A stretch of 64,000 nt of DNA from Gammaproteobacteria bacterium (GTDB lineage: Bacteria; Pseudomonadota; Gammaproteobacteria; Burkholderiales; Burkholderiaceae_C), in contig JAHJWB010000015.1 of assembly GCA_018828125.1 (NCBI GenBank), forward strand, positions 229,656-293,655, read 5' to 3'. Numbering within the stretch: position 1 is the first letter of the stretch; every line of letters starts with the position of its first letter. This document shows, piece by piece, positions 1-64,000 of the stretch. The translations under genes and the position numbers were made by a program. Under the pieces are notes generated by a model. The model was not told the origin of the DNA. It ran no database searches and worked only from the letters and a program-made list of their open reading frames with translations.

Positions 1-1252
1 CGGCAGTGGCAAAACCGCCGCGTTTGCGCTGGCCCTGCTGGCCAACCTCAATCCTCGCCGTTTTGCCGTGCAATCGCTGGTGCTGTGTCCCACGCGCGAA
101 CTGGCCGACCAGGTCAGCACCGAGATCCGCCGCCTGGCGCGGGCCGAAGAGAACATCAAGGTCGTGACCCTGTGTGGTGGCGTGCCGCTGCGCGCGCAGA
201 CGCTGAGCCTGGAGCACGGTGCCCACATCGTGGTGGGCACACCCGGCCGTGTGATGGACCACCTGGAGCGCCAGCACCTGAGCCTGGAAGCCTTGAACAC
301 CTTGGTGCTGGACGAGGCCGACCGCATGCTGGACATGGGCTTTTTCGATGACATCGTCACCGTGGCGCGCCAGTGTCCCAAAGAGCGCCAGACCCTGCTG
401 TTCTCGGCCACTTACCCTGAAGGCATTGCCAAGCTCAGTGCCCAGTTCATGAAGACCCCCGTGCGGATCACGGTGCAGGCGCAGCATGCCGAGGGCAAGA
501 TCGAGCAGCGCTGGTACGAGGTGAAGAACAGCGAGCGCCTGCACGCGGTGTCGCAGTTGCTTAACCACTTCCGGCCTGAATCCTCGATTGCCTTTTGCAA
601 CACCAAGCAGCAGTGCCGCGACCTGGTGGGCGTGCTGCAGGCGCAGGGCTTCAGCGCGCTGGCGTTGTTTGGAGAACTGGAGCAACGCGAGCGCGACCAG
701 GTGTTGGTGCAGTTTGCCAACCGCAGTTGCTCGGTGCTGGTGGCCACCGACGTGGCTGCGCGGGGCCTCGACATCGCCAACCTGGCCGCGGTCATCAACG
801 TGGACGTGACGCCCGACCCCGAGGTGCACATCCACCGCATCGGCCGCACCGGCCGGGGCGATGCCGAGGGCCTGGCGCTGAACCTGGCCAGCCTGTCCGA
901 GATGGGCTTCGTCGGGAAGATCGAGGTGCTGCAGGGTCGCGAGTCGCGCTGGTCGCCGTTGACCGACCTCACCCCCACAGGCAGTGGCCCCCTCGTGCCA
1001 CCCATGGTCACTATCCAGATCATTGGCGGCCGCAAGGAGAAGATCCGCGCAGGCGACGTGCTGGGCGCGCTGACCGGCGAGATGGGCTACACCCGTGAGC
1101 AGATCGGCAAGATCAACGTGAATGACTTCTCCACCTACGTGGCAGTGGACCGCACCATTGGGGCGCAGGCCGCCCAGCGGCTGAACCAAGGCCGTGTGAA
1201 GGGGAAAACCGTGAAGGCGCGGCTGGTGACGGGGAACCAGGAATTTGAGTGA
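1..1252 (+). CDS. dbpA: ATP-dependent RNA helicase DbpA, 5'-truncated by window edge
   Basis: DEAD-box RNA helicase of the DbpA type, which acts in 50S ribosomal subunit assembly by remodelling 23S rRNA. The frame is open from base 2, so the gene begins outside the window. The first visible residues are the Walker A motif GSGKTAAF. Then follow PTRELADQ, the DEAD box LDEADRMLDMGF, the SAT motif FSATYP and the C-terminal helicase motif HRIGRTGRG. The last 75 or so residues (from PPMVTIQIIGG) match the DbpA RNA-binding domain that recognises 23S helix 92, which separates it from RhlE and other DEAD-box proteins. It stands alone on the plus strand and is followed by two palindromic repeats. Confidence 0.93.
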   Translation, partial: GSGKTAAFALALLANLNPRRFAVQSLVLCPTRELADQVSTEIRRLARAEENIKVVTLCGGVPLRAQTLSLEHGAHIVVGTPGRVMDHLERQHLSLEALNTLVLDEADRMLDMGFFDDIVTVARQCPKERQTLLFSATYPEGIAKLSAQFMKTPVRITVQAQHAEGKIEQRWYEVKNSERLHAVSQLLNHFRPESSIAFCNTKQQCRDLVGVLQAQGFSALALFGELEQRERDQVLVQFANRSCSVLVATDVAARGLDIANLAAVINVDVTPDPEVHIHRIGRTGRGDAEGLALNLASLSEMGFVGKIEVLQGRESRWSPLTDLTPTGSGPLVPPMVTIQIIGGRKEKIRAGDVLGALTGEMGYTREQIGKINVNDFSTYVAVDRTIGAQAAQRLNQGRVKGKTVKARLVTGNQEFE

Positions 1253-1254
1253 AA

Positions 1255-1300
1255 TTGGCCGCTAGCGCTTATCTGGTAAGCGCAAGTAGCTATTAAATAT
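1255..1300 (+). repeat. AGCGCT-N9-AGCGCT palindromic element, copy 1
   Basis: First of 11 copies of a roughly 45-bp element. The core is an inverted AGCGCT pair separated by 9 bases, here with one mismatch in the right arm (AGCGCA). It is flanked by TTGGCC on the left and TAGCTATTAAA on the right. It lies 2 bases after the dbpA stop codon. The stem could fold in mRNA, but no T-run typical of an intrinsic terminator follows. Confidence 0.8.
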
Positions 1301-1428
1301 GTAGTGCATCGCCGTAGATCGGCTTGCGCGGCGTGGGCGGACGTCGGCAGTCCTTTTGTGGTGCGGGTCGGACTGCGCCATCGTGGGCTAAACCAGCCGA
1401 CCAAGGTTTGGGCACGATTTTTAGCCAA

Positions 1429-1475
1429 TTGGCCTCTAGCGCTTGTCCAGTAAGCGCTAGCAGCTATCAATTTTT
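1429..1475 (+). repeat. AGCGCT-N9-AGCGCT palindromic element, copy 2
   Basis: Near-consensus copy: TTGGCCTCT, then the AGCGCT/N9/AGCGCT core with interior TGTCCAGTA, then AGCAGCTATCAATTTT. It lies in the 282-bp space between dbpA and the convergent ankyrin gene, which contains two copies of the element and no gene that I can support. Confidence 0.85.
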
Positions 1476-1534
1476 GCGCATCACTAATGTTGGTCGGATT
1501 GGCGTCGCCTCACCGGGCGCCCCGCCAACAGGGG

Positions 1535-2230
1535 TCAGCGCGTCGCACCCGCAGCCTGCAGCATCTGCACCATTTCGTTGTAGCCCCGCTGGCGCGCCAG
1601 TTGCAGCGGTGTGTTCCCTTGCCGGTCTGTCAGCGCATGGCTGGCGCCGGCCTGCAGCAAAGCTTGCAACGTGGCCTGGTGGCGTGGGCCGCCGTTGCCT
1701 AGCACGATGGACTCGATGAGCGCCGTCCAGTGCAGGTTGTTTACATGGTCCAGCGGCGCACCGGCGGCAATCAGCTGGCGCACCACACCGTCGTGCCCCA
1801 GGTGGGCCGCCGCGATCAAGGCTGTGCCGTCGTAGCGGCTGGTCACCTGTTTGGCGCTGGCGCCCAGTTGCAGCAGCAGGCGCAGCGTGGCTTCGTCGTC
1901 GGCCACGGCGGCAATGGTCACGGCGTCGTAGCGGTCGTTTTCCAGCAGGTCCAAGCCCGCGCCCGCTTTGGCGAGGGCGCGGACGGCTTCGACCTGCCGG
2001 GCGAACGTGGCCACATGCAGCGGCGTGCGTCCCTGTGCGTCGCGGGTGTTCAGATCGGCCCGTGCGGCCAGCAATTTCGTCAGCGCGGGCATGTCGCCCC
2101 GTGCGGCAGCGGCGTGCAGGCCCTGGTAAGCCGCTGATTCAGCAGCCGTGGGAGGCACCTGGGCGATGGCGGGGAGGGTGCCGGTCAGCAGCGCTGCGGA
2201 CAGCGCGATTGCAAGGTTCCATGGCTTCAG
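1535..2230 (-). CDS. Exported ankyrin-repeat protein, probable CTG start
   Basis: Ankyrin-repeat protein with about five 33-residue repeats. Typical pieces are GRTPLHVATFARQVEAVRAL, DGTALIAAAHLGHDGVVRQL and GNTPLQLARQRGYNEMVQML. The first in-frame ATG (2158) would begin in the mature part. Extending the frame upstream gives a signal peptide (KPWNLAIALSAALLTG, ending AIAQ). The only plausible start for it is CTG at 2230, with a GGAGG ribosome site 5 bases before. I infer a periplasmic protein of about 231 residues. It follows the HbpS-like gene by 52 bases on the same strand. Exported ankyrin proteins of this kind are known near oxidative-stress genes; the role here is unknown. Confidence 0.75.
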   Translation of the reverse strand: MKPWNLAIALSAALLTGTLPAIAQVPPTAAESAAYQGLHAAAARGDMPALTKLLAARADLNTRDAQGRTPLHVATFARQVEAVRALAKAGAGLDLLENDRYDAVTIAAVADDEATLRLLLQLGASAKQVTSRYDGTALIAAAHLGHDGVVRQLIAAGAPLDHVNNLHWTALIESIVLGNGGPRHQATLQALLQAGASHALTDRQGNTPLQLARQRGYNEMVQMLQAAGATR

Positions 2231-2282
2231 GGGTGCCTCCGATGATGTGCGTGCGTCAGGGTGTGTTGCGTGCCGGGGGACG

Positions 2283-2777
2283 TTACTTCAACCACTCTTG
2301 CACCTTGGCGATGCCCGCCACCGCACATTGCTCGTCCAGGTGGCCGCCAGGTGCGCCGCCCACGCCCACGGCGCCGATGACTTCATTGCCCACCTTTACT
2401 GGCACGCCACCGCCCAGCAGCAGGTAGCCAGGGATGTTGACCAGGTTGGCCGCCGCGGGGTTCTTCTGCGCGCCTTCCATCATGGCCAGCGTAGTGTTCT
2501 TGGCCGATGCCGAGGTGTAGGCCTTCAGGCGGCTGGCTTCCAGCGTGTGGGGGCCTGCGTTGTCGGCGCGCTGCACGGCGCGCACGGTGCCTGCGCGGTC
2601 CACCACGGTGGCGGTCACGTTGTAGCCGTTGGCACTGCAGGTGGCCACGGTCTGGGCCGCAATCTGCGTGGCCAGGTCCAGAGAGATGTTCTTTTCGGTG
2701 CGTACACCTTCGGCGCTGGCCGCTGTGGCGATCAGGGACAGGGTGAGGGCGGCGATGGTGGCGAGGCGGTTTTGCAT
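2283..2777 (-). CDS. Secreted GlcG/HbpS-family (DUF336) protein
   Basis: A 164-residue protein with a clear signal peptide (MQNRLATIAALTLSL, cleavage after ATAASA). The mature GlcG/HbpS fold has the family glycine patterns PGYLLLGGGVPV and IGAVGVGGAPGGHLDE near the C-terminus. The ATG at 2777 is chosen because a GGAGAA site precedes it and the signal peptide starts there; a longer open frame upstream adds only noise. Streptomyces HbpS, of the same family, is an extracellular haem-binding protein that modulates a neighbouring two-component system. Here too the neighbours upstream are a response regulator and a sensor kinase on the same strand. Haem binding is inferred, not visible. Confidence 0.85.
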   Translation of the reverse strand: MQNRLATIAALTLSLIATAASAEGVRTEKNISLDLATQIAAQTVATCSANGYNVTATVVDRAGTVRAVQRADNAGPHTLEASRLKAYTSASAKNTTLAMMEGAQKNPAAANLVNIPGYLLLGGGVPVKVGNEVIGAVGVGGAPGGHLDEQCAVAGIAKVQEWLK

Positions 2778-2916
2778 GGTGTTCTCCGGTGTTTGTGACG
2801 TCGGTGCCACCCTTTGTGGCGCCGTGGGAGAACTGTAGAAATTGCCGCCGCTTTCAGCCATTCGGGCGGCTACGCGCGGGCCTCCGTAGAACTACGGAAG
2901 GCTTTTGAAGGCCAGG

Positions 2917-3549
2917 TCAGGATGCTGCATCCACCAGCGCCGCGTACCGCCGTATCAGCTGCGCAAGTGATTCGGCTCCCAGCTTGGCGAACAGGTTGGC
3001 TCGGTGCGTCTCCACCGTGCGGGGCGAGAGTTCGAGCGCGCGGCCGATTTCCTTGTTGGTCAGCCCCTCGACGATCAGCCCCAGCACCTCGCGCTCGCGG
3101 GCCGAGAGCTGCGCAAAACGTTCGCGCGCCTGCTGGTCGGCCTGGTGGCGCTCGCGCGAGCGCACATGCTGGCGCACGGCGTTCTGCAGGGCCTCGATCA
3201 GCACCTCGTCATCCACCGGTTTTTCCAGAAACTCCGCCGCGCCGGTTTTGAAGGCACGGCGGCACATCTCGACCGTGCCGTGGCCGGTCAGCAAAATCAT
3301 CGGCTGGTCCACACCCTGCGCCAGCAGTTGCTCCAGCACCGCGAGGCCGCTGATGCCGGGCATGCGCACATCCAGCACGATGGCGCCGATGCTGGCGCGG
3401 TCAAAACCGGCCATGAACGCCTGTGGGTCAGCCCAGGTCTGCACACGCAGGCCCACGGTGCTGATGAGCAGGGAGAGGCTGTCGCGCACGGCAGCGTCGT
3501 CGTCCACCAGATGGATCAGGGGCGAGAGAGAAGAGGCGTTATCAGTCAT
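2917..3549 (-). CDS. Two-component response regulator, LuxR/FixJ type
   Basis: A 210-residue regulator with a receiver domain (residues about 10-125) and a LuxR-type helix-turn-helix (about 145-205). The acidic triad is HLVDDD near residue 15, the phosphoacceptor is Asp60 in IVLDVRMPG, and the conserved Lys110 sits in FLEKPV. The output domain shows LSAREREVLGLIVEGLTNKEI and SPRTVETHRANLFAKLGA. The start ATG overlaps the stop codon of the kinase gene by 4 bases (ATGA), so the two are translationally coupled. It resembles FixJ/TodT-like regulators. The target is unknown, but the downstream HbpS-like and ankyrin genes are candidates. Confidence 0.92.
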   Translation of the reverse strand: MTDNASSLSPLIHLVDDDAAVRDSLSLLISTVGLRVQTWADPQAFMAGFDRASIGAIVLDVRMPGISGLAVLEQLLAQGVDQPMILLTGHGTVEMCRRAFKTGAAEFLEKPVDDEVLIEALQNAVRQHVRSRERHQADQQARERFAQLSAREREVLGLIVEGLTNKEIGRALELSPRTVETHRANLFAKLGAESLAQLIRRYAALVDAAS

Positions 3550-5096
3550 GGGCCGGCGGGGGCGACAGCCAGGGTCAGGACAAACTCGGCCCCCCGGTCG
3601 GCTGCGGTGGGGTGGGGGGTTGCGGGTGACAAGATCAGCTGCGCACCCATGGCCTGCGCCAGGCTCTCGCACAGGGTCAGCCCCAGGCCCAGGCCCCCGG
3701 TGCGGGTGGTGAAAAAGGGCTCGAACAGGTGCTCGCGAGCCTCGGGCGCAATGCCCGGGCCGTGGTCGCGCACCGTCAAGGCCACCTGCCCCGCACTGGT
3801 GGGCGCCAGGGCAAGGTGCAACTGGCGCTCTGCGGTCGGCACTTGCTCCATTGCCTGCAGGGCGTTCATGAGCAGGTTGTGAATGATCTGTTGCAGCGCC
3901 ACGGGCTCAGCCAGCACGGCGGGCAAGTCGGGAGCAATGGTGACTTGGGGTGTGATGCCGCGCTGCGCCAACTCCGGCTCCAGCAGGTGCAGCACGTCGT
4001 GCACCGCTGCAGACAGGGCCAGTGGCTGGGCCTGGCCCGCCAGGTCGGGCCGCTCTACCAGGCGGCGCAGGCGGCCCACCACGGTGGCGGCACGGCGGGC
4101 TTGCTCGACGGCGCGGGCCATGGCGGTCTGGGCGGTGTCCAGGTCGGGCGGGTCATCGGCCAGCAGGCGCTGGGCGGCCTGCGTGCTGGACAGCACGGCG
4201 GTCAGCGGCTGGTTCAGCTCGTGGGCCATGCCCGCCGCCAGCTCGCCGAGCGTGTTCAGTCGCGCCACCTGGCCCAGCCGCAACAGTTCTTCTGCCCGCT
4301 GGCGTGCGATGCGCTGGCGCTGTAGCGCACGGCCCGCCAGCCACAGCGCTGCAGTCAATGCGCACCAGCCCAGCATGCCCCACCAGGGCAGCTCGCGCAG
4401 GCCCACACTGCGCCGCGCCACCACGTCCAGCGGCTGGCTGGCGGCGGCCAGCAGTTTGTGGAACTCATAAGCGCGGCTCCATGCCGCGTTGTCTGTGCGG
4501 CCAGGCTGCACGACAAAAGTCTCGCCGCCGTGCTCCAGGGTGACACGCACGGGGCTGGTCGCCATGTCCATGGGCCACTCGTCAGCGGGAATGGTGGTGC
4601 GCAGGTCGATGTGCAGCGAGTAGCTGGCGGGTGTGGCTGCAAGCACCAGGTAGTAGCGGCCTGCGGGCAGGTTCAGCCCTGCCACGGCGGCATGGCCACT
4701 GCGGCGTGAGGTGGCTTCAGCGACCGACAGTTCGGCCTGTAAGGCGGGAGGCCATTCGCCTTGCGCCGAGCGCTGCAGCACCGCCAGAATCTGGGGGTAC
4801 ACCGAGGTGAGACGGGGCAAGGGTGATGGTGCGGTGCTGGGGTTGTGGTCACCCATTGCAGCGGCAGGCTGCAGCAGCGCCAGCGTGGCCATGATGGCAT
4901 CGTGCTGCACCACGCGTTGGCTTAACAGCCGGTGCACGATGCGCGCGTCGGTTTCAAACGCTGCGTGCAGCTGTTGCAGGCGTGCCACCGCAAGCCAGCT
5001 GGCCCCTGCGCATGCGACCACGGCCCACAGCAGCAGGCTGGGGACAAGGTGCAGGGTGCGGGTTGAAGGAAGGCGGCGATGCCATGCCGGGGTCAT
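3546..5096 (-). CDS. Membrane sensor histidine kinase
   Basis: A 516-residue kinase. Transmembrane segments lie at about 17-40 and 240-260 and enclose a periplasmic sensor of about 200 residues that I do not recognise. The HisKA phosphoacceptor is His292 in GMAHELNQPLTAV. ATP-binding motifs follow: N box (IIHNLLMNALQAM), G1 (RDHGPGIA), F box (LFEPFFTT) and G2 (GLGLGLTL). It is first in a minus-strand group with the LuxR-type regulator, the HbpS-like protein and the ankyrin protein. The signal is not evident; a redox or haem cue would fit by analogy with HbpS-SenS-SenR of Streptomyces. Confidence 0.92.
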   Translation of the reverse strand: MTPAWHRRLPSTRTLHLVPSLLLWAVVACAGASWLAVARLQQLHAAFETDARIVHRLLSQRVVQHDAIMATLALLQPAAAMGDHNPSTAPSPLPRLTSVYPQILAVLQRSAQGEWPPALQAELSVAEATSRRSGHAAVAGLNLPAGRYYLVLAATPASYSLHIDLRTTIPADEWPMDMATSPVRVTLEHGGETFVVQPGRTDNAAWSRAYEFHKLLAAASQPLDVVARRSVGLRELPWWGMLGWCALTAALWLAGRALQRQRIARQRAEELLRLGQVARLNTLGELAAGMAHELNQPLTAVLSSTQAAQRLLADDPPDLDTAQTAMARAVEQARRAATVVGRLRRLVERPDLAGQAQPLALSAAVHDVLHLLEPELAQRGITPQVTIAPDLPAVLAEPVALQQIIHNLLMNALQAMEQVPTAERQLHLALAPTSAGQVALTVRDHGPGIAPEAREHLFEPFFTTRTGGLGLGLTLCESLAQAMGAQLILSPATPHPTAADRGAEFVLTLAVAPAGP

Positions 5097-5246
5097 GCGC
5101 GGATTCTGGCATGGGGGCTTTGTGGGGCGCCTTTCAACGGTGGCGTGTTCTTGCGCCAGCGGCGCAAAGCAGGTGTTAAGGCGGCTCTTAAGCGGCTCTG
5201 GTGTAATTCCCGGCTCGGTTCATTTCTACGCTCTAATCCACCGCCC

Positions 5247-6197
5247 ATGTCCAGCCCTCCCCCAAAGCCGCACCACTGGCTCACGCCACGCAACTTGTTG
5301 TGGGCGTCCATCGCGGTGGCGGTGGTCACCATTGCACTCAAGACGCTGGCCTGGGTGGTCACGGATTCGGTGGGCTTGCTGTCGGACGCGATGGAGTCGT
5401 TTGTGAACCTGGCCAGTGCCATGTTCGCGCTGGCCATGGTGACGGTGGCGGCGCGCCCTGCAGACGATGACCACCCCTATGGGCACCACAAGGCCGAATA
5501 TTTTTCATCGGGTTTCGAGGGCATTCTCATCATTGGGGTGTCGGCAGGCATTTTTTGGGCGGCCGGGCACCGGCTGCTGGACCCGCAACCCATCGAACAG
5601 ATCGGCTGGGGCCTGGGCCTGTCGGTGTTCAGCTCGGCCCTCAATGGCTTTCTGGCGTGGCTCATGTTCCGCTCCGCACGCGAGTACCGTTCCATCGCGC
5701 TGGAAGCCGACGCCCGCCACCTGGTCACCGATGTGTGGACCTCGGCGGGCGTGCTGGTGGGCATCGTGGGTGCGGTCGTCACCGGCTGGCTGTGGCTGGA
5801 TGCCGTGGCCGCCATCGCGGTGGCGCTCAACATCCTCAAGGAAGGCGTCTCGCTGGTCTGGCGCTCTTCGCAGGGCCTCATGGACTCGGCTGTGGAGCCC
5901 GAAGTGCAGGCCACCATCGAGGCCACGCTGCAGCAGTTTGTCGTGGCGCAGGCACCGGCCCCCGTGCGGTTTGACCATGTGTCCACCCGCCGTGCGGGTC
6001 AGCGCCAGTTTGTCGACATGCACCTGCACATGCCCGCGCACTGGACCCTGAGCCACGCCGCCGAGTTGCGCGGCCAGGTCGAGCGGGCGCTGATGGCGGC
6101 CGTGCCCGGCCTGCGTGCCACCATCGAGCTGTTGCCCACCGACGTGGAAGCGCATTTTGACGACCCCCGTGATGACATCAAGGATGCAGTGAAGTGA
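5247..6197 (+). CDS. Cation diffusion facilitator (CDF) metal efflux protein
   Basis: A 316-residue CDF transporter exporting divalent metals by proton antiport. Six hydrophobic segments precede a cytoplasmic C-terminal domain. Metal-site motifs are [13 protein letters not shown] in TM2 and [16 protein letters not shown] in TM5, with [11 protein letters not shown] between TM2 and TM3. The ATG at 5247 is chosen because the CDF family starts here; upstream codons overlap the divergent kinase gene and read as noise. Its stop codon overlaps the GTG start of dtd. Which metal it moves (Zn, Fe, Co, Mn) cannot be told from the motifs. Confidence 0.92.
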
Positions 6198-6661
6198 TCA
6201 GCGTATTGCAACGTGTGCGCGAGGCGCGTGTGGAGGTGGAAGGGCAGATAGTGGGCGCCATCGGCCCCGGCCTGCTGGTGCTGGTGTGCGCCGAACGGGG
6301 CGACACCGAGGCCGAGGCCGACAAGCTGCTGGCCAAGATCCTCAAGCTGCGGATTTTTTCGGACGCTGCTGGCAAGATGAACCAGAGCGTGCAGGACATC
6401 GACGGACGTGGAGCCTGCGGGGGCCTGCTGCTGGTGAGCCAGTTCACCCTGGCCGCAGACACCACGGGCGGCAACCGCCCCAGCTTTACGCAGGCGGCTG
6501 CGCCTGATGAAGGGCGGCGGCTGTATGACTATGTGGTGGCTCAGGCGCGCAAGGTGCACCCCGAGGTGGCCACGGGCCAGTTTGCTGCCGACATGCAGGT
6601 GCATCTCATCAATGACGGGCCGGTGACGATTCCGCTGCGGATGCCACCGGCGGCGGTTTGA
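6194..6661 (+). CDS. dtd: D-aminoacyl-tRNA deacylase
   Basis: A 155-residue enzyme that hydrolyses D-aminoacyl-tRNAs (and glycyl-tRNA-Ala) to keep D-amino acids out of translation. Family hallmarks are the SQFTLAAD motif and the NDGPVTIPL motif, which contains the cross-subunit Gly-cisPro pair. Length matches the family. It starts with GTG inside the stop of the CDF gene (GTGA), so the two are coupled. The stop is followed at once by a palindromic repeat. Confidence 0.95.
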
Positions 6662-6666
6662 GATTC

Positions 6667-6718
6667 AAAAACAATAGCTGCTAGCGCTTTAGGGATAAGC
6701 GCTGGGGCCTGTTTTGAC
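6667..6718 (-). repeat. AGCGCT-N9-AGCGCT palindromic element, copy 3
   Basis: Reverse-oriented copy with perfect AGCGCT arms and interior TTAGGGATA on the plus strand. The AGCTAT-containing end faces dtd and the GGCC end faces the convergent MFS gene. It fills nearly the whole space between two convergent genes, where a bidirectional stem-loop could serve in transcript termination or 3'-end stability. Confidence 0.85.
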
Positions 6719-6720
6719 CA

Positions 6721-7992
6721 TCATTTTGGGTGCGCCACCAGTGGCGACACCGGCAACACCCGGAACGCTGCTGACGCCAGCGCCAGCCAAGCGGAGATGG
6801 CCAGCATGACGGCTGTGTGAGCATCCCACCCGTAGTGCTGCGCCCAGGTGGCGACGATGCCGGTGAACCACTGCATCAACGCGACGCCCAGGAACATGGC
6901 CATGGTGTAGGCCGACAAGGCCCGGCCCGTGAGCGCAGGCGCGTAGGAGGCGCGCACATCGGCGTATTGCAGCACGCCGTAGCCTGACAGCAGCCCCATC
7001 AGCAGAATCAGCACCACGCTGGCTGCGGGATGCACGCGCAGCACCGCGAGCACGCCGAACAGCGCGGCCATCAACAGCGACGCATTGCCGATCCAGCGCC
7101 TGCGCCGGCCAGTGCCCGGGTCCAGTCGGCCTGCCAGGCCGGGCGCAAAGAGGGCGATGAGCGACAGGCCCAGCGCCACGTTGCCGCTTTCCACCAGCGA
7201 GAGGTGGTAGCGGTCCATCAGTAGCGGCGCCAGCCACAGGCCGCGCAGCGACAAAAAGGCCGCATACCCCGACATGCCCAGCACCAGGATGCCCCAGGTG
7301 TGCGGCACCGTCAGCAGGTGGCCAAAGCCGAGCAGGGCCTGGCCCCAGGTTTCGCGCTGCGCCGGGGGCGGAACCAGGGGCGCGGGTTCATGCACCCGCA
7401 GGTAAATCATCAGCCACGACAGCGCGCTCAGCACCGCCAGCACGGCGTACCCCGTGCGCCAGCCACCGCCGTGCTGCACCAGCCACGCCAGCGGCGTGCC
7501 CGTGAACAGCAGGCCCAGCCCGCCCACGCCCATGGCCACACCCGAGAGGTAGGCAAACCGATCAGCCGCAAAGTGCCGCGCAATGAACAGGGTGCAAGCC
7601 AGGAAGGCGGGCGAGCAGCCCACGCCGATCATCAGCTGGCCCGCCATGAGCGATGGGTAGCCCGGCGCCGCAGCAGAAAGCGCCGAACCCGCAATGGCCA
7701 GCGGAAAGGCAGTGAGAACGGTGCGGCGCAGACCCCACAGGTCCAGCCCCACGCCCATCAGCAACTGCGAGACGCCGAACGCGAGGCCGAACAGCCCCGC
7801 GAAGGCACCCAGCGATCCGGCCGAAAGCCCGAAGTCCGCCGTCAGGCCTTGCGCCACCATGGCGGTGGTGGTGCGAAAGGCTTGGCTGAGCGCGAAGCCG
7901 CTCAGAAGCGTCAGCAGCATGGCCCAGAGGGCGCGGGGCTGCGGACGTTCATGGCCGTTCGGGGCGGATGGGGGGGATGTATGGAGGCTCAC
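6721..7992 (-). CDS. MFS transporter
   Basis: A 423-residue major facilitator with about 12 hydrophobic segments. The loop 2-3 region reads GVGLDLWGLRRT, a divergent form of the MFS D-R motif, and a central cytoplasmic loop follows TM6. The GTG start overlaps the TSUP stop codon (GTGA), and the alpha-helical N-terminus WAMLLTLLSGFALSQAFRT follows directly. A much longer open frame upstream is only a shadow of the TSUP gene. Substrate unknown. Coupling to a TSUP anion exporter suggests, weakly, a small organic acid or sulfonate. Confidence 0.85.
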   Translation of the reverse strand: MSLHTSPPSAPNGHERPQPRALWAMLLTLLSGFALSQAFRTTTAMVAQGLTADFGLSAGSLGAFAGLFGLAFGVSQLLMGVGLDLWGLRRTVLTAFPLAIAGSALSAAAPGYPSLMAGQLMIGVGCSPAFLACTLFIARHFAADRFAYLSGVAMGVGGLGLLFTGTPLAWLVQHGGGWRTGYAVLAVLSALSWLMIYLRVHEPAPLVPPPAQRETWGQALLGFGHLLTVPHTWGILVLGMSGYAAFLSLRGLWLAPLLMDRYHLSLVESGNVALGLSLIALFAPGLAGRLDPGTGRRRRWIGNASLLMAALFGVLAVLRVHPAASVVLILLMGLLSGYGVLQYADVRASYAPALTGRALSAYTMAMFLGVALMQWFTGIVATWAQHYGWDAHTAVMLAISAWLALASAAFRVLPVSPLVAHPK

Positions 7993-8738
7993 TGACGCCA
8001 GAAGAATACCGCGGCCATCACGAGGCCCGTCGCCACGATGCCCCAGCGCAGCACATTCGCAGGCAGCCTGCGCGCCACGCGGGCTCCGCCGTAGCCGCCT
8101 GCGGTGGCGGCCACCATCATCATCAGCGCCTGCGGCCACAGCACGATGCCGCCCGCCGCGTAGATCGCCACGGCAATTGCGGTGAGCAGGGCGGACACCA
8201 GATTCTTCATGCCGTTCATGGCATTGAGCTGCGTCTGCCCCAAGAGGCCGAACAGTGCCAGCAGCAAGATGCCCAGGCCGCCGTTGAAGTAGCCGCCGTA
8301 GCCCGCCACGATCAACATGCCCACGGCGGCCTTCCAGGGTTTGGTGGGGCCGTGGGCCGACACGCCGGCCCATTGCCGCAGTGTGGGTCCAAAGGCGAAC
8401 ATGGCCGTGGCCGCCAGCAGCAGCCAGGGCACCACCTTGCGGAACGTGGCATCGGGCGTGACGAGCAACAGTGCTGCCCCCGCCGAGCCGCCAATGAGCG
8501 CCAGCAGCACCACGGCGCGCAGGGACAGACTGGGTGGTGGCTGCATGTCTTCCCGAAAACCCCACGCGCCGGCCATGTAGCCTGGCAGAAGTGCCACCGT
8601 GCCCGTGGCGTTGGCCACGACGGGCGGCACGCCGGTGAAGACAAGGGCAGGGAGGGTCAGAAAACTGCCGCCCCCCGCCATGGCGTTCAGGGCGCCGGCC
8701 ACAAAAGCGGCGGCGAGCAGCAAGGCAATCTCGAACAT
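7989..8738 (-). CDS. TSUP-family (TauE/SafE) membrane transporter
   Basis: A 249-residue membrane protein with about eight hydrophobic segments. The family signature is the N-terminal ALNAMAGGGSFLTLPAL, echoed in the second half by AGYGGYFNGGLGILLLAL. TSUP proteins export or import sulfite, sulfoacetate or related organosulfur anions. The ATG at 8738 has a purine-rich GGAAGAG upstream. The downstream MFS gene overlaps its stop. It lies 163 bases after regA on the same strand; that gap shows no gene. Confidence 0.88.
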   Translation of the reverse strand: MFEIALLLAAAFVAGALNAMAGGGSFLTLPALVFTGVPPVVANATGTVALLPGYMAGAWGFREDMQPPPSLSLRAVVLLALIGGSAGAALLLVTPDATFRKVVPWLLLAATAMFAFGPTLRQWAGVSAHGPTKPWKAAVGMLIVAGYGGYFNGGLGILLLALFGLLGQTQLNAMNGMKNLVSALLTAIAVAIYAAGGIVLWPQALMMMVAATAGGYGGARVARRLPANVLRWGIVATGLVMAAVFFWRQ

Positions 8739-8901
8739 GTCTCTTCCATCTCGTTGTTGTGCATCTGGCACGCACGCTCCTGGGTACCAGTGGGGGAGAT
8801 GGTAGGCGGCGAAGCAGGGGCCGCTGGCAATTGAAGGCCCACCGTTTTGTGAAGGTGCTGTGCGCAAAAGTTGCGCAATCGTGGATGTCGCGGCCCGTGG
8901 G

Positions 8902-9438
8902 TCAGACGCGTTTTTTTTCCAGCTTGCGGCTCAGGGTGCGGCGGTGCATGCCCAGCCGGCGCGCCGCTTCGGAGATGTTGAACCCGGTTTCAGCAAGCAC
9001 CTCGTGGATGCGCTCCCATTCCAGCGTCTTGATGGAGCTGGAGCGGTTGGTCAGCTCGACCTCGGCGTTACCTTCCATGAGGCCAAAGGCGGCCTCGATG
9101 TCGTCGGTATTGGAAGGCTTGGCCAGGTAGTGCACGGCGCCGAGCTTGACGGCCTCCACTGCCGTGGCAATGCTGGCAAAGCCGGTCAGCACCACGATGC
9201 GCATCTTGCTGTTGTGCGCGTGCAGATGGCGCACGCAGGTCAGGCCCGACGCCTCGCCCTTGAGCTTGAGGTCCACCACCGCATAGTCTGGGTAGTGCGT
9301 CGCCAGAAGCTCGTCCATTTGCAACTTGCTGTCCGCGTGCAGCACCCGGTAGCCGCGCCGCTCGAACGAGCGCGCAAGGGTGCGGGCAAAGGCCTCGTCA
9401 TCCTCCACGATCATCAGCAAGCGTTGTTCAGTGTCCAT
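8902..9438 (-). CDS. regA: Redox response regulator RegA/PrrA/ActR type
   Basis: A 178-residue regulator. The receiver domain has the acidic pocket IVEDDEAF, phosphoacceptor Asp56 in AVVDLKLKG, and the conserved Lys in YLAKPSN. The C-terminal Fis-type helix-turn-helix NISEAARRLGMHRRTLSRKL is nearly invariant in RegA/PrrA/ActR/RoxR proteins, which control respiration, carbon and nitrogen fixation in response to redox state. The start overlaps the 3' end of regB by 11 bases. It is the last gene of the apparent cyo-SURF1-regB-regA run. Confidence 0.92.
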   Translation of the reverse strand: MDTEQRLLMIVEDDEAFARTLARSFERRGYRVLHADSKLQMDELLATHYPDYAVVDLKLKGEASGLTCVRHLHAHNSKMRIVVLTGFASIATAVEAVKLGAVHYLAKPSNTDDIEAAFGLMEGNAEVELTNRSSSIKTLEWERIHEVLAETGFNISEAARRLGMHRRTLSRKLEKKRV

Positions 9439-10783
9439 GGTCGTTGGGTAGCGTGTCCGGCAATGCAATGGCGGCCAGCGGAAGCGTGATGGTGACCTCG
9501 GCGCCGCCGCCCTGCAGGTTGCGTGCCGCCACGGTGCCGCCCAGCGTGCGTGCCACGTTCATCGACAGGAACAGCCCCAAGCCACCGCCGGGGCGCCCCT
9601 TGGTCGACTGATAGGGCGTACCGATCAGCTTGAGCACCGGGGCCGAGAAGCCGGGGCCCCGGTCGCTCACCACGATGCGCAGCACCTCGGCATCACTGCT
9701 GGCCTGCAGGCCCACCCAGTGGGGCGATGCATCCCGGGCATTGTCCAGCACATTGAAAACCATTTGCTCCAGCGTGGCATCGGCCACCATGGGGCGGTCG
9801 TCGCCTACGTGGTTGTCAAACACGAACTGGTCGACCGACCGCGTGGCCCGCCAGTCCTGCACCAGGGTGTCCAGAAACCGGCACACCGTGGTCTGGCTGG
9901 AGTCCTCGCCGCGTGTCTCTCCGGCCGACAACAGGATGCCGCTCACAATGGTCTTGCAGCGCTGCACCTGGGCTTCCATTTCGGCGATTTCCTCCTGCAG
10001 CGTGGCGTCTGCCGCCAGGGTGGGGATGCGGCGCCAATCGCCCAGGATGACGGCCATGGTGGCCAGGGGCGTGCCCAGTTCGTGCGCAGCGCCGGAGGCC
10101 AGCAATCCCATCCGCACGATGTGTTCCTCTTCGGCGGCGCGCTGGCGCACGGCAGCCAGCCGCGCATCGCGCTGGCGCAGGTTGTGGCTGATGCGCGTGA
10201 TGAAGATCACCACCAGAATGGCATTCAGCACAAAACACACCAGCAGCCCCAGCACGTAGGGGCTGGCCCAGCCTTCATGCATGTTGGGTGCCATGGGCAG
10301 GGGCTTGCTGTGCTGCGCCAGAAGCACCACACAGGCCGATGTCAGAACGACGATGAACCAGATGGTGCTACCCCGCAGCAGCATCGCGCCCACTGCAATT
10401 TGCAGCACGTACAGAAAAACGAAGGGGTTGCTGATGCCGCCGCTCAGGTACAACTGCGCGGTCAGCGCCGCAACGTCGATCAGCAGGCCGATGAAGATCT
10501 CGACATCGTGCACGCTGCGCCGGGTGCGCCAGCGCACGAGGCTGACGATGTTGAAGAGCGCCATGCAGCCCACGATGGTGAGCATCTCCCGCATCGGCAA
10601 GGGCATGCCCAGGATGTAGTGGGTGGTTTCGATGGTGAGTAGCTGGCCCACCACCGCAATCCAGCGCAGCTGGATGAGCTGGTGCAGGTTCTTGAGCCCC
10701 GCCGTCGCGTTGGCGGAGCGGGCCTTGCTCAAGGGCCGCAGGGGGCGGGAGGCTCGGCGGTGGCTGGGGCGGGTGCTGGTCAT
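9428..10783 (-). CDS. regB: Redox sensor histidine kinase RegB/PrrB type
   Basis: A 451-residue sensor kinase with six hydrophobic N-terminal segments. They carry the ubiquinone-binding heptad GGISNPF (residues 115-121), diagnostic of RegB/PrrB. The phosphoacceptor is His234 in ASGAAHELGTPLATM. Cys276 (in QVQRCKTIV) probably corresponds to the redox-active cysteine of RegB. The ATP-binding domain shows NVLDNARDASP, DRGPGF and GGGLGLFLS. The start overlaps the SURF1 stop (ATGA). The long open frame upstream is a SURF1 shadow. Confidence 0.93.
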   Translation of the reverse strand: MTSTRPSHRRASRPLRPLSKARSANATAGLKNLHQLIQLRWIAVVGQLLTIETTHYILGMPLPMREMLTIVGCMALFNIVSLVRWRTRRSVHDVEIFIGLLIDVAALTAQLYLSGGISNPFVFLYVLQIAVGAMLLRGSTIWFIVVLTSACVVLLAQHSKPLPMAPNMHEGWASPYVLGLLVCFVLNAILVVIFITRISHNLRQRDARLAAVRQRAAEEEHIVRMGLLASGAAHELGTPLATMAVILGDWRRIPTLAADATLQEEIAEMEAQVQRCKTIVSGILLSAGETRGEDSSQTTVCRFLDTLVQDWRATRSVDQFVFDNHVGDDRPMVADATLEQMVFNVLDNARDASPHWVGLQASSDAEVLRIVVSDRGPGFSAPVLKLIGTPYQSTKGRPGGGLGLFLSMNVARTLGGTVAARNLQGGGAEVTITLPLAAIALPDTLPNDHGH

Positions 10784-11595
10784 GGTGGAGGGGCGGTGCG
10801 GCCAAGGGCGCGCAGTCGCACCTCGTAGCGTGCCACAAGCACGGCGGCCCCTATCACCATCAGTGCCAATCCAAACCAGGTTACCGCATAGACAAGGTGG
10901 CTGTTGGCAAAGCGCACCACCGTCAGGCCTGTGCGAGGCCAGGGGCCTTGGGATGCTGGGCGCTGTTCGGTGTTGGTGGCGCCTTGCCGGGCTGGTAAGC
11001 CTGCATCGACAAAATACGGCGCGGCGTTGGGCAGCTGCTGGGCCTTCGCCATGGCGCCCACGTCGCGGGAATGCCAGCGTTGCTCGTCCGGGGCGTTGCG
11101 CCGCAGGAACCCACCGCCGGTTTCGCTGATGCGCAGCAGGCCTTCGACGGTCACCGGTCCGCTTGGCGTGGTGTCGTTGTCTCGGGTTTGCCAACGCACA
11201 CGCTGGTCGGCGGGCACAAACCCTCTGTTGACCAGAACCTGCGTGTTGTCCGCCTGCTGCAAAGGCGTCATCACCCAGAACCCTGCACCCAGCTCGGTGG
11301 TGGCCTGGCTCAGCAGGGTTTTTTCTGCGATCCACTCACCCTGCAGCCGCACAGCCAGGTACTCGTGCGTGGGCCCGCTGACCTCGGGCCACTGGGCCAT
11401 GGGCGGTGGTGTGCCGGGGGGCGCATGGATGCGCTCTGCGGTGCGTTCGATCAGGTCAAGCTTCCAGGCGCGGCGTTGCACCTGCCACATGCCGAGTGCG
11501 ACGAACGCTGCAAACAGGGCCGCACCCACCACCGCCAGGACGGCCAGAGTCCAGGGGGAATGGGGTCGGCGGCCCGTGTGCCCAGCAGCGTCCAC
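10780..11595 (-). CDS. SURF1-family oxidase assembly protein
   Basis: A 271-residue SURF1 protein with one transmembrane helix at each end (about 16-36 and 236-255) around a periplasmic domain. Family motifs are GMWQVQRRAWKLDLI after TM1, VLVNRGFVPAD in the middle and YAVTWFGLAL in TM2. SURF1 delivers haem during assembly of haem-copper oxidases. Here it follows cyoD by 10 bases, in the slot where cyoE (haem O synthase) sits in E. coli; no cyoE is present in this window. Confidence 0.93.
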   Translation of the reverse strand: MDAAGHTGRRPHSPWTLAVLAVVGAALFAAFVALGMWQVQRRAWKLDLIERTAERIHAPPGTPPPMAQWPEVSGPTHEYLAVRLQGEWIAEKTLLSQATTELGAGFWVMTPLQQADNTQVLVNRGFVPADQRVRWQTRDNDTTPSGPVTVEGLLRISETGGGFLRRNAPDEQRWHSRDVGAMAKAQQLPNAAPYFVDAGLPARQGATNTEQRPASQGPWPRTGLTVVRFANSHLVYAVTWFGLALMVIGAAVLVARYEVRLRALGRTAPPP

Positions 11596-11605
11596 GGCCG
11601 CAGGC

Positions 11606-12040
11606 CTAAGGGGGGTTGCGCACGTCGGCGCCGGCCGGGGCCATGCCCGGCATGGGCGGGTGCTCGGGCATCATGTTGGCGTTCATGTGGAACATCACCC
11701 ACAGCGTGCCCGCAATGGTGATCGCCACGAACACCACGGTGAAGATGGTGGCCAGCAGCGTCCAGCCGCCCTCGATCTTGCCGTTCATGTGCAGGAAATA
11801 AACCATGTGCACGAGGATCTGGATCACCGCAAAGCCGCCCAGTACCAGCACCGCGGTGTTGCGGTCGGCAATGACCTTGGCCATCACCAGCCAGAACGGA
11901 ATGGCCGTGAGGATGATGGACAGCACAAACCCGGTCATGTAACCCGAGAACGTGCTGTGCGGCTCATTGGCGTCGTGGTGAGGGGTGTCACCGTCGCGGT
12001 GGCCGCCATGGTGTTCGTGTGTTGTGTGTTGCGCGCTCAT
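11606..12040 (-). CDS. cyoD: Cytochrome o ubiquinol oxidase subunit IV
   Basis: A 144-residue protein with three hydrophobic segments. Hallmarks are TGFVLSIILTAIPFWLVM, the conserved IQILVHMVYFLHMN and a final segment ending in LWVMFHMNANM. The N-terminus is His-rich (HHGGHRDGDTPHH) and the C-terminal tail is longer and richer in Pro and Met than usual, which may bind metal. The start codon immediately precedes the cyoC stop region, with no spacer. Confidence 0.95.
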   Translation of the reverse strand: MSAQHTTHEHHGGHRDGDTPHHDANEPHSTFSGYMTGFVLSIILTAIPFWLVMAKVIADRNTAVLVLGGFAVIQILVHMVYFLHMNGKIEGGWTLLATIFTVVFVAITIAGTLWVMFHMNANMMPEHPPMPGMAPAGADVRNPP

Positions 12041-12673
12041 TTACAGCACTCCCATCAGGTACACAAAGGTAAAGACGCCGATCCAGACCACATCCAGAAA
12101 GTGCCAGAACATGGACAGGCACATCAGGCGGCGGGTGTTCTCGGGGATCAGGCCGTGCTTTTTGATCTGCAGCATCAGCACCACCAGCCAGATGAGGCCA
12201 AACGTGACGTGCAGCCCGTGTGTGCCCACCAGCGTAAAGAAGGCCGACAGGAAGGCACTGCGCTGGGGCGTGGCGCCCTGGTGGATCAGGTGATAGAACT
12301 CGTACAGTTCGAGCGCCAGGAAGCACAGACCGAAGAGGCCGGTCACGGCCAGCCACAGCAGCGTGCCGTTCACGTCCTTTTGCTGCTTGCGCAGCATGGC
12401 AAACCCGAAGGTGATGGAGGAGAGCAGCAGGAACGCCGTGTTGATGGCCACCAGCGTCAGGTCGAACAGTTGTGCGCCGGTGGGGCCGGCCGCATAGCTG
12501 CGACCCAGCACACCGTAGGTGGCGAACAAGGCGGCAAAGATGAGGCAGTCGCTCATCAGGTACAGCCAGAACCCCAGGGCCGTGCCGTTCTCGGGGTGGG
12601 GGTCGTGCGCAAGGTGGTATGCGCGCGGAGCCAGTGCGCCAGCGGCGCCGGCTTGGATGCGAAGTTCAGACAT
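12041..12673 (-). CDS. cyoC: Cytochrome o ubiquinol oxidase subunit III
   Basis: A 210-residue, five-helix subunit III of the bo3-type quinol oxidase. Typical stretches are [40 protein letters not shown] and [14 protein letters not shown]. Length matches E. coli CyoC (204). The start overlaps cyoB by 8 bases. Confidence 0.95.
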
Positions 12674-14681
12674 GGCGGGCCAGTTGCAAAGTACGGGCTT
12701 CTTCGGTGGAGATCACGTCGGACGCCGGGATGTAGAAGTCACGCTTGTAGTTGAACGTGTGAATGATGGCCGCCAGCAGCAGCACTGCGAACGACACGCC
12801 CGCCAGCAGCCACATGTGCCAGATCAGGGCAAAGCCGAACACCAGCGACAGACCCGATATCACCGCCCCCGAACCGGTATTGGCGGGCATGTGGATGGGC
12901 GCAAAGCCTGCCAGCGGGCGCTGGTAGCCGTGCTTCTTCATGTCCCACCAGGCGTCGATCTCGTGCACCACGGGAGTGAAGGCGAAGTTGTAGCTGGGCG
13001 GGGGCGACGAGGTGGCCCATTCCAGCGTGCGTGCATCCCACGGGTCGCCTGTCCAGTCGCGCAACTGGTCGCGCTTGAGGTAGCTCACCACGATCTGGAT
13101 CAGGAAGCAGGCAATGCCCAGCGCAATCAGGAATGCGCCGAACGCAGCGATCTGGAACCAGATCTGCAGCGACTGGTCTTCAAAATGGTTGGCGCGGCGG
13201 GTCACGCCCATCAGGCCCAGCACATACAGCGGGCCAAACGCCACCCAGAAGCCCACCACCCACAGCCAGAAGGAGCGCACACCCCAGGTACGGTCGAGCT
13301 TGTAGCCGAAGGCCTTGGGGTACCAATAGTTGATGCCGGCGAACAGGCCAAACAGCACGCCGCCGATGATCACGTTGTGGAAGTGGGCGATCAGGAACAG
13401 GCTGTTGTGCAGCACGAAGTCGGCCGGGGGCACGGCCAGCAGCACGCCCGTCATGCCGCCGATGGCGAACGTGATCATGAAGGCCACGGTCCACATCATG
13501 GGCAGCTCAAAGCGGATGCGGCCCTTGTACATGGTGAACAGCCAGTTGAAGATCTTCGCGCCCGTGGGGATCGAGATGATCATCGTCGTGATGCCGAAGA
13601 ACGTATTCACACTGGCGCCGGAGCCCATGGTGAAGAAGTGGTGCAGCCAGACCAGGTAGGACAGGATGGTGATAACGACGGTGGCGTACACCATGGAGGT
13701 GTAGCCGAACAGACGTTTCTTGCAGAAGGTGGCCACTACCTCGGAGAAGATGCCAAAACAGGGCAGGATCAGGATGTAGACCTCGGGGTGGCCCCAGATC
13801 CAGATCAGGTTCACGTAGAGCATGGGGTTGCCGCCCAGCTCGTTGGTGAAGAAGTTGGTGCCCACGTAGCGGTCCAGTGACATCAGGACCAGGGCCGCCG
13901 TCAACACAGGGAACGATGCGACGATGAGTGCGTTGGTGCACAGGGCCGTCCAGGTGAAGACGGGCATCTTCATCAGGCTCATGCCGGGCGCGCGCATCTT
14001 GATGATGGTCACGATCAGGTTGATGCCCGAGAGCGTGGTGCCCACCCCCGCGATCTGCAGCGCCCAGATGTAGTAATCAAGCCCGGTACTTGGGCTCTGC
14101 GCCCCCAGGTTCGACAGCGCCAGCCAGCCGGAGGTGGAAAACTCGCCCAGAAACAGCGACACCATCACCAGCACGGCGCCGGCCGTGGTCATCCAGAAGC
14201 TGAAGTTGTTCAGGAACGGGAACGACACGTCGCGCGCACCGATCTGCAGCGGAATGAGGTAGTTCATCAGCCCGGTGACCAGCGGCATGGCCACGAAGAA
14301 GATCATGATCACGCCGTGGGCGGTGAAGATCTGGTCGTAGTGGTGCGGCGGCAGGTAGCCCATGTTGTCGCCAAAGGCCATGGCCTGTTGCAGGCGCATC
14401 ATCACGGCGTCGGCAAAGCCGCGCAGCAGCATGACGATGCCCAAAATCATGTACATGATCCCGATCTTCTTGTGGTCGATGCTGCAGACCCAGTCGCGCC
14501 ACAGGGGGCCCCACAGGCGGAACTTGGTAATGCCCGCCATGACGGCGATGCCGCCGAGCACGACGGCGATGAAGGTCCACAGCACGATGGGCTCGTGCGC
14601 CATCGGTACGGCGTCCCAGTTCAGTCGGCCCAGCGCCCAGTGGGCGGGAGAAGCGGTTTCGGAAGACATAGGAGTGCTCAT
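12666..14681 (-). CDS. cyoB: Cytochrome o ubiquinol oxidase subunit I
   Basis: A 671-residue catalytic haem-copper subunit that reduces O2 to water and pumps protons. Metal ligands are visible: [11 protein letters not shown] (low-spin haem His), [12 protein letters not shown] (CuB His and the cross-linked Tyr), WLHHFFTMG (two CuB His) and [12 protein letters not shown] (both haem His). The first ATG overlaps the cyoA stop by 4 bases; a second ATG four codons later is an alternative. Length agrees with E. coli CyoB (663). Confidence 0.97.
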
Positions 14682-15751
14682 TGGCGAATGTTCGCGCTGG
14701 ACGTGGGTGTGGGTGCGTTGCGGGTAGTGAGCTCAGCCACCACTTCGGCGGCGTTCTGCGGGGTGCACACGTCCTGTGGCAGGTTCAGGCCGACGGCGCG
14801 CACGTAAGCGTCGCCGCCGCTGGCGTCGATGGCCATCATGTGGTGCATGCACATCTTTCCGTCTTCGACACAGCGGTTGAGCACCTTGTCGTACAGGCCT
14901 TCCTCGACGGAGGCAAAGTGCTGCACGGGGTCGCGTTCGCTGGGCTTGACGAGGTTCAGGTAGGTGGTTTTGTCCAGGGGCTTGCCGTCGGTCTTGGCCA
15001 TTTGCACCCATTGCTCAAAGTCGCCGTCGCTCAGGCCGTGGAACTTGAAGGTCATGCCCGAAAAGCCCGCGCCGCTGTAATGCGACGACATGCCCTTGAA
15101 CACGCCTGGCTTGTTGATCACGGCGTTCAGCTCGGTCTGCATGCCGGGCATGGCATAAATCATGCCGGCCAGGTCGGGCACGTAGAACGCGTTCATGGTG
15201 GAGGTGGACGTCAGCTTGAACAAAATGGGGCGGTCTACCGGGGCGGCCACCTCGTTCACGGTGGCAATCCCTTGCTCAGGGTAGAAAAACAGCCACTTCC
15301 AGTCCATGGCCACGACCTGTATCTCCAGCGGCTTGACGTGCGCGGGGACTGGGCGCTGAGCGTCGATGCGGTCCAGAGGGCGGTAGGGGTCGAGCTTGTG
15401 GGTACCGATCCAGGTGATAGCGCCCAGTGCAATGATGATGAGCAGCGGCACTGTCCAGATCACCAGCTCCAGCGTGGTGGAGTGGTGCCACTCGGGGTCG
15501 TAGTCGTCCTCGGTGTTGGCGACGTTGTTCTGGCGGTATTTCCAGGCGAACCACAGAGTGAGGGCGATCACCGGGACGATGATCAGCAGCATCAGCAGCG
15601 TGGCGGTGATGACCAGCTGGCCTTGCTGGGCGGCGACATCGCCAGCCGGGTTGAGGACGACGGCCTTGCTACAGCCGGTCAGCAATCCGGCGAGCAGGGG
15701 GGTGGTCGCTGCAAGCCCGACGAGCCTGCGGGGTTCCTTGATGTGGAGCAT
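14678..15751 (-). CDS. cyoA: Cytochrome o ubiquinol oxidase subunit II
   Basis: A 357-residue lipoprotein subunit II. The lipobox is LLTGC (Cys27), followed by two transmembrane helices (about 45-67 and 92-112) and a periplasmic cupredoxin domain. The domain lacks the CuA ligand set (no CxxxC) and has the quinol-oxidase pattern [14 protein letters not shown], so the enzyme takes electrons from quinol, not cytochrome c. A Cys/Met/His-bearing C-terminal extension ([13 protein letters not shown]) is longer than in E. coli. It is the first gene of the operon; the promoter should lie in the 320-bp space upstream. Confidence 0.96.
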
Positions 15752-15835
15752 GCTGGGGGCGCGCCTGAAAAGCGCTTAGGTGTAAACACGAATGACTGGA
15801 CCCATGCACTGTAGTAGCCCCACCAAATTTGTCGA

Positions 15836-15852
15836 TTGGACATTTTGTCCAA
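15836..15852. promoter_or_regulatory. Perfect 7-3-7 palindrome upstream of cyoA
   Basis: TTGGACA-TTT-TGTCCAA lies 84 bases before the cyoA start, in the 320-bp region between cyoA and the divergent MHS transporter. The symmetry and position suggest an operator or activator site for the oxidase operon. The regulator is unknown; it does not resemble an FNR box (TTGAT-N4-ATCAA) closely. Apart from this palindrome I see no gene in the 320-bp region. Confidence 0.5.
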
Positions 15853-16071
15853 GATCAAGCTTTTGCAGGGTGGGCGCACGGGGCCGCTAGGCGCTGCGTT
15901 CGGTCGCCAAGGAGACCCGAGAGTGCGGACTTCGACCGTCCCCACGCGCTTTTGGCCATCCAACGGGCCCTATAAGGGTTTTCCTACGGCCTTTGCTAGC
16001 GAAAGCGCACTTGTGATGGTGCGCTGCACAAGGTAGAACTGGGGCTGGGTTTTGAATTGAGGAATGTCACT

Positions 16072-17406
16072 ATGGTTGGCCAAGGTTCTGCGGCGCTGGG
16101 TGCGCCAGGTTTTGAGGGTGAAGGCTCGCTCGCACGGGCGCACACCGATGAGGATGTCACCCCAGGCGAAGTGGCGGTGGGCGTGATCATTGGGCGGTCC
16201 TCCGAGTACTTCGACTTTTTTGTGTTCGGTATTGCCAGCGTGTTGGTATTTCCGTCGCTGCTGTTCCCGTTTTTGTCGCGCTTGGACGGTACGCTGGCCG
16301 CTTTTGCCATCTTTTCTGTCGCTTTCGTGGCGCGTCCCTTCGGCACCGCCATCTCGATGGCCGTGCAGCGGCGCTGGGGGCGGGGCACCAAATTGACATT
16401 GGCGTTGTTTCTGCTGGGGGCCAGCACGGCGGGCATGGCGTTTTTGCCCAGTTATGCTGCGGCGGGCACGGCCGCTATCGTGGCCCTTGTCATCCTGCGG
16501 GTAGGGCAGGGGCTGGCATTGGGGGGATCCTGGGACGGCCTGCCATCGCTGCTCGCCTTGAGCGCGCCCAAGGAACGCCGTGGCTGGTTTGCCATGATTG
16601 GCCAATTGGGCGCGCCCATTGGGTTTGCGCTCGCCGCCAGCCTGTTCGCCTATCTCTATAGCAGCCTGGGTGTTGCCGAATTTCTGGAGTGGGGCTGGCG
16701 CTATCCGTTCTTTGTGGCGTTTGCCATCAACGTGGTGGCCCTGTTTGCCCGCCTGCGCCTTGTGGTGGGCCAATCCTATGCCGAACGGTTGCAGCAGCTG
16801 GAGCTGCAACCCGTGAGCGTGACCCGCGTCATGCGCGATGAGGGGCGCAATGTGCTGCTGGGGGCTTTTGCCGCCCTGGCCAGTTTTGCACTGTTCCATC
16901 TGGCCACGGTGTTTCCGCTGTCGTGGATTGCCATGTATTCCGAGCAGTCCATCACCGAGGTGCTGAGCGTGCAGATCGTTGGCGCGTTTCTGGCAGCGGG
17001 CGCCATCATGGTGTCGGGCTGGCTGGCCGACCGCGTGGGCCGCCGCAATCTGCTGGGCACCATGGCACTGTTCATCGGTGCGTTCAGTTTGGTCACGCCC
17101 TGGCTGCTGGGTGCCGGGCAGGTGGGCAACAACGCGTTTCTGTTGGTGAGCTTCGTCCTGCTGGGCTTGTCGTATGGGCAAGCGTCGGGCACGGTCACCG
17201 CCAACTTCTCACCCCAGTACCGCTACACCGGGGCCGCGCTGTCGGCCGACTTGGCGTGGCTGGTGGGCGCCGGTTTCGCGCCGCTGGTGGCGCTGGCGTT
17301 GTCGGCGAAATTCGGGCTCGGCGCCGTATCGCTGTACCTGCTGTCGGGGGTGGTGTGCACGCTGCTGGCACTGCGTATCAACCGCCGGATGGAGCGCAAG
17401 GAATGA
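16072..17406 (+). CDS. MFS transporter, metabolite:H+ symporter (MHS) type
   Basis: A 444-residue major facilitator resembling the MHS subfamily (proline/betaine, alpha-ketoglutarate, citrate carriers). The start region SSEYFDFFVFG corresponds to the family EWYDF motif in TM1. FVARPFGTAI follows TM2, and LRVGQGLALGGSWDGLPSLL resembles the MHS pattern after TM4. A second-half loop reads DRVGRRNLLG. The ATG at 16072 is chosen because AGGA lies 8 bases upstream; an in-frame TTG 5 codons earlier overlaps that site. Substrate unknown. Confidence 0.85.
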   Translation: MVGQGSAALGAPGFEGEGSLARAHTDEDVTPGEVAVGVIIGRSSEYFDFFVFGIASVLVFPSLLFPFLSRLDGTLAAFAIFSVAFVARPFGTAISMAVQRRWGRGTKLTLALFLLGASTAGMAFLPSYAAAGTAAIVALVILRVGQGLALGGSWDGLPSLLALSAPKERRGWFAMIGQLGAPIGFALAASLFAYLYSSLGVAEFLEWGWRYPFFVAFAINVVALFARLRLVVGQSYAERLQQLELQPVSVTRVMRDEGRNVLLGAFAALASFALFHLATVFPLSWIAMYSEQSITEVLSVQIVGAFLAAGAIMVSGWLADRVGRRNLLGTMALFIGAFSLVTPWLLGAGQVGNNAFLLVSFVLLGLSYGQASGTVTANFSPQYRYTGAALSADLAWLVGAGFAPLVALALSAKFGLGAVSLYLLSGVVCTLLALRINRRMERKE

Positions 17407-17462
17407 GGCGACAGCGACAGCCCCGGGCGGGCTGCAACCCGCATCCAATCGCTCGCTGGCAT

Positions 17463-17486
17463 CCAAGTAAGCGGGCGCTTACTTGG
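17463..17486. other. Perfect 11-2-11 stem-loop at the ybeY stop codon
   Basis: CCAAGTAAGCG and its exact reverse complement are separated by GG, between the convergent MHS and ybeY genes. The left half as read on the minus strand contains the last ybeY codons and its TAA stop. Such a stable stem could protect or terminate both transcripts. No T-run follows on either side, so a classic intrinsic terminator is not supported. Confidence 0.55.
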
Positions 17487-17937
17487 CATAGGGGTCTGCA
17501 AAACCCAGCTCTTTCATGATGTCGGTCTCGTAGGCTTCCATCTCGTCGGCATCGGCGGCGCTGGTTTCGTGGTCCCAGCCCTGGGCATGCAATGCGCCGT
17601 GCACCAACATGTGTGCGTAGTGCTCTTCCAGGGTCTTGTTCTGCTCCCGGGCCTCCCGTTCGATCACGGGGGCACATAACACCAGGTCGGCCGTCACCAC
17701 GGGCTCCTGGGTGTAGTCGAAGGTGAGCACGTTGGTCGCGTAGTCCTTCTTGCGAAAGTCGCGATTGAGTTGCTGGCCTTCTTCGGCGCCCACGATGCGC
17801 ACGGTGATCTCGGCGTCGGTGGTCAGTGCGTGGCGAATCCAGCGCGTCACCTTGTGGCGCGGCAGCACAGCGCGGTGGGCTGCGGCGTCAGCATAACGGC
17901 CAAACTGCAGGGACAGAGACAGTTGATGGAGTGGCAT
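17479..17937 (-). CDS. ybeY: Endoribonuclease YbeY, rRNA maturation factor
   Basis: A 152-residue metalloendoribonuclease acting in 16S rRNA 3'-end maturation and ribosome quality control. The signature zinc-binding HGALHAQGWDH motif (three His, H3-x5-H type) is intact, preceded by NVLTFDYTQEP. It lies downstream of phoH on the same strand, the widespread phoH-ybeY order, with a palindromic repeat in the 69-base gap. Confidence 0.96.
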   Translation of the reverse strand: MPLHQLSLSLQFGRYADAAAHRAVLPRHKVTRWIRHALTTDAEITVRIVGAEEGQQLNRDFRKKDYATNVLTFDYTQEPVVTADLVLCAPVIEREAREQNKTLEEHYAHMLVHGALHAQGWDHETSAADADEMEAYETDIMKELGFADPYAK

Positions 17938-17947
17938 TTTTGGTTTT

Positions 17948-17995
17948 TTAGGCCTCTAGCGCTTTATCCATAAGCGCTAGCAGCTATCAATTTGT
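17948..17995 (+). repeat. AGCGCT-N9-AGCGCT palindromic element, copy 4
   Basis: The best consensus copy: GGCCTCT, AGCGCT, TTATCCATA, AGCGCT, AGCAGCTATCAA. It occupies the gap between phoH and ybeY, inside a presumed operon, so it is probably transcribed. Confidence 0.88.
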
Positions 17996-18006
17996 GAGTA
18001 TTCGAG

Positions 18007-18957
18007 TCAGCTGCGTGCAGACGCCGCCCGTCGCGGCGCGTCGTAGGCGTCGACAATGCGCGCCACCAGCGGGTGGCGCACTACGTCTGCGCTGGTAAAG
18101 CGGGTGATGGCGATGCCTTTGACGCGCTTGAGCACGCGTTCTGCATCCACCAAACCACTCATCGCGCCTTTGGGCAGGTCAACCTGGCTCACGTCCCCGG
18201 TGACCACAGCGCGAGCGCCAAAGCCGATGCGGGTCAAAAACATCTTCATCTGCTCGGGGGTGGTGTTCTGCGCCTCGTCCAGGATCACAAACGCATTGTT
18301 CAGCGTGCGCCCGCGCATGAAAGCCAGCGGCGCGATTTCGATCGCATTGCGTTCAAACGCTTTTTGCACCTTGTCGTGGCCCATCAGCTCGTACAGCGCG
18401 TCATACAGCGGGCGCAGGTAGGGGTCCACCTTTTGCGCCAGGTCGCCGGGCAGAAAGCCCAGGCGCTCGCCCGCCTCGACCGCAGGGCGGGTCAGCACGA
18501 TGCGCTGCACGGTGCTGCGCTCCAATGCATCCACCGCACAAGCCACCGCCAGATAGGTCTTGCCCGTCCCTGCCGGGCCGATGCCAAAGGTGATGTCGTG
18601 GGAGGCAATGTTCTGCAGGTACAGGTTCTGCGTGGGCGTGCGCCCCCGCAGGTCGGCACGGCGGGTGTTGAGGATGATTGCGTCGTCAGGCGCCTGCAGC
18701 AGTTCGCTGTCGCCTGCCAGCATCAGCTGGATGTAATCCTCGGTGATCGGACGCTCGGCCATCTCGTACAGGGCCTGCAGCAACTCCATCGCCTGCGTGG
18801 CCTTGGCCTTGGGGCCATCTACCTTGAATTGCTCGTGCCGGTGCGCAATGCTCACCGAGAGAGCCACCTCGATGGTGCGCAGATGCGCATCGGCCGGGCC
18901 ACACAGGTTGGTGAGACGGGTGTTGTTGTGGGGGGTGAAGGTGTGGCGCAGGATCAC
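18007..18957 (-). CDS. phoH: PhoH-family ATPase
   Basis: A 316-residue P-loop ATPase of the PhoH/PhoL type, linked to RNA metabolism and genetically tied to YbeY. The Walker A motif is [11 protein letters not shown] and the Walker B region is [20 protein letters not shown], followed by [11 protein letters not shown]. The GTG at 18957 is chosen: it gives the family N-terminus ([15 protein letters not shown]), and the longer frame upstream overlaps the divergent ruvA without family similarity. Confidence 0.93.
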
Positions 18958-19038
18958 GCGGATAATTCCAGTCTGGCAATCGAGAACACGGCAAGAAACC
19001 GGCGCTGCACGCTTTGCAGCCGCCGACAAAGGACACCC

Positions 19039-19614
19039 ATGATAGGCAAATTGACCGGCACCCTGCTGGAGAAGAACCCCCCGGAGGTGCTGGTGGACTG
19101 CCAGGGCGTCGGCTACGAGGTATATGTGCCCATGAGCACTTTTTACAACCTGCCAGCCTTGGGCGAGCGGGTGAGCCTGCTCACCCAGTTCATCGTGCGC
19201 GAAGATGCGCAACTGCTGTACGGGTTTGCCACTGCGCCAGAGCGACAGGCGTTTCGTGAACTCATCAAGATATCTGGGGTGGGCCCGCGCACGGCACTGT
19301 CCGTGCTCAGTGGCATGGGCGTGGGCGACCTCGCCCAGGCGATCACGCTGCAAGAGGCGGGCCGCCTGGTCAAGGTGCCGGGTATTGGCAAGAAAACAGC
19401 TGAACGGTTACTGTTGGAGCTCAAAGGGAAGCTGGGCGCTGACATGGGGGCTGTGCACGGTGGCGCCACCAACGACGCCCAGGCAGATATCCTCCAGGCC
19501 TTGCTGGCGTTGGGATACAACGACAAGGAGGCCGCGGCGGCGCTCAAGGCGCTGCCAGCGGACATAGGGGTAAGTGACGGGATCAAGCTGGCGCTAAAGG
19601 CGCTGGCCAAGTAA
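19039..19614 (+). CDS. ruvA: Holliday junction DNA helicase subunit RuvA
   Basis: A 191-residue RuvA, which binds four-way junctions as a tetramer and loads the RuvB motor. Domain I starts [12 protein letters not shown], and the two helix-hairpin-helix motifs are seen as [15 protein letters not shown] and [16 protein letters not shown]. The C-terminal domain III ([19 protein letters not shown]) contacts RuvB. ruvB lies on the same strand about 1.6 kb on, separated by a protease gene. Confidence 0.97.
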
Positions 19615-19640
19615 CGGGTTCAACCAGAGGGATAACAGAG

Positions 19641-21179
19641 ATGATGTATCGCGCTTCGTTTAAATTTGCGGGACTACTGGTCGCGCTGGCCCTAACAGCT
19701 TGCGGCGGAGGTAGCGGGAGTGATGCATCTGCAGTGCCCCCGGCACCGGGCACTCCGGCCGTCCCCGAACAGCCCACCACCCCCAACGTTCCTGCCACGC
19801 CAACGCCCGTGACCGCAGACCGTATCGAGCCGCTTGACACGGGACTTCCCAAATTGGCGAGCAGCGCCAGCGCCAAGGCAGCGGTGCGCAGCGGTGTCGC
19901 CGTGCAGGCCACTCCGCTGCGCCTCGGTCCGTTGGAGGGCGTTCAGGCCCTCGTGAGGAAGGCCACGCAACCTGCGGCGCTCACCAAGGGTGCCCCCCAG
20001 CAGATCGGCGTGGCCCGACCGGTGGAGGCCACTGCTAAAGCGCGCGACCTGATGGGCCAACTCAAATGGCAACTGGCTGACGCGGGCCTGCAGCGGGCCG
20101 CAGTCAGCTTCACTGCTGTGGGTGCCCAGGGCGTCCGGCTGGGGCTGGTAGTGCGCCAATTGCCGCCGGGTACGGTCCTGCGCTTCTACTCACAGGCTGG
20201 CAGTGAACTGGTGCAGGTGTTGGGTACCGATGTTCTGCGCAGTATCCAGCGCAACCTGGACGCGGGTGACACCGGTGACTCCGCGCGCACCTACTGGGGC
20301 CCGGATTTTGGTGGGGCTGAAACCACGTTGGAGCTGGAAGTTCCAGTGGGAGCGCGGCTTGAGCAAGAGCTGGACATCGCAGTGCCCACGCTTTCGCACA
20401 TCTTCGTATCGCCCGACCAGGCCACGGCCGCAAGCTTTGCCAAGTTGGGCGAATCAGGCTCCTGCAACATTGATGTATCGTGCAAGCCCGAACTCAGTGC
20501 CGAAAGCCGTTCAGTGGCCCGCATGATTTTTGTGGTTGAAGGCGACAGCTACCTGTGCACGGGCACGCTGCTCAACGATGCTGCGTCAAGCAAGGTACCG
20601 CATTTCCTGTCGGCGCACCACTGCATCTCCACCCAGACGGTTGCCTCGTCGTTGACCACTGACTGGTTCTACCGCTCATCGTCCTGCAATAACGCCACGC
20701 TGAATCCCGGTACGCAGAAGGTTACGGGTGGCGCACAGTTGTTGTTTGCCGACTCGCAGACAGACACCTCGTTCTTGCGGCTGAACAGCGCGCCGCCGCA
20801 AGGCGTTGTGTATGCGGGTTCGTACGTCGGGTCCGTGAACACCTCCGCCGCTGTGCTGGGCATCCACCACCCCCGTGGCGACCTGCAAAAGGCAAGCGCT
20901 GGCTCGGTGGTCCAGTTCAGTTATTGCAGCAACGAGCAGTGCTTCCCACAAACGCAGCAGGATGGCAGGTTCTACACGGTGGGATGGACTGAGGGTACGA
21001 CGGAGGGCGGCAGCAGTGGCTCCGGCCTTTTCTTCTCCATCGGCTCCACGCGTTACCTGATTGGTCAGCTCTATGGCGGATCGTCCAGTTGCGCTGCGCC
21101 CACAGGCCGTGACTACTATGGACGTTTCGACCTGCCTTTCAATTTGGCCCTCAAGTCTTGGCTGATGCCCGGTTCATGA
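19641..21179 (+). CDS. Lipoprotein trypsin-like serine protease (lysyl endopeptidase-like)
   Basis: A 512-residue lipoprotein: signal peptide with lipobox LALTAC (Cys21), a Pro-rich linker (about 30-60), a propeptide-like region to about 270, then a chymotrypsin-fold protease. The triad is visible: His326 or 327 in FLSAHHC, Asp375 in TDTSFLRL and Ser459 in [10 protein letters not shown]. The pattern YLCTGTLLN...SAHHC...GIHHPRGD...[11 protein letters not shown] resembles Achromobacter lysyl endopeptidase, with several Cys suited to disulfides. It sits 26 bases after ruvA and 31 before ruvB on the same strand. It was probably inserted into the ruvAB unit, as nothing links it to recombination. 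Confidence 0.88.
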
Positions 21180-21210
21180 TGCCGAAGCTGGCGAGAGCGC
21201 ACATACAAAG

Positions 21211-22272
21211 ATGACCATCCAAACCGACGACTTCGCCCCCGCACCCGCCAAACGCGTCATTTCCGCTGTCCCCGCCTCCCCGCAAGAGGAAGCCATCGAG
21301 CGTGCCCTGCGCCCCAAGCTCTTGCAAGAGTACGTGGGCCAGGCCAAGGCGCGTGAGCAATTGGAGATTTTCATCGGCGCGGCCCGAAAGAGGGGTGAGG
21401 CGCTGGACCATGTGCTGCTGTTCGGCCCGCCAGGCCTGGGCAAGACCACGCTGTCGCACATCATCGCTGCCGAACTGGGCGTGAACCTGCGCCAGACCAG
21501 CGGACCCGTGCTGGAAAAGCCCAAGGACTTGGCGGCTCTGCTGACCAATCTGGAGAAGAACGACGTTCTTTTCATTGACGAGATCCACCGCCTCTCGCCC
21601 GTGGTCGAGGAAATCCTCTACCCCGCGCTGGAGGACTACCAGATCGACATCATGATCGGCGAGGGGCCCGCGGCGCGCAGCATCAAGCTTGACCTGCAGC
21701 CCTTCACCCTGGTGGGCGCCACTACACGCGCAGGCATGCTCACCAACCCGCTGCGCGACCGCTTCGGCATCGTCGCGCGGCTGGAGTTCTACACGTCCGA
21801 AGAGCTTGCGCGTATCGTCAAGCGCAGCGCAGGGCTGCTCAATGCGCCCATGGACGATGAAGGCGGTTTTGAAATTGCCCGACGCTCGCGCGGCACGCCG
21901 CGCATTGCCAACCGGCTGCTGCGCCGCGTTCGCGACTACGCTGAAGTCAAGGGCGACGGACGCATCACCAAAACCATTGCCGACAAGGCGCTGGCCATGC
22001 TGGACGTGGACCCGCAGGGTTTTGACGTGATGGACCGCAAGCTGCTCGAAGCCGTGATCCACCGCTTTGATGGCGGCCCCGTGGGGCTGGACAACATCGC
22101 TGCGAGCATTGGGGAAGAGGCGGGCACCATCGAAGATGTGATCGAGCCTTACCTGATCCAGCAGGGCTTTTTGCAGCGCACGCCGCGCGGGCGCATTGCC
22201 ACGCTGGCGGCGTTCCGGCATCTGGGCGTCACGCCGCCCAGCGCAGGGGCGCCGGGGCTGTTTGGCGCCTGA
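21211..22272 (+). CDS. ruvB: Holliday junction branch migration ATPase RuvB
   Basis: A 353-residue AAA+ motor. The N-terminal region reads [19 protein letters not shown]. Walker A is [14 protein letters not shown], Walker B is [11 protein letters not shown], the sensor region is [19 protein letters not shown], and the C-terminal winged helix has [17 protein letters not shown]. All key residues are intact. It should be co-transcribed with ruvA despite the intervening protease gene. Confidence 0.98.
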
Positions 22273-22337
22273 ATAAGAAAAGTAAGAATGCGCCGAGCGG
22301 CGGCATGCGCAATGCCATCGTCGCTCCACCCAATCAG

Positions 22338-24149
22338 TCACTGCATAACGGCGCCAGCCGAGACGCTGGTGTGCGTGGGTTCTTCGGACGCAGCCGCCTC
22401 TTCGTTCCTGGTGCTGCGTACGGCACCGGCATCCAGCACCCCCGCAACAATCAACGACTGCGCCGCGTAGTACGTTGTCAGCACCCACACCTGTGACATG
22501 GGCAGGGGCATCACAAAGCGGTTGGTCGCCAGCAGTGCATCGCTCAGCATGAAGAATCCGGCGCCAATGGCCACCAGCAGCGATGGCGTGTCGCGCAGCA
22601 CGGTGGCCCGGCCAATAGCCTGGGCGGCCATCAGCGCAATCACCAAGACATAAGCGGCCACGGGCGCGCGCAGCGCAGGCGGCAATCCGCCCGTCCACAG
22701 GAACGCGTACATGGCGACGCCGATTCCCAAGGTGGCGGCCAATGCTCCACGGTGCGGAAACCATGCTTGGCCGTTTTTGAACAGCGCCACATAAAACAGA
22801 TGTGCCACCAGAAAGCTCACCAGGCCGGGGATAAAAAAACCCTGGAACATCAGAAACACATCCCCCGCCAGCGATCCGGCCAGCGCGGCAGCAAGAAGGA
22901 TGATATTTTTTAAGCAAAATTGGCCTCTAGCGCTTAATGGATAAGCGCTAATAGCTACCAAAAGAAGAGCAACCAACATCGTCAGTGGCTTGAACAGCCA
23001 ATGCCACTGCAGAAAGCCCAAAGCGCTGGTGGCGGTGGCCAGCGCCGCGCTTTGCAGCATCAAGGCCATCAACACGGTGATACGGCCCTGCATCACCGCG
23101 CCCAGTGCCCACTGGCATACCAGCAGCACCACAAACCAGATCCCGTTGTCTGCCAGGGGCGCGCTGTCGGCCTGCCACAGGAAGGCCGCCACGCCTGCCA
23201 GCAACACCCCAAACTGCACCAGCGCAAACCACTGCACCGCACGGGACATGGGTGGGTGGTATGGCTGCATCTGCGACATGCTGAACGCTGGTTTGGGATA
23301 CCGCTCGGCGACATCCGCAGGTCGCCACCCGGGTGGCTTGACCCACACCTTGAGCTTGTCGAGCCAACTGCGCGCATGCCAGCTGTCGTGCGCCAGACCG
23401 GCGTACACCTGGGCATTGGCCCACAGAGGGTCCCAGCTGTTGAGCAAGCCGCGCGTGCCGTACACGCACCGCTCTTGGTCATCTTCGTCCTTGAAGGTGC
23501 CGAACAGGCGGTCCCACACGATCAGGATGCCGCCGTAGTTCTTGTCCAGGTACGGGTCGTTCACTGCGTGGTGCACACGGTGGTTGCTGGGGCTGCAGAA
23601 CCAGCGGTCAAACCAGCCCAGGCGCCCCACCTGCTCGGTGTGCACCCAGAACTGATAGAGCAGGTCGATGAGCGCCACCACCGCAAACACCAGCGGAGGC
23701 ACGCCCGCCAGCGCCATGGGCACATAAAAGATCCAGCCCAGAAGTGCGCCAGAGCTGGTCTGGCGCAGCGCGGTGCTCAGGTTGTAGTCCTGGCTCTGGT
23801 GGTGCACCGCGTGCGCGGCCCACAACACGGCGGACTCGTGCCCCATGCGGTGCAGCCAGTAGTAGCAAAAATCGTAGAACACCAGCGCCAGCAGCCAGCC
23901 CGGCAGGCTGGTCCAGAACGCATCGCTGCGCCACAGCGCCACATGCTCGAACACGGCGGTGTAGATGCCGATGCGCAGCAGGCGTGTGAACACCGCGCTG
24001 GTCTGGCTGAGCATTCCGAGGCTGATGCTGCTGACTGCATCGGCCAGCCGGTAGGTGTTGCGCCGGCGCTTGTAGCCAATCGCCAGTTCAAGGGCGATCA
24101 GTACAAAGAAAACGGGAGTGGCAAGGACGATGATCTGGCTGGGGCTCAT
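22338..24149 (-). CDS. Fatty acid hydroxylase/sterol desaturase fused to YhhN (lysoplasmalogenase) domain
   Basis: A 603-residue membrane protein with two domains. The N-terminal half is a di-iron fatty acid hydroxylase with histidine boxes WLHRMGHE, AAHAVHHQSQ and NHRVHHAVND, plus FWVHTEQVG, an arrangement close to alkylglycerol monooxygenase. The C-terminal 230 residues have many helices and the YhhN/TMEM86 patterns KPLTM, SLAGDVFLM and FFMLSDALLA. Both families act on ether lipids, so a plasmalogen or alkyl-glycerol cleaving enzyme is a reasonable inference. ATG at 24149 is chosen; an in-frame TTG at 24185 abuts the upstream stop. An AGCGCT element is built in frame into residues about 395-412. 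Confidence 0.85.
   Translation of the reverse strand: MSPSQIIVLATPVFFVLIALELAIGYKRRRNTYRLADAVSSISLGMLSQTSAVFTRLLRIGIYTAVFEHVALWRSDAFWTSLPGWLLALVFYDFCYYWLHRMGHESAVLWAAHAVHHQSQDYNLSTALRQTSSGALLGWIFYVPMALAGVPPLVFAVVALIDLLYQFWVHTEQVGRLGWFDRWFCSPSNHRVHHAVNDPYLDKNYGGILIVWDRLFGTFKDEDDQERCVYGTRGLLNSWDPLWANAQVYAGLAHDSWHARSWLDKLKVWVKPPGWRPADVAERYPKPAFSMSQMQPYHPPMSRAVQWFALVQFGVLLAGVAAFLWQADSAPLADNGIWFVVLLVCQWALGAVMQGRITVLMALMLQSAALATATSALGFLQWHWLFKPLTMLVALLLVAISAYPLSARGQFCLKNIILLAAALAGSLAGDVFLMFQGFFIPGLVSFLVAHLFYVALFKNGQAWFPHRGALAATLGIGVAMYAFLWTGGLPPALRAPVAAYVLVIALMAAQAIGRATVLRDTPSLLVAIGAGFFMLSDALLATNRFVMPLPMSQVWVLTTYYAAQSLIVAGVLDAGAVRSTRNEEAAASEEPTHTSVSAGAVMQ
22914..22965 (+). repeat. AGCGCT-N9-AGCGCT palindromic element, copy 5, inside a CDS
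   Basis: Perfect AGCGCT arms with interior TAATGGATA, flanked by AAAATTGGCCTCT and TAGCTACCAAA. It lies fully within the desaturase-YhhN fusion gene and is read in frame on the minus strand as VAISAYPLSARGQF. It falls in the loop after the first YhhN helix, between KPLTM and SLAGD. Confidence 0.88.
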
Positions 24150-24185
24150 GGGGGACACCAAAATGTCCACCGATTCTTGCCCCAA

Positions 24186-25355
24186 TCAGGTCAGCGCGCC
24201 TCTGGCATCAACCCTGATGATGCGTTCCACCACGCCCATCGTCAGTCCGCCGCGTACGCCGATCAAGAAGTCGTGCAAATTCACCGTGGGGTCGCAATGG
24301 CCGGGGATGAGCCACAGCATGCGGCCCAGCGCGGGCAAGCGGGCTTTGGGTCCGTCGGCGTAGAGTAGTCCGTGTTCGTCGCCGCCGTTGGCAAAGCGCA
24401 GCGTGCGGTCGGCAGGCAGCAGGGCGACGGTGGGCAAGCCGGAGTCGATGGCGTGGCTTTTGTGCCCGGCATCGCACACGGCATGACCTTCGCGCACCGA
24501 CACCACCTGGGTCTTGACGAACAGCGCGTGCTCAAACGCGGGTTGCGCCGGTTCGCGTTCGTTGCGTGCGTAGTCGGCGTCCATGAACAAAAACGAGCCC
24601 GCCTGAAGTTCGCCAAACACGCCGCTGGCGGCCTCATGCACCAGCGTGCCAGTGCCCGATCCGGTGATCAGCGGCACCGTGATGCCCGCCTCCTCGATCA
24701 GCTGCCGCGTGTGGATGGCAGCGCGCACGACCTGCGCGATGGCCTCCTTGCGGCCCACGGTGCTGGCCAGATGCTGCGCGCGCCCGTGGTAGGCCTGCAG
24801 ACCCGCGAACCGCAGGCGTTGGCTGCGCGCCACGGCCAGCGCCAGGGGAACGGCGGCCTCGCCCGGGGGAACGCCACAGCGGCCCTGGCCGACGTCTATC
24901 TCTACCAGCACATCGATGCCTGCGTCGCTGCCGTGTTGCGCCATGGCTTCGGCCAGGCGCTCAATGCCCTCCGGATGGTCCACGGCCACACCCAGCCGAC
25001 CGCCCCGTGCCGCCAGCTGCGCGGCCAGCCGCGCCACGCGGTGCAGCTTGGGCATGGCAATCACCTGGTTGGTGATGGTGATGTCGTTCACGCCGCCAGC
25101 GGCCAGCGCCTCGGCTTCGGCCACCTTTTGCACGCACACGCCTTGGGCGCCCGCGCGTTGCTGCAACAACGCGATTTCGGCACTTTTGTGCAGCTTGGCG
25201 TGGGGCCGCCAGCGCACCTGGTGCTTGCGGGCAAAGTCAGCCATGCGCTGGATGTTGCGGTCCATGGCGTCGAGGTCCACCACCAGGGCCGGGGTGTCGA
25301 TCAGGTCCACCCTCTGCCCGATGCAGGCCTCGAGTGCTTCAGGAATGGGTTTCAT
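24186..25355 (-). CDS. D-threonine aldolase-like PLP enzyme (DSD1 family)
   Basis: A 389-residue alanine-racemase-fold enzyme of the D-threonine aldolase/D-serine dehydratase-like family. The PLP lysine is Lys54 in RPHAKLHKS. The C-terminal metal site is PGHCDPTVN (the HxC pattern that holds a divalent ion), and the phosphate-binding part reads TGSGTGTLVHEA. It probably cleaves D-threonine-like beta-hydroxy-D-amino acids to glycine and an aldehyde. Its start overlaps the upstream phosphatase gene by 17 bases, and the desaturase fusion follows downstream. Confidence 0.85.
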   Translation of the reverse strand: MKPIPEALEACIGQRVDLIDTPALVVDLDAMDRNIQRMADFARKHQVRWRPHAKLHKSAEIALLQQRAGAQGVCVQKVAEAEALAAGGVNDITITNQVIAMPKLHRVARLAAQLAARGGRLGVAVDHPEGIERLAEAMAQHGSDAGIDVLVEIDVGQGRCGVPPGEAAVPLALAVARSQRLRFAGLQAYHGRAQHLASTVGRKEAIAQVVRAAIHTRQLIEEAGITVPLITGSGTGTLVHEAASGVFGELQAGSFLFMDADYARNEREPAQPAFEHALFVKTQVVSVREGHAVCDAGHKSHAIDSGLPTVALLPADRTLRFANGGDEHGLLYADGPKARLPALGRMLWLIPGHCDPTVNLHDFLIGVRGGLTMGVVERIIRVDARGALT

Positions 25356-25980
25356 CGCGTGCTGCGTGGTTGTCCAGGTGTTGGGTGTCTGCCCAGCCCA
25401 CCAGCGTTAGGCCGTCGGGTGTCCATAGCAGGCGGTTGATGGCCGCGTTCGCCAGCTGCCAGGTGCGGGGCGCCTGGATGTCCTGGCGCGTCGCCAGGCG
25501 GTACAGCACATCCAGCACGCCGCCGTGCGCCACCATCACGACCTGCTCACCCACATGTTGCCGCGCAAGGCTGGCCACGGTGCGCTCGATGCGATCGCGC
25601 AGCGTGACCAGCGACTCGCCCCCCTCGGGCGTGTAGTGCGGGTCACGCTTGCGCCAGCGCAGCGCGTCCTCGGGCAACTCGGCTTCGATCTCGGCAAACG
25701 TGCGGCCCTGAAAGTGGCCGAAGCTGCGCTCGCGCAGCCCCAATTCGGTGTTCAGCGGCGCGCCCGTGGTGCGGGCCACGGCTTGGGCCGTGGCGTGTGC
25801 GCGTTTCAGGTCGCTGGTGTAGATGGCAGCGATGGGCTCGCCCGCCAACGCCTTGGCGACCTGATCGGCCTGCCATAGGCCCGTGTCGTTGAGCGGAATG
25901 TCCAGGTGGCCCTGGATGCGGGTGTCTACGTTCCAGGCGGTTTCGCCGTGGCGGATGGCAACGATGCGGGTAGCGTGCAT
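25339..25980 (-). CDS. Histidine phosphatase family protein (GpmB-like)
   Basis: A 213-residue member of the phosphoglycerate mutase/histidine phosphatase family. The catalytic RHGETAWN motif is at residues 10-17. ERSFGHFQG and the second catalytic histidine in VMVAHGGVLDVLY follow. Similar short proteins act as phosphoserine or cobalamin-precursor phosphatases, so the exact substrate is open. It overlaps the downstream aldolase-like gene. Confidence 0.9.
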   Translation of the reverse strand: MHATRIVAIRHGETAWNVDTRIQGHLDIPLNDTGLWQADQVAKALAGEPIAAIYTSDLKRAHATAQAVARTTGAPLNTELGLRERSFGHFQGRTFAEIEAELPEDALRWRKRDPHYTPEGGESLVTLRDRIERTVASLARQHVGEQVVMVAHGGVLDVLYRLATRQDIQAPRTWQLANAAINRLLWTPDGLTLVGWADTQHLDNHAARDETHS

Positions 25981-26018
25981 GCAGGTGTGGGCGAAAGGGG
26001 AAGCAGTGAATCAGCGAA

Positions 26019-26729
26019 TCAGCGAGCGGGTGCTGCAGGTACCACCACGCCCGGCTGTGCAGGGGCGGTTGCGGGTGTTCCGGTCCGCTGGGTTGGAAGG
26101 GGCAGGCTCACCTGCCGCGGGCCCTGCGGCGGTTGGGGAAACCCTTGCAGCGCGGCGTCCAGAAGCACGCCATACACGGCGGGGTCACTGACCCACACAT
26201 CCTCGTGCACGGCCGATGTTTCATACACCACGGCCTGGGTCTGGGCGTCACGCATGACGAGGCTGACCGCGCGGCGGTGCAGCGGCGTGGGGCCACCCAT
26301 GCGCCAGATACCGCCCACACCCCAGCCACGTCCGTACCAGCCACCCCCAAAACCACCACCAAAAGCCCATGGGGACGGGCCATACATGCCGTAGGGCCCA
26401 TAAGGGTAGGCCCATGGGTCGAGACGGGGGACGTTGTCAGCCTGCACGCCTACTTGCACCAGCAGGGTCGGCGCCGCGGCGTCAGCGCGCTGCAGCCCCA
26501 CGCGGGCGAGGGCTTGTTCGGCCAACTGGGCAATGGGGTCGAAAGACGGGGTTTGTTGAGACGGCAGGCGCTCCAGCCGGTAGGTGGCGGGGCTGGGCAG
26601 CGTCGTCAGCGTTGAAAAGCTTTGTACCTGACCATCGACGATGCGGGTGGTGCTGCAGCCTGCCAGCACTGCGGTGGCAAGACCCAACAGCAGGGCGCCC
26701 GTCCAGCGGCGCGGTGTGATCCATTTCAT
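26019..26729 (-). CDS. DUF4136-like lipoprotein
   Basis: A 236-residue lipoprotein with signal peptide and lipobox AVLAGCSTT (Cys about 25). The body resembles the DUF4136 pattern (FSTLTTLPSPATYRLERLP, then DPIAQLAEQALARVGLQ and LLVQVGVQAD). The centre is rich in Gly, Tyr and Trp (YPYGPYGMYG, GGGFGGGWYGRGWG). The ATG at 26729 has AGGAG upstream; the longer open frame is a shadow. Function unknown; probably anchored in the outer membrane. Confidence 0.82.
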   Translation of the reverse strand: MKWITPRRWTGALLLGLATAVLAGCSTTRIVDGQVQSFSTLTTLPSPATYRLERLPSQQTPSFDPIAQLAEQALARVGLQRADAAAPTLLVQVGVQADNVPRLDPWAYPYGPYGMYGPSPWAFGGGFGGGWYGRGWGVGGIWRMGGPTPLHRRAVSLVMRDAQTQAVVYETSAVHEDVWVSDPAVYGVLLDAALQGFPQPPQGPRQVSLPLPTQRTGTPATAPAQPGVVVPAAPAR

Positions 26730-26817
26730 GGCGGTGGCTCCTTGGTCCTCGGTCAGTGTCAGTCCACGCTGCGTGCAGGTGGCAAAGACGGTGGGAGTGC
26801 CCGTGGCCGCACGAGGT

Positions 26818-27789
26818 TCACGACAACTGCACCACCTGAACACCTGGTAACGAAGGCGCGGGCGCCGCAAACTCTTCCTTGTCGAAGGCCTTGTCGCCGT
26901 CTTCGCTGGCGACGCCCGTGGCTTTGGCATTCTTGAAGTCGAACAGGCTGCCGTCCAGCAGGTGCGAAGGCACCACGTTCTGCAGCGCGTTGAACATGTT
27001 TTCCACCCGGCCCGGAAAGCGCTTTTCCCACTCGCGCAGCATCTCGCCCACTTGCTTGCGCTGCAGGTTCTCCTGGCTGCCGCACAGGTTGCACGGGATG
27101 ATGGGGAAGTTGCGGTGCGCGGCCCAGCGGGCGGTGTCTTTTTCGGCCACGTAGGCCAGCGGGCGGATCACCACATGCTTGCCGTCGTCGCTGACCAGCT
27201 TGGGTGGCATGCTCTTCATCTTGCCGCCAAAGAACATGTTGAGCAGCAGCGTCTGCAGGATGTCATCCCGGTGGTGGCCCAGCGCGATTTTGGTGCAGCC
27301 CAACTCGTCGGCTACGCGGTACAAAATGCCTCGGCGCAGGCGGCTGCACAGGCTGCAGGTGGTCTTGCCCTCGGGGATGAGCTTCTTGACGATGCTGTAG
27401 GTGTCTTCGTTCTCGATGTGAAAAGGAACGCCGGTGCTGGTCAGGTATTCGGGCAGCACATGCTCGGGGAAGCCCGGCTGCTTCTGGTCCAGGTTGACGG
27501 CCACCAGGTCAAAGTGGATGGGCGCGCGGGCCTTGAGCTTGAGGAGGATGTCCAGCAGCGCATAGCTGTCCTTGCCGCCGGACATGCACACCATGACCTT
27601 GTCGCCTTCTTCAATCATGTTGAAGTCCACGATGGCCTTGCCGACTTCGCGGCACAGGCGCTTTTCCAGCTTGTGGGTTTCACGCTCGATCTTCATGCGG
27701 GCGGCGCCGCTGGCGGCTGCGTCGGCGGGTTCCTCGGCCCAGCCAGCCGAAGGGGCGGGAGTCGGGGTCTCATTCAATACTGCGCTCAT
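26818..27789 (-). CDS. ttcA: tRNA 2-thiocytidine(32) synthetase TtcA
   Basis: A 323-residue PP-loop ATPase that thiolates cytidine 32 of certain tRNAs using an Fe-S cluster. The PP-loop is [11 protein letters not shown] (about 70-80). The two CxxC pairs are [12 protein letters not shown] and [14 protein letters not shown]. It starts 4 bases after folB, so it belongs to the same transcription unit. Confidence 0.96.
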
Positions 27790-27793
27790 GGGG

Positions 27794-28165
27794 TCACCAC
27801 TGTCCTGTTTCTACGCGAATGGCCACTTCGCAGTCGTCAAAAATTTCGAGTTTGGCAATCTTCACGCGCACGCCCAGCACGCCGGGCAGCTGCATCAGGC
27901 GGTTGGCCAGCTTGCCAATCAGGCTCTCCAGCAGGTTCACATGCTCGGCCGTGCACTCGTCGATGATGATCTGGCGCACACGGCGGTAGTCCAGCACATG
28001 GCCGATGTCGTCGTCACGCGGTGCCAGGGGCTGCACGCCCAGGCTCAGCTCGGCATCGACCTGGATGGGCTGCGGGTCGGTCTTTTCGTGGTCGAGGATG
28101 CCCAGGTTGGCGTCAAAGCGCAAACCGGTGAGCGTGAGGATCTGGGTGCCTGCAGCTGTTGTCAT
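27794..28165 (-). CDS. folB: Dihydroneopterin aldolase
   Basis: A 123-residue FolB-fold enzyme converting 7,8-dihydroneopterin to 6-hydroxymethyl-dihydropterin in folate synthesis. Recognisable parts are [17 protein letters not shown] at the N-terminus, DYRRVRQII and the catalytic-region [18 protein letters not shown] at 28165 has AGGA about 9 bases upstream. A GTG at 28195 overlapping the folM stop is an alternative that adds 10 residues. Confidence 0.92.
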
Positions 28166-28191
28166 GAATAGGTCCTGGTGCGAGCAGGTGC

Positions 28192-28977
28192 TCACATCAT
28201 CGAAAAATCGCGGTCAAACTTCATCAGGTGCTGGCCACCATCGACCAGCAGGGTGGTACCGGTCATCGACCGGTTTTCCAGCGCGAATTTCACGGTGGCG
28301 GCCACATCTTCAGGGGTGGACGAGCGGCCCAGCGGCGACAGCGCGTGCAACTGTGCAAACTTGTCGTCGCTCAGCATGTGGCTGGTCAGCGTGAGGCCCG
28401 GGGCCACGCCCACCACGCGCACGCGCGGCGCCAGGGCCAGTGCCAGCATGGTGCCGGCGGCTTCCAGTGCAGCCTTGGAGAGGGTGTAACTCATGAAGTC
28501 GGGGTTCTGGTTCCAGAGCTTCTGGTCCAGCAGGTTGACCACTGCGCCTTGCGCGTCGGCCTCACCCTGGGCCACCCGGTCAGCCACATGCTGGTGCAGC
28601 GCCTGGGCCAGCAGCACGGGGGCGGCGGTGTTGCTGCGCAGGTGCTTTTCGAGCGCGGCAAAACCAAAGGTGGCGGCGTTGTCATGCTCGAACAGCGAGG
28701 CGCTGTTGACCACCGCATCCAGACGGCCAAAGTGCGCCACCACGCGGGGCAACAAGCCGCGCACGGCGGCCTCATCCTCAAAATCAGCATCAAAATGGGC
28801 GCTAGCGCTTGTCAGTTGTGCGCAGGCAGCTACGGTATCGATAGCATCCTGCTCAGACGAGCGATAGTGCACCGCCACCTGCCAGCCGCCCGCCGCCAGC
28901 GCCAGCGCAATGCTGCGGCCCAGGCGCTTGGCGGCGCCGGTGACCAGAACGGTACGTGGTTGGGAATTGCGGGACAT
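28192..28977 (-). CDS. folM: SDR-family pteridine reductase (FolM/PTR1-like)
   Basis: A 261-residue short-chain dehydrogenase. The cofactor motif TGAAKRLGRSIA is the PTR1/FolM variant of TGxxxGxG, with the NADPH-favouring HYRSS following. The catalytic YTLSKAAL is present. Such enzymes reduce dihydropterins (dihydromonapterin) to tetrahydropterins. Adjacency to folB supports this. The ATG at 28977 is preferred over a TTG five codons upstream. An AGCGCT element contributes residues about 46-62 (TVAACAQLTSASAHF) just before the DADFEDEAAV segment. Confidence 0.85.
   Translation of the reverse strand: MSRNSQPRTVLVTGAAKRLGRSIALALAAGGWQVAVHYRSSEQDAIDTVAACAQLTSASAHFDADFEDEAAVRGLLPRVVAHFGRLDAVVNSASLFEHDNAATFGFAALEKHLRSNTAAPVLLAQALHQHVADRVAQGEADAQGAVVNLLDQKLWNQNPDFMSYTLSKAALEAAGTMLALALAPRVRVVGVAPGLTLTSHMLSDDKFAQLHALSPLGRSSTPEDVAATVKFALENRSMTGTTLLVDGGQHLMKFDRDFSMM
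28790..28840 (+). repeat. AGCGCT-N9-AGCGCT palindromic element, degenerate copy 6, inside folM
   Basis: A decayed copy: left flank AAAATGGGCGCT, left arm AGCGCT intact, interior TGTCAGTTG, right arm TGCGCA, then GGCAGCTACGG. It lies inside the folM coding sequence and uses the same minus-strand frame as the copies in the desaturase fusion and cca. Confidence 0.6.
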
Positions 28978-28991
28978 TTGGGTGGGAGACA

Positions 28992-30110
28992 ATGCGGGCC
29001 GTGACCCAAAGACCCGACAGTTTAACGACCGCCCTCCACCAGCACATCACCCAGGCCATTGCCGCCGAGGGTGGATGGCTGGGTTTTGACCGCTTCATGG
29101 CGCTGGCCCTGTACACGCCCGGCTTGGGCTACTACGCCAACGATTCCACCAAATTCGGCGCCATGCCCGAGTCGGGCAGCGATTTCGTGACGGCCCCCGA
29201 GATGACGCCCCTGTTCGGCCAGACCCTGGCCGCGCAGGTGGGCGATGCGCTGGCGCAGACCGGCACCGATGAGGTGTGGGAGTTCGGCGCGGGCTCCGGC
29301 GCCCTGGCGCTACAGCTGCTCGACACCCTGGGCGACCAGGTGCAGCGCTACACCATCGTCGACTTGTCGGGCAGCCTGCGTGCGCGCCAACAGGCTAAGC
29401 TGGTGGCGTACGCGCACAAGCTGCGCTGGGTGGATGCGCTGCCAGATACGCTCAGCGGCGTGGTGGTGGGCAACGAGGTGCTCGACGCCATGCCTGTGCA
29501 ACTGCTCGCCCGCCACGGCGGCCAGCAAGGCGGCGTGTGGCATGAGCGTGGCGTGGTGGTACAGGACGATGGCAGCTTTGCCTGGGCCGACCGCCCCACC
29601 GACCTGCGCCCGCCCCTCGACATCGAAGGCCCGCAGGACTACCTGACCGAAATTCACGCGCAAGGTGAAGGCTTCATGCGCATGCTGGCCGACCGGCTCA
29701 CGCGCGGCGCAGCCTTCTTGCTGGACTATGGTTTTGGCGAAGACGAGTATTACCACCCACAGCGCCACATGGGCACGGTGATGTGTCACCAGGGTCACCT
29801 GGCTGATGGCGACCCGCTGGTGGCGGTGGGGCTCAAAGACATCACCGCCCACGTCAACTTCACCGCCATGGCGCTGGCAGCGCAGGAGGCGGGCCTGAAT
29901 GTGCTGGGCTATACAACGCAGGCGCACTTTCTCATCAACTGTGGTCTGCTTCCAAAAATGGAGCAGCTACCGCAGGCGCAGCGGGCAACAGCGGCCAAAT
30001 TGATCATGGAGCACGAGATGGGCGAGCTGTTCAAGGTGCTCGCCGTGGGCGCGGGTGAGCCGTGGGAGCCGGTGGGCTTCAGCCATGGCGACCGCAGCCA
30101 CCGGCTGTAG
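28992..30110 (+). CDS. SAM-dependent methyltransferase, MidA/NDUFAF7 family
   Basis: A 372-residue protein of the family containing human NDUFAF7, an arginine methyltransferase for complex I assembly. Motifs are GGWLGFDRFMALALYTPGLG, GSDFVTAPEMTPLFGQTL, the SAM-binding VWEFGAGSGALA, NEVLDAMPV and LLDYGFGEDEYYHPQR. The start has GGGAG upstream. Its start codon lies only 14 bases from that of the divergent folM, so the two promoters must overlap neighbouring coding ends. The bacterial target is not established from sequence. Confidence 0.92.
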   Translation: MRAVTQRPDSLTTALHQHITQAIAAEGGWLGFDRFMALALYTPGLGYYANDSTKFGAMPESGSDFVTAPEMTPLFGQTLAAQVGDALAQTGTDEVWEFGAGSGALALQLLDTLGDQVQRYTIVDLSGSLRARQQAKLVAYAHKLRWVDALPDTLSGVVVGNEVLDAMPVQLLARHGGQQGGVWHERGVVVQDDGSFAWADRPTDLRPPLDIEGPQDYLTEIHAQGEGFMRMLADRLTRGAAFLLDYGFGEDEYYHPQRHMGTVMCHQGHLADGDPLVAVGLKDITAHVNFTAMALAAQEAGLNVLGYTTQAHFLINCGLLPKMEQLPQAQRATAAKLIMEHEMGELFKVLAVGAGEPWEPVGFSHGDRSHRL

Positions 30111-30120
30111 CGCCCAGTTA

Positions 30121-32470
<2,350 letters not shown>

Positions 32471-32542
32471 TTAGAAATTGTGATTTGTTTGCGCCGTCAT
32501 CCGGGAGGAGAAGGTAGGGGATGCCTCTGTGCATCTCCGGAG

Positions 32543-33400
32543 TCATTTTTCGACGTGACGTGTGGGGTTGTCGACACGCGGTGGCAGGGGCGCAGCGCGC
32601 GTGGGTTCTGCGCCGGCTGCGAGCGTCATGGCATCGCTGCGGTCCTTCAGTCCGACCCCTGTCAGCCCCAGGTGCCGCGCCTCCTGGCACAGCCACCACA
32701 GGCGTGCAGCGGCGGCGGCTGGGGGCAGGCCTTCCGGCCGCACGTTGGAGATGCAGTTGCGCTGCGCATCATTGCGCCCTACCTGCGGGTGCCAAGTCAG
32801 GTAGATGCCCAGGCTGTCGGGTGAACTCAAGCCCGGCCGCTCGCCAATCAGCACTGCCACCAGCCGGGCGCCCAGCAACGCCCCCACCTCGTCGCCTAGC
32901 GCCACGCGGGCTTGCTGGGCAATCACCACCGGGCCCAGCGACCAGCCAGCGGGCGCTTGCTGGCGGATCTCGTCGATGAGCGACGGCGCCTGCCGGGCCA
33001 CAGCCAGGGACGAAAGGCCGTCGGCCACCACCAGCAACAGGTCCACGGGGCCGCCCTCGCAGCGCTGATCGCCCTGCGCGCGCATTGCCTGCGCATCGGC
33101 ATCGCACAGACGGCGGCCCAGGTCGGGGCGCAGCAGGTAGGTGGCGCGGTCGGGCGCGGCGCTGTGCACCGGCAGCGTGCTGCACCCCTGCGCCTGCAGT
33201 TGGTGGGCCAGCGTTTCGGCATCCAGCGGAATGTGCACGGCATCGCGGGCCTGTGCATGTGCCATGCCAAAGCGCAGCAGCTCGGCCGTGGGCAGCGCGG
33301 CGCCCGCGCGGCCCAGTGCCAGGCGGGCCTGGGTGTGGGCGCGCAGGTCGGCCCAGGGGTCGGCCGCTGGCGTGCTTTCGTGAACAAGTGAAGGGTTCAT
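32543..33400 (-). CDS. eutC: Ethanolamine ammonia-lyase small subunit
   Basis: A 285-residue small subunit of adenosylcobalamin-dependent ethanolamine ammonia-lyase, which makes acetaldehyde and ammonia. Typical segments are WADLRAHTQARLALGRAG, VDLLLVVADGLSSLAV, VLIGERPGLSSPDSLGIYLT and RNDAQRNCISNVRPEGL. GGAGG precedes the start. It lies 26 bases downstream of eutB. No microcompartment genes, EutA reactivase or permease occur nearby. Confidence 0.96.
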   Translation of the reverse strand: MNPSLVHESTPAADPWADLRAHTQARLALGRAGAALPTAELLRFGMAHAQARDAVHIPLDAETLAHQLQAQGCSTLPVHSAAPDRATYLLRPDLGRRLCDADAQAMRAQGDQRCEGGPVDLLLVVADGLSSLAVARQAPSLIDEIRQQAPAGWSLGPVVIAQQARVALGDEVGALLGARLVAVLIGERPGLSSPDSLGIYLTWHPQVGRNDAQRNCISNVRPEGLPPAAAAARLWWLCQEARHLGLTGVGLKDRSDAMTLAAGAEPTRAAPLPPRVDNPTRHVEK

Positions 33401-33426
33401 GCCGAGCCTCCGTGTGTGGTGGTGCG

Positions 33427-34842
33427 TCAGCGCGGCAGCTGCAGTTGCCGCATCTGGGCGAGCGCCGGGTGGTTGGCGCTTGCAGGCAGCAGCCGCCCGA
33501 CCGCGTCGGTGATGTGCATGCGCTCAAGCCATGCGCCAAATTCGGGCGAGCACTGCAGCCCCAGTACCTCGCGCAGATACAGCGCGTCGTGGAACGAGGT
33601 GCTCTGGTAGTTGAGCATGATGTCGTCCGCCCCCGGCACGCCCATGATGAAGGTCAGGCCCGCTGTACCCAGCAGCGTCATCAGCGTGTCCATATCGTCC
33701 GAGTCGGCCTCGGCGTGGTTGGTGTAGCACACGTCGCAACCCAGCGGCACGCCCAACAGCTTGCCGCAGAAATGGTCTTCCAGCCCCGCACGGATGATCT
33801 GCTTGCCGTCGTACAGGTACTCGGGCCCGATGAAGCCGACCACCGTGTTCGTGAGCAGTGGCGCAAAGGCGCGGGCCACGCCATAGGCCCGCGCCTCGCA
33901 CGTCTGCTGGTCCACGCCGTGGTGCGCGTTGGCCGACAGGGCGCTGCCCTGGCCGGTTTCAAAGTACATCACGTTGTCGCCCAGGCCATCGCCAAAGTCT
34001 TTTCCACGCCGCAGGGACAGAGCCGCCTCGCGCGCCTCCTTCAGCAGCGCCAGCGAAATGCCAAAGCTGGCATTGGCCGCCTCGGTGCCCGCAATCGACT
34101 GGAACACCAGGTCCACCGGCGCGCCTTGCTCCACCATCTGGATCGTGTTGGTCACATGCGTGAGCACACACGACTGCGTGGGGATCTGCAGGCGCTCGAT
34201 CACGTCGCCCAGCATGTGCACCAACCCCGTCAGCGCGGTGATGCTGTCCGTGGCCGGGTTCACGCCGATGACGGCATCGCCCGCGCCGTACAGCAGCCCG
34301 TCGATCATCGAGGCCGCGATGCCGCGCAAATCGTCCGTGGGGTGGTTGGGCTGCAGCCGCACGGCCAGGTGGCCCGGCAGGCCGATGGTGTTGCGAAACC
34401 GCGTAACCACGCGGCACTTGCGCGCCACGGCGATCAAATCCTGGTTGCGCATGAGCTTGCTCACGGCGGCAGCCATCTCGGGCGTGATGCCGGGCGCTAC
34501 GGCGGCCAGCACAGCACTGTCCGTCTCATGCGCCAGCAGCCAGTTGCGAAAGGCGCCCACGGTGAGGTGGGCAATCGGCGCGAACGCGGCTGCGTTGTGG
34601 GTGTCGAGGATGAGGCGCGTGACCTCGTCGTTTTCGTACGGGATGAGCGCTTCGCTCAAAAACCGGCGCAGGGGAATGTCGGCCAGGCACAGGCGGGCTG
34701 CCATGCGTTCCACAGATGACGTGGCCGCTACACCCGCCAGCGCGTCGCCCGATCGCAGGGGAGAGGCCTTCGCCAGCAGATCCCGCAGGCCCTCAAAGTG
34801 CCAGCGCTCGCCGCCAAGTGTGATGTGGTCGCTGCCTGCCAT
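33427..34842 (-). CDS. eutB: Ethanolamine ammonia-lyase large subunit
   Basis: A 471-residue catalytic TIM-barrel subunit that binds ethanolamine and adenosylcobalamin. Segments typical of EutB are RFRNTIGLPGHLAVRLQPNH, YGAGDAVIGVNPATDS, MVEQGAPVDLVFQSIAGTE, MYFETGQGSALSANAHHGVD and NHAEADSDDMDTLM. It forms an operon with eutC. Length (E. coli EutB, 453) fits. Confidence 0.96.
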   Translation of the reverse strand: MAGSDHITLGGERWHFEGLRDLLAKASPLRSGDALAGVAATSSVERMAARLCLADIPLRRFLSEALIPYENDEVTRLILDTHNAAAFAPIAHLTVGAFRNWLLAHETDSAVLAAVAPGITPEMAAAVSKLMRNQDLIAVARKCRVVTRFRNTIGLPGHLAVRLQPNHPTDDLRGIAASMIDGLLYGAGDAVIGVNPATDSITALTGLVHMLGDVIERLQIPTQSCVLTHVTNTIQMVEQGAPVDLVFQSIAGTEAANASFGISLALLKEAREAALSLRRGKDFGDGLGDNVMYFETGQGSALSANAHHGVDQQTCEARAYGVARAFAPLLTNTVVGFIGPEYLYDGKQIIRAGLEDHFCGKLLGVPLGCDVCYTNHAEADSDDMDTLMTLLGTAGLTFIMGVPGADDIMLNYQSTSFHDALYLREVLGLQCSPEFGAWLERMHITDAVGRLLPASANHPALAQMRQLQLPR

Positions 34843-34966
34843 GTGGTGTACCGCCGCCTTGATTGCCGTTGCCGATATGAAGCAAGCGCCATGCCGGTTG
34901 TTACGACCGGCCGGGTAACCGGTGGTCTGGCGGATTGTGCGCCCACGCGCCTACACTTGGCGCACC

Positions 34967-35161
34967 ATGATCCGCTGGTTCCTCGTCATCTTTCTGGCCC
35001 TGATGTTCATCAGCTGGCTGTCGCCCATGCTGCGGCGCATAGGGTTTGGCCGGCTGCCGGGCGACTTTCGGTTTCGCTGGCTCGGGCGCGATTGGGACGT
35101 GCCGTTGGCCTCCACGCTGCTGCTGAGTTTTGTGGTTGGCCTGCTAGTGAAGTGGCTTTGA
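34967..35161 (+). CDS. DUF2905 small membrane protein
   Basis: A 64-residue protein with two hydrophobic helices separated by the family signature GFGRLPGDFRF. The fold is MIRWFLVIFLALMFISWLSP at the N-terminus and a second helix (LASTLLLSFVVGLLVKWL) at the end. DUF2905 proteins are widespread and uncharacterised. It stands alone between eutB and otsA. Just upstream is a hairpin sequence (GCCGGT-N7-ACCGGC at 34893-34911). Confidence 0.88.
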   Translation: MIRWFLVIFLALMFISWLSPMLRRIGFGRLPGDFRFRWLGRDWDVPLASTLLLSFVVGLLVKWL

Positions 35162-35208
35162 GGGTTGCCAAAGCGCTGCTCCTGCTCAACCTGACTTCTC
35201 TCTCTCCG

Positions 35209-36588
35209 TCACTCGCCAGCGGCTTGTAATGCGTTCAAGAATGCCTTGCGCCACCAGTGCACGTCGTATTCGCGGATGCGCGCCATGAGTTTTTGGTGGC
35301 GCGCTTGCCGCTCCACCAAAGGCATCTGCAGTGCTTGTTGAATGCTGTCCGCCATGCCCTGGGTGTCGTAGGGGTTCACCAGCAACGCTTCCTTCAATTG
35401 TTCGGCGGCACCGGCAAACCGCGATAACACCAGCACACCGGGGTCTTCCGGGTCCTGCGCCACCACGTATTCCTTGGCGACGAGGTTCATGCCGTCGCGC
35501 AGCGGTGTGACCAAACCCACCGCAGCTGCGCGGCACAGGCCCGGCACACGTTTGCGGGCCACCATGCGGTGGATGTAGCGCACGGGCATCCAGTCGAGTT
35601 CGCCGTAGTCGCCGTTCACCGACCCACACAGCCCTTCCAGCTCTTGGCGCAGGTCGCCATAAGCGTTCACGTCGTCGCGCGTGGGCGAGGCGATCATGAT
35701 CAGGGTGGCGCTGTCGCGGTTTTCCGGGTAGCGGTCAAGCAGCTCGCGAAACGCGCGCACGCGCTGCGGGATGCCCTTCGAATAGTCGAGCCGGTCAATG
35801 CCCATCAACAATCTGCGGCGCGAGTATTCAGCGCGCATGCTTTCGAAGGTGTCCATCGCATCGCTGGCGTGGGTGAGCCGAGTGAACTCGTCCACGTCAA
35901 TGCCTATGGGAAACGACTTGACCACCACCGTGGCACCGAACGCGCGCACGCGGGTGTCGTCCAGTTCCTCGGCGCTGCCCTCGTTGCGCACATAGCGTTT
36001 GAAGTGCGACACGTCGGCCTCACTCTGCAGACCCACCAAGTCGTAGGCAAACAGCGAGCGCATCAACCATTCATGCTGCGGGATGGCGGCCATGATGAGT
36101 GGCGGCGGTACCGGGATGTGCAGGAAGAACCCGATACGCTGCTTGCAGCCCATCGCCCGCAGTTCTGCGGCCAGCGGGATCAGATGGTAGTCGTGTACCC
36201 AAATGATGTCGTCGTCGCGCAGAAGGGGAAGCAATTTGCGCGCAAACATCTGATTCACACGCCGATAGCCTGCGATGTAGCTGGCATCGAAGTCCGCGAG
36301 GTCCAGCCGGTAGTGGAAAACAGGCCACAACACGCTGTTGCTATAGCCCTGGTAGTAGCTGCGGTGGTCCTCGCTGCACAGGTCCACGGTTGCCAGCGTC
36401 ACGGCGCCCGCCTGGCGGGTGTGCAGGTCACTTTCCCCCGGTGTACCGTCTTCGACAACGGTGCCGCTCCATCCAAACCACAGGCCCCCCGTCCGGTTCA
36501 GGGCTTCGCCCAGTGCAACAGCAAGCCCGCCGGCAGCGGGCTTGCGGGGGTCCGCAATGCGGTTGGAAATAACGACTAGTCTGCTCAT
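35209..36588 (-). CDS. otsA: Trehalose-6-phosphate synthase
   Basis: A 459-residue GT20 glycosyltransferase joining UDP-glucose and glucose-6-phosphate. Motifs are [11 protein letters not shown], the [11 protein letters not shown] loop, [28 protein letters not shown], the donor-site [19 protein letters not shown] and [13 protein letters not shown]. It is the last gene of the otsB-GH15-otsA run and starts 48 bases after the GH15 gene. Confidence 0.96.
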
Positions 36589-36636
36589 CCTTTGATCATC
36601 CTTGCAAAGTTGAGCGCAGAGCTGTGGGACACAGCC

Positions 36637-38442
36637 TCAAATTACAGTGTCCCAGGCGGCCGAAAGGCGCACCGCTGCGTTGATAACGCCCACCATCGAA
36701 TACGTCTGAGGAAAGTTGCCCCACATCTCGCGTGTTTCGGGGTGGGTGTCCTCCGAAAGCAGACCCAGCGGATTGCGCGCGGCCAGCATGGCTTCAAAAA
36801 TGGCGCGTGCCTCGGCTTTGCGGCCAATGCGCGCCAGAGCATCAATGCGCCAAAACGTGCAGATATTGAACGCCGTCTCGGGTTTTCCGAAATCGTCCGC
36901 AGCCTCGTAGCGGCGCATATAGGAGCCGTCGCACAGGCTTTTTTCCATGGCGTCGACGGTGCTGACAAAACGGGGATCTTTGGGGTCGATGAGTCCCACT
37001 TCTGCCATCAGCAGCACGCTGGCATCCAGCTCTCGCCCGCCAAAGCTTTCGGCAAAGGCCTGGCGCTCGGGGCACCACGATTTGTCCAGAATTTCGGCGC
37101 GCATGCGCTCCGCATGGCCATGCCAGTAGCTGGCGCGATCGGGCAACTGCAGGGTTGTCGCAATCTTGGCGAGCCGGTCGCAGGCGGCCCAGCTCATGAG
37201 TGCCGACGAAGTGTGGACCCTGGCGCGTGTGCGCAACTCCCACATCCCAGCGTCTGGCTGGCCGTACACGCGCACCGCGTTTTCACCCACCTGTTCGAGC
37301 CGGGTAAATTCGCCCAGCCCTGCTCGGTGCAGCAACCGGTGGTCGTGGAACGCCTGGGCTGCACCCAGCACAATGTTGCCGTATACGTCGTGCTGAAAAT
37401 GCTCCGCAGCCTGGTTACCCACCCGCACCGGCCCCATGCCACGGTAACCGGCCAGCTGCGGCATCATGACTTCGGGGAGCTCGCGCTCCAAGCCAATGCC
37501 GTACAGAGGTTGGATATGGCCATCGCCGCCTTCCACCACCACATTGCTCAGCCAGCGCAGGTAGTCCTCCATGGTGCCGACTTCAGAAATGCTGTTCAGC
37601 GCACGCACCACAAAAAAAGCATCGCGCAACCAGCAATAGCGGTAGTCCCAGTTGCGCCCGCTGTGCGCCGACTCGGGGATGCTGGTGGTCATGGCGGCCA
37701 CGATGGCGCCGGTTTCCTCATACAGCGACAGCTTGAGCGTAATGGCCGCGCGGATCACTGCTTCCTGCCATTCCAGCGGCACGGCCAGTGCGCGGCTCCA
37801 GCTGCGCCAATATGCAGTGGTTTCTTGTTCGAAAAGCCGCGCTGTATCGGCAATGCCGTCGGTCAGTGTTTCATCGGCGCCCAATAAAAAGTTGTGTTCG
37901 CCGGTCAGTACGAAAGCCCGGCCTGACAGCACGTGGGACACCGGCGCGTCGGTGGACAGCCGCAGTGTCATGTGTTCGCCGACATACCGAATGTGGTTAC
38001 TGCCCCGTGTGATCTGCGGCTCGGACTGCCCCCAGTCGTACAACACCTTGAGTGACACGCGAATGCGCGGTGCGCCCTGGATGGGCCGCACCCGGCGCAC
38101 CAGCGTGCTTGGGCGAAAGTAGCGCGACCGGCTGAAAAAACGCGGGGCAAAGTCGGTGATCTCTACGCCATGCCCGGCTTTGTCAAAAAGCTGGGTGCGC
38201 AAGATGGCGGTATTGGGTTCATACCACTGGTGGGCCGATGCAAAGTCTTCCAGCTCGATGCCGAAGTGGCTTCCTCCATCGCCAGGCTGCAGCAGAGCGT
38301 TGAACACCGGATCGCCGTCAAAACGGGGCAGGCAGCACCAGACCATGCGGGCGTGGTTGTCGATCAGCGCGCTGATGGCGCAGTTGCCCACCATGCCGAG
38401 ATTCAATGATCCGGGCAGGGGTTCTGTAAACACCGTGCTCAT
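36637..38442 (-). CDS. Glycoside hydrolase family 15 protein (glucoamylase/trehalase-like)
   Basis: A 601-residue GH15 protein. The N-terminal beta-sandwich starts GNCAISALIDNHARMVWCCLPRFDG, and an alpha/alpha-barrel catalytic domain follows with NWDYRYCWLRDAFFVVRAL and YGIGLERELPE. The ATG at 38442 has AGGAG upstream and overlaps the otsB stop by 4 bases. Some relatives in actinobacteria are trehalases. Placement between otsB and otsA makes trehalose or a glucan the likely substrate, but hydrolysis of the operon's own product is only an inference. Confidence 0.9.
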   Translation of the reverse strand: MSTVFTEPLPGSLNLGMVGNCAISALIDNHARMVWCCLPRFDGDPVFNALLQPGDGGSHFGIELEDFASAHQWYEPNTAILRTQLFDKAGHGVEITDFAPRFFSRSRYFRPSTLVRRVRPIQGAPRIRVSLKVLYDWGQSEPQITRGSNHIRYVGEHMTLRLSTDAPVSHVLSGRAFVLTGEHNFLLGADETLTDGIADTARLFEQETTAYWRSWSRALAVPLEWQEAVIRAAITLKLSLYEETGAIVAAMTTSIPESAHSGRNWDYRYCWLRDAFFVVRALNSISEVGTMEDYLRWLSNVVVEGGDGHIQPLYGIGLERELPEVMMPQLAGYRGMGPVRVGNQAAEHFQHDVYGNIVLGAAQAFHDHRLLHRAGLGEFTRLEQVGENAVRVYGQPDAGMWELRTRARVHTSSALMSWAACDRLAKIATTLQLPDRASYWHGHAERMRAEILDKSWCPERQAFAESFGGRELDASVLLMAEVGLIDPKDPRFVSTVDAMEKSLCDGSYMRRYEAADDFGKPETAFNICTFWRIDALARIGRKAEARAIFEAMLAARNPLGLLSEDTHPETREMWGNFPQTYSMVGVINAAVRLSAAWDTVI

Positions 38443-39203
38443 GGTTGTCGCTCCTGGTGGGATGGGGTCCAGTGGGTGCGTGCCGCCGACAGCCAGCCGC
38501 GCAGCGCAGCGGGTGTCATGCACCGGTGTTGCGCCATAGTGGGGCCTTCGCCGACCTTGATGCCCCAGCCGCCCAACGCCTGCACGGCAGCAAAACCTGC
38601 CTCGTCGGTGACATCGTCACCCACAAAAACCGGAATACGGCCTGCGAAGGGAGATTGGGTCATGAAATCGGTGATCGCCTGGCCTTTGTTGGCGCCTCTT
38701 GGCTTGACTTCGAACACACATTTGCCGCGCAGCAACTCGACCCCGTCCACCCCCTGCATGGCGAGCGCCAAGGCGTGGTAGCAGACGTCTTCTAGGTGGG
38801 GGGCCAAGCGGTAGTGCACGGCAACGCTGGCCCGTTTGGGCTCTACCAACAGCCCGGGATGTTGCCCCACCAGTTCATGCGCGGCGCGCAAAATTGGGTC
38901 CAGGTCTGGTTGTGTAATCGACGGGGTAGATGTATCAGTGAGGCGATATTGAGCGCCGTGTTCGCTGGCCAGGGGCAATCTCAGGGGGGCCAGAAAGGTG
39001 TCAATGTCTGCCTCGCGCCGACCTGTCACGATGGCGAGTGCACCCCCCAATTGGGAGTGCAGTGCGCTCAGGGTGGGCACCAGTCCAGACGCGACGCGCA
39101 CCGCCTCGGGACGCGGCGCCATCTCCGTGAGCGTGCCGTCGAAATCGAGGAAAAGCGCGTGGGCAGTTGTCAGTAAGGGGAGCAGCTGCATAGGTAAAAC
39201 CAT
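38439..39203 (-). CDS. otsB: Trehalose-6-phosphate phosphatase
   Basis: A 254-residue HAD-family phosphatase. Motif I is LFLDFDGTLTEM with the nucleophilic Asp, motif II is AIVTGRREADID, and motifs III/IV are PRGANKGQAI and FVGDDVTDEAGF. It finishes trehalose synthesis by dephosphorylating the OtsA product. The start may be 39203 or an ATG four codons later (39191); neither has a strong ribosome site. It is the first gene of the operon. Confidence 0.94.
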   Translation of the reverse strand: MVLPMQLLPLLTTAHALFLDFDGTLTEMAPRPEAVRVASGLVPTLSALHSQLGGALAIVTGRREADIDTFLAPLRLPLASEHGAQYRLTDTSTPSITQPDLDPILRAAHELVGQHPGLLVEPKRASVAVHYRLAPHLEDVCYHALALAMQGVDGVELLRGKCVFEVKPRGANKGQAITDFMTQSPFAGRIPVFVGDDVTDEAGFAAVQALGGWGIKVGEGPTMAQHRCMTPAALRGWLSAARTHWTPSHQERQP

Positions 39204-39428
39204 AGCAGATTGCGCAAGGCGGGATTCAGCGGAAGGGTGATTCCAGTCTGTTATTCGCGCGCGCTTTTGTATTTTTTTGTTCTGCGAAAAGGCGTACGAA
39301 AGGCCTCGGGCGCGTTGACGCAGGGCGGTTGGGTGTCACCGTGTGCCTTGAAACCCGCTTTTGTGGCCGCATAGTGATGGACACACCCTGAGCGTACCGC
39401 GCGCCGCCATCCACCTTTCCTAGAACCC

Positions 39429-39866
39429 ATGACCGAAGCTCCCCACATCGTCTGCCCGCACTGTCACACCACCAATCGCGTGCAGCTTGCCGACCTGGGC
39501 AACGCGCCCGACTGCGGCAAGTGCCACCAGCCCCTTTTTGCGGGCGTGCCACTGGAGCTGGATGGCAATTCTTTCGACCGCCATGTAGGGCGCAACCAGA
39601 TTCCGGTGCTGGTGGATTTCTGGGCGCCCTGGTGCGGGCCTTGTCTGCAGATGGCGCCCGCGTTTGCTCAAGCTGCCCGTGATCTGGAGCCGCATGTGCG
39701 CGTGGCCAAGCTCAACACCGAAGCGCAGCAGGCCGTGGCGGTGCGTTATGCGATCCGCAGCATTCCCACCATGATTTTGTTCCGACAGGGCAGTGAGGTG
39801 GCCCGCATCTCGGGCGCCCTGGCGGCCGCAGACATCGTGCGATGGGTGCGTACCGCGGCGGGCTGA
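39429..39866 (+). CDS. trxC: Thioredoxin 2
   Basis: A 145-residue thioredoxin with the N-terminal zinc ribbon of TrxC (CPHC at 12-15 and CGKC about residues 34-37) and the active site FWAPWCGPC. TrxC is a cytosolic reductase often induced by oxidative stress. It is transcribed toward, and ends 36 bases from, the convergent bufferin operon. The 225-bp space upstream shows no gene. Confidence 0.96.
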   Translation: MTEAPHIVCPHCHTTNRVQLADLGNAPDCGKCHQPLFAGVPLELDGNSFDRHVGRNQIPVLVDFWAPWCGPCLQMAPAFAQAARDLEPHVRVAKLNTEAQQAVAVRYAIRSIPTMILFRQGSEVARISGALAAADIVRWVRTAAG

Positions 39867-39901
39867 GGCCACCAGCGCCCATGCGCGCTGTGAAGCCGCT
39901 G

Positions 39902-40375
39902 TTAGCGGATGCCCAGTGCCCGGTCCAGCGACACGTTGCCCGCCCCGCGCCCGGCCAGGTACAGCATCAGCCCTGCCCATGACAGGTGGGTGGGCCAGGC
40001 GTCGGGATAGACAAAGACCTGGATCACCAGCGTTATGCCCAGCAGCGCCAGGGCCGACAGCCGCGTGAAAAGGCCGAGCACCAGCAGCAGGGGAAACACA
40101 TGCTCCGCCACGGTCGCCAACTGCGCTGCCAGCTCGGGGGGGAGCAGGGGCAGCTTGTATTCCTCGCGGAACAGGGCGTAGGCGCTGTCGGATACCGTGA
40201 ACCATCCCTCCACCTTGGTGCGGGCCGACAGCCAGAAAATCCCCGCGATGGCGATGCGATTGACCAGCGCAAGCAGGCTGTGCGGCGTGCACAGCGTGGC
40301 GATGTCGGCCAGACGGGCGAGCAAAGCGCGTGGGCCCTTGGCGGGGGCTGTGGGGTAATGGGTGGTGTCGTTCAT
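39902..40375 (-). CDS. bufD: DoxX-family membrane protein of the bufferin operon
   Basis: A 157-residue protein with four hydrophobic segments and DoxX patterns ([21 protein letters not shown], then [20 protein letters not shown]). It is the last gene of the DUF2282-DUF692-DUF2063-DoxX set and starts with an ATGA overlap. In Caulobacter the equivalent gene is the fourth of the gig/buf operon. Its role is not established. The symbol is by context. Confidence 0.85.
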
Positions 40376-41160
40376 GCGGCCTCCTCGGCCTGGGGTGAAG
40401 GTGGTAAAGGGGCCAGGGCGCCAGCGTTCAACAGCAGGCCTATCAAGGCAGAAAAATCGGTGTGTGAGTCTGCGGTCAGGGCCTGGGTCGCGGCCGCCTC
40501 CAGTGGTGCGCCGCTGGCGCAGGCGTTCAGGAACACCACGCCTGCCCAGGGCAGCGGATGCCACAGCACGGAGGCGTGGGGACGCGTCAGCAGGCCCCCA
40601 TCGCCCCTCCAGGGCACCTGCGTTTCGGTGGTTTGGCCATCGCGCTGCAGGGCCCAGAGGGTGAATGCCGGGTGTTCATCGCACCAGGCCCAGCGGGATG
40701 CCGGGTGGGGCCGCAGGTGCTGCTGGCCCAAGGTTTCAGGTGCCTGATGGGCCGCCCAGTCGGGGGGCAGAGCCGGGGCGTCGGCGGCCAGGTGGCATTC
40801 TGTCCAGTGACGGTCCAGCCGGGCGACGGCAGGCAGGTATGGCAGTTCGGCAGCGGGCTCGAAGCTCTGCAGAAAGCCCGCGAACCCTGCGCCGTAGTCC
40901 ATCAGGCGGCCATCATTGGGCGGCTGCATGCGGGCATAGACGGCGGCAGCCGCACGAAACCATTGCTCGCCCACCAGTTTGCACACCGCCGGGTAGTTGG
41001 CCTGCAGTGCGTCGATGCAGGCCTTGAGCACGGTGTTGCGGTAGACAGAAAAACCGGGTTGGGCCTGCATTGCCGCCAGCCAGGGCTGGGGCGCCTCGTC
41101 CGGGGGCGCATCGGCCAGCAAGGCGGCCGAAAACCCATCCTGAAACGCGGTCAGCTGCAT
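40372..41160 (-). CDS. bufC: DUF2063 protein, partner of the MNIO enzyme
   Basis: A 262-residue protein of the DUF2063 family (putative DNA-binding annotation, now seen as the partner and peptide-recognition subunit of DUF692 enzymes). The N-terminal part has [22 protein letters not shown] and a second half beginning [13 protein letters not shown]. The start overlaps the end of the DUF692 gene by 10 bases, as expected for a coupled enzyme pair. Confidence 0.9.
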
Positions 41161-42011
41161 GCGGCCTCCGCTGGCTGTTTGGCGCTCAATACGCCGTGCG
41201 CGTGGTTTCGCTCGTTCAGCAGGTCGTCAAAGTCGGGCAGGTTGTCATCGCGCTCAATGAGGGTGGGCACGGGGCCGGTGCGCTTGATCACGCGGTCATA
41301 CAGTGCCCACACAGCAGGGGCGATGGCGGTGTCGTGGCTGTCGATGAGCAAGGCGTTGCCATGCAGCGGGTCCGCGTGGTGGCCGGCCAGATGGATCTCG
41401 GCGACGGCCTGCAGCGGAAAGGCATCCAGGTACGCCTGTGCACAGGTGCCCAGGTTGTTGGCACTGATGTAGACGTTGTTCACGTCCAGCAACAGAGCGC
41501 AGCCGGTGCGACGCACCAGCTCCGCCAGGAAATCTGTTTCGGCCCAATCGTGGTCGTCGAGGTGCAGGTAGTGCGTGGGGTTCTCGATGGCAATGGGCCG
41601 CTGCAGCGCGTCCTGGGTGCGGGCAATGTTGTCGGCAATGCGAAGGAGCGCGGCGTGGCTGCGGTGAAAAGGAAGCAGGTCGGGCAGGTATTGCCCGCGC
41701 CAGGTTGACCAGGCCAGGTGTTCAGACACCAGAACCGGCTCGATGCGGTGCGCCAACGCTGCGAGGCGGGCCAGATGCGTTTCATCTGGCGGCGCATCGG
41801 CGGCGAGGGACAGGGAGACGCCATGCAAGGACACAGGGTGCTGGCCCCGAATGGCCTCCAGCCAGGCCAGACGCGGGCCACCATCGGCCAGATAGTTTTC
41901 GGGGTGCACCTCCCACCACAGACCAGGTGCCGTGCAGTGCAAGGCGTCCTCGTAGTGCTGGGGCTTGAGCCCCAGGCCTGCGGTGATGGTGGTGGCGGGA
42001 TGCGGTCCCAT
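41151..42011 (-). CDS. bufB: DUF692 multinuclear iron oxidase (MNIO), bufferin maturase
   Basis: A 286-residue TIM-barrel of the DUF692/MNIO family, which oxidises cysteines in RiPP precursors. Iron-ligand motifs are visible: EVHPENYL, SLHGVSLSL, VSEHLAWS, ENPTHYL, LLLDVNNVYISANNLG, EIHLAGHH and DSHDTAI. Relatives form thiooxazole or oxazolone groups (MbnB, bufferin BufB). It sits between the DUF2282 precursor (31-base gap) and DUF2063 partner. Confidence 0.93.
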   Translation of the reverse strand: MGPHPATTITAGLGLKPQHYEDALHCTAPGLWWEVHPENYLADGGPRLAWLEAIRGQHPVSLHGVSLSLAADAPPDETHLARLAALAHRIEPVLVSEHLAWSTWRGQYLPDLLPFHRSHAALLRIADNIARTQDALQRPIAIENPTHYLHLDDHDWAETDFLAELVRRTGCALLLDVNNVYISANNLGTCAQAYLDAFPLQAVAEIHLAGHHADPLHGNALLIDSHDTAIAPAVWALYDRVIKRTGPVPTLIERDDNLPDFDDLLNERNHAHGVLSAKQPAEAACS

Positions 42012-42042
42012 GGTGGTTAGCCTGGTGGCCTTAGTCGCAGAC

Positions 42043-42330
42043 TCAAGCCTTGACGGGCATCAGCGAACCCATGCCCTTGGGCGTCTTGATCGATGCGCAG
42101 GTACCAGCGGGGACAAACTTCCAGGCATTGCCTTGGTAGTCCACCTTGGACGAACCCGCGCAGGTGGTGCCGGGGCCTGCAGCGCAATCATTCTTGCCAG
42201 CCATCGAAACGCCGTAGCACTTTTCCATGGCAGGCTTGGCGGCTTCTGCGGGCTTGGTTTGGGCAATGGCGGCGCTGGAGGCGAGAGCGGCAAGTGCGAG
42301 GGCGCCAATGCTGAGGGTACGTGTGGTCAT
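42043..42330 (-). CDS. bufA1: DUF2282 bufferin precursor peptide (BufA1 type)
   Basis: A 95-residue exported peptide. The signal peptide [20 protein letters not shown] ends at AIAQ. The mature part holds four cysteines (38, 49, 57, 78) in the family pattern [35 protein letters not shown] and VPAGTC. In Caulobacter such peptides are modified by BufB/BufC and bind copper in the periplasm. GGAGA precedes the ATG at 42330. A SigF-type promoter lies about 120 bases upstream. The copper role here is by family and context. Confidence 0.92.
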
Positions 42331-42448
42331 GTCGAGGTTCTCCAATAAAAGAAAGGTTTGAAACCGACCGGGGCGCCGGGAGGCCTCGCCAGCCACAAGG
42401 CTGAGATGCCGACCCAGGCTGCTCCAAACTGCCCGATCTGCGTTGTAA

Positions 42449-42474
42449 TTCGCGCTGACCGGTGCCCCGGTTAC
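42449..42474 (-). promoter_or_regulatory. SigF-type ECF promoter for the bufferin operon
   Basis: On the minus strand, GTAACC (42474-42469) is followed after exactly 16 bases by CGAA (42452-42449). This matches the -35/-10 form I know for Caulobacter SigF-type ECF promoters. It faces bufA1 and leaves a leader of about 110 bases. An identical arrangement faces the sigma gene on the other strand. Confidence 0.8.
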
Positions 42475-42518
42475 ACCGCATCGATAAAAAGTTGTCCAGC
42501 ATTTAATTGGGATGCGGT

Positions 42519-42544
42519 GTAACCCAATGCCTCTTTCAACCGAA
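42519..42544 (+). promoter_or_regulatory. SigF-type ECF promoter for the sigma factor gene
   Basis: GTAACC (42519-42524), 16 bases, then CGAA (42541-42544), ending 19 bases before the sigma factor ATG. It is the same as the promoter of the divergent bufferin operon, so the sigma factor is likely autoregulated. The leader would be very short, with GGGAGA as ribosome site. Confidence 0.8.
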
Positions 42545-42563
42545 TTCCCCTCAGGGAGACACC

Positions 42564-43106
42564 ATGGAGATAGAAGACCGGCTACGCAGTTTGCTGCTGC
42601 AGGGGTTGGCTGCTGACGCAGCCGCCTATCAGCGCTTTCTGAAGGAGCTGAGTGCGCACTTGCGCGCCTTTTTACGCCGCCGTCTGGCGCAGCGGCCCGA
42701 CGAGGTGGAGGATCTGGTGCAGGAAACCCTGCTCGCAGTGCACAACCAGCGCCACACCTACCGGCCCGAAATGCCAGTCACCGCTTGGGCCCACGCAATT
42801 GCGCGTTACAAGCTGATTGACTGGCTGCGCTCACACGCCGTGAAAGAAGGGCGCAACGATCCGCTGGACGAGGCGGACGAGCTGTTCGCCAGCAGTGACA
42901 GCGAGGCCGCCGAGGCCCGGCGTGACCTGGGACAGTTGTTGCGGACGTTGCCGGACAAGCAGCGTCTGCCGATTGAGTATGTGAAGTTGGAAGGTTTGTC
43001 GGTGGTCGAGACAGCGCGCATCACGGGGCTGTCGGAGTCGGCCGTCAAAATCGGCGTGCACCGGGGGCTCAAGGCCCTGGCCGCCAAGATCAGGGGAATG
43101 GCATGA
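42564..43106 (+). CDS. sigF: ECF RNA polymerase sigma factor, SigF type
   Basis: A 180-residue ECF sigma factor. Region 2 shows [22 protein letters not shown] and [20 protein letters not shown]; region 4 has [20 protein letters not shown] and [17 protein letters not shown]. The start at 42564 has GGGAGA upstream. It overlaps the downstream DUF1109 anti-sigma gene by 4 bases. In Caulobacter, SigF paired with NrsF responds to copper, dichromate and cadmium and drives the gig/buf genes, which here lie directly opposite. Confidence 0.92.
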
Positions 43107-43744
43107 GAACCGATGAATTGATCCACCTGCTGGCCACCGATGACCGGCCGGTGCAACGCACTGCCATCGAGCAGCGCTTTGCCGCAGCCACACTGGCAGG
43201 CATTGCGGGCGCCGGGGTGCTGATGCTGGCGTTGTTTGGTCTGCGCGCAGATCTGCTGGCCACCATGGTGCTGCCGATGTTCTGGGGCAAGCTCGTGTTT
43301 GCGGCAGCGCTGGCCGCCGCGGGTCTTGCGTTGCTGCGCCGCATGGCCCGCCCGGGCATGCGGGTGGGGCGCACCGCCCTACTGCTGGCTGTGCCGCCGC
43401 TGGTGCTGTGGGCCATGGCGCTGGTGGCGTTGTCGCAAGTGCCTTCGGTAGAACGCCTGCCGCTCATCCTGGGCAGCACCTGGCGCACGTGCCCTTTCAA
43501 CATTGCCTTGTTGTCGGCACCAGCGTTTGTCGCGGGCTTCTGGGCGCTCAAAGGCGCAGCGCCTACCCGCTTGGCGTGGGCGGGCGCGGGTGCGGGCTTG
43601 CTGGCGGGTGCGCTGGGTGCGCTGGTGTATGCCTTGCACTGCCCCGAGATGGCCACGCCGTTTCTGGCGGTGTGGTACCTGGCGGGGATGGCCATTCCGA
43701 CGGCGCTGGGCGCTGTGCTGGGGCCGCGTTTTCTGCGCTGGTAG
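43103..43744 (+). CDS. nrsF: DUF1109 membrane anti-sigma factor (NrsF type)
   Basis: A 213-residue membrane protein with six hydrophobic segments and a short cytosolic N-terminus ([17 protein letters not shown]). Two cysteines, Cys130 (STWRTCPFN) and Cys180 (YALHCPEM), fall at nearly the same positions as the two metal-sensing cysteines of Caulobacter NrsF (131 and 181). It should hold the sigma factor at the membrane until metal stress. Confidence 0.92.
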
Positions 43745-43789
43745 GCGCCGCAAAGAGGCTTCGTCGCGGGCTTGTGCGGGTCGCGTCCT

Positions 43790-44248
43790 TCAGTCGGCAA
43801 TCCGCCGGGTGTAGGCGCGGAACACGGTGTCCAACATCCACCCGAGCGATTCATAGAGCGACTGTGCGGCCGTGTTGGTGTGTGCGGTCGTCAGGTCCAT
43901 GCGTACCTTGCCATGCGCACGGGCCGTGGCTTCGGCCGCCAGCAGCAGCTTGCGCCCGGCACCTGTTTTGCGCGCACCAGGTTCCACGAAAAGGTCATAC
44001 AGCGTGTAGATGGGTGCGGCCTCCACCGAGCAGAACGCAGGGTAGAGCTGGCAAAAGCCAATTGCCGCCCCAGACGCATCCAGCGCTAGCAGGACCACCG
44101 ACTCCTCACGTTCCAGCCGCTGAGCGATGAAGGCGCGGGCCCCGGCTCGATCAGGCGCCTGCTCGTAGAACTGCCGGTACGTGTCAAACAGCGGGGCAAT
44201 GGCGTCGACGTCGGCCGGGGTGGCAAGGCGGATGTGCACAGCGTTCAT
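43790..44248 (-). CDS. GNAT-family N-acetyltransferase
   Basis: A 152-residue GNAT enzyme. The acetyl-CoA site reads VEPGARKTGAGRKLLLAAEA (the Q/RxxGxG/A motif), preceded by YTLYDLFVEP. The C-terminal TAAQSLYESLGWMLDTVFRAY fits the family. The ATG at 44248 is chosen as the acetyltransferase domain starts there. Substrate unknown; it is convergent with nrsF. Confidence 0.9.
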   Translation of the reverse strand: MNAVHIRLATPADVDAIAPLFDTYRQFYEQAPDRAGARAFIAQRLEREESVVLLALDASGAAIGFCQLYPAFCSVEAAPIYTLYDLFVEPGARKTGAGRKLLLAAEATARAHGKVRMDLTTAHTNTAAQSLYESLGWMLDTVFRAYTRRIAD

Positions 44249-44338
44249 GGGGCGTGGTGGATGAGGCGCGCGTGGGGCGGATGACGCAAGACGCAGTTTG
44301 GTGTTGGAATGCGGGCGGACGCGGATTGTAGGGAGTGT

Positions 44339-44414
44339 TCGCCCGTGTCTCCCGGACGCGGGACGGGCGATGCTGTGCATTCAATGCGCCTGCACAGGGA
44401 GTTGGTAGAGCACG
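44339..44414 (+). other. Stem-loop and tRNA-like fragment between cca and the GNAT gene
   Basis: The 191-bp gap between the cca stop and the GNAT start holds a strong stem-loop (TCGCCCGT at 44339-44346 with ACGGGCGA at 44363-44370). Farther on is AGTTGGTAGAGCACG (44400-44414), identical to the usual D-arm of many tRNAs. No cloverleaf can be drawn around it: there is no T-arm with a GTTCGA loop and no acceptor stem. I treat it as a possible remnant, not a gene. Confidence 0.3.
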
Positions 44415-44439
44415 CCGCACAACCGGCGGGCCTGTTGTC

Positions 44440-45690
44440 TCAGGGCGCCTCACCCTTGGCCAGCCACTGCGCCACCGCCGCCACCCGCGCCTGATGAATC
44501 AGTGCGCCCACCTGCGGGCCGCTCACACCCTTGGCCGCGGCGTGTGCGGCAATGTCGCGCGTGACCACTGACTGCACCGCAGCCAGTACGGCCGCCAAGC
44601 GGGCGCGCTGTGGGTAGGCCGATTCTTCAAACCCCAGTCGCCCGCGTGCGTCGCATTCGCAGGCCAGCAGAATGTCGGCAAAACGCTCGGGCTTGCGGAT
44701 GGCGTCGCAGCGCTCCAGCAGGCGCACCAGGGCGGCGGCCGACAGCTCGCTGCTGCGGTGGATGTGGCCGTGCTCGCGGGCCACCACATCGGCTGTCTCG
44801 CGGCAGTCCACCGGCACCCGCAGGCGCTCTGCCACATCTCTGAGCAGCTCGGCACTGCGCTCCTCGTGGCCGATGTGGCGCGGCAGCACTTCGGCAGGCG
44901 TGGTGCCCTTGCCCAGGTCGTGCGCCAGGCAGGCAAAACGCGCTGTGAGTGGCGCGTTCAACCGGGCCGACATGTCCAGCACCATCATCAGGTGCACGCC
45001 GGTGTCCACCTCAGGGTGGTACTCGGCCCGCTGGGGCACGCCCCACAGGCGCGCCACTTCGGGCAGCAGCACTTCCAGCGCACCACATTCGCGCAGCACC
45101 TCGAACATGCGGGACGGCTTTTCTTCCACCAGCCCGCGGGCCAGCTCCTGCCACACGCGCTCTGCCACCAAGTGGTCCACCTCGCCGTGTTCCACCATCT
45201 CGCGCATCAGTTGCATGGTCTCAGGCGCTACGGTGAAATCAGTGAACCGCGCCGCAAACCGCGCCACGCGCAGGATGCGCACCGGGTCTTCGCGGAAGGC
45301 GTCCGTCACATGGCGCAGCACCCGCGCCTCGATGTCACTGGCGCCAGAATATGGGTCAAATATGCCTCCAGCGCTTATTCCATAAGCGCTAGTAGCTATT
45401 GCATTGATAGTAAGATCGCGGCGCGAGAGGTCTTCTTCCAGCGTCACATCGGGCGAGCTTTCCACCACGAAGCCCCGGTAACCCCGCCCGCTCTTGCGCT
45501 CGGTGCGGGCCAGCGCGTATTCCTCGCGCGTCTCGGGGTGCAGAAACACCGGAAAGTCGCGGCCCACTGGCAGGTAGCCCAGCGCCAGCATCTGCTCGGG
45601 CGTGGCGCCCACCACCACCCAGTCGTGGTCATTCACCGGACGGCCCAGCAGCTTGTCGCGGACCGCGCCGCCCACCATGTAGATTTGCAT
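44440..45690 (-). CDS. cca: CCA-adding tRNA nucleotidyltransferase with HD domain
   Basis: A 416-residue enzyme that adds or repairs the 3' CCA of tRNAs. The nucleotidyltransferase domain starts [13 protein letters not shown] and has the metal motif NDHDW (Asp21, Asp23). [23 protein letters not shown] and [17 protein letters not shown] follow, then a C-terminal HD phosphohydrolase domain ([20 protein letters not shown]). The class II E. coli-type architecture is complete. An AGCGCT repeat is built in frame into residues about 96-111 ([13 protein letters not shown]), just after the LTINA motif. Confidence 0.96.
45357..45410 (+). repeat. AGCGCT-N9-AGCGCT palindromic element, copy 8, inside cca
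   Basis: Perfect AGCGCT arms, interior TATTCCATA, flanks ATGCCTCC and AGTAGCTATTGCATTG. It lies within cca and is read on the minus strand in the same frame as the copies in folM and the desaturase fusion. E. coli Cca has a shorter loop here between LTINALA and DPYNG. Confidence 0.88.
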
Positions 45691-45729
45691 CGGTGTAGTT
45701 TAGGACGAGGGTCGTATAGTCCCGCCACC

Positions 45730-46185
45730 ATGTCCCTATCGTCCGACCTCACCATTGCCCAGCTCAACCCCGACGGCAGCGTGCCCGTGCCCACGGCGCC
45801 TGATGCGGCGGCCAATGCGGCCGCCGAAGCCCTGCAGCGGGAGGCCCAGTTCGAAGCGCTGAAAGCCAAGGTAGACGACCTGCAGGAGATCCTGGCCAAG
45901 CCGCTCAATGAAATCCTGGCGGAACGCGACAAGTTCAAGGAAGCCATGGCCGCCTGGGACGCCTTTGGCGCCATGTGGATGCTGTCGCAGCGCGCCATGA
46001 AACGCGTAGCGTTGGACCTGGCCGCGAAGCAGGGCGTGAGCGAGGAAGAGGTGGTGGCGCGTGCGCTGGCCTATGCCAATGAGGTACTCAACGCGGAAGA
46101 GGAGGATTTGGGCGGCACCATCGCCCCCGCCCAGCTGGCGCACATCGCGCGGCACAAGCCGTTTTTGCGCAAGCAGTTTCGGTAG
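45730..46185 (+). CDS. Conserved hypothetical helical protein
   Basis: A 151-residue, mainly alpha-helical acidic protein that I do not recognise. The centre (QFEALKAKVDDLQEILAKPL, then NEILAERDKFKEAMAAWDAF) looks like a coiled coil or helical bundle. A C-terminal helical part (EEEVVARALAYANEVLNAEE) ends in a basic tail (HIARHKPFLRKQFR). It is divergent from cca, with 39 bases between the starts. Codon use resembles neighbouring genes, so it is likely a real gene. Confidence 0.8.
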   Translation: MSLSSDLTIAQLNPDGSVPVPTAPDAAANAAAEALQREAQFEALKAKVDDLQEILAKPLNEILAERDKFKEAMAAWDAFGAMWMLSQRAMKRVALDLAAKQGVSEEEVVARALAYANEVLNAEEEDLGGTIAPAQLAHIARHKPFLRKQFR

Positions 46186-46200
46186 GATCCGGCATCTTTT

Positions 46201-46494
46201 TTAGCGTTTGAAGCCTGCCTCGCGCTGGCTGCGCACAGCCAGGATAAAAACCGTGTCGATGGCTGCGACGTAGTGGTAAAGAGCGACGTAACCGCGTGAC
46301 GCCCGTCCGATGACCAGCTCGCGCTTTCCGCCCTGTACGGGCCGTCCGATCTGGGGGCTGTGAGACAAGATTTGCAGGGCGTCTACGATGCCGCCGATGC
46401 GCTCGGGCGCGCTGCCAGGGTCGTACTGGGCGATGTGGTCGAAGAATCGGTCGAAATCTTCCAGTACTTCCGGTGCCAGCTCGATGCGGGTCAT
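46201..46494 (-). CDS. ParE/RelE-family toxin
   Basis: A 97-residue type II toxin. The fold is indicated by VLEDFDRFFDHIAQYDPGSA, the central LSHSPQIGRPV, and the C-terminal GYVALYHYVAAIDTVFILAV followed by RSQREAGF. The start overlaps the antitoxin stop by 4 bases (ATGA). Whether it inhibits gyrase (ParE) or cleaves mRNA (RelE) cannot be told from sequence. Confidence 0.88.
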   Translation of the reverse strand: MTRIELAPEVLEDFDRFFDHIAQYDPGSAPERIGGIVDALQILSHSPQIGRPVQGGKRELVIGRASRGYVALYHYVAAIDTVFILAVRSQREAGFKR

Positions 46495-46766
46495 GCCTTG
46501 GCGGCAGGTTTGCGAGGGCGCTCGCCGTTGGTGCGGGCAGCCAGATAGGCCTTGGCGTCGTCCCAGGCCACTGTTTTGCCGGTGGCGCGGATGCGTGCCC
46601 AGCGCTCGTCAGCCACGGCGTGAAAGGCGTTGTCTTCCTCTACCTGCTCCACCTTCTGGGCCACTGCGTCCAGGATGAAGGCGTGGGCTGTTTTGCCGGC
46701 TTGCGCTGCGGCGGCATTGATTCGGCCTTTTAGCTCGTCTTCAAGGCGGATGGTGGTAGTTGACAT
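46491..46766 (-). CDS. Ribbon-helix-helix antitoxin
   Basis: A 91-residue antitoxin with an N-terminal ribbon-helix-helix (TTTIRLEDELKGRINAAAAQ and HAFILDAVAQKVEQ) and a C-terminal toxin-binding tail rich in charge and Ala. ATG at 46766 has AGGAG upstream. It precedes and overlaps the toxin gene. A perfect palindrome lies 22 bases upstream and is probably its own operator. Confidence 0.88.
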   Translation of the reverse strand: MSTTTIRLEDELKGRINAAAAQAGKTAHAFILDAVAQKVEQVEEDNAFHAVADERWARIRATGKTVAWDDAKAYLAARTNGERPRKPAAKA

Positions 46767-46788
46767 CGGGCGCTCCTTTGAGGTTGCA

Positions 46789-46810
46789 ATGTAGCACATT
46801 AGTGCTACAT
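46789..46810. promoter_or_regulatory. 9-4-9 palindromic operator of the toxin-antitoxin operon
   Basis: ATGTAGCAC-ATTA-GTGCTACAT lies immediately upstream of the antitoxin gene. Type II antitoxins of the ribbon-helix-helix class repress their own promoter by binding such palindromes, so this is the likely autoregulatory site. Confidence 0.72.
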
Positions 46811-46832
46811 ACCGCCTGCCATCTCGCTGCCC

Positions 46833-47141
46833 TCAGCCAAACACCGGCCTGAAGAAACTCCGCTCGTAACTCACGATGCACTCGGTTTCGGCCGCATACC
46901 GAAACGCCGCCTGGCATTCCGCATCCTGCATCGACTGCTCGCGGTACACCTCGTAGGCTGCGAGGCTTTCAAACGTGAACAGGGCCAGCGCGATGTTGTT
47001 GGCACCCTCGCTGGGCATGAAGTAGCCGTGGTGTTGGCCGCCGAACTTTTCGACCAGCGGGATCCACAGTTTTCCGTAGTGCTCAAACTCTTTCAGCTTT
47101 CGGGTGTTCAGCACGTAGCGCAGATAGATGGTGACGGCCAT
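46833..47141 (-). CDS. NIPSNAP-family protein
   Basis: A 102-residue single NIPSNAP (dimeric ferredoxin-like) domain. Characteristic parts are TIYLRYVLNTRKLKEFEHYG at the start, HHGYFMPSEGANNIALALFTF in the middle, and CIVSYERSFFRP at the end. Function of the family in bacteria is not established. The gene starts 7 bases after the GST stop, so they are probably co-transcribed. Confidence 0.88.
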   Translation of the reverse strand: MAVTIYLRYVLNTRKLKEFEHYGKLWIPLVEKFGGQHHGYFMPSEGANNIALALFTFESLAAYEVYREQSMQDAECQAAFRYAAETECIVSYERSFFRPVFG

Positions 47142-47148
47142 GGCGGGC

Positions 47149-47841
47149 TCAGCCTTCGGGATGCCGCAGGCGGTAGGGCTCTTCAAAGTCCAGAAAGTCC
47201 TTCTCGGCCAGCGCATCGTCGGTCCAGGCCTTCACGCCGGGCAGGGCGCGCACGCGATCTACATAGGCGCTGATGTGTGGCGGTAAAGGCAGTGCATAGC
47301 TGTGCAGGCGCATGCACACCGGTGCGAAGTAGGCGTCGGCAATGCTGAATTTGCCAAACAGCATCGGCCCCCCATGCTCCTGCAGCAGGGCACTCCACAT
47401 CTCCACCAGGCGATTCACATCGTCGCGCACGCCAGGTTTGTCGCGCCACAGCAAAGCGCCGGTGTCGGCCAGGCTGGCCTCGATGTTCATGGGGCAGTTG
47501 CCGCGCAGGGCGGTGAAACCGCTGTGCATCTCGGCACAGACGCTGCGGGCGCGTGCGCGGGCCTTGGTATGGGTGGGCCAGAGATTTTTGTCGGGGTGGG
47601 TTTCGGCCACGTATTCCGCAATCGCCAGGGTGTCCCACACCACCAGGTCGCCATCGACCAGCACAGGCACTTTGCCCGTGGGGCTCACGGGGCCCATCGC
47701 ACGCTTGAACTCCGAGTCAGCGTCAAAGCTGTCGAAGCGCACGCGCACTTCGTCAAATGCAATGCCGGTCTGTTTCAGCAGCACCCAGGGGCGCATGGAC
47801 CAGGACGAGTAGTTCTTGTTGCCGATATAGAGCTTGAGCAT
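47149..47841 (-). CDS. Glutathione S-transferase
   Basis: A 230-residue GST. The thioredoxin-like N-terminal domain has LYIGNKNYSSWSMRPWVLLK (catalytic Ser region) and GKVPVLVDGDLVVWDTLAIA, which carries the cis-Pro. The helical C-terminal domain includes FSIADAYFAPVCMRLHSY. Conjugation or a stress role is the general function; the substrate is unknown. Confidence 0.92.
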   Translation of the reverse strand: MLKLYIGNKNYSSWSMRPWVLLKQTGIAFDEVRVRFDSFDADSEFKRAMGPVSPTGKVPVLVDGDLVVWDTLAIAEYVAETHPDKNLWPTHTKARARARSVCAEMHSGFTALRGNCPMNIEASLADTGALLWRDKPGVRDDVNRLVEMWSALLQEHGGPMLFGKFSIADAYFAPVCMRLHSYALPLPPHISAYVDRVRALPGVKAWTDDALAEKDFLDFEEPYRLRHPEG

Positions 47842-48039
47842 GGGTGAAAAGTGTGGCTGGGGATGGAGCCGGGATGCTACCGCCGACCCTGGCTTTCGCC
47901 AATGCTCATTGGCACGATGTTTGATGCCGCGTGGGCATCAATACAGTACCCGCGCAGATTGTGGGCACCAGCGGGCGATGCCAGTGGCTACGCGCTTTGA
48001 AACCGGCGCGGCCCCCTACCAGTGCCACCGTGGATCTGG

Positions 48040-48103
48040 CTCGGCCAGTCCGCCGGTGGCGTCCCCCTGCGGGGGAAGCGGCGCAGGCGACTCACGGGGG
48101 CTT
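48040..48103. repeat. Candidate dispersed GC-rich hairpin repeat
   Basis: The 263-bp space between the GST start and the 5-formyl-THF cyclo-ligase stop has no supportable gene. Near the cyclo-ligase end it holds a TCCCCC-TGC-GGGGGA hairpin (48062-48076) within a longer segment ending GACTCACGGGGG. I believe similar segments occur near other Comamonadaceae genes, but only one copy is in this window. It may act at the 3' end of the cyclo-ligase transcript. Confidence 0.35.
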
Positions 48104-48104
48104 C

Positions 48105-48677
48105 TTATACAGGCCAGACCAGGCCGTTGTCGTTCAAGATGCCATCCAGCGGCAGGTCAAACTCTTCCGGTTCGAAATCATCCAGGTACCCATGGGTGAA
48201 CCCCAACCCTACGGTGAACGGCTTGGGCTGCAGTGTGGCCAGCGTGCGGTCATAAAAACCGCCGCCATACCCCAGGCGATAGCCGCCAGGTGCGTAGCCC
48301 ACGCAGGGCACAAACAGCAGCGTGGGCACGATGACCTCGGTGTCCTTGGGCTTGGGAATCCCGTAGGCGTCTTCTTCCATGAGACAGCCGGGATGCCAGG
48401 CGTGGAAGGTCAGCGTTTTGTGCACCTTGTTGACCACTGGCAGGCCGATGCGTCGGCGCTGGGGCTCGTCCAGCAACTCGCCGTCTTCCTTCCAGCGGTG
48501 CAGGGCAGGCAGGGGGTCAAACTCGCCCTTGATGGGCCAATAGGCGCCAATCACGGTGTCGGGCCGGTTCACCAGCCAAATGCGCATCACTTGCTGTAAC
48601 TGATCGGATCGCTGTAGGCGATCAGGCAAGTTGAGGCGTTCTTCTATCAATGCGCGCCGAAGGGCTGCTTTGTCCAT
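48105..48677 (-). CDS. fau: 5-formyltetrahydrofolate cyclo-ligase
   Basis: A 190-residue enzyme converting 5-formyl-THF to 5,10-methenyl-THF with ATP. The signature is PCVGYAPGGYRLGYGGGFYD near the C-terminus, preceded by IGAYWPIKGEFDPLPAL. The start at 48677 (MDKAALRRALIEERL) leaves only 14 bases to the divergent transglycosylase start. Confidence 0.94.
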   Translation of the reverse strand: MDKAALRRALIEERLNLPDRLQRSDQLQQVMRIWLVNRPDTVIGAYWPIKGEFDPLPALHRWKEDGELLDEPQRRRIGLPVVNKVHKTLTFHAWHPGCLMEEDAYGIPKPKDTEVIVPTLLFVPCVGYAPGGYRLGYGGGFYDRTLATLQPKPFTVGLGFTHGYLDDFEPEEFDLPLDGILNDNGLVWPV

Positions 48678-48691
48678 CAGATAATTCCCCC

Positions 48692-50674
48692 ATGCAATTG
48701 TTTCGAATTCTGACACCCCTTGTTGCCAGCGCCCTGCTGGCCACCGCTGCGCCCCTTGTCCAGGCGCAAAACAAGGGTGACGATACCCTGCTGGAGATGC
48801 AGCAGGCTTTTCGCAAAGGTGACCGCAACAAGCTGGTGCAGCTGCTGCCCGCCGCACGCGGCCACGCGCTGGAGCCGTGGGCGGCTTATTGGGAGCTGAA
48901 AGCGCGCCTGAGCGAGGCCCAGCCCGCAGAAATCCAGGCATTCATGCAACGCTATGCAGGCAGTTACCAGGAAGACCGCATGCGCAACGACTGGTTGTTG
49001 CTGCTGGGTCAGCGGCGCAACTGGGCGCAGTTTGCCGAGCAGCACCCCGCCTTCCGCATGTCCGACGACCGCGAGGTGCGCTGCTATGCCTTGCTCATCG
49101 ACCAGATCAACGGCACGGCCGCCGCCACGGTGGGCGACGAGGTGCGCAGCAACTGGTATGCGATCCGCGACGCAGACGACGGCTGCACCCATGCGGCAAG
49201 TGAACTCTACAGTTACAAAAAACTCACCGCACTCGACATCTGGCGCAAGGCGCGCCTGGGTGTAGAGGCCAACCGTGCGCGTGTGGTGCGCAATGCGGTC
49301 GAGATCGTCTCGCCCGACTCGCTGCCACAGCTCAAAGAAGTGTTGGATGCCCCCACCAAGTTCCTGCTGTCACGCGCCACCGCACGCGGCAACGCCCGCC
49401 AGGAACTGGTGTTGCTGGCCCTGATCAAGCTAGCCGGTGGCGACCCCGACGGCGCTGCGCAGCAGCTCGACAGCAAATGGAGCGTGCACCTCACGCCCGA
49501 AGAGCGCAACTGGGCCTGGGGCGTGATTGGCAAGGCCGCCGCACAGAAGCTCTCGGGCAGTGCGGCGGGCTATTTTGCCAACGTGACCAAGGACACCGAC
49601 CTGAACGACGACCTGCTGGCATGGAAGGTGCGCGCCGCACTGCGTGCGGGCCAGTGGAAGGCCGTGGGCAAGGCGGTAGACGCCATGGGCGCCGATGCCC
49701 GCGACGACAGCACCTGGGTGTACTGGAAGGCTCGCTCGCTGCTGGCAAACAAACCCAACGATGCAGAGCGCGCGCAAGCGCGCCAGTTGCTGGAGAGCAT
49801 TGCGAGCACCCGCGGTTTCTATGAACAGCTGGCGCTGGAAGAACTGGGTCAGCGCATCACCACGCCACCCGCCCCCGCGCCGCTCACCCCCGAAGAAAAA
49901 GCAGCGGCCCGCGCCAATCCAGGGCTCAACCGCGGCCTGTACGCCATCTTGCTGGGTCTGCGCAGCGAAGGCGTGCGCGAGTGGAACTACACCACCAACC
50001 TCCACCAGAGCGGCGGCATGGCCGACCGCGAACTGCTGGCCGCCGCCGACTTTGCCTGCCAGCGCGAGGTGTGGGACCGCTGCATCAACACCAGCGAGCG
50101 CACCAAGGGGTTCATCGAAACCAGCCAGCGCTTTCCCACCCCGTTCCGCAACGCGGTGGTAGAGCGCGCCAACGGCATTGGCCTGGATCCTGCCTACGTC
50201 TACGGCCTCATCCGCCAGGAGAGCCGCTTCATCATGGACGCGCGTTCGCACGTGGGCGCCTCGGGCCTGATGCAGGTCATGCCCGCCACCGCGCGCTGGA
50301 CGGCCAAGAAGATCGGCCTGAGCGGATTCACTGCCGACCAGATCAACGACCGCGACACCAACATCACCATCGGCACGGCCTACCTCAAGCTGGCGCTGGA
50401 CGACTTTGCGGGCTCCATGCCCATGGCGGCAGCCGCCTACAACGCCGGCCCTGGCCGCCCGCGCAACTGGCGCAACGGCCCGGTGCTGGACGCCGCCATC
50501 TGGGCCGAGAACGTGCCCTTTGCCGAAACGCGCGACTACGTGAAGAAAGTGCTGTCCAACACCACCAACTACGCAGCCATGCTGACCGGCCAGCCCCAGT
50601 CGCTCAAAAGCCGCCTGGGCACCATTGGCCCGCGCGATGCAGCGGCGCCCGAGGTGAACAAGGACCTGCCCTGA
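48692..50674 (+). CDS. slt: Soluble lytic murein transglycosylase
   Basis: A 660-residue periplasmic enzyme with signal peptide (LTPLVASALLATAAPLVQAQ). An alpha-superhelical U-shaped domain (about 30-460) leads to a C-terminal SLT catalytic domain. The catalytic Glu is in YGLIRQESRFIMDA, followed by GASGLMQVMPATARWTAKKI and AAYNAGPGRPRNWR. It cleaves peptidoglycan to 1,6-anhydroMurNAc products. A palindromic repeat follows downstream. Confidence 0.95.
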   Translation: MQLFRILTPLVASALLATAAPLVQAQNKGDDTLLEMQQAFRKGDRNKLVQLLPAARGHALEPWAAYWELKARLSEAQPAEIQAFMQRYAGSYQEDRMRNDWLLLLGQRRNWAQFAEQHPAFRMSDDREVRCYALLIDQINGTAAATVGDEVRSNWYAIRDADDGCTHAASELYSYKKLTALDIWRKARLGVEANRARVVRNAVEIVSPDSLPQLKEVLDAPTKFLLSRATARGNARQELVLLALIKLAGGDPDGAAQQLDSKWSVHLTPEERNWAWGVIGKAAAQKLSGSAAGYFANVTKDTDLNDDLLAWKVRAALRAGQWKAVGKAVDAMGADARDDSTWVYWKARSLLANKPNDAERAQARQLLESIASTRGFYEQLALEELGQRITTPPAPAPLTPEEKAAARANPGLNRGLYAILLGLRSEGVREWNYTTNLHQSGGMADRELLAAADFACQREVWDRCINTSERTKGFIETSQRFPTPFRNAVVERANGIGLDPAYVYGLIRQESRFIMDARSHVGASGLMQVMPATARWTAKKIGLSGFTADQINDRDTNITIGTAYLKLALDDFAGSMPMAAAAYNAGPGRPRNWRNGPVLDAAIWAENVPFAETRDYVKKVLSNTTNYAAMLTGQPQSLKSRLGTIGPRDAAAPEVNKDLP

Positions 50675-50689
50675 ACTTTGAGCCGGTGA

Positions 50690-50758
50690 AAAATAGTTTG
50701 CTATAAATAGAAGAGCTGCTAGCGCTTGATGAATAAGCGCTAGAGCCTGTTTTGATTC
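50690..50758 (-). repeat. AGCGCT-N9-AGCGCT palindromic element, copy 9
   Basis: Reverse-oriented copy with intact arms, interior TGATGAATA, and the GAGCCTGTTTTGATTCAA end facing the next gene. The AGCTAT-type flank is altered (GAAGAGCTGCT). It fills the gap between slt and the DUF4124 gene. Confidence 0.82.
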
Positions 50759-50776
50759 AATATCTGGAGGGGGGCC

Positions 50777-51367
50777 ATGAGAATACGAAGTGCGGTGGCT
50801 TGGGCCGCCATGGCGATGGTTGTTCTGGGTACTGCCGCCCACGCGCAGCCGGTTTACAAGTGGGTGGACGCCGATGGCAAGACCCATTACGGATCACAGC
50901 CGCCCCCTGCCAAGCAGGACGCCGAGCCGATGAAGTTGCAGAGCAATAACGGCAGCACCGGTAGCGCAGGCAGCAAGGGTGGCACTGCGGGCAAATCGGC
51001 GGCGGCCACCCAGTACAACGCAGACGGCACCAAGAAAATTCCCAAAGAAGTTCAGGAGTTTGGTGAGGGGCTCACCAAGGCGCTGGGCAAAGTGGACGGC
51101 AAGCAGGTCCCCCTTAACTGCGCGGCCTCGGTGGACAACATCCAACACCAAGCCGACCTGATGCTGGAAGTGGGCCAGAAGAATGTGCGCGACGGCTACA
51201 TGACGCAGGCCGCTTTCGACAGCACCGCGCCCAAGATCCGCGAAGCCAAGGGCAAATACAGCGTGTCCGACTGCCAGGGAGCCTCGGGCAACAAGAAGTC
51301 GTTTTACCAATGCATGTCCAGCAGCAAGAACCATGTCACGGGTTGCGACAAGCAGTTCAAGCATTGA
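50777..51367 (+). CDS. DUF4124-domain exported protein
   Basis: A 196-residue exported protein. Signal peptide ends at GTAAHAQ; the next segment, PVYKWVDADGKTHYGSQPPP, is the DUF4124 signature. A low-complexity Gly/Ser/Thr linker follows, then a C-terminal region with four Cys (LNCAAS, VSDCQG, YQCMSS, TGCDKQ) that could form disulfides. A strong GGAGG site precedes the ATG. Function unknown. Confidence 0.85.
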   Translation: MRIRSAVAWAAMAMVVLGTAAHAQPVYKWVDADGKTHYGSQPPPAKQDAEPMKLQSNNGSTGSAGSKGGTAGKSAAATQYNADGTKKIPKEVQEFGEGLTKALGKVDGKQVPLNCAASVDNIQHQADLMLEVGQKNVRDGYMTQAAFDSTAPKIREAKGKYSVSDCQGASGNKKSFYQCMSSSKNHVTGCDKQFKH

Positions 51368-51456
51368 TGGGGTCGGCCCTGGGTCGCGGGGCAGGAGACG
51401 TAGGGCTATTGACGCAGCACACTGCCTGCTTGCGGCTAATAGCAGTCAGATGAATC

Positions 51457-51651
51457 GTGCGAAGGCTCTTCTTGAACAACACGAACCAGTCCCACGACGA
51501 CGCAGTCGCCACTGATATCACCAAGAGCGTCAATCACCATTTCAAGAGGGAGGGACGATGGATGATCTGGTTTGCTATTGGCGTACCAGTCATCTTGCTG
51601 ATCGGCGCCTTTGTGTTTGGTCCCGCGCTCCTCACACTAGCCAGTAGGTAG
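51457..51651 (+). CDS. Possible small single-pass membrane protein
   Basis: A 64-codon frame from a GTG start. The C-terminal half is a clear transmembrane helix (MIWFAIGVPVILLIGAFVFG), preceded by a charged segment (HHFKREGRW). There is no strong ribosome site, and base composition is lower in GC than the surroundings. It may be a real small gene, but the start is uncertain. Confidence 0.35.
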   Translation: MRRLFLNNTNQSHDDAVATDITKSVNHHFKREGRWMIWFAIGVPVILLIGAFVFGPALLTLASR

Positions 51652-51708
51652 GGTGATCGACCCTTGGCAACATACGGTCAAGAGCAGCCGGTGGCGTAAG
51701 GGAGCGCT

Positions 51709-51927
51709 TCAATCCTTCAATCCTTCTGGTATCACGCTCGGATGTTCAGCGTAGATCGGGTCAAGCAACTCATGCGACAGCTTGCCAACATGTATGCCGA
51801 TCAAGCGCTTGAAGGACTCAAGAGCCCGTTTATCCAAACGCGCCTCAGCTTCCAATAGAGCCTTCGAAAGCTGGGCAATAGCGGCTTCCAGAGGGGCCGC
51901 TATTGCTGCTGCGTCGTGTGGATTCAT
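51709..51927 (-). CDS. Possible small hypothetical protein
   Basis: A 72-codon frame with an amphipathic helical N-terminus (IAAPLEAAIAQLSKALLEAE) and a second half (LIGIHVGKLSHELLDPIY) of ordinary protein composition. No ribosome site is evident. The 740-bp region from 51368 to 52107 contains only this and the preceding small frame and seems less constrained than its neighbours. Confidence 0.4.
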   Translation of the reverse strand: MNPHDAAAIAAPLEAAIAQLSKALLEAEARLDKRALESFKRLIGIHVGKLSHELLDPIYAEHPSVIPEGLKD

Positions 51928-52107
51928 TTTCGGTGCAGGGTTTAATGGCCGCCTTCGCGCGGAGCTGCGAGGATGCCGCCCTGCACAAATTGTGGGGGGC
52001 CTCCCAACGGCAATCTATGGTTTCGAGTATGCAAGGTTCCCCACAGCGATCCTCGGCCCAGCAGTCGGCTCAGGGCCCAAAGCTGCCCCAAACACCGCAA
52101 AGTCAAG

Positions 52108-53040
52108 TCACGCGTTGTGCAGCATCTCCCCCTCACGCAGCGCCGCACCTGACCGCACCAAATCTTCAGACAGGCTTTGCAGCCACTCGCCCTGCGCCTG
52201 GTCGGCAAAGTGGCGCTCACGCAGCATGCCGAAGTAGGGCGTGGCTTGCGTCCAGGCCGCCAGGTCTTGCAGGCTGATCTGCTGCCACTCCAGCAATTTG
52301 TATTTGAGCAAGACCTTGGCCGCATACAGCGCGTGTTTGCGGGGGTTGCGCACAAACCCGTCGAGCCTGCGGCGGGCGCCCTCAATCGCAAGGGGCGCAT
52401 CGGCAAACACCGGTCCGTGGCCGGGTATCACCACCTGGGGTGCTAGCTTTTCGATGACGTCCAGCGTGGCGGCTACCTCGGCAAAGGCGTCGTCGCCCTC
52501 TAACTCCGGGAACACCACGCCAAAGCCGTTTTCCCACAGCGCATCGGCAGAGATCAGCACGCGGCCCTGGGGCTCGAACAGCACTACCGAATGAGGGTCG
52601 TGCCCCGGCGCGGCGTGCACCTGCCAGGGCTTGTCGCCCAGCAGCACACACGAGCCGGGCAAAAGCAGCGTGTCGGCCCGAAAGGGCGGGCACTCCTGGC
52701 CCGTGGGCGTGTAGCTCAGTGCATAGGCGTCCCACTGGCGCACATGGTCGGCCTGGCCGGGCGGGATCGCGGTGAGCACGCCGGGCCATGCCTTTTGCAG
52801 CGCCGCGTTGCCGCCGCAGTGGTCGCTGTGCAGATGGGTGTTGAGCACGCGGTCAAGTCTGCGGCCTGAGAGTGCCTCGCGTACCAGGTCCACGGTCTGT
52901 GCTGCATGGCTGCAGTAGCCGGTGTCCACGATGGCGGTGTCGTGGTGGCCGATGAAGAGGATGTTGTTGGCCGACAGCCAGCCGCGTTCGAGGACGGTGA
53001 TTTCGGGGGGCAGGAGGTCGTGGGGCGCGGGGTGGGGCAT
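52108..53040 (-). CDS. MBL-fold metallo-hydrolase
   Basis: A 310-residue metallo-beta-lactamase-fold protein. The metal motif is NTHLHSDHCGGN (HxHxDH), with further ligands in AAPGHDPHS and ISADALW, and VVIPGHGPVF. A helical C-terminal extension (about 230-310) resembles members of the family acting on glyoxylase-like or quinolone-precursor thioesters. Substrate unknown. Confidence 0.88.
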   Translation of the reverse strand: MPHPAPHDLLPPEITVLERGWLSANNILFIGHHDTAIVDTGYCSHAAQTVDLVREALSGRRLDRVLNTHLHSDHCGGNAALQKAWPGVLTAIPPGQADHVRQWDAYALSYTPTGQECPPFRADTLLLPGSCVLLGDKPWQVHAAPGHDPHSVVLFEPQGRVLISADALWENGFGVVFPELEGDDAFAEVAATLDVIEKLAPQVVIPGHGPVFADAPLAIEGARRRLDGFVRNPRKHALYAAKVLLKYKLLEWQQISLQDLAAWTQATPYFGMLRERHFADQAQGEWLQSLSEDLVRSGAALREGEMLHNA

Positions 53041-53183
53041 GGAGCAAAAATTCGGTGGCTTCGCTGGCGGGCATCAACGCCGCTGTGGGCTGCCGCCCAG
53101 CGTACCGCAGGAAGTCTTGGCCCGATGCCCTCCAAAACCCGCAAACCGGTGCTCCGCCTACGCCTCCGCCGGTCCTAGCTGTA

Positions 53184-53573
53184 TCAGAACGTCACGCCTG
53201 CCACCAGGATCACGTTGGCATACGGCGTGCACTCGCCCGTGCGCACCATCACGCGGGCATGCTGGGTCAGCCGCTTGAACTCGTCGTGCGACACCGCCTG
53301 CGGAGTGACCGGCAGCTGGCACCACGTAGGCAGTTGGCCATCGCTGCGCTCCACGGCTTCGGTGGCGATCACGGCTTTCTCGACCTGCATTTCTTGCAGC
53401 ACCACCCGCAGCACATCGGCCACCGCCGGGATGCCGGGCGTGAGCGCCAGATCAATGCGGCGCGGGCCGTTGGGGATGGGCAGGCCCACGTCGCCAATCA
53501 CCAGCATGTCGCCATGGCCCAGGGTGGCGATGGCGTGGGAGAGTTCGGCGTGCAGCAGGGCGGTGCGTTTCAC
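53184..53573 (-). CDS. rbsD: D-ribose pyranase
   Basis: A 129-residue RbsD that interconverts the pyranose and furanose forms of ribose. The N-terminus KRTALLHAELSHAIATLGHG contains the catalytic His (in the GHGD motif), and AVIATEAVERSDG and RTGECTPYANVILVAGVTF are characteristic. Start is GTG, overlapping the rbsK stop (GTGA). It is the last gene of the ribose operon. Confidence 0.95.
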   Translation of the reverse strand: MKRTALLHAELSHAIATLGHGDMLVIGDVGLPIPNGPRRIDLALTPGIPAVADVLRVVLQEMQVEKAVIATEAVERSDGQLPTWCQLPVTPQAVSHDEFKRLTQHARVMVRTGECTPYANVILVAGVTF

Positions 53574-54514
53574 AGGGGGCTCCAGGCGGGCGGTTGGGGG
53601 CTTTGCGCCACGGCGGCGCGGGTGGGGATGGAGGGCTGGGCGCCCGGCTGGGTGACGCACAGGGCCGAAGCGCGGATGCCTTCGCGCACGGCGGCGTCCA
53701 GCGGCTCGCCGCGTGCCAGCGCCACGGCCAGCGCACCCAGGAAGGTGTCACCTGCGGCCGTGGTGTCCACCGCCTGCACGACCAGGCCGGGGTGGTAGCG
53801 GTTGCCTGCGGCATCGGCCGCCACGGCGCCTGCCGCGCCCAGGGTCACCACCACCTGGGCGGGGCCCTTGGCGCGCAGCGCCTGTGCGGCCTGCGCGGCA
53901 TCGGCGGGAGTGGCCACGTTTTGGCCCGCCAGCGCGGCGGCCTCCACCTCGTTCACGATCAGCGTATGGACCAGCGGCCACATCGCATTGGGCAGGGGTT
54001 GGATGGGCGAGGGGTTCAGCACCACCGGGCAGCCTGCGGCGTGGGCCAACTCGGCGGCGGCCAGCACCTGGGGCAGGGGAGTTTCGAATTGCAGCACCAG
54101 GCCGCCTGCGCCTTGCAGCGCGGTGCCCAGTGCGGCGGCATCCAGCACAAAGCGGCCATTGGCGCCGGGCACGACCACGATGCGGTTCTGCCCTGTCGCT
54201 TCCACCGTGATGGCGGCGACGCCGGTGGTGGTTTCGGTGTCGGTCTGCACGCCGCTGTGGTCGATGCCGTCGGCGTCAAGCCCGGCGCGCAGCGTGTGGC
54301 CGTAGCCGTCGTCGCCCACGCGGCCGAACAAGGCCACCTGGGCGCCCTGGCGTGCGCAGGCCACGGCTTGGTTGCCGCCCTTGCCGCCGGGCACCAGGTG
54401 CAGGGCGTCGGCCAGCACGGTCTCGCCAGGGCCGGGCGCGTGTTGCACCTGCAGCACCAGGTCCATGTTCAGGCTGCCGACGACGGCTATTCGGGGCGTT
54501 TTGTTGGTGCTCAT
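53570..54514 (-). CDS. rbsK: Ribokinase
   Basis: A 314-residue PfkB-family kinase that phosphorylates ribose to ribose-5-phosphate. Motifs are VVGSLNMDLVLQVQHAPGPG, GGKGGNQAVACARQGA (PfkB signature 1) and VDTTAAGDTFLGALAVAL (signature 2 with the catalytic Asp). The start overlaps the rbsR stop by 4 bases. Confidence 0.96.
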   Translation of the reverse strand: MSTNKTPRIAVVGSLNMDLVLQVQHAPGPGETVLADALHLVPGGKGGNQAVACARQGAQVALFGRVGDDGYGHTLRAGLDADGIDHSGVQTDTETTTGVAAITVEATGQNRIVVVPGANGRFVLDAAALGTALQGAGGLVLQFETPLPQVLAAAELAHAAGCPVVLNPSPIQPLPNAMWPLVHTLIVNEVEAAALAGQNVATPADAAQAAQALRAKGPAQVVVTLGAAGAVAADAAGNRYHPGLVVQAVDTTAAGDTFLGALAVALARGEPLDAAVREGIRASALCVTQPGAQPSIPTRAAVAQSPQPPAWSPL

Positions 54515-55533
54515 GCGGCACCTCCGGGCGCATGGGCGGTGGAGGCGCGCACGCGCAGCTCGGGCTGCAGCATCACCTTGCGCGCATCCTGGCGCTTGCC
54601 ATCGATGCGCTCCAGCAGCATGTCCACCGCCAGCGCGCCGATGCGCTGCTTGGGCTGGGCCACGGTGGTGAGTGGCGGGCTGGTGAAGGCGGTGAGTTCG
54701 ATGTCGTCAAAGCCGACGATGGACAGTGCCTCGGGCACGCGCAGGTCGCGCTCGTGCGCGGCGCACAGCGCGCCCATGGCCATGAGGTCGTTACAGACAA
54801 AGACGGCAGTGGGCGGCTCGGGCGCGCGCAGCACGGCGTGCATCGCCTCATACCCACCTTGGCTGGTGAAGTTGCCATGCCACAGCAGGCCCTCGCCCGT
54901 GCCGCAGCCCGCGTCGGCCAGTGCGGTGCGCCAGCCGGCAATGCGCTGCTCGCTGGGGGCAATGCCTTCGGGGCCGCCAATGCAGGCAATACGCCGGTGG
55001 CCCAGCGACAGCAGGTGGCGCGTGGCCAGCAGGCCGCCCTGCATGTGGGCGGTTTCCACCAGGTCGCAGGGTTGTTGCCCGGCGATGTCGATTTCGCGGT
55101 CCACCAGCACGGTGGGGATGGACAGGCCCGCCAGCTGCGTGGCCAGCGTGGCGTCATGCCCGGTGGAGACCACGATGAGCCCGTCGATGCGCCGCTCGGC
55201 CAGCACCTGCAAATACGTGCCCTGGCGGTGCGCCTCGTCATTGGTGTTGCACAGGATGACGTTGTAGCCCGCGCCAAAGCAGCGGTCTTCCACGCTGTGC
55301 ACGATCTCGGCGAAGTAGGGGTTGGAGCTGTTGGGGATCAGCATGCCCAGCGTGCGCGTGTTGTTGCTCTTCAAGCTGCGCGCAATGGCGCTGGGCACAT
55401 AGCCCAGGGCGCGGATGGCAGCCTCGACGCGCTCGCGCCCCTCAGGGCTGACGTGGCGCGTGCCGTTGACCACGTGCGACACCGTGGTGACCGATACGTC
55501 AGCGTGGCGCGCAACGTCTTTGATAGTAGCCAT
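54511..55533 (-). CDS. rbsR: LacI-family ribose operon repressor
   Basis: A 340-residue LacI-type repressor. The DNA-binding head is ATIKDVARHADVSVTTVSHV and the hinge is IARSLKSNNT. The periplasmic-binding-protein-like core has LGMLIPNSSNPYFAEIVHSV and SIVGFDDIELTAFTSPPLTT. It lies in the operon between permease and kinase. The 28-bp CAAACGTTTG double palindrome upstream of rbsB is its likely operator. Confidence 0.94.
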   Translation of the reverse strand: MATIKDVARHADVSVTTVSHVVNGTRHVSPEGRERVEAAIRALGYVPSAIARSLKSNNTRTLGMLIPNSSNPYFAEIVHSVEDRCFGAGYNVILCNTNDEAHRQGTYLQVLAERRIDGLIVVSTGHDATLATQLAGLSIPTVLVDREIDIAGQQPCDLVETAHMQGGLLATRHLLSLGHRRIACIGGPEGIAPSEQRIAGWRTALADAGCGTGEGLLWHGNFTSQGGYEAMHAVLRAPEPPTAVFVCNDLMAMGALCAAHERDLRVPEALSIVGFDDIELTAFTSPPLTTVAQPKQRIGALAVDMLLERIDGKRQDARKVMLQPELRVRASTAHAPGGAA

Positions 55534-55581
55534 GCAAAAAAGAAGAATGAGGTCGTTGTTAGAGTGCCGGCTCTTGAGAGA

Positions 55582-56574
55582 TCAGACCTTGGCGCGGCGC
55601 TGGCGCAGCGTGTCCACAATGACGGCGGCCACGATCACAAAGCCCGTAATGATGCGCTTGCTGGGCTCACTCGCACCGACCTGGGCCAAGCCTGCCTCCA
55701 GCACCGCGATGATCAGCACACCAAACGCCGTGTTCACCACCGAGCCGCGCCCGCCCATCAGGCTGGTGCCGCCAATCACCACGGCGGCAATCACCTGCAA
55801 CTCCATGCCGGTGCCGGCGTTGGGGTCGGCCGCTTCCAGCCGGGCCGATTGCATCAAACCCGCCAGGCCTGCCAGCAAGCCCGTCATGGCAAACACGATC
55901 ACGCGGATGGGGCGCGGGTCCACGCCCGCCAGCCGCATGGCTTCTTCATTGGTGCCAATGCCCACCACACAGCGGCCGAACACCGTGCGCGACAGCACCA
56001 GCTGCGCCACGATGACCAGCACTAAGGCGATCACAAATGCCACAGAGATGCCGCCCATCAGTGGCGCCGACAGCCACGAGATCGCATCGCCCACGTACTG
56101 CGTGCGCGAGTCGGTGACCACATACGCACTGCCGCGCACGGCTTCCAGCATGCCCAGCGACACGATGAACGACGGCAGCCGCCACGCCACTGAGATAGCG
56201 CCCGTGATGGTGCCGCACACCAGCCCCGTGGCCAGTGCCAAGGCCGCTGCAGCGGGCACCGTCCAGCCCCACTGCAGGATGGCGGCGGCCGAGGTGGCGG
56301 CGGCCAGTGCCATCACTGATCCCACCGACAGGTCGATGCCCGCGATGATGAGCACAAAGGTCATGCCCACGGCCATCACGGCCAGGGCCGGGATCTCGTT
56401 GGCGATGGTGATGAAGGTCTCGGCACTCCAGAAGTATTCGGACAGCGACGAGAACAGCGCCACCATGCCCGCCAGCACGGCCATCAGGCCCAGGTAGGTG
56501 CCCAGCTGGCTGCGCCAGACCGAGGCGGAGGAAGGCGCCGCAGCGGGCGCGGTAGATGCGGTGGGGGCGTTCAT
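55582..56574 (-). CDS. rbsC: Ribose ABC transporter permease
   Basis: A 330-residue permease with about ten hydrophobic segments. Family signatures are VLIIAGIDLSVGSVMALAAA, WRLPSFIVSLGMLEAVRGSA and the EAA-like IAAVVIGGTSLMGGRGSVVN. ATG at 56574 overlaps the rbsA stop (ATGA). It forms the membrane channel with RbsA. Confidence 0.95.
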   Translation of the reverse strand: MNAPTASTAPAAAPSSASVWRSQLGTYLGLMAVLAGMVALFSSLSEYFWSAETFITIANEIPALAVMAVGMTFVLIIAGIDLSVGSVMALAAATSAAAILQWGWTVPAAAALALATGLVCGTITGAISVAWRLPSFIVSLGMLEAVRGSAYVVTDSRTQYVGDAISWLSAPLMGGISVAFVIALVLVIVAQLVLSRTVFGRCVVGIGTNEEAMRLAGVDPRPIRVIVFAMTGLLAGLAGLMQSARLEAADPNAGTGMELQVIAAVVIGGTSLMGGRGSVVNTAFGVLIIAVLEAGLAQVGASEPSKRIITGFVIVAAVIVDTLRQRRAKV

Positions 56575-58235
56575 ACAGTGACAGGGGAAGAAGTTGGAGG
56601 GGTGGTGCTGGGACGCCCGCCGGGCTCGGAAAATGCGGCCGCCAGCAGCGATTGTTCGGACCACTCGCCGCGCTCGAACACGGCCGCCAGGCGGCCCGCG
56701 CTCATCACGCCGATGCGGTCAGCCATGGCCATGAGTTCGCGCAGGTCGGACGACACCATGAGCAGCGCGCGGCCCTCGGCGGCCATTCGGTCCAGCTCGC
56801 CGTACAGCTCGGCGCGCGCGCCCACGTCCACGCCGCGCGTGGGTTCGTCCAGCAGCAGCACGCGGCCTTCGCGGTGCAGCCAGCGGGCGAACACCACCTT
56901 TTGCTGGTTGCCGCCCGACAGTTGCCCCACGGGCTGCTCGGCGCTGCGGCAGCGGATGCCCAGCGTGCGCACAAAACCTTGCACTAGGCGGCTTTCGAGC
57001 CCACGCTGCAGCCAGCCGCCGCGCGACACGGCCGAGAGGTCGGACAGCGTGGCGTTGATGCGGATGGGTTGCGAGAGTAGTAGGCCCTGGGACTTGCGGT
57101 CTTCGGTGACCAGGCCCACGCCGGCGGCAATCGCCTGCAGTGGCGAGGCGAAACCACGGGGAATCGTGCGGGGTGTGGCATGGGAAACCGCTGTTTTTTG
57201 ATCTGCTATTATTTGTATAGCTGACTGCGCTTGTCCATCAAGCGCTAGAGCCTGTATTTGTTCAAATTCCGGGTGGAGCGTGACGCTGCCCCGGTCTGCG
57301 CGGTCAGCGCCAAACAGCAGCCGGACCAGCTCGGTGCGGCCCGACCCAACCAGCCCGGCGATGCCAAAGATCTCGCCCGCCCGCAGCTCCAGGCTCACGT
57401 CCTGCACGGCGGTGCCGCGCCCCAGGTTTTCAGCGCTCATCACCACGGGGCCGATGGGGCGGCGCGGGCGGTGGTCCAGGTCGCTCACCACGCGGCCCAC
57501 CATGCGCTGCACGAGGTCGTCCTCGCTCATACCCGCCATGGGGCGCACGTCCACCAGGCGGCCATCGCGCAGCACGGCCACGCGGTCGGCAATGCGGCGC
57601 AGCTCTTCGAGCCGGTGCGACACATAGATGATGGCCACGCCACGTGCGGTGAGGTGGGTGATCTGCTCGAACAGGTAATTGGTCTCGCGCGGCGTGAGCA
57701 TGGCCGTGGGCTCGTCGAGCACCAGGATGCGCGTGTCGTCCTGCAGGTTGCGCGCAATCTCCACCATCTGCTGCTGGCCGATGCCCAGTTGTGATACGGG
57801 CGTGGCGGGGTCGATGTTGTCGAGGCCAATCTTGGCCAGTTGCGCACGGGCGGCGGTGTGCAGCACATCGCGCTGCAACCAGCCCAGCCGGTGCGGCAGA
57901 CGGCCCATCAGCAGGTTCTCGGCCACGGTGAGCGTGGGCACCAGGCCCAGCTCCTGCATCACCATGCGCACGCCTTGGCGCTCCGCGTCGCGGCGCGAAG
58001 TGGGGGTGTAGGTTTGACCGCCCAGCACCATGCCGCCGCGCGTGGGCAACTCCAATCCGCAGAGGATCTTGGACAGCGTGCTCTTGCCCGCGCCGTTCTC
58101 CCCGGTCAGCGCCAGCACTTCGCCTGCAAACAGCTCCAGGTTCACGCCATCGAGCACGGTGGCGGTGTAGTCCTTGCCTACGGCCTGGATGGCGAGCAGG
58201 GGCGGGAACTGAGGAGCGGACGAGGGACTGGGCAT
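56571..58235 (-). CDS. rbsA: Ribose ABC transporter ATP-binding protein with an in-frame repeat insertion
   Basis: A 554-residue double-ATPase (usual length about 500). First Walker A is GENGAGKST (45-53), first signature region LGIGQQQMVEIA and Walker B LVLDEPTAML. The second half has a degenerate Walker A (GLVGSGRTE) but an intact signature LSGGNQQKVVFARWL and LLLDEPTRGVDVGA. Residues about 321-352 come from an AGCGCT element, in a place where relatives have a short loop before SPLQAIAAGVGLVTEDRKSQG. It follows rbsB after a 161-base gap with a long hairpin. Confidence 0.94.
   Translation of the reverse strand: MPSPSSAPQFPPLLAIQAVGKDYTATVLDGVNLELFAGEVLALTGENGAGKSTLSKILCGLELPTRGGMVLGGQTYTPTSRRDAERQGVRMVMQELGLVPTLTVAENLLMGRLPHRLGWLQRDVLHTAARAQLAKIGLDNIDPATPVSQLGIGQQQMVEIARNLQDDTRILVLDEPTAMLTPRETNYLFEQITHLTARGVAIIYVSHRLEELRRIADRVAVLRDGRLVDVRPMAGMSEDDLVQRMVGRVVSDLDHRPRRPIGPVVMSAENLGRGTAVQDVSLELRAGEIFGIAGLVGSGRTELVRLLFGADRADRGSVTLHPEFEQIQALALDGQAQSAIQIIADQKTAVSHATPRTIPRGFASPLQAIAAGVGLVTEDRKSQGLLLSQPIRINATLSDLSAVSRGGWLQRGLESRLVQGFVRTLGIRCRSAEQPVGQLSGGNQQKVVFARWLHREGRVLLLDEPTRGVDVGARAELYGELDRMAAEGRALLMVSSDLRELMAMADRIGVMSAGRLAAVFERGEWSEQSLLAAAFSEPGGRPSTTPPTSSPVTV
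57195..57265 (-). repeat. AGCGCT-N9-AGCGCT palindromic element, copy 10, inside rbsA
   Basis: Reverse-oriented copy: left arm TGCGCT (one mismatch), interior TGTCCATCA, right arm AGCGCT, then AGAGCCTGTATTTG. The rbsA reading frame passes through as FEQIQALALDGQAQSAIQII, adding about 30 residues. It is the only in-gene copy with the opposite orientation to its gene compared with folM, cca and the desaturase fusion. Confidence 0.82.
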
Positions 58236-58280
58236 GGCGGCGTGAAGGGGGATGGTGCTGCAGAGCGGGCGCTATCTCTT

Positions 58281-58392
58281 GAGCGGTGAACAAAGCTCAG
58301 CGAAGTGCTTCTGGCGAGGCTCCGTGTCGCAGGCAGTACTGGAAGTACGGCAAGACACGGCAACAACGCCAGAAGAGCTTTGTTCGCCGCTC
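58281..58392. promoter_or_regulatory. Long hairpin between rbsB and rbsA
   Basis: Nested inverted repeats in the intergenic space: an 18-base arm (58281-58298) pairs with 58375-58392 with one mismatch. Inside, CTTCTGGCG (58308-58316) pairs with CGCCAGAAG (58367-58375), and CCGTGTC (58322-58328) pairs with GACACGG (58354-58360). No T-run is present. Such a structure after the binding-protein gene may stabilise rbsB mRNA relative to the downstream transporter genes, as REP sequences do after malE. Confidence 0.65.
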
Positions 58393-58396
58393 CGGC

Positions 58397-59350
<954 letters not shown>

Positions 59351-59471
59351 GGTGTCTCCTGTTGGAATGGTGTTTCGCTGGGCGACGGAATTGGCATCGG
59401 GGACGGGGCAAATGGAATTTGCCGGTGCAAAAGCCCCCAGCCAGCTACCGGTCGCCGAGCGATGATATCGA

Positions 59472-59499
59472 AAGCAAACGTTTGCGCAAACGTTTGCTT
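59472..59499. promoter_or_regulatory. 28-bp double palindromic LacI-type operator of the rbs operon
   Basis: Two directly abutting copies of GCAAACGTTTGC (59474-59485 and 59486-59497) lie within one perfect 28-bp palindrome running from AAGC to GCTT. Each half matches the CAAACGTTTG core recognised by LacI/PurR-like repressors such as RbsR. Two dimers could bind side by side. It sits upstream of rbsB in a 407-bp space that otherwise holds only a terminator. Confidence 0.85.
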
Positions 59500-59637
59500 A
59501 TCCGTAATTACCCTCAATTCCAATGGTGGGTGGCCTGGGCGCTCGCCTGCTTTTACCGTGATCAGCCCTCTGGAAAGAGGCATTGCGGCCGTCCGAACCT
59601 CAGATTCGATCCGTTGCGTCTACTGCGGCAGGGTACG

Positions 59638-59661
59638 AAAAAAAAGAGCGCCGAAGCGCCC
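59638..59661 (-). terminator. Intrinsic terminator of fadD
   Basis: On the minus strand, about 97 bases after the fadD stop, GGGCGC-TTCG-GCGCTC forms a 6-bp stem (with one G-T pair) and a stable TTCG tetraloop, followed directly by eight T residues. This is a textbook rho-independent terminator. Confidence 0.85.
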
Positions 59662-59757
59662 TTGGATCGATGGCAGGAAATGCCGTGTGCCACATGGCGC
59701 ATTCAACATGCCACATGCCTGATCGCCGTTGCGCAGGGCTCCGGCAAGCCGACGGGA

Positions 59758-61449
59758 TCAGGCTTTCGTTGGTGAGCGCAGTTCGCGCCGCAGTATCTTG
59801 CCCACATTGCTCTTGGGCAGCTCATCGCGGAACTCGATGTACTTGGGGCGCTTGTACCCTGTGAGGTTGTCGTGGCAATAGCGCACCACGTCGTCTTCAC
59901 TGAGCGAGGCATCGCTTTTGATGACAAACACCTTGATGGCCTCGCCCTGCTTTTCGTCGGGGATGCCGATGGCCGCGCATTCCACCACGCCGGGGCACAG
60001 GCTGATGACCTGCTCCAGCTCGTTGGGGAACACGTTGAAGCCGCTCACCAGGATCATGTCCTTCTTGCGGTCGATGATGCGGGTGTAGCCCTGTGCGTCC
60101 ATGATGCCGATGTCGCCCGTGCGCATGAATCCATCGGGTGTGAAGGCCTTGGCGTTTTCTTCCGGCTGGTTGTAGTAGCCCGTCATCACGTTGGGGCCCC
60201 GAATGCAGATTTCGCCCGACTCACCCTGGGGCAGGCTGTTGCCCTCGTCGTCCTTGATGGCAATGTCGATGCCCGGCAGCGGCAGGCCAATGGTTCCGCT
60301 GAACTCGGTGTTGATCACCGGGTTGTTGGTGCCAATGGCGCAGGTCTCGCTCATGCCCCAGCCTTCGATCATGGTGCTGCCGGTCACCTTCTGCCACTGC
60401 TTGGCCGTGCCTTCGCTGGCCGCCATGCCCCCGGCTTGCGACACGCACAAGTGCGAGAAATCCAGCGTTTTGAACTGCGGGTTCTGCAGCAGCGCGTTGA
60501 ACAGGGTGTTCACCGCAGGCAGCATGTGGAACGGCCGCTTCTTCAGCTCGGCAATGAACTTGGGAATATCGCGTGGATTCGGGATCAGCGTCATGCTGGA
60601 GCCTTGGCGAATGGCCAGCAGGCACAGCGTGAGCGCGAAGATGTGGTATAGCGGCAGGGCTGCAATGGAGTTGGCCTTGCTCAGGTCGCCCACCTTCGAC
60701 AGCGCCGGGGAAAACCAGGCTTCTGCCTGCAGTGTGGCGGCCACGATGTTGCGGTGGGTCAGCACCGCACCTTTCGATAGGCCTGTGGTGCCGCCCGTGT
60801 ACTGCAGGAAGGCGATGGAGTCCAGCGTGGCCTGGCTGGGCGCCAGCGACTTGTGTTCACCCACGGACAGGGCTTTCTTGAACGTCACGACCTTGCGGCC
60901 GTTGGACAGCGGCAGGTCGTAGGCGGGCACCATCTTGGCCAGGTGGCGCACGGCAAACGTGATCCATTGGCCAAACCAGAACCCCAGCAGATCGCCCATC
61001 GATGTCATCACCACCTGCTTGATGGCCGTGCGGTCAATGACCTGGGCCAGCGTGTGCGCAAAGTTTTCCAGGATCACGATGGCGGTGGCGCCTGAATCCT
61101 TGAGCTGGTGCTCCAGCTCGCGGGCGGTGTACAGCGGGTTCACGTTGACGCAGGTGTAGCCCGCGCGCAGCACGGCGGCCATGGTCACGCCAAACTGCGG
61201 AATGTTGGGCAGCATGATGGCCACGCGCGCGCCGGGCTCCAGCCCCAGGCTTTGCAGATAAGCGCCCAAAGCGGCCGAGCGGCGCTCCAGCTCGCCGTAG
61301 GTCATCCATTGGTCCATGCAGACCGAAAACGGGCTCGATGCGTGTTTGCGGAACGACTCTTCCAGCAGGTGGGCCACCGAGCGGTATTGCTCGGGCTGCA
61401 CATCGTGCGGTACGCCCGGGGGGTAGCTCTTGAGCCAGATCTTTTCCAT
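59758..61449 (-). CDS. fadD: Long-chain fatty acid-CoA ligase
   Basis: A 563-residue AMP-forming acyl-CoA synthetase. Motifs are LQYTGGTTGLSKGAVLTHRN (P-loop), EGWGMSETC, GYYNQPEENAKAF, MRTGDIGIMDAQGYTRIIDR and the C-terminal GYKRPKYIEFRDELPKSNVG with KILRREL (catalytic Lys). It activates fatty acids for beta-oxidation or lipid synthesis. An intrinsic terminator follows. Confidence 0.95.
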   Translation of the reverse strand: MEKIWLKSYPPGVPHDVQPEQYRSVAHLLEESFRKHASSPFSVCMDQWMTYGELERRSAALGAYLQSLGLEPGARVAIMLPNIPQFGVTMAAVLRAGYTCVNVNPLYTARELEHQLKDSGATAIVILENFAHTLAQVIDRTAIKQVVMTSMGDLLGFWFGQWITFAVRHLAKMVPAYDLPLSNGRKVVTFKKALSVGEHKSLAPSQATLDSIAFLQYTGGTTGLSKGAVLTHRNIVAATLQAEAWFSPALSKVGDLSKANSIAALPLYHIFALTLCLLAIRQGSSMTLIPNPRDIPKFIAELKKRPFHMLPAVNTLFNALLQNPQFKTLDFSHLCVSQAGGMAASEGTAKQWQKVTGSTMIEGWGMSETCAIGTNNPVINTEFSGTIGLPLPGIDIAIKDDEGNSLPQGESGEICIRGPNVMTGYYNQPEENAKAFTPDGFMRTGDIGIMDAQGYTRIIDRKKDMILVSGFNVFPNELEQVISLCPGVVECAAIGIPDEKQGEAIKVFVIKSDASLSEDDVVRYCHDNLTGYKRPKYIEFRDELPKSNVGKILRRELRSPTKA

Positions 61450-61532
61450 GCGCTTTTTCCTTGTGCTCGCTTAGGTGGGTTCCCCGCCGATGCGGGGTGG
61501 GCACAGATTGTGGAATCCGGGGGCGCAATGGG

Positions 61533-62273
61533 CTATCGGGCTTGTCCTAGGGTGCTCGAGAGCTGGGTCTCGCAGGTGACAGGTTCCGCGTCAAACAGTT
61601 GATCCATCAGCGCACGCTCGCGCGCCTCGATGGTGGTCAAGAACTGTTCCACTCCGCCCCGCTGGCGCGAAAGCTGGCCAAAGGTGTCGAAGCCGGCCTC
61701 CAGAAACTTCTGCAATGCGCCCATCCCGGCTGCGTGGGCCGGGCCGCGCATCATGCGCAGCATCATTCGCAGGCCGGGGGTGCGGGTCAGGCGCGCCAGG
61801 TCGGTGCCCATGGCCAGCACGCGCCGCATTTGCTCTTGCCGCGCATGGCGCTGGCCCACGGTGCGCCAGGCGGCGGTGTAGCGGGCGGCGTCGCTCGGGC
61901 TGTCGGCATGCGCCAGCCACGCACGGCCCATGTCTTGGTCCAGCTCTTCAGTCTGCGCATGCAACACCGCCAGCGCCACGGCGGTGGTCACTGCGGGCTG
62001 GGGAAACATGGTCTGCAGTGTGCCCGCGATGCGGCCAAACTGCAGGTCGCGGTCGGTGTAGTCGGTGTCGCTGTACAGCTCTTCCAGAAAGAACCGCGCT
62101 GCGGGGCCGAACGAAGGCGAGCCCATCAGGTCTGCATACGTGCCCCGAAAGCGCCGTGCCTGGAAGGTTTTGACCGTGCCCACGGCCGCGCCCAGCGCCG
62201 GGTCGCCCGTGCGGTGCAGTCGCAGCGCAGTCACGTCGGCAATGCTGTCGCGGATGGTCTGGGCGGCGTCCAT
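61533..62273 (-). CDS. Conserved hypothetical protein (FFLEELY motif)
   Basis: A 246-residue soluble, mostly helical protein. I recognise the FFLEELYSDTDYTDRDLQFG stretch as typical of a conserved proteobacterial hypothetical family but know no function. It starts at ATG 62273 with AGGA upstream. The longer open frame beyond is the shadow of the divergent lipase gene. It lies 83 bases upstream of fadD on the same strand, so a shared role in lipid metabolism is possible. Confidence 0.85.
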   Translation of the reverse strand: MDAAQTIRDSIADVTALRLHRTGDPALGAAVGTVKTFQARRFRGTYADLMGSPSFGPAARFFLEELYSDTDYTDRDLQFGRIAGTLQTMFPQPAVTTAVALAVLHAQTEELDQDMGRAWLAHADSPSDAARYTAAWRTVGQRHARQEQMRRVLAMGTDLARLTRTPGLRMMLRMMRGPAHAAGMGALQKFLEAGFDTFGQLSRQRGGVEQFLTTIEARERALMDQLFDAEPVTCETQLSSTLGQAR

Positions 62274-62402
62274 GGGGCGGGGTCCTTTCCTTGCTACCGG
62301 CAGGGGGCTGGGTGTGAGACCGCACAATGCGGCCTGCTGAATTACAACATTCGCACCCCGCCCGACGAACTGGCACATCCCTTCCTCATCAACATCATCA
62401 TC

Positions 62403-63296
62403 ATGATCGCGCGCTGGCAACGAGTTCTTCTTATCGTCATCCTGCTTGCCATGGCCGGCTGGCTGGTGTGGCAATGGCCACAGTCGCCTGTGCGGGCAGT
62501 GTGGGGAGCGCTGCTGCCGTTGGGTCTTTATATGGTCGTGATGGCGGTGGAGTTTGTACTCATGCACATCACCAACCGCGCAGATGCAGCGCCGCGCGCG
62601 CGCCGGCTGCAGGTGCTCTCGGCCTGGTGGGCGGAGGTGTGGGTGGCGCTCGTGGTGTTCTGCTGGCGCCAGCCGTTTCGCCACCAGGCGGTGCCCGACT
62701 GGCTGCCCGCCCAGCCCACCGGCCAACGCGGCGTGGTGCTGGTGCACGGCTTCATGTGCAACCGCGGTTTGTGGCTGCCGTGGTTCGCGCGCCTGCAGGG
62801 TGCGGGCCATGCGTACGTCGCGGTCAACCTGGAGCCGGTGATGGGGTCGATCGATGACTATGCTGACACCATTGAAGAGGCGGTGGCGCGGGTCACCGCA
62901 GCCACGGGCTTTGCGCCGGTGTTGCTGTGCCACAGCATGGGGGGCTTGGCGGTGCGGGCGTGGTTGCGGGTGCACCAGGCGGATGGTCGGGTGCATCGTG
63001 TGTTGACGCTGGGCACGCCGCACGGCGGTACGTGGCTGGGGCGGTTTAGCCGGGCGGTGAACGGGCGGCAGATGAGCCTGGCGGGGGAGTGGGTGGGAGC
63101 GTTGCAGAAGGCAGAGCCTGCCGGGCGGGCTGCTTTGTTTACCTGCTGGTATTCGAACTGCGACAACATTGTTTTCCCGGCGAGCACTGCCAGTTTGCCG
63201 GGGGCGGACAACCGGATTGTGGAGGGGGTGGCGCATGTGCAGATGGCGTTTGATGGGGAGGTGATGAGGGCTTGTCTGGAGGAGATTGGGCGCTGA
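62403..63296 (+). CDS. Membrane-anchored alpha/beta hydrolase (lipase-like)
   Basis: A 297-residue hydrolase with two N-terminal transmembrane helices (about 8-26 and 34-57). The oxyanion region is VLVHGFMCNRGLW, the nucleophile Ser is in LLCHSMGGLAVRAW, and the acid and His are probably in NCDNIVFP and EGVAHVQM. It resembles bacterial EstA/triacylglycerol lipase-like proteins. ATG at 62403 is chosen as the start of the first helix. It is divergent from the FFLEELY gene. Confidence 0.88.
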   Translation: MIARWQRVLLIVILLAMAGWLVWQWPQSPVRAVWGALLPLGLYMVVMAVEFVLMHITNRADAAPRARRLQVLSAWWAEVWVALVVFCWRQPFRHQAVPDWLPAQPTGQRGVVLVHGFMCNRGLWLPWFARLQGAGHAYVAVNLEPVMGSIDDYADTIEEAVARVTAATGFAPVLLCHSMGGLAVRAWLRVHQADGRVHRVLTLGTPHGGTWLGRFSRAVNGRQMSLAGEWVGALQKAEPAGRAALFTCWYSNCDNIVFPASTASLPGADNRIVEGVAHVQMAFDGEVMRACLEEIGR

Positions 63297-63307
63297 TAGT
63301 TGGGTGT

Positions 63308-63357
63308 TTTTTGGCTCTAGCGCTTGTCCATAAAGCGCTGGTAGCTATTGTTTTTAT
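63308..63357 (+). repeat. AGCGCT-N9-AGCGCT palindromic element, copy 11
   Basis: TTTTGGCTCT, AGCGCT, interior TGTCCATAA, AGCGCT, GGTAGCTATTGTTTTTATAG, starting 12 bases after the lipase stop. The last copy in the window. Confidence 0.85.
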
Positions 63358-63473
63358 AGTCGCTGAGTTTCCTCTTCCACCGCTCGGGCTGAGCTGTCGA
63401 AGCCGTGGCGTGCTTGTTGTGAAAGCATGCTTGTGTTCAGGGCGGAGGCCGGGAGTCGCCCGGCGTGCGAGTA

Positions 63474-63501
63474 ACTTTCTTTTGCGTCGCCAAAAGAAAG
63501 T
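63474..63501. repeat. Perfect 11-6-11 palindrome
   Basis: ACTTTCTTTTG and CAAAAGAAAGT are separated by CGTCGC. It opens a segment (continuing ACCAAAGAAAAGGCGACCCC) that I recall as a recurring intergenic sequence in Comamonadaceae and some other proteobacteria; only one copy is present here. Confidence 0.5.
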
Positions 63502-63539
63502 CACCAAAGAAAAGGCGACCCCCAGTCTGCGACCCCTTC

Positions 63540-64000
63540 GCTTCGCTGCGGGGCGACCTGCGTCGTGGCGGTTGCGGGGTGCGCCGCAGAACTCACTTCG
63601 CGCTGACGCGCTCCGTTCAAACAACTGCGGCGAGTCAGTTCACGAAGCATGCGCGCTTCGACGCGCATGCTCACCCCGCAACCGCCCCGACGCAGGCGCA
63701 GCCAGCAGGGGTGGGAAGCCAGACAGCCAAACAACCACACGGGCCATTGCTTCGCTCGGCCTCGCGGTCGCGGCGCGAAGCGCCAGCGCGTTCGGGGCCG
63801 AACGCAGCGCAGCGAAACAATGGCCCGAATGGATGTTTCTCCCCGAGCCCCTCTGTATGCGCCGAGGAGCGCAGTGGGCGGGGTGAGCATGTGTGCCGCA
63901 GGACACACATGCTTCGTGGACTAGCTCGCCGCAGTTGTCTGAACGGAGCTGCAAAGCAGCGCAGTGAGTTCTGCGGCGCACCCTGCCCGCGAGCACCGCA
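63540..64000. repeat. Nested long inverted repeats at the window end
   Basis: About 77 bases at 63579-63655 are largely the reverse complement of 63904-63981; shared stretches include GCGCCGCAGAACTCACT, ACAACTGCGGCGAG and CACGAAGCATG. Inside, GGTTGCGGGGTG (63570-63581) opposes CACCCCGCAACC (63672-63683), and GGGCCATTGCTTCGCT (63741-63756) nearly opposes AGCGAAACAATGGCCC (63811-63826). All open frames here are compositional. I see no gene; the structure continues past the window. Confidence 0.65.

Follow-up and report, generated by a model that had tools for sequence, protein, structure and literature searches.

A dispersed repeat family with a unit of about 69 nt is present in the genome of an Acidovorax-like bacterium, and at sites shared with related species its core has been changed in place, fully at one site, partially at a second, and elsewhere as judged by position only. 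The unit is AT-rich (GC 0.416, or 42%) and has sharp ends at positions -24 and +44 from the start of the core, beyond which the base composition equals the background. It carries about 72 bits of information, spread across the 69 nt, and the middle is occupied by a 21-nt core, the fixed part of which is AGCGCTT-N7-AAGCGCT. Searches of Rfam and the literature yielded no description of the element, and no Rfam family matched at the gathering score in the window, which refers here to the whole stretch of 64,000 nucleotides that was analysed.

The preliminary description had placed 11 copies of a 21-nt core family in the window. All 11 copies were recovered and the family was upheld, although its extent was larger than claimed since the core sits within the 69-nt unit. 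The motif AGCGCT-N9-AGCGCT was exact in 7 of the 11 copies, whereas 3 had one mismatch and 1 (at 28804) had two. With up to 2 mismatches, 25 core matches were identified in the window compared with 6.9 expected (sd 2.7), a number that was reached by none of 100 shuffles. The GGCCTCT-like and AGCTAT-like flanks were also present, and provide the copies with an orientation.

Copy 1 (1240..1308, plus strand, 87.4 bits; core at 1264-1284 with one mismatch) was located behind a gene for a DbpA-type helicase, and copy 2 (1414..1482, plus, 71.2 bits, exact core) was located 174 nt past it in the same intergenic stretch. Copy 3 (6659..6727, minus, 70.0 bits) was surrounded by convergent genes for a D-aminoacyl-tRNA deacylase and a transporter-like protein, and copy 4 (17934..18002, plus, 83.4 bits) had phoH-like and ybeY genes on either side. 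Also intergenic were copy 7 (32412..32480, minus, 82.3 bits), behind a LysR-type regulator gene, copy 9 (50697..50765, minus, 90.8 bits), here called site B, directly behind a lytic-transglycosylase-like gene, and copy 11 (63295..63363, plus, 73.7 bits). The other 4 copies were located within genes. Copy 5 (22905..22973, plus, 92.3 bits) was antisense and in frame in a gene (22338-24185, minus) that fuses a fatty-acid hydroxylase with YhhN, where it encodes the peptide VALLLVAISAYPLSARGQFCLKN. Copy 6 (28780..28848, plus, 57.4 bits), the core of which has decayed by two mismatches, was antisense in a gene for an SDR-family oxidoreductase (28192-28992, minus). Copy 8 (45346..45414, plus, 84.3 bits) was antisense and in frame in the tRNA CCA-adding gene cca (44440..45690, minus; NCBIfam CCA addition/repair protein, 632 bits), and encodes a 23-letter peptide within the cca product. 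Finally, copy 10 (57202..57270, minus, 79.2 bits) was in the sense direction and in frame in a gene called and named as an ABC-transporter ATPase (56571..58235, minus). The division into 7 intergenic and 4 genic copies that had been proposed agrees with these independent gene calls.

The genome as a whole contained 284 exact cores, compared with none in the backward control. A scan of 864 kb with a 69-nt matrix identified 132 copies with scores of at least 20 bits, 103 of which had been used to train the matrix, and none in the reversed or the complemented sequence, which corresponds to a density of about one copy per 6.5 kb. While 33 of the 132 copies, including the one in cca, were located in genes, the remainder were mostly found just behind genes. 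Copies were present in 37 of 117 convergent gene pairs versus 7 of 118 divergent pairs, and those in tandem gene pairs had no preferred orientation (23 in the same orientation, 29 in the opposite). Among the 27 copies that were fully embedded in genes, 21 were in the three frames that are most often open.

The core AGCGCTT-N7-AAGCGCT is the spelling of most members of the genus and is referred to as canonical, and the exact core was absent from 5 of the 47 genus genomes, among them G157, G166, G170, and G192. A derived core, AGCGCTA-N7-ATGCGC, in which 5 of the 7 arm pairs match, so that the inverted repeat is imperfect, was found in exact copies in genomes G154 (61 copies), G167 (65), G177 (44), and G183 (44), next to only 5, 18, 15, and 18 canonical cores, respectively. 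Genome G151 contained both spellings (50 canonical and 8 derived), and each of the other 42 genomes contained at most 3 derived cores. The difference was also seen base by base, with A30 in 28 and T39 in 31 of 37 copies in G167, and T30 in 117 and A39 in 116 of 134 copies in the genome studied here. In a Polaromonas genome the spelling was GCGCA...TGCGC, with A29 in 42 and T39 in 46 of the 50 matches listed. The canonical copy number correlated with the score of the copy in the ABC-transporter gene (rho 0.69, n = 24), a value uncorrected for descent and partly circular because the scoring matrix is itself canonical. A further palindromic dialect, ACCGCTT-N7-AAGCGGT, was considered and set aside as weak: its exact cores numbered 8 in G168, 9 in G169, 6 in G186, and 5 in G190, and were accompanied by 11, 10, and 21 canonical cores in the first three of these genomes. 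It was also noted that some of these cores include strings with ACAAGCGGT, the Apl-type USS named in PMC3630211, which may be due to chance.

Evidence for a change in place was obtained from sites that are shared between genomes. The site of copy 10, here called the ABC site, contained a copy in 24 of the 29 genus loci compared, and both A30 and T39 were present in G154, G167, G177, and G183. Outside the core, the G167 copy was nearer to each of four canonical orthologues than to all 37 paralogues examined in its own genome, and the core has thus changed in place. At site B, a copy was present in 29 of 30 loci, taken from the best-matching genomes of the genus, and likewise none of the 37 G167 paralogues was as near outside the core as the canonical orthologues. 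Here, the core was respelled only partly (T39 and G31, but C30), and none of the dialect genomes contained the exact derived core. In addition, G085, G185, and G188 read ACCGCTT at site B despite having 82, 90, and 69 canonical cores genome-wide. For the G167 copy at 13792, 5 of 36 paralogues were as near as the orthologue. The flanks of 7 G167 copies could be matched in relatives. Of these copies, 5 coincided with a copy on the same strand in the relative, and all 5 had A30 and T39, although 2 of these shared places were within a stretch with multiple matches in the relatives. For the G167 copy at 154268, the corresponding position contained no element in either G175 or G179, and for yet another the flank match was weak.

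Individual bases of the element were found to be under constraint. In 31 orthologue pairs from G175 and G179, the number of differences per site was 0.022 for AGCTAT, 0.065 for the core arms, 0.17 for the loop, 0.20 for the left AT stretch, and 0.26 to 0.33 outside the element, where the rates contain shifts due to indels. AGCTAT and the core arms were also the slowest-changing parts over the 41 retained pairs together, for which the rate of change was negatively correlated with the information content of the family (rho -0.65 over 69 positions); because only pairs with at least 75% identity were kept (31 of 33, 4 of 13, and 6 of 17 rows), these rates are biased towards conservation. The preliminary description had correctly seen a constrained dispersed family, whereas the compensating interiors from which it argued for selection on a folded RNA or DNA were not borne out within a genome: Watson-Crick pair counts were near the expectation for independent columns, and the 45 strongest position pairs among those listed were all at most 3 nt apart, with no arm-to-arm covariation. 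Compensating arms were rejected on these grounds. Such a lack of pair covariation within a genome is expected if the bases are read individually. Between lineages, both sides of some arms have changed, as from T29/A39 to A29/T39 in Polaromonas.

Copy-free alleles, for which a search had been suggested, were found at two orthologous sites, both inside genes. At the ABC site, which is a linker of variable length within the gene, the distance from flank to flank was 142 to 145 nt in 13 of the 24 genomes with a copy, versus 73 to 76 nt in 4 of the 5 without. At the Polaromonas L097 site, about 66 nt were missing from 24 other loci, and the copy there had a score of only 21.4 bits. The empty alleles at these two sites indicate that the family probably spread by insertion. 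A transposase acting in trans, which the preliminary description had offered as one way of spreading, was not found, though one may have been involved.

The explanation that we tentatively favour, and consider a serious possibility, is that a repeat of mobile origin has been retained as the putative target of a DNA-binding protein that co-evolves with it. The family would first have spread by insertion of the whole 69-nt unit, the protein would bind inverted half-sites on double-stranded DNA, and the protein of each lineage would bring the copies, hundreds in number, into line with its own spelling, either by selection or by biased recombination. The different spelling of the centre at sites that are common to related species suggests that the element is read by a protein and that the two have changed jointly. 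By analogy, the element would work like the dialects of uptake sequences.

That the element is itself a DNA-uptake signal, such that competent cells take up DNA with their own spelling and recombination drives the sites towards the preference of the receptor, as for the DUS of Neisseriaceae, seems unlikely. Consistent with such a signal are the lineage dialects with nearly invariant parts and in-place switching, the inverted arrangement at 3' ends with some copies in genes, the 5 genomes without the exact core, and, unless it is due to chance, the Apl-type string in the ACCGCTT-N7-AAGCGGT cores. The same holds for the few matches to the consensus at E 1e-5 in plasmid records (2 of 72,556) and their absence from phage records (0 of 50,697), in a test with low sensitivity for diverged copies. 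Against it stand the length and information content of the unit, which are far above those of a 12-mer DUS, the density of copies, the presence of the exact oriented core in 42 viral-contig stretches (IMG/VR), and a literature search in which no paper combined "uptake sequence" with Comamonadaceae. Over-representation with lineage dialects, as in uptake sequences, was found, but not a short motif with a core of about 9 to 12 nt.

The USS of Pasteurellaceae have AT flanks around the core. Their subtypes follow lineage, as outlined in PMC3630211, and they resemble the element in the short GC core, the AT-rich flanks and the lineage subtypes, but the core of the element differs in most dialects, the USS is a single unit whereas the element is palindromic, and the USS hosts belong to another class. 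The spellings of the DUS dialects in Neisseriaceae follow phylogeny and have an invariant part in common, and DUS often occur as inverted pairs near terminators and also inside genes, according to the same text. The very high copy number, lineage spellings, inverted arrangement and genic copies of the element recall this system, from which it differs by its 69 nt, compared with 10 to 12 nt, and by the likely insertion of whole units.

Rather improbable, in our view, is an ordinary MITE or REP-like family with successive waves of insertion, each with its own core and each decaying, so that the dialects would reflect the ages of the waves. The insertion at L097, the length difference at the ABC site, the G167 copy without a counterpart in G175 and G179, and a copy that overlaps the 3' end of the sole Y1/RAYT-like gene in the genome (G000) all point in this direction. 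Yet there were no recent copies, the highest identity between copies in the genome being 0.84, and no consistent target duplication was seen at the element ends when this further suggestion was followed up (1,344 offset and length settings were tried, and the most favourable gave 4 matches versus 0.44 expected). Moreover, the dialect copies at the ABC site and site B have kept orthologous flanks, some bases are constrained, and RAYT-like genes do not follow copy number. The RAYT-like domain PF01797 was identified in 44 of the 47 genomes, including the 5 without the exact core, and IS200/RAYT was therefore rejected as a present driver. No copy was located within 2.5 kb of the RAYT-like gene in G175 and G179, or in the stretch read around that of G167, which covered only 310 nt on one side. 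A split autonomous parent with the same ends was also rejected, since the 864 kb contained no left half on its own and only 6 isolated right halves. REP/REPIN sequences with RAYT are chromosome-bound hairpin repeats at gene 3' ends in hundreds of copies, and are in these respects similar to the element, but differ in that RAYT-like genes are present here whatever the copy number; we know of no in-place core switching in REP/REPIN.

Short-tract gene conversion from hairpin breaks, which would homogenize the core and could flip the loop, making a binding protein unnecessary, is quite improbable. In its favour, the core is concerted while the flanks are individual, and the loop occurs in both orientations, with 40 of 132 copies of the reverse type where column shuffling predicts 17.6 (maximum of 26 in 500 shuffles). 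In held-out data, a flipped-profile model exceeded a single profile by 63 lnL units at the centre and 55 at the right, where it was about equal to a free two-profile model, and gained at most 5 units in seven control windows. However, gains of 17 to 51 units were also seen for a left AAA/TTT block and for right windows that were off register, with a better fit of the free two-profile model, and AGCTAT, the slowest part, lies outside the core. The loop was closer in its flipped form in none of 41 sister orthologues, which rules against flipping as a frequent ongoing event, and stems of nine base pairs are short for cruciforms. At the ABC site, G175 and G179 have a loop that looks flipped relative to that of their relatives.

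A very unlikely alternative is an RNA-level 3'-end hairpin that stabilises, attenuates or terminates the upstream transcript. Although the copies are biased to 3' ends and the consensus, as single-stranded DNA, folds into three hairpins (z -3.2), orientation was unbiased and covariation was lacking. An intrinsic terminator in particular was rejected: in the consensus the stem is not directly followed by a T tract, and other terminator-like hairpins were as common in convergent regions that contain the element (4 of 34) as in those that lack it (8 of 62).

Two other repeat families are similar by description. The Rickettsia palindromic elements, as portrayed in PMC10969869, are about 150 bp, occur in frame inside genes and encode a repeated peptide; the element is likewise palindromic with in-frame copies in genes, but is 69 nt and mostly intergenic. 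The Betaproteobacterial repeat BRE, also reported in Comamonadaceae, is mostly intergenic with some copies in genes, and in Bordetella is 75 to 91 bp with a mean GC of 69% and tandem arrays (PMC3110155), whereas the element is 69 nt, 42% GC and mostly single, a distinction based on the description of BRE and not on its letters.

It is conceivable, though on balance improbable, that this palindromic repeat is a self-recognition signal of Comamonadaceae, analogous to uptake sequences, whose core dialect evolves in step with a receptor, hundreds of copies being respelled where they stand. If so, each species would mark its own DNA, and this would to our knowledge be the first uptake-sequence-like system in Burkholderiales. 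Rewriting of the core in place at hundreds of sites would imply that each lineage has either a factor acting in trans or a bias in recombination, strong enough to shift the copies of a whole genome, including genic ones such as that in cca. The old question of how the specificity of dispersed sites changes jointly is thereby made testable, and the two-spelling genome G151, together with the genomes of the same genus that lack the exact core, provides a comparative set for finding the factor.

The genome holding the window was 5.18 Mb in 23 contigs, and its nearest named relatives by the cca gene were Acidovorax, for which reason we refer to the host as Acidovorax-like (94% amino acid identity in cca to A. 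facilis DSM 649). The 11 palindromic copies claimed for the window in the preliminary description were all real. The canonical core, AGCGCTT-N7-AAGCGCT, had 284 matches genome-wide, against 0 for the backward control. From 115 pattern matches in an 864-kb part of the genome, 12 with weak flanks were left out, and the oriented alignment of the other 103 copies was conserved from -24 to +44 relative to the core start, with background beyond. A 69-nt matrix derived from these 103 copies and run on the same 864 kb identified 132 places of at least 20 bits, including all 11 window copies, and none at this threshold when the 864 kb was either reversed or complemented. Extrapolation at even density gives about 790 copies genome-wide. 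Copies in the part of the genome read were at most 84% identical pairwise, and there was therefore no recent burst in that part.

The consensus was AAATTTTGAGTCAAATT-GGCCTCT-AGCGCTT-ATCCATC-AAGCGCT-AGC-AGCTAT-CAAATTT-ATAGCAAT, which as single-stranded DNA was predicted to form 3 hairpins (z -3.2). The centre and right 7-nt loops were each found in 2 orientations. A flipped-profile model gave held-out likelihoods of -708.6 for the centre loop and -720.8 for the right loop, compared with -771.2 and -775.7 for a single profile, and was about equal to a free two-profile model at both (-704.8 and -725.9), whereas the gain in 7 control windows was at most 5. The left AAA/TTT block and off-register right windows also gained more than the controls, but were better fitted by the two-profile model. 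Reverse-type loops numbered 40 of 132 at the centre and 37 of 132 at the right, compared with 17.6 and 20.8 in column shuffles. No flip was seen between sister species in 41 orthologue pairs, and the flips are thus old or rare. The compensating interiors that had been proposed were not borne out: paired positions in the own genome matched about as often as independent columns predict, within a few counts, and the 45 strongest position pairs among 179 copies were all at most 3 positions apart. Pair counts in 50 Polaromonas strings were likewise consistent with independence.

Gene context, taken from our own gene calls, could be assigned to 131 of the 132 copies: convergent gene pairs flanked 39 of them, tandem pairs 52 (at a median of 16 nt past the stop), and divergent pairs 7, and the midpoint of the other 33 fell in genes. 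Counted by gene pair, the element was present in 37 of the 117 convergent pairs (12.1 expected by length), in 58 of the 493 tandem pairs (63.4 expected), and in 7 of the 118 divergent pairs (26.5 expected). No orientation bias was found, either between tandem genes (23 same, 29 opposite) or in genes (19 same, 14 opposite). Among the 27 copies fully within genes, 21 were in the 3 frames that are open in the greatest number of copies across the family, which encode peptides such as IAxSAYPxSARGQF, while 4 used an antisense frame open in just 6 of 132 copies. It was also noted that a 73.8-bit copy (L016:2148-2216) overlapped the 3' end of the only RAYT-like gene in the own genome; the RAYT-like genes of G175, G179, and G167, all genus members, had no such overlap.

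Distribution was counted with exact canonical patterns, which other dialects escape. The core was present in 42 of 47 genomes of the genus, with 1 to 325 copies each, and in 28 of 150 genomes in the family sample. The oriented pattern was found in 2 of 274 genomes in the class sample, both from the host's family, and in 0 of 271 outside it. Two plasmid records, from Diaphorobacter and Acidovorax, contained the element, and phage records gave no match. The exact oriented core was carried by 42 IMG/VR viral-contig stretches (L207 to L248), with 55 matrix matches therein. Separately, genome G194 contained 37 Y1 transposase-family matches of mostly equal score, perhaps a recent IS200-like burst.

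For the single-contig genus genomes G175 and G179, 400 kb of each were compared. In the G175-to-G179 direction, both flanks were located for 34 rows, of which 33 had a copy on both sides; over all comparisons the figure was 99 of 103 rows. Per-site difference rates excluded 2, 9, and 11 rows in the 3 comparisons because they were on the wrong strand, duplicated, or less than 75% identical. Empty alleles at orthologous loci were found at 2 sites. At the ABC site (copy 10, inside an ABC-transporter ATPase gene), 24 of 29 genus loci contained a copy and G157, G163, G166, G170, and G192 did not; the partial locus in G184 was excluded, and the rows listed contained no full-length match for the remaining genomes. 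The length between fixed flanks was 142 to 145 nt in 13 of the 24 copy-bearing genomes and 73 to 76 nt in 4 of the 5 empty ones, but one empty genome had 186 nt and copy-bearing genomes spanned 115 to 154 nt; the linker is therefore variable regardless. The gap at a Polaromonas coding site is cleaner, with about 66 nt of loci L075, L080, and L097 missing from 24 other loci, although these copies score low (21.4 bits in L097, below 15 in L075 and L080).

At the cca site (copy 8), 25 of 81 rows scored at least 20 bits, 8 scored 10 to 20, and 48 lower; the first group included Acidovorax, Comamonas, Giesbergeria, Rhodoferax, and Polaromonas, and the site is thus old. When the window copy (45346-45414) was compared with cca of 80 named loci, the element end encoded the conserved LTIN(A/S)IA motif of cca, with AT-rich codons at LTINAIA (ACT ATC AAT ... 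ATA GC) in element-bearing lineages. The net gain over short alleles was 36 nt, compared with 69 nt for the whole element.

The spelling of the core differed between genomes. G167 contained 18 canonical cores, yet 37 matrix matches in 400 kb, which read GGCcGCa-AGCGCTA-GTgcaat-ATGCGC. Exact copies of this derived spelling numbered 61 in G154, 65 in G167, and 44 each in G177 and G183; G151 was mixed (8 derived, 50 canonical), and the other 42 genomes had at most 3 derived copies each. A Polaromonas genome outside the genus read GCGCA...TGCGC, and Rhodoferax ferrireducens (L111) read AGCCCTT...CAGGGCT at cca, with 2 similar copies nearby (3 copies only). Four near-identical Polaromonas copies were present at G471:C5:726262-733839, the last 3 of them evenly spaced by 1335 nt, which may reflect a tandem gene array.

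Site B (copy 9, behind a lytic-transglycosylase-like gene) was fetched from the best-matching 30 of 47 genomes, all 30 with an exact core, and scored solely on the strand of the window copy. A copy was present in 29 of 30 loci (full scores 18 to 96), the G184 contig ending there. In about half of these loci the arms were canonical or close to it. ACCGCTT was found in G168, G169, G186, and G188, and in G085 and G185 despite their canonical genomes; G172 read ACCGATT, and G159, G178, and G181 read TGCGCGC. In G151, G154, G167, and G177 the left arm varied and the right arm was ATG[CA]GC. The spellings tracked the midpoint-rooted tree of the neighboring gene: with labels taken from site B itself and G184 set canonical by default, they required 7 changes over 6 groups, compared with 13.3 under shuffling, and none of 200 shuffles needed so few; the derived group of 3 genomes was weakly supported (54/21). 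Some ACCGCTT/AAGCGGT cores in G168, G169, G186, and G190 contained ACAAGCGGT, which in Pasteurellaceae is the Apl-type uptake sequence; the match may be due to chance.

At the ABC site, AGCGCTA and T at position 39 (T39) were present in all 4 derived-dialect genomes and in G188, an otherwise canonical genome (69 vs. 1), whose ABC gene was possibly acquired horizontally. Outside the core, the G167 copy was 0.65 to 0.83 identical to 4 canonical orthologues and at most 0.63 to its paralogues (n = 37, 400 kb); the corresponding values at site B, where the G167 core was only partially respelled (C30, G31, T39), were 0.65 to 0.76 and at most 0.61. In the core arms at these 2 sites, 27 to 36 of the 37 paralogues matched or exceeded the closeness of the orthologues. 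Mean arm identities were 0.77 and 0.72 to paralogues and 0.73 and 0.69 to canonical copies, a measure that barely separates the spellings because they differ at few arm positions. At a third G167 site, 5 of 36 paralogues equalled or surpassed the orthologue. In a wider search with one flank against the parts of G175, G179, and the own genome that were read, 7 G167 copies were matched, and at 5 the relative carried a copy on the same strand. G167 had A30 and T39 at all 5 places, 2 of which sit within a stretch matching several places, whereas the relatives mostly had T30 and A39. G175 and G179 had no copy at the place of G167 copy 154268, and one further G167 copy had a weak flank match.

A literature search over titles, abstract openings, and some passages, with most subscription papers outside its scope, found no description of the element; a review cites a JS666 genome paper for a Polaromonas MITE. 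The nearest known behavior is that of uptake-sequence dialects (PMC3630211), a likeness only, and we do not assign the element to them. Conservation acts on bases rather than pairs, and the arms differ by lineage while GCGC and AGCTAT mostly stay, the sites persisting in respelled form. Together, these patterns point to a putative trans-acting factor that would read the sequence, or to a recombination bias that would behave alike.
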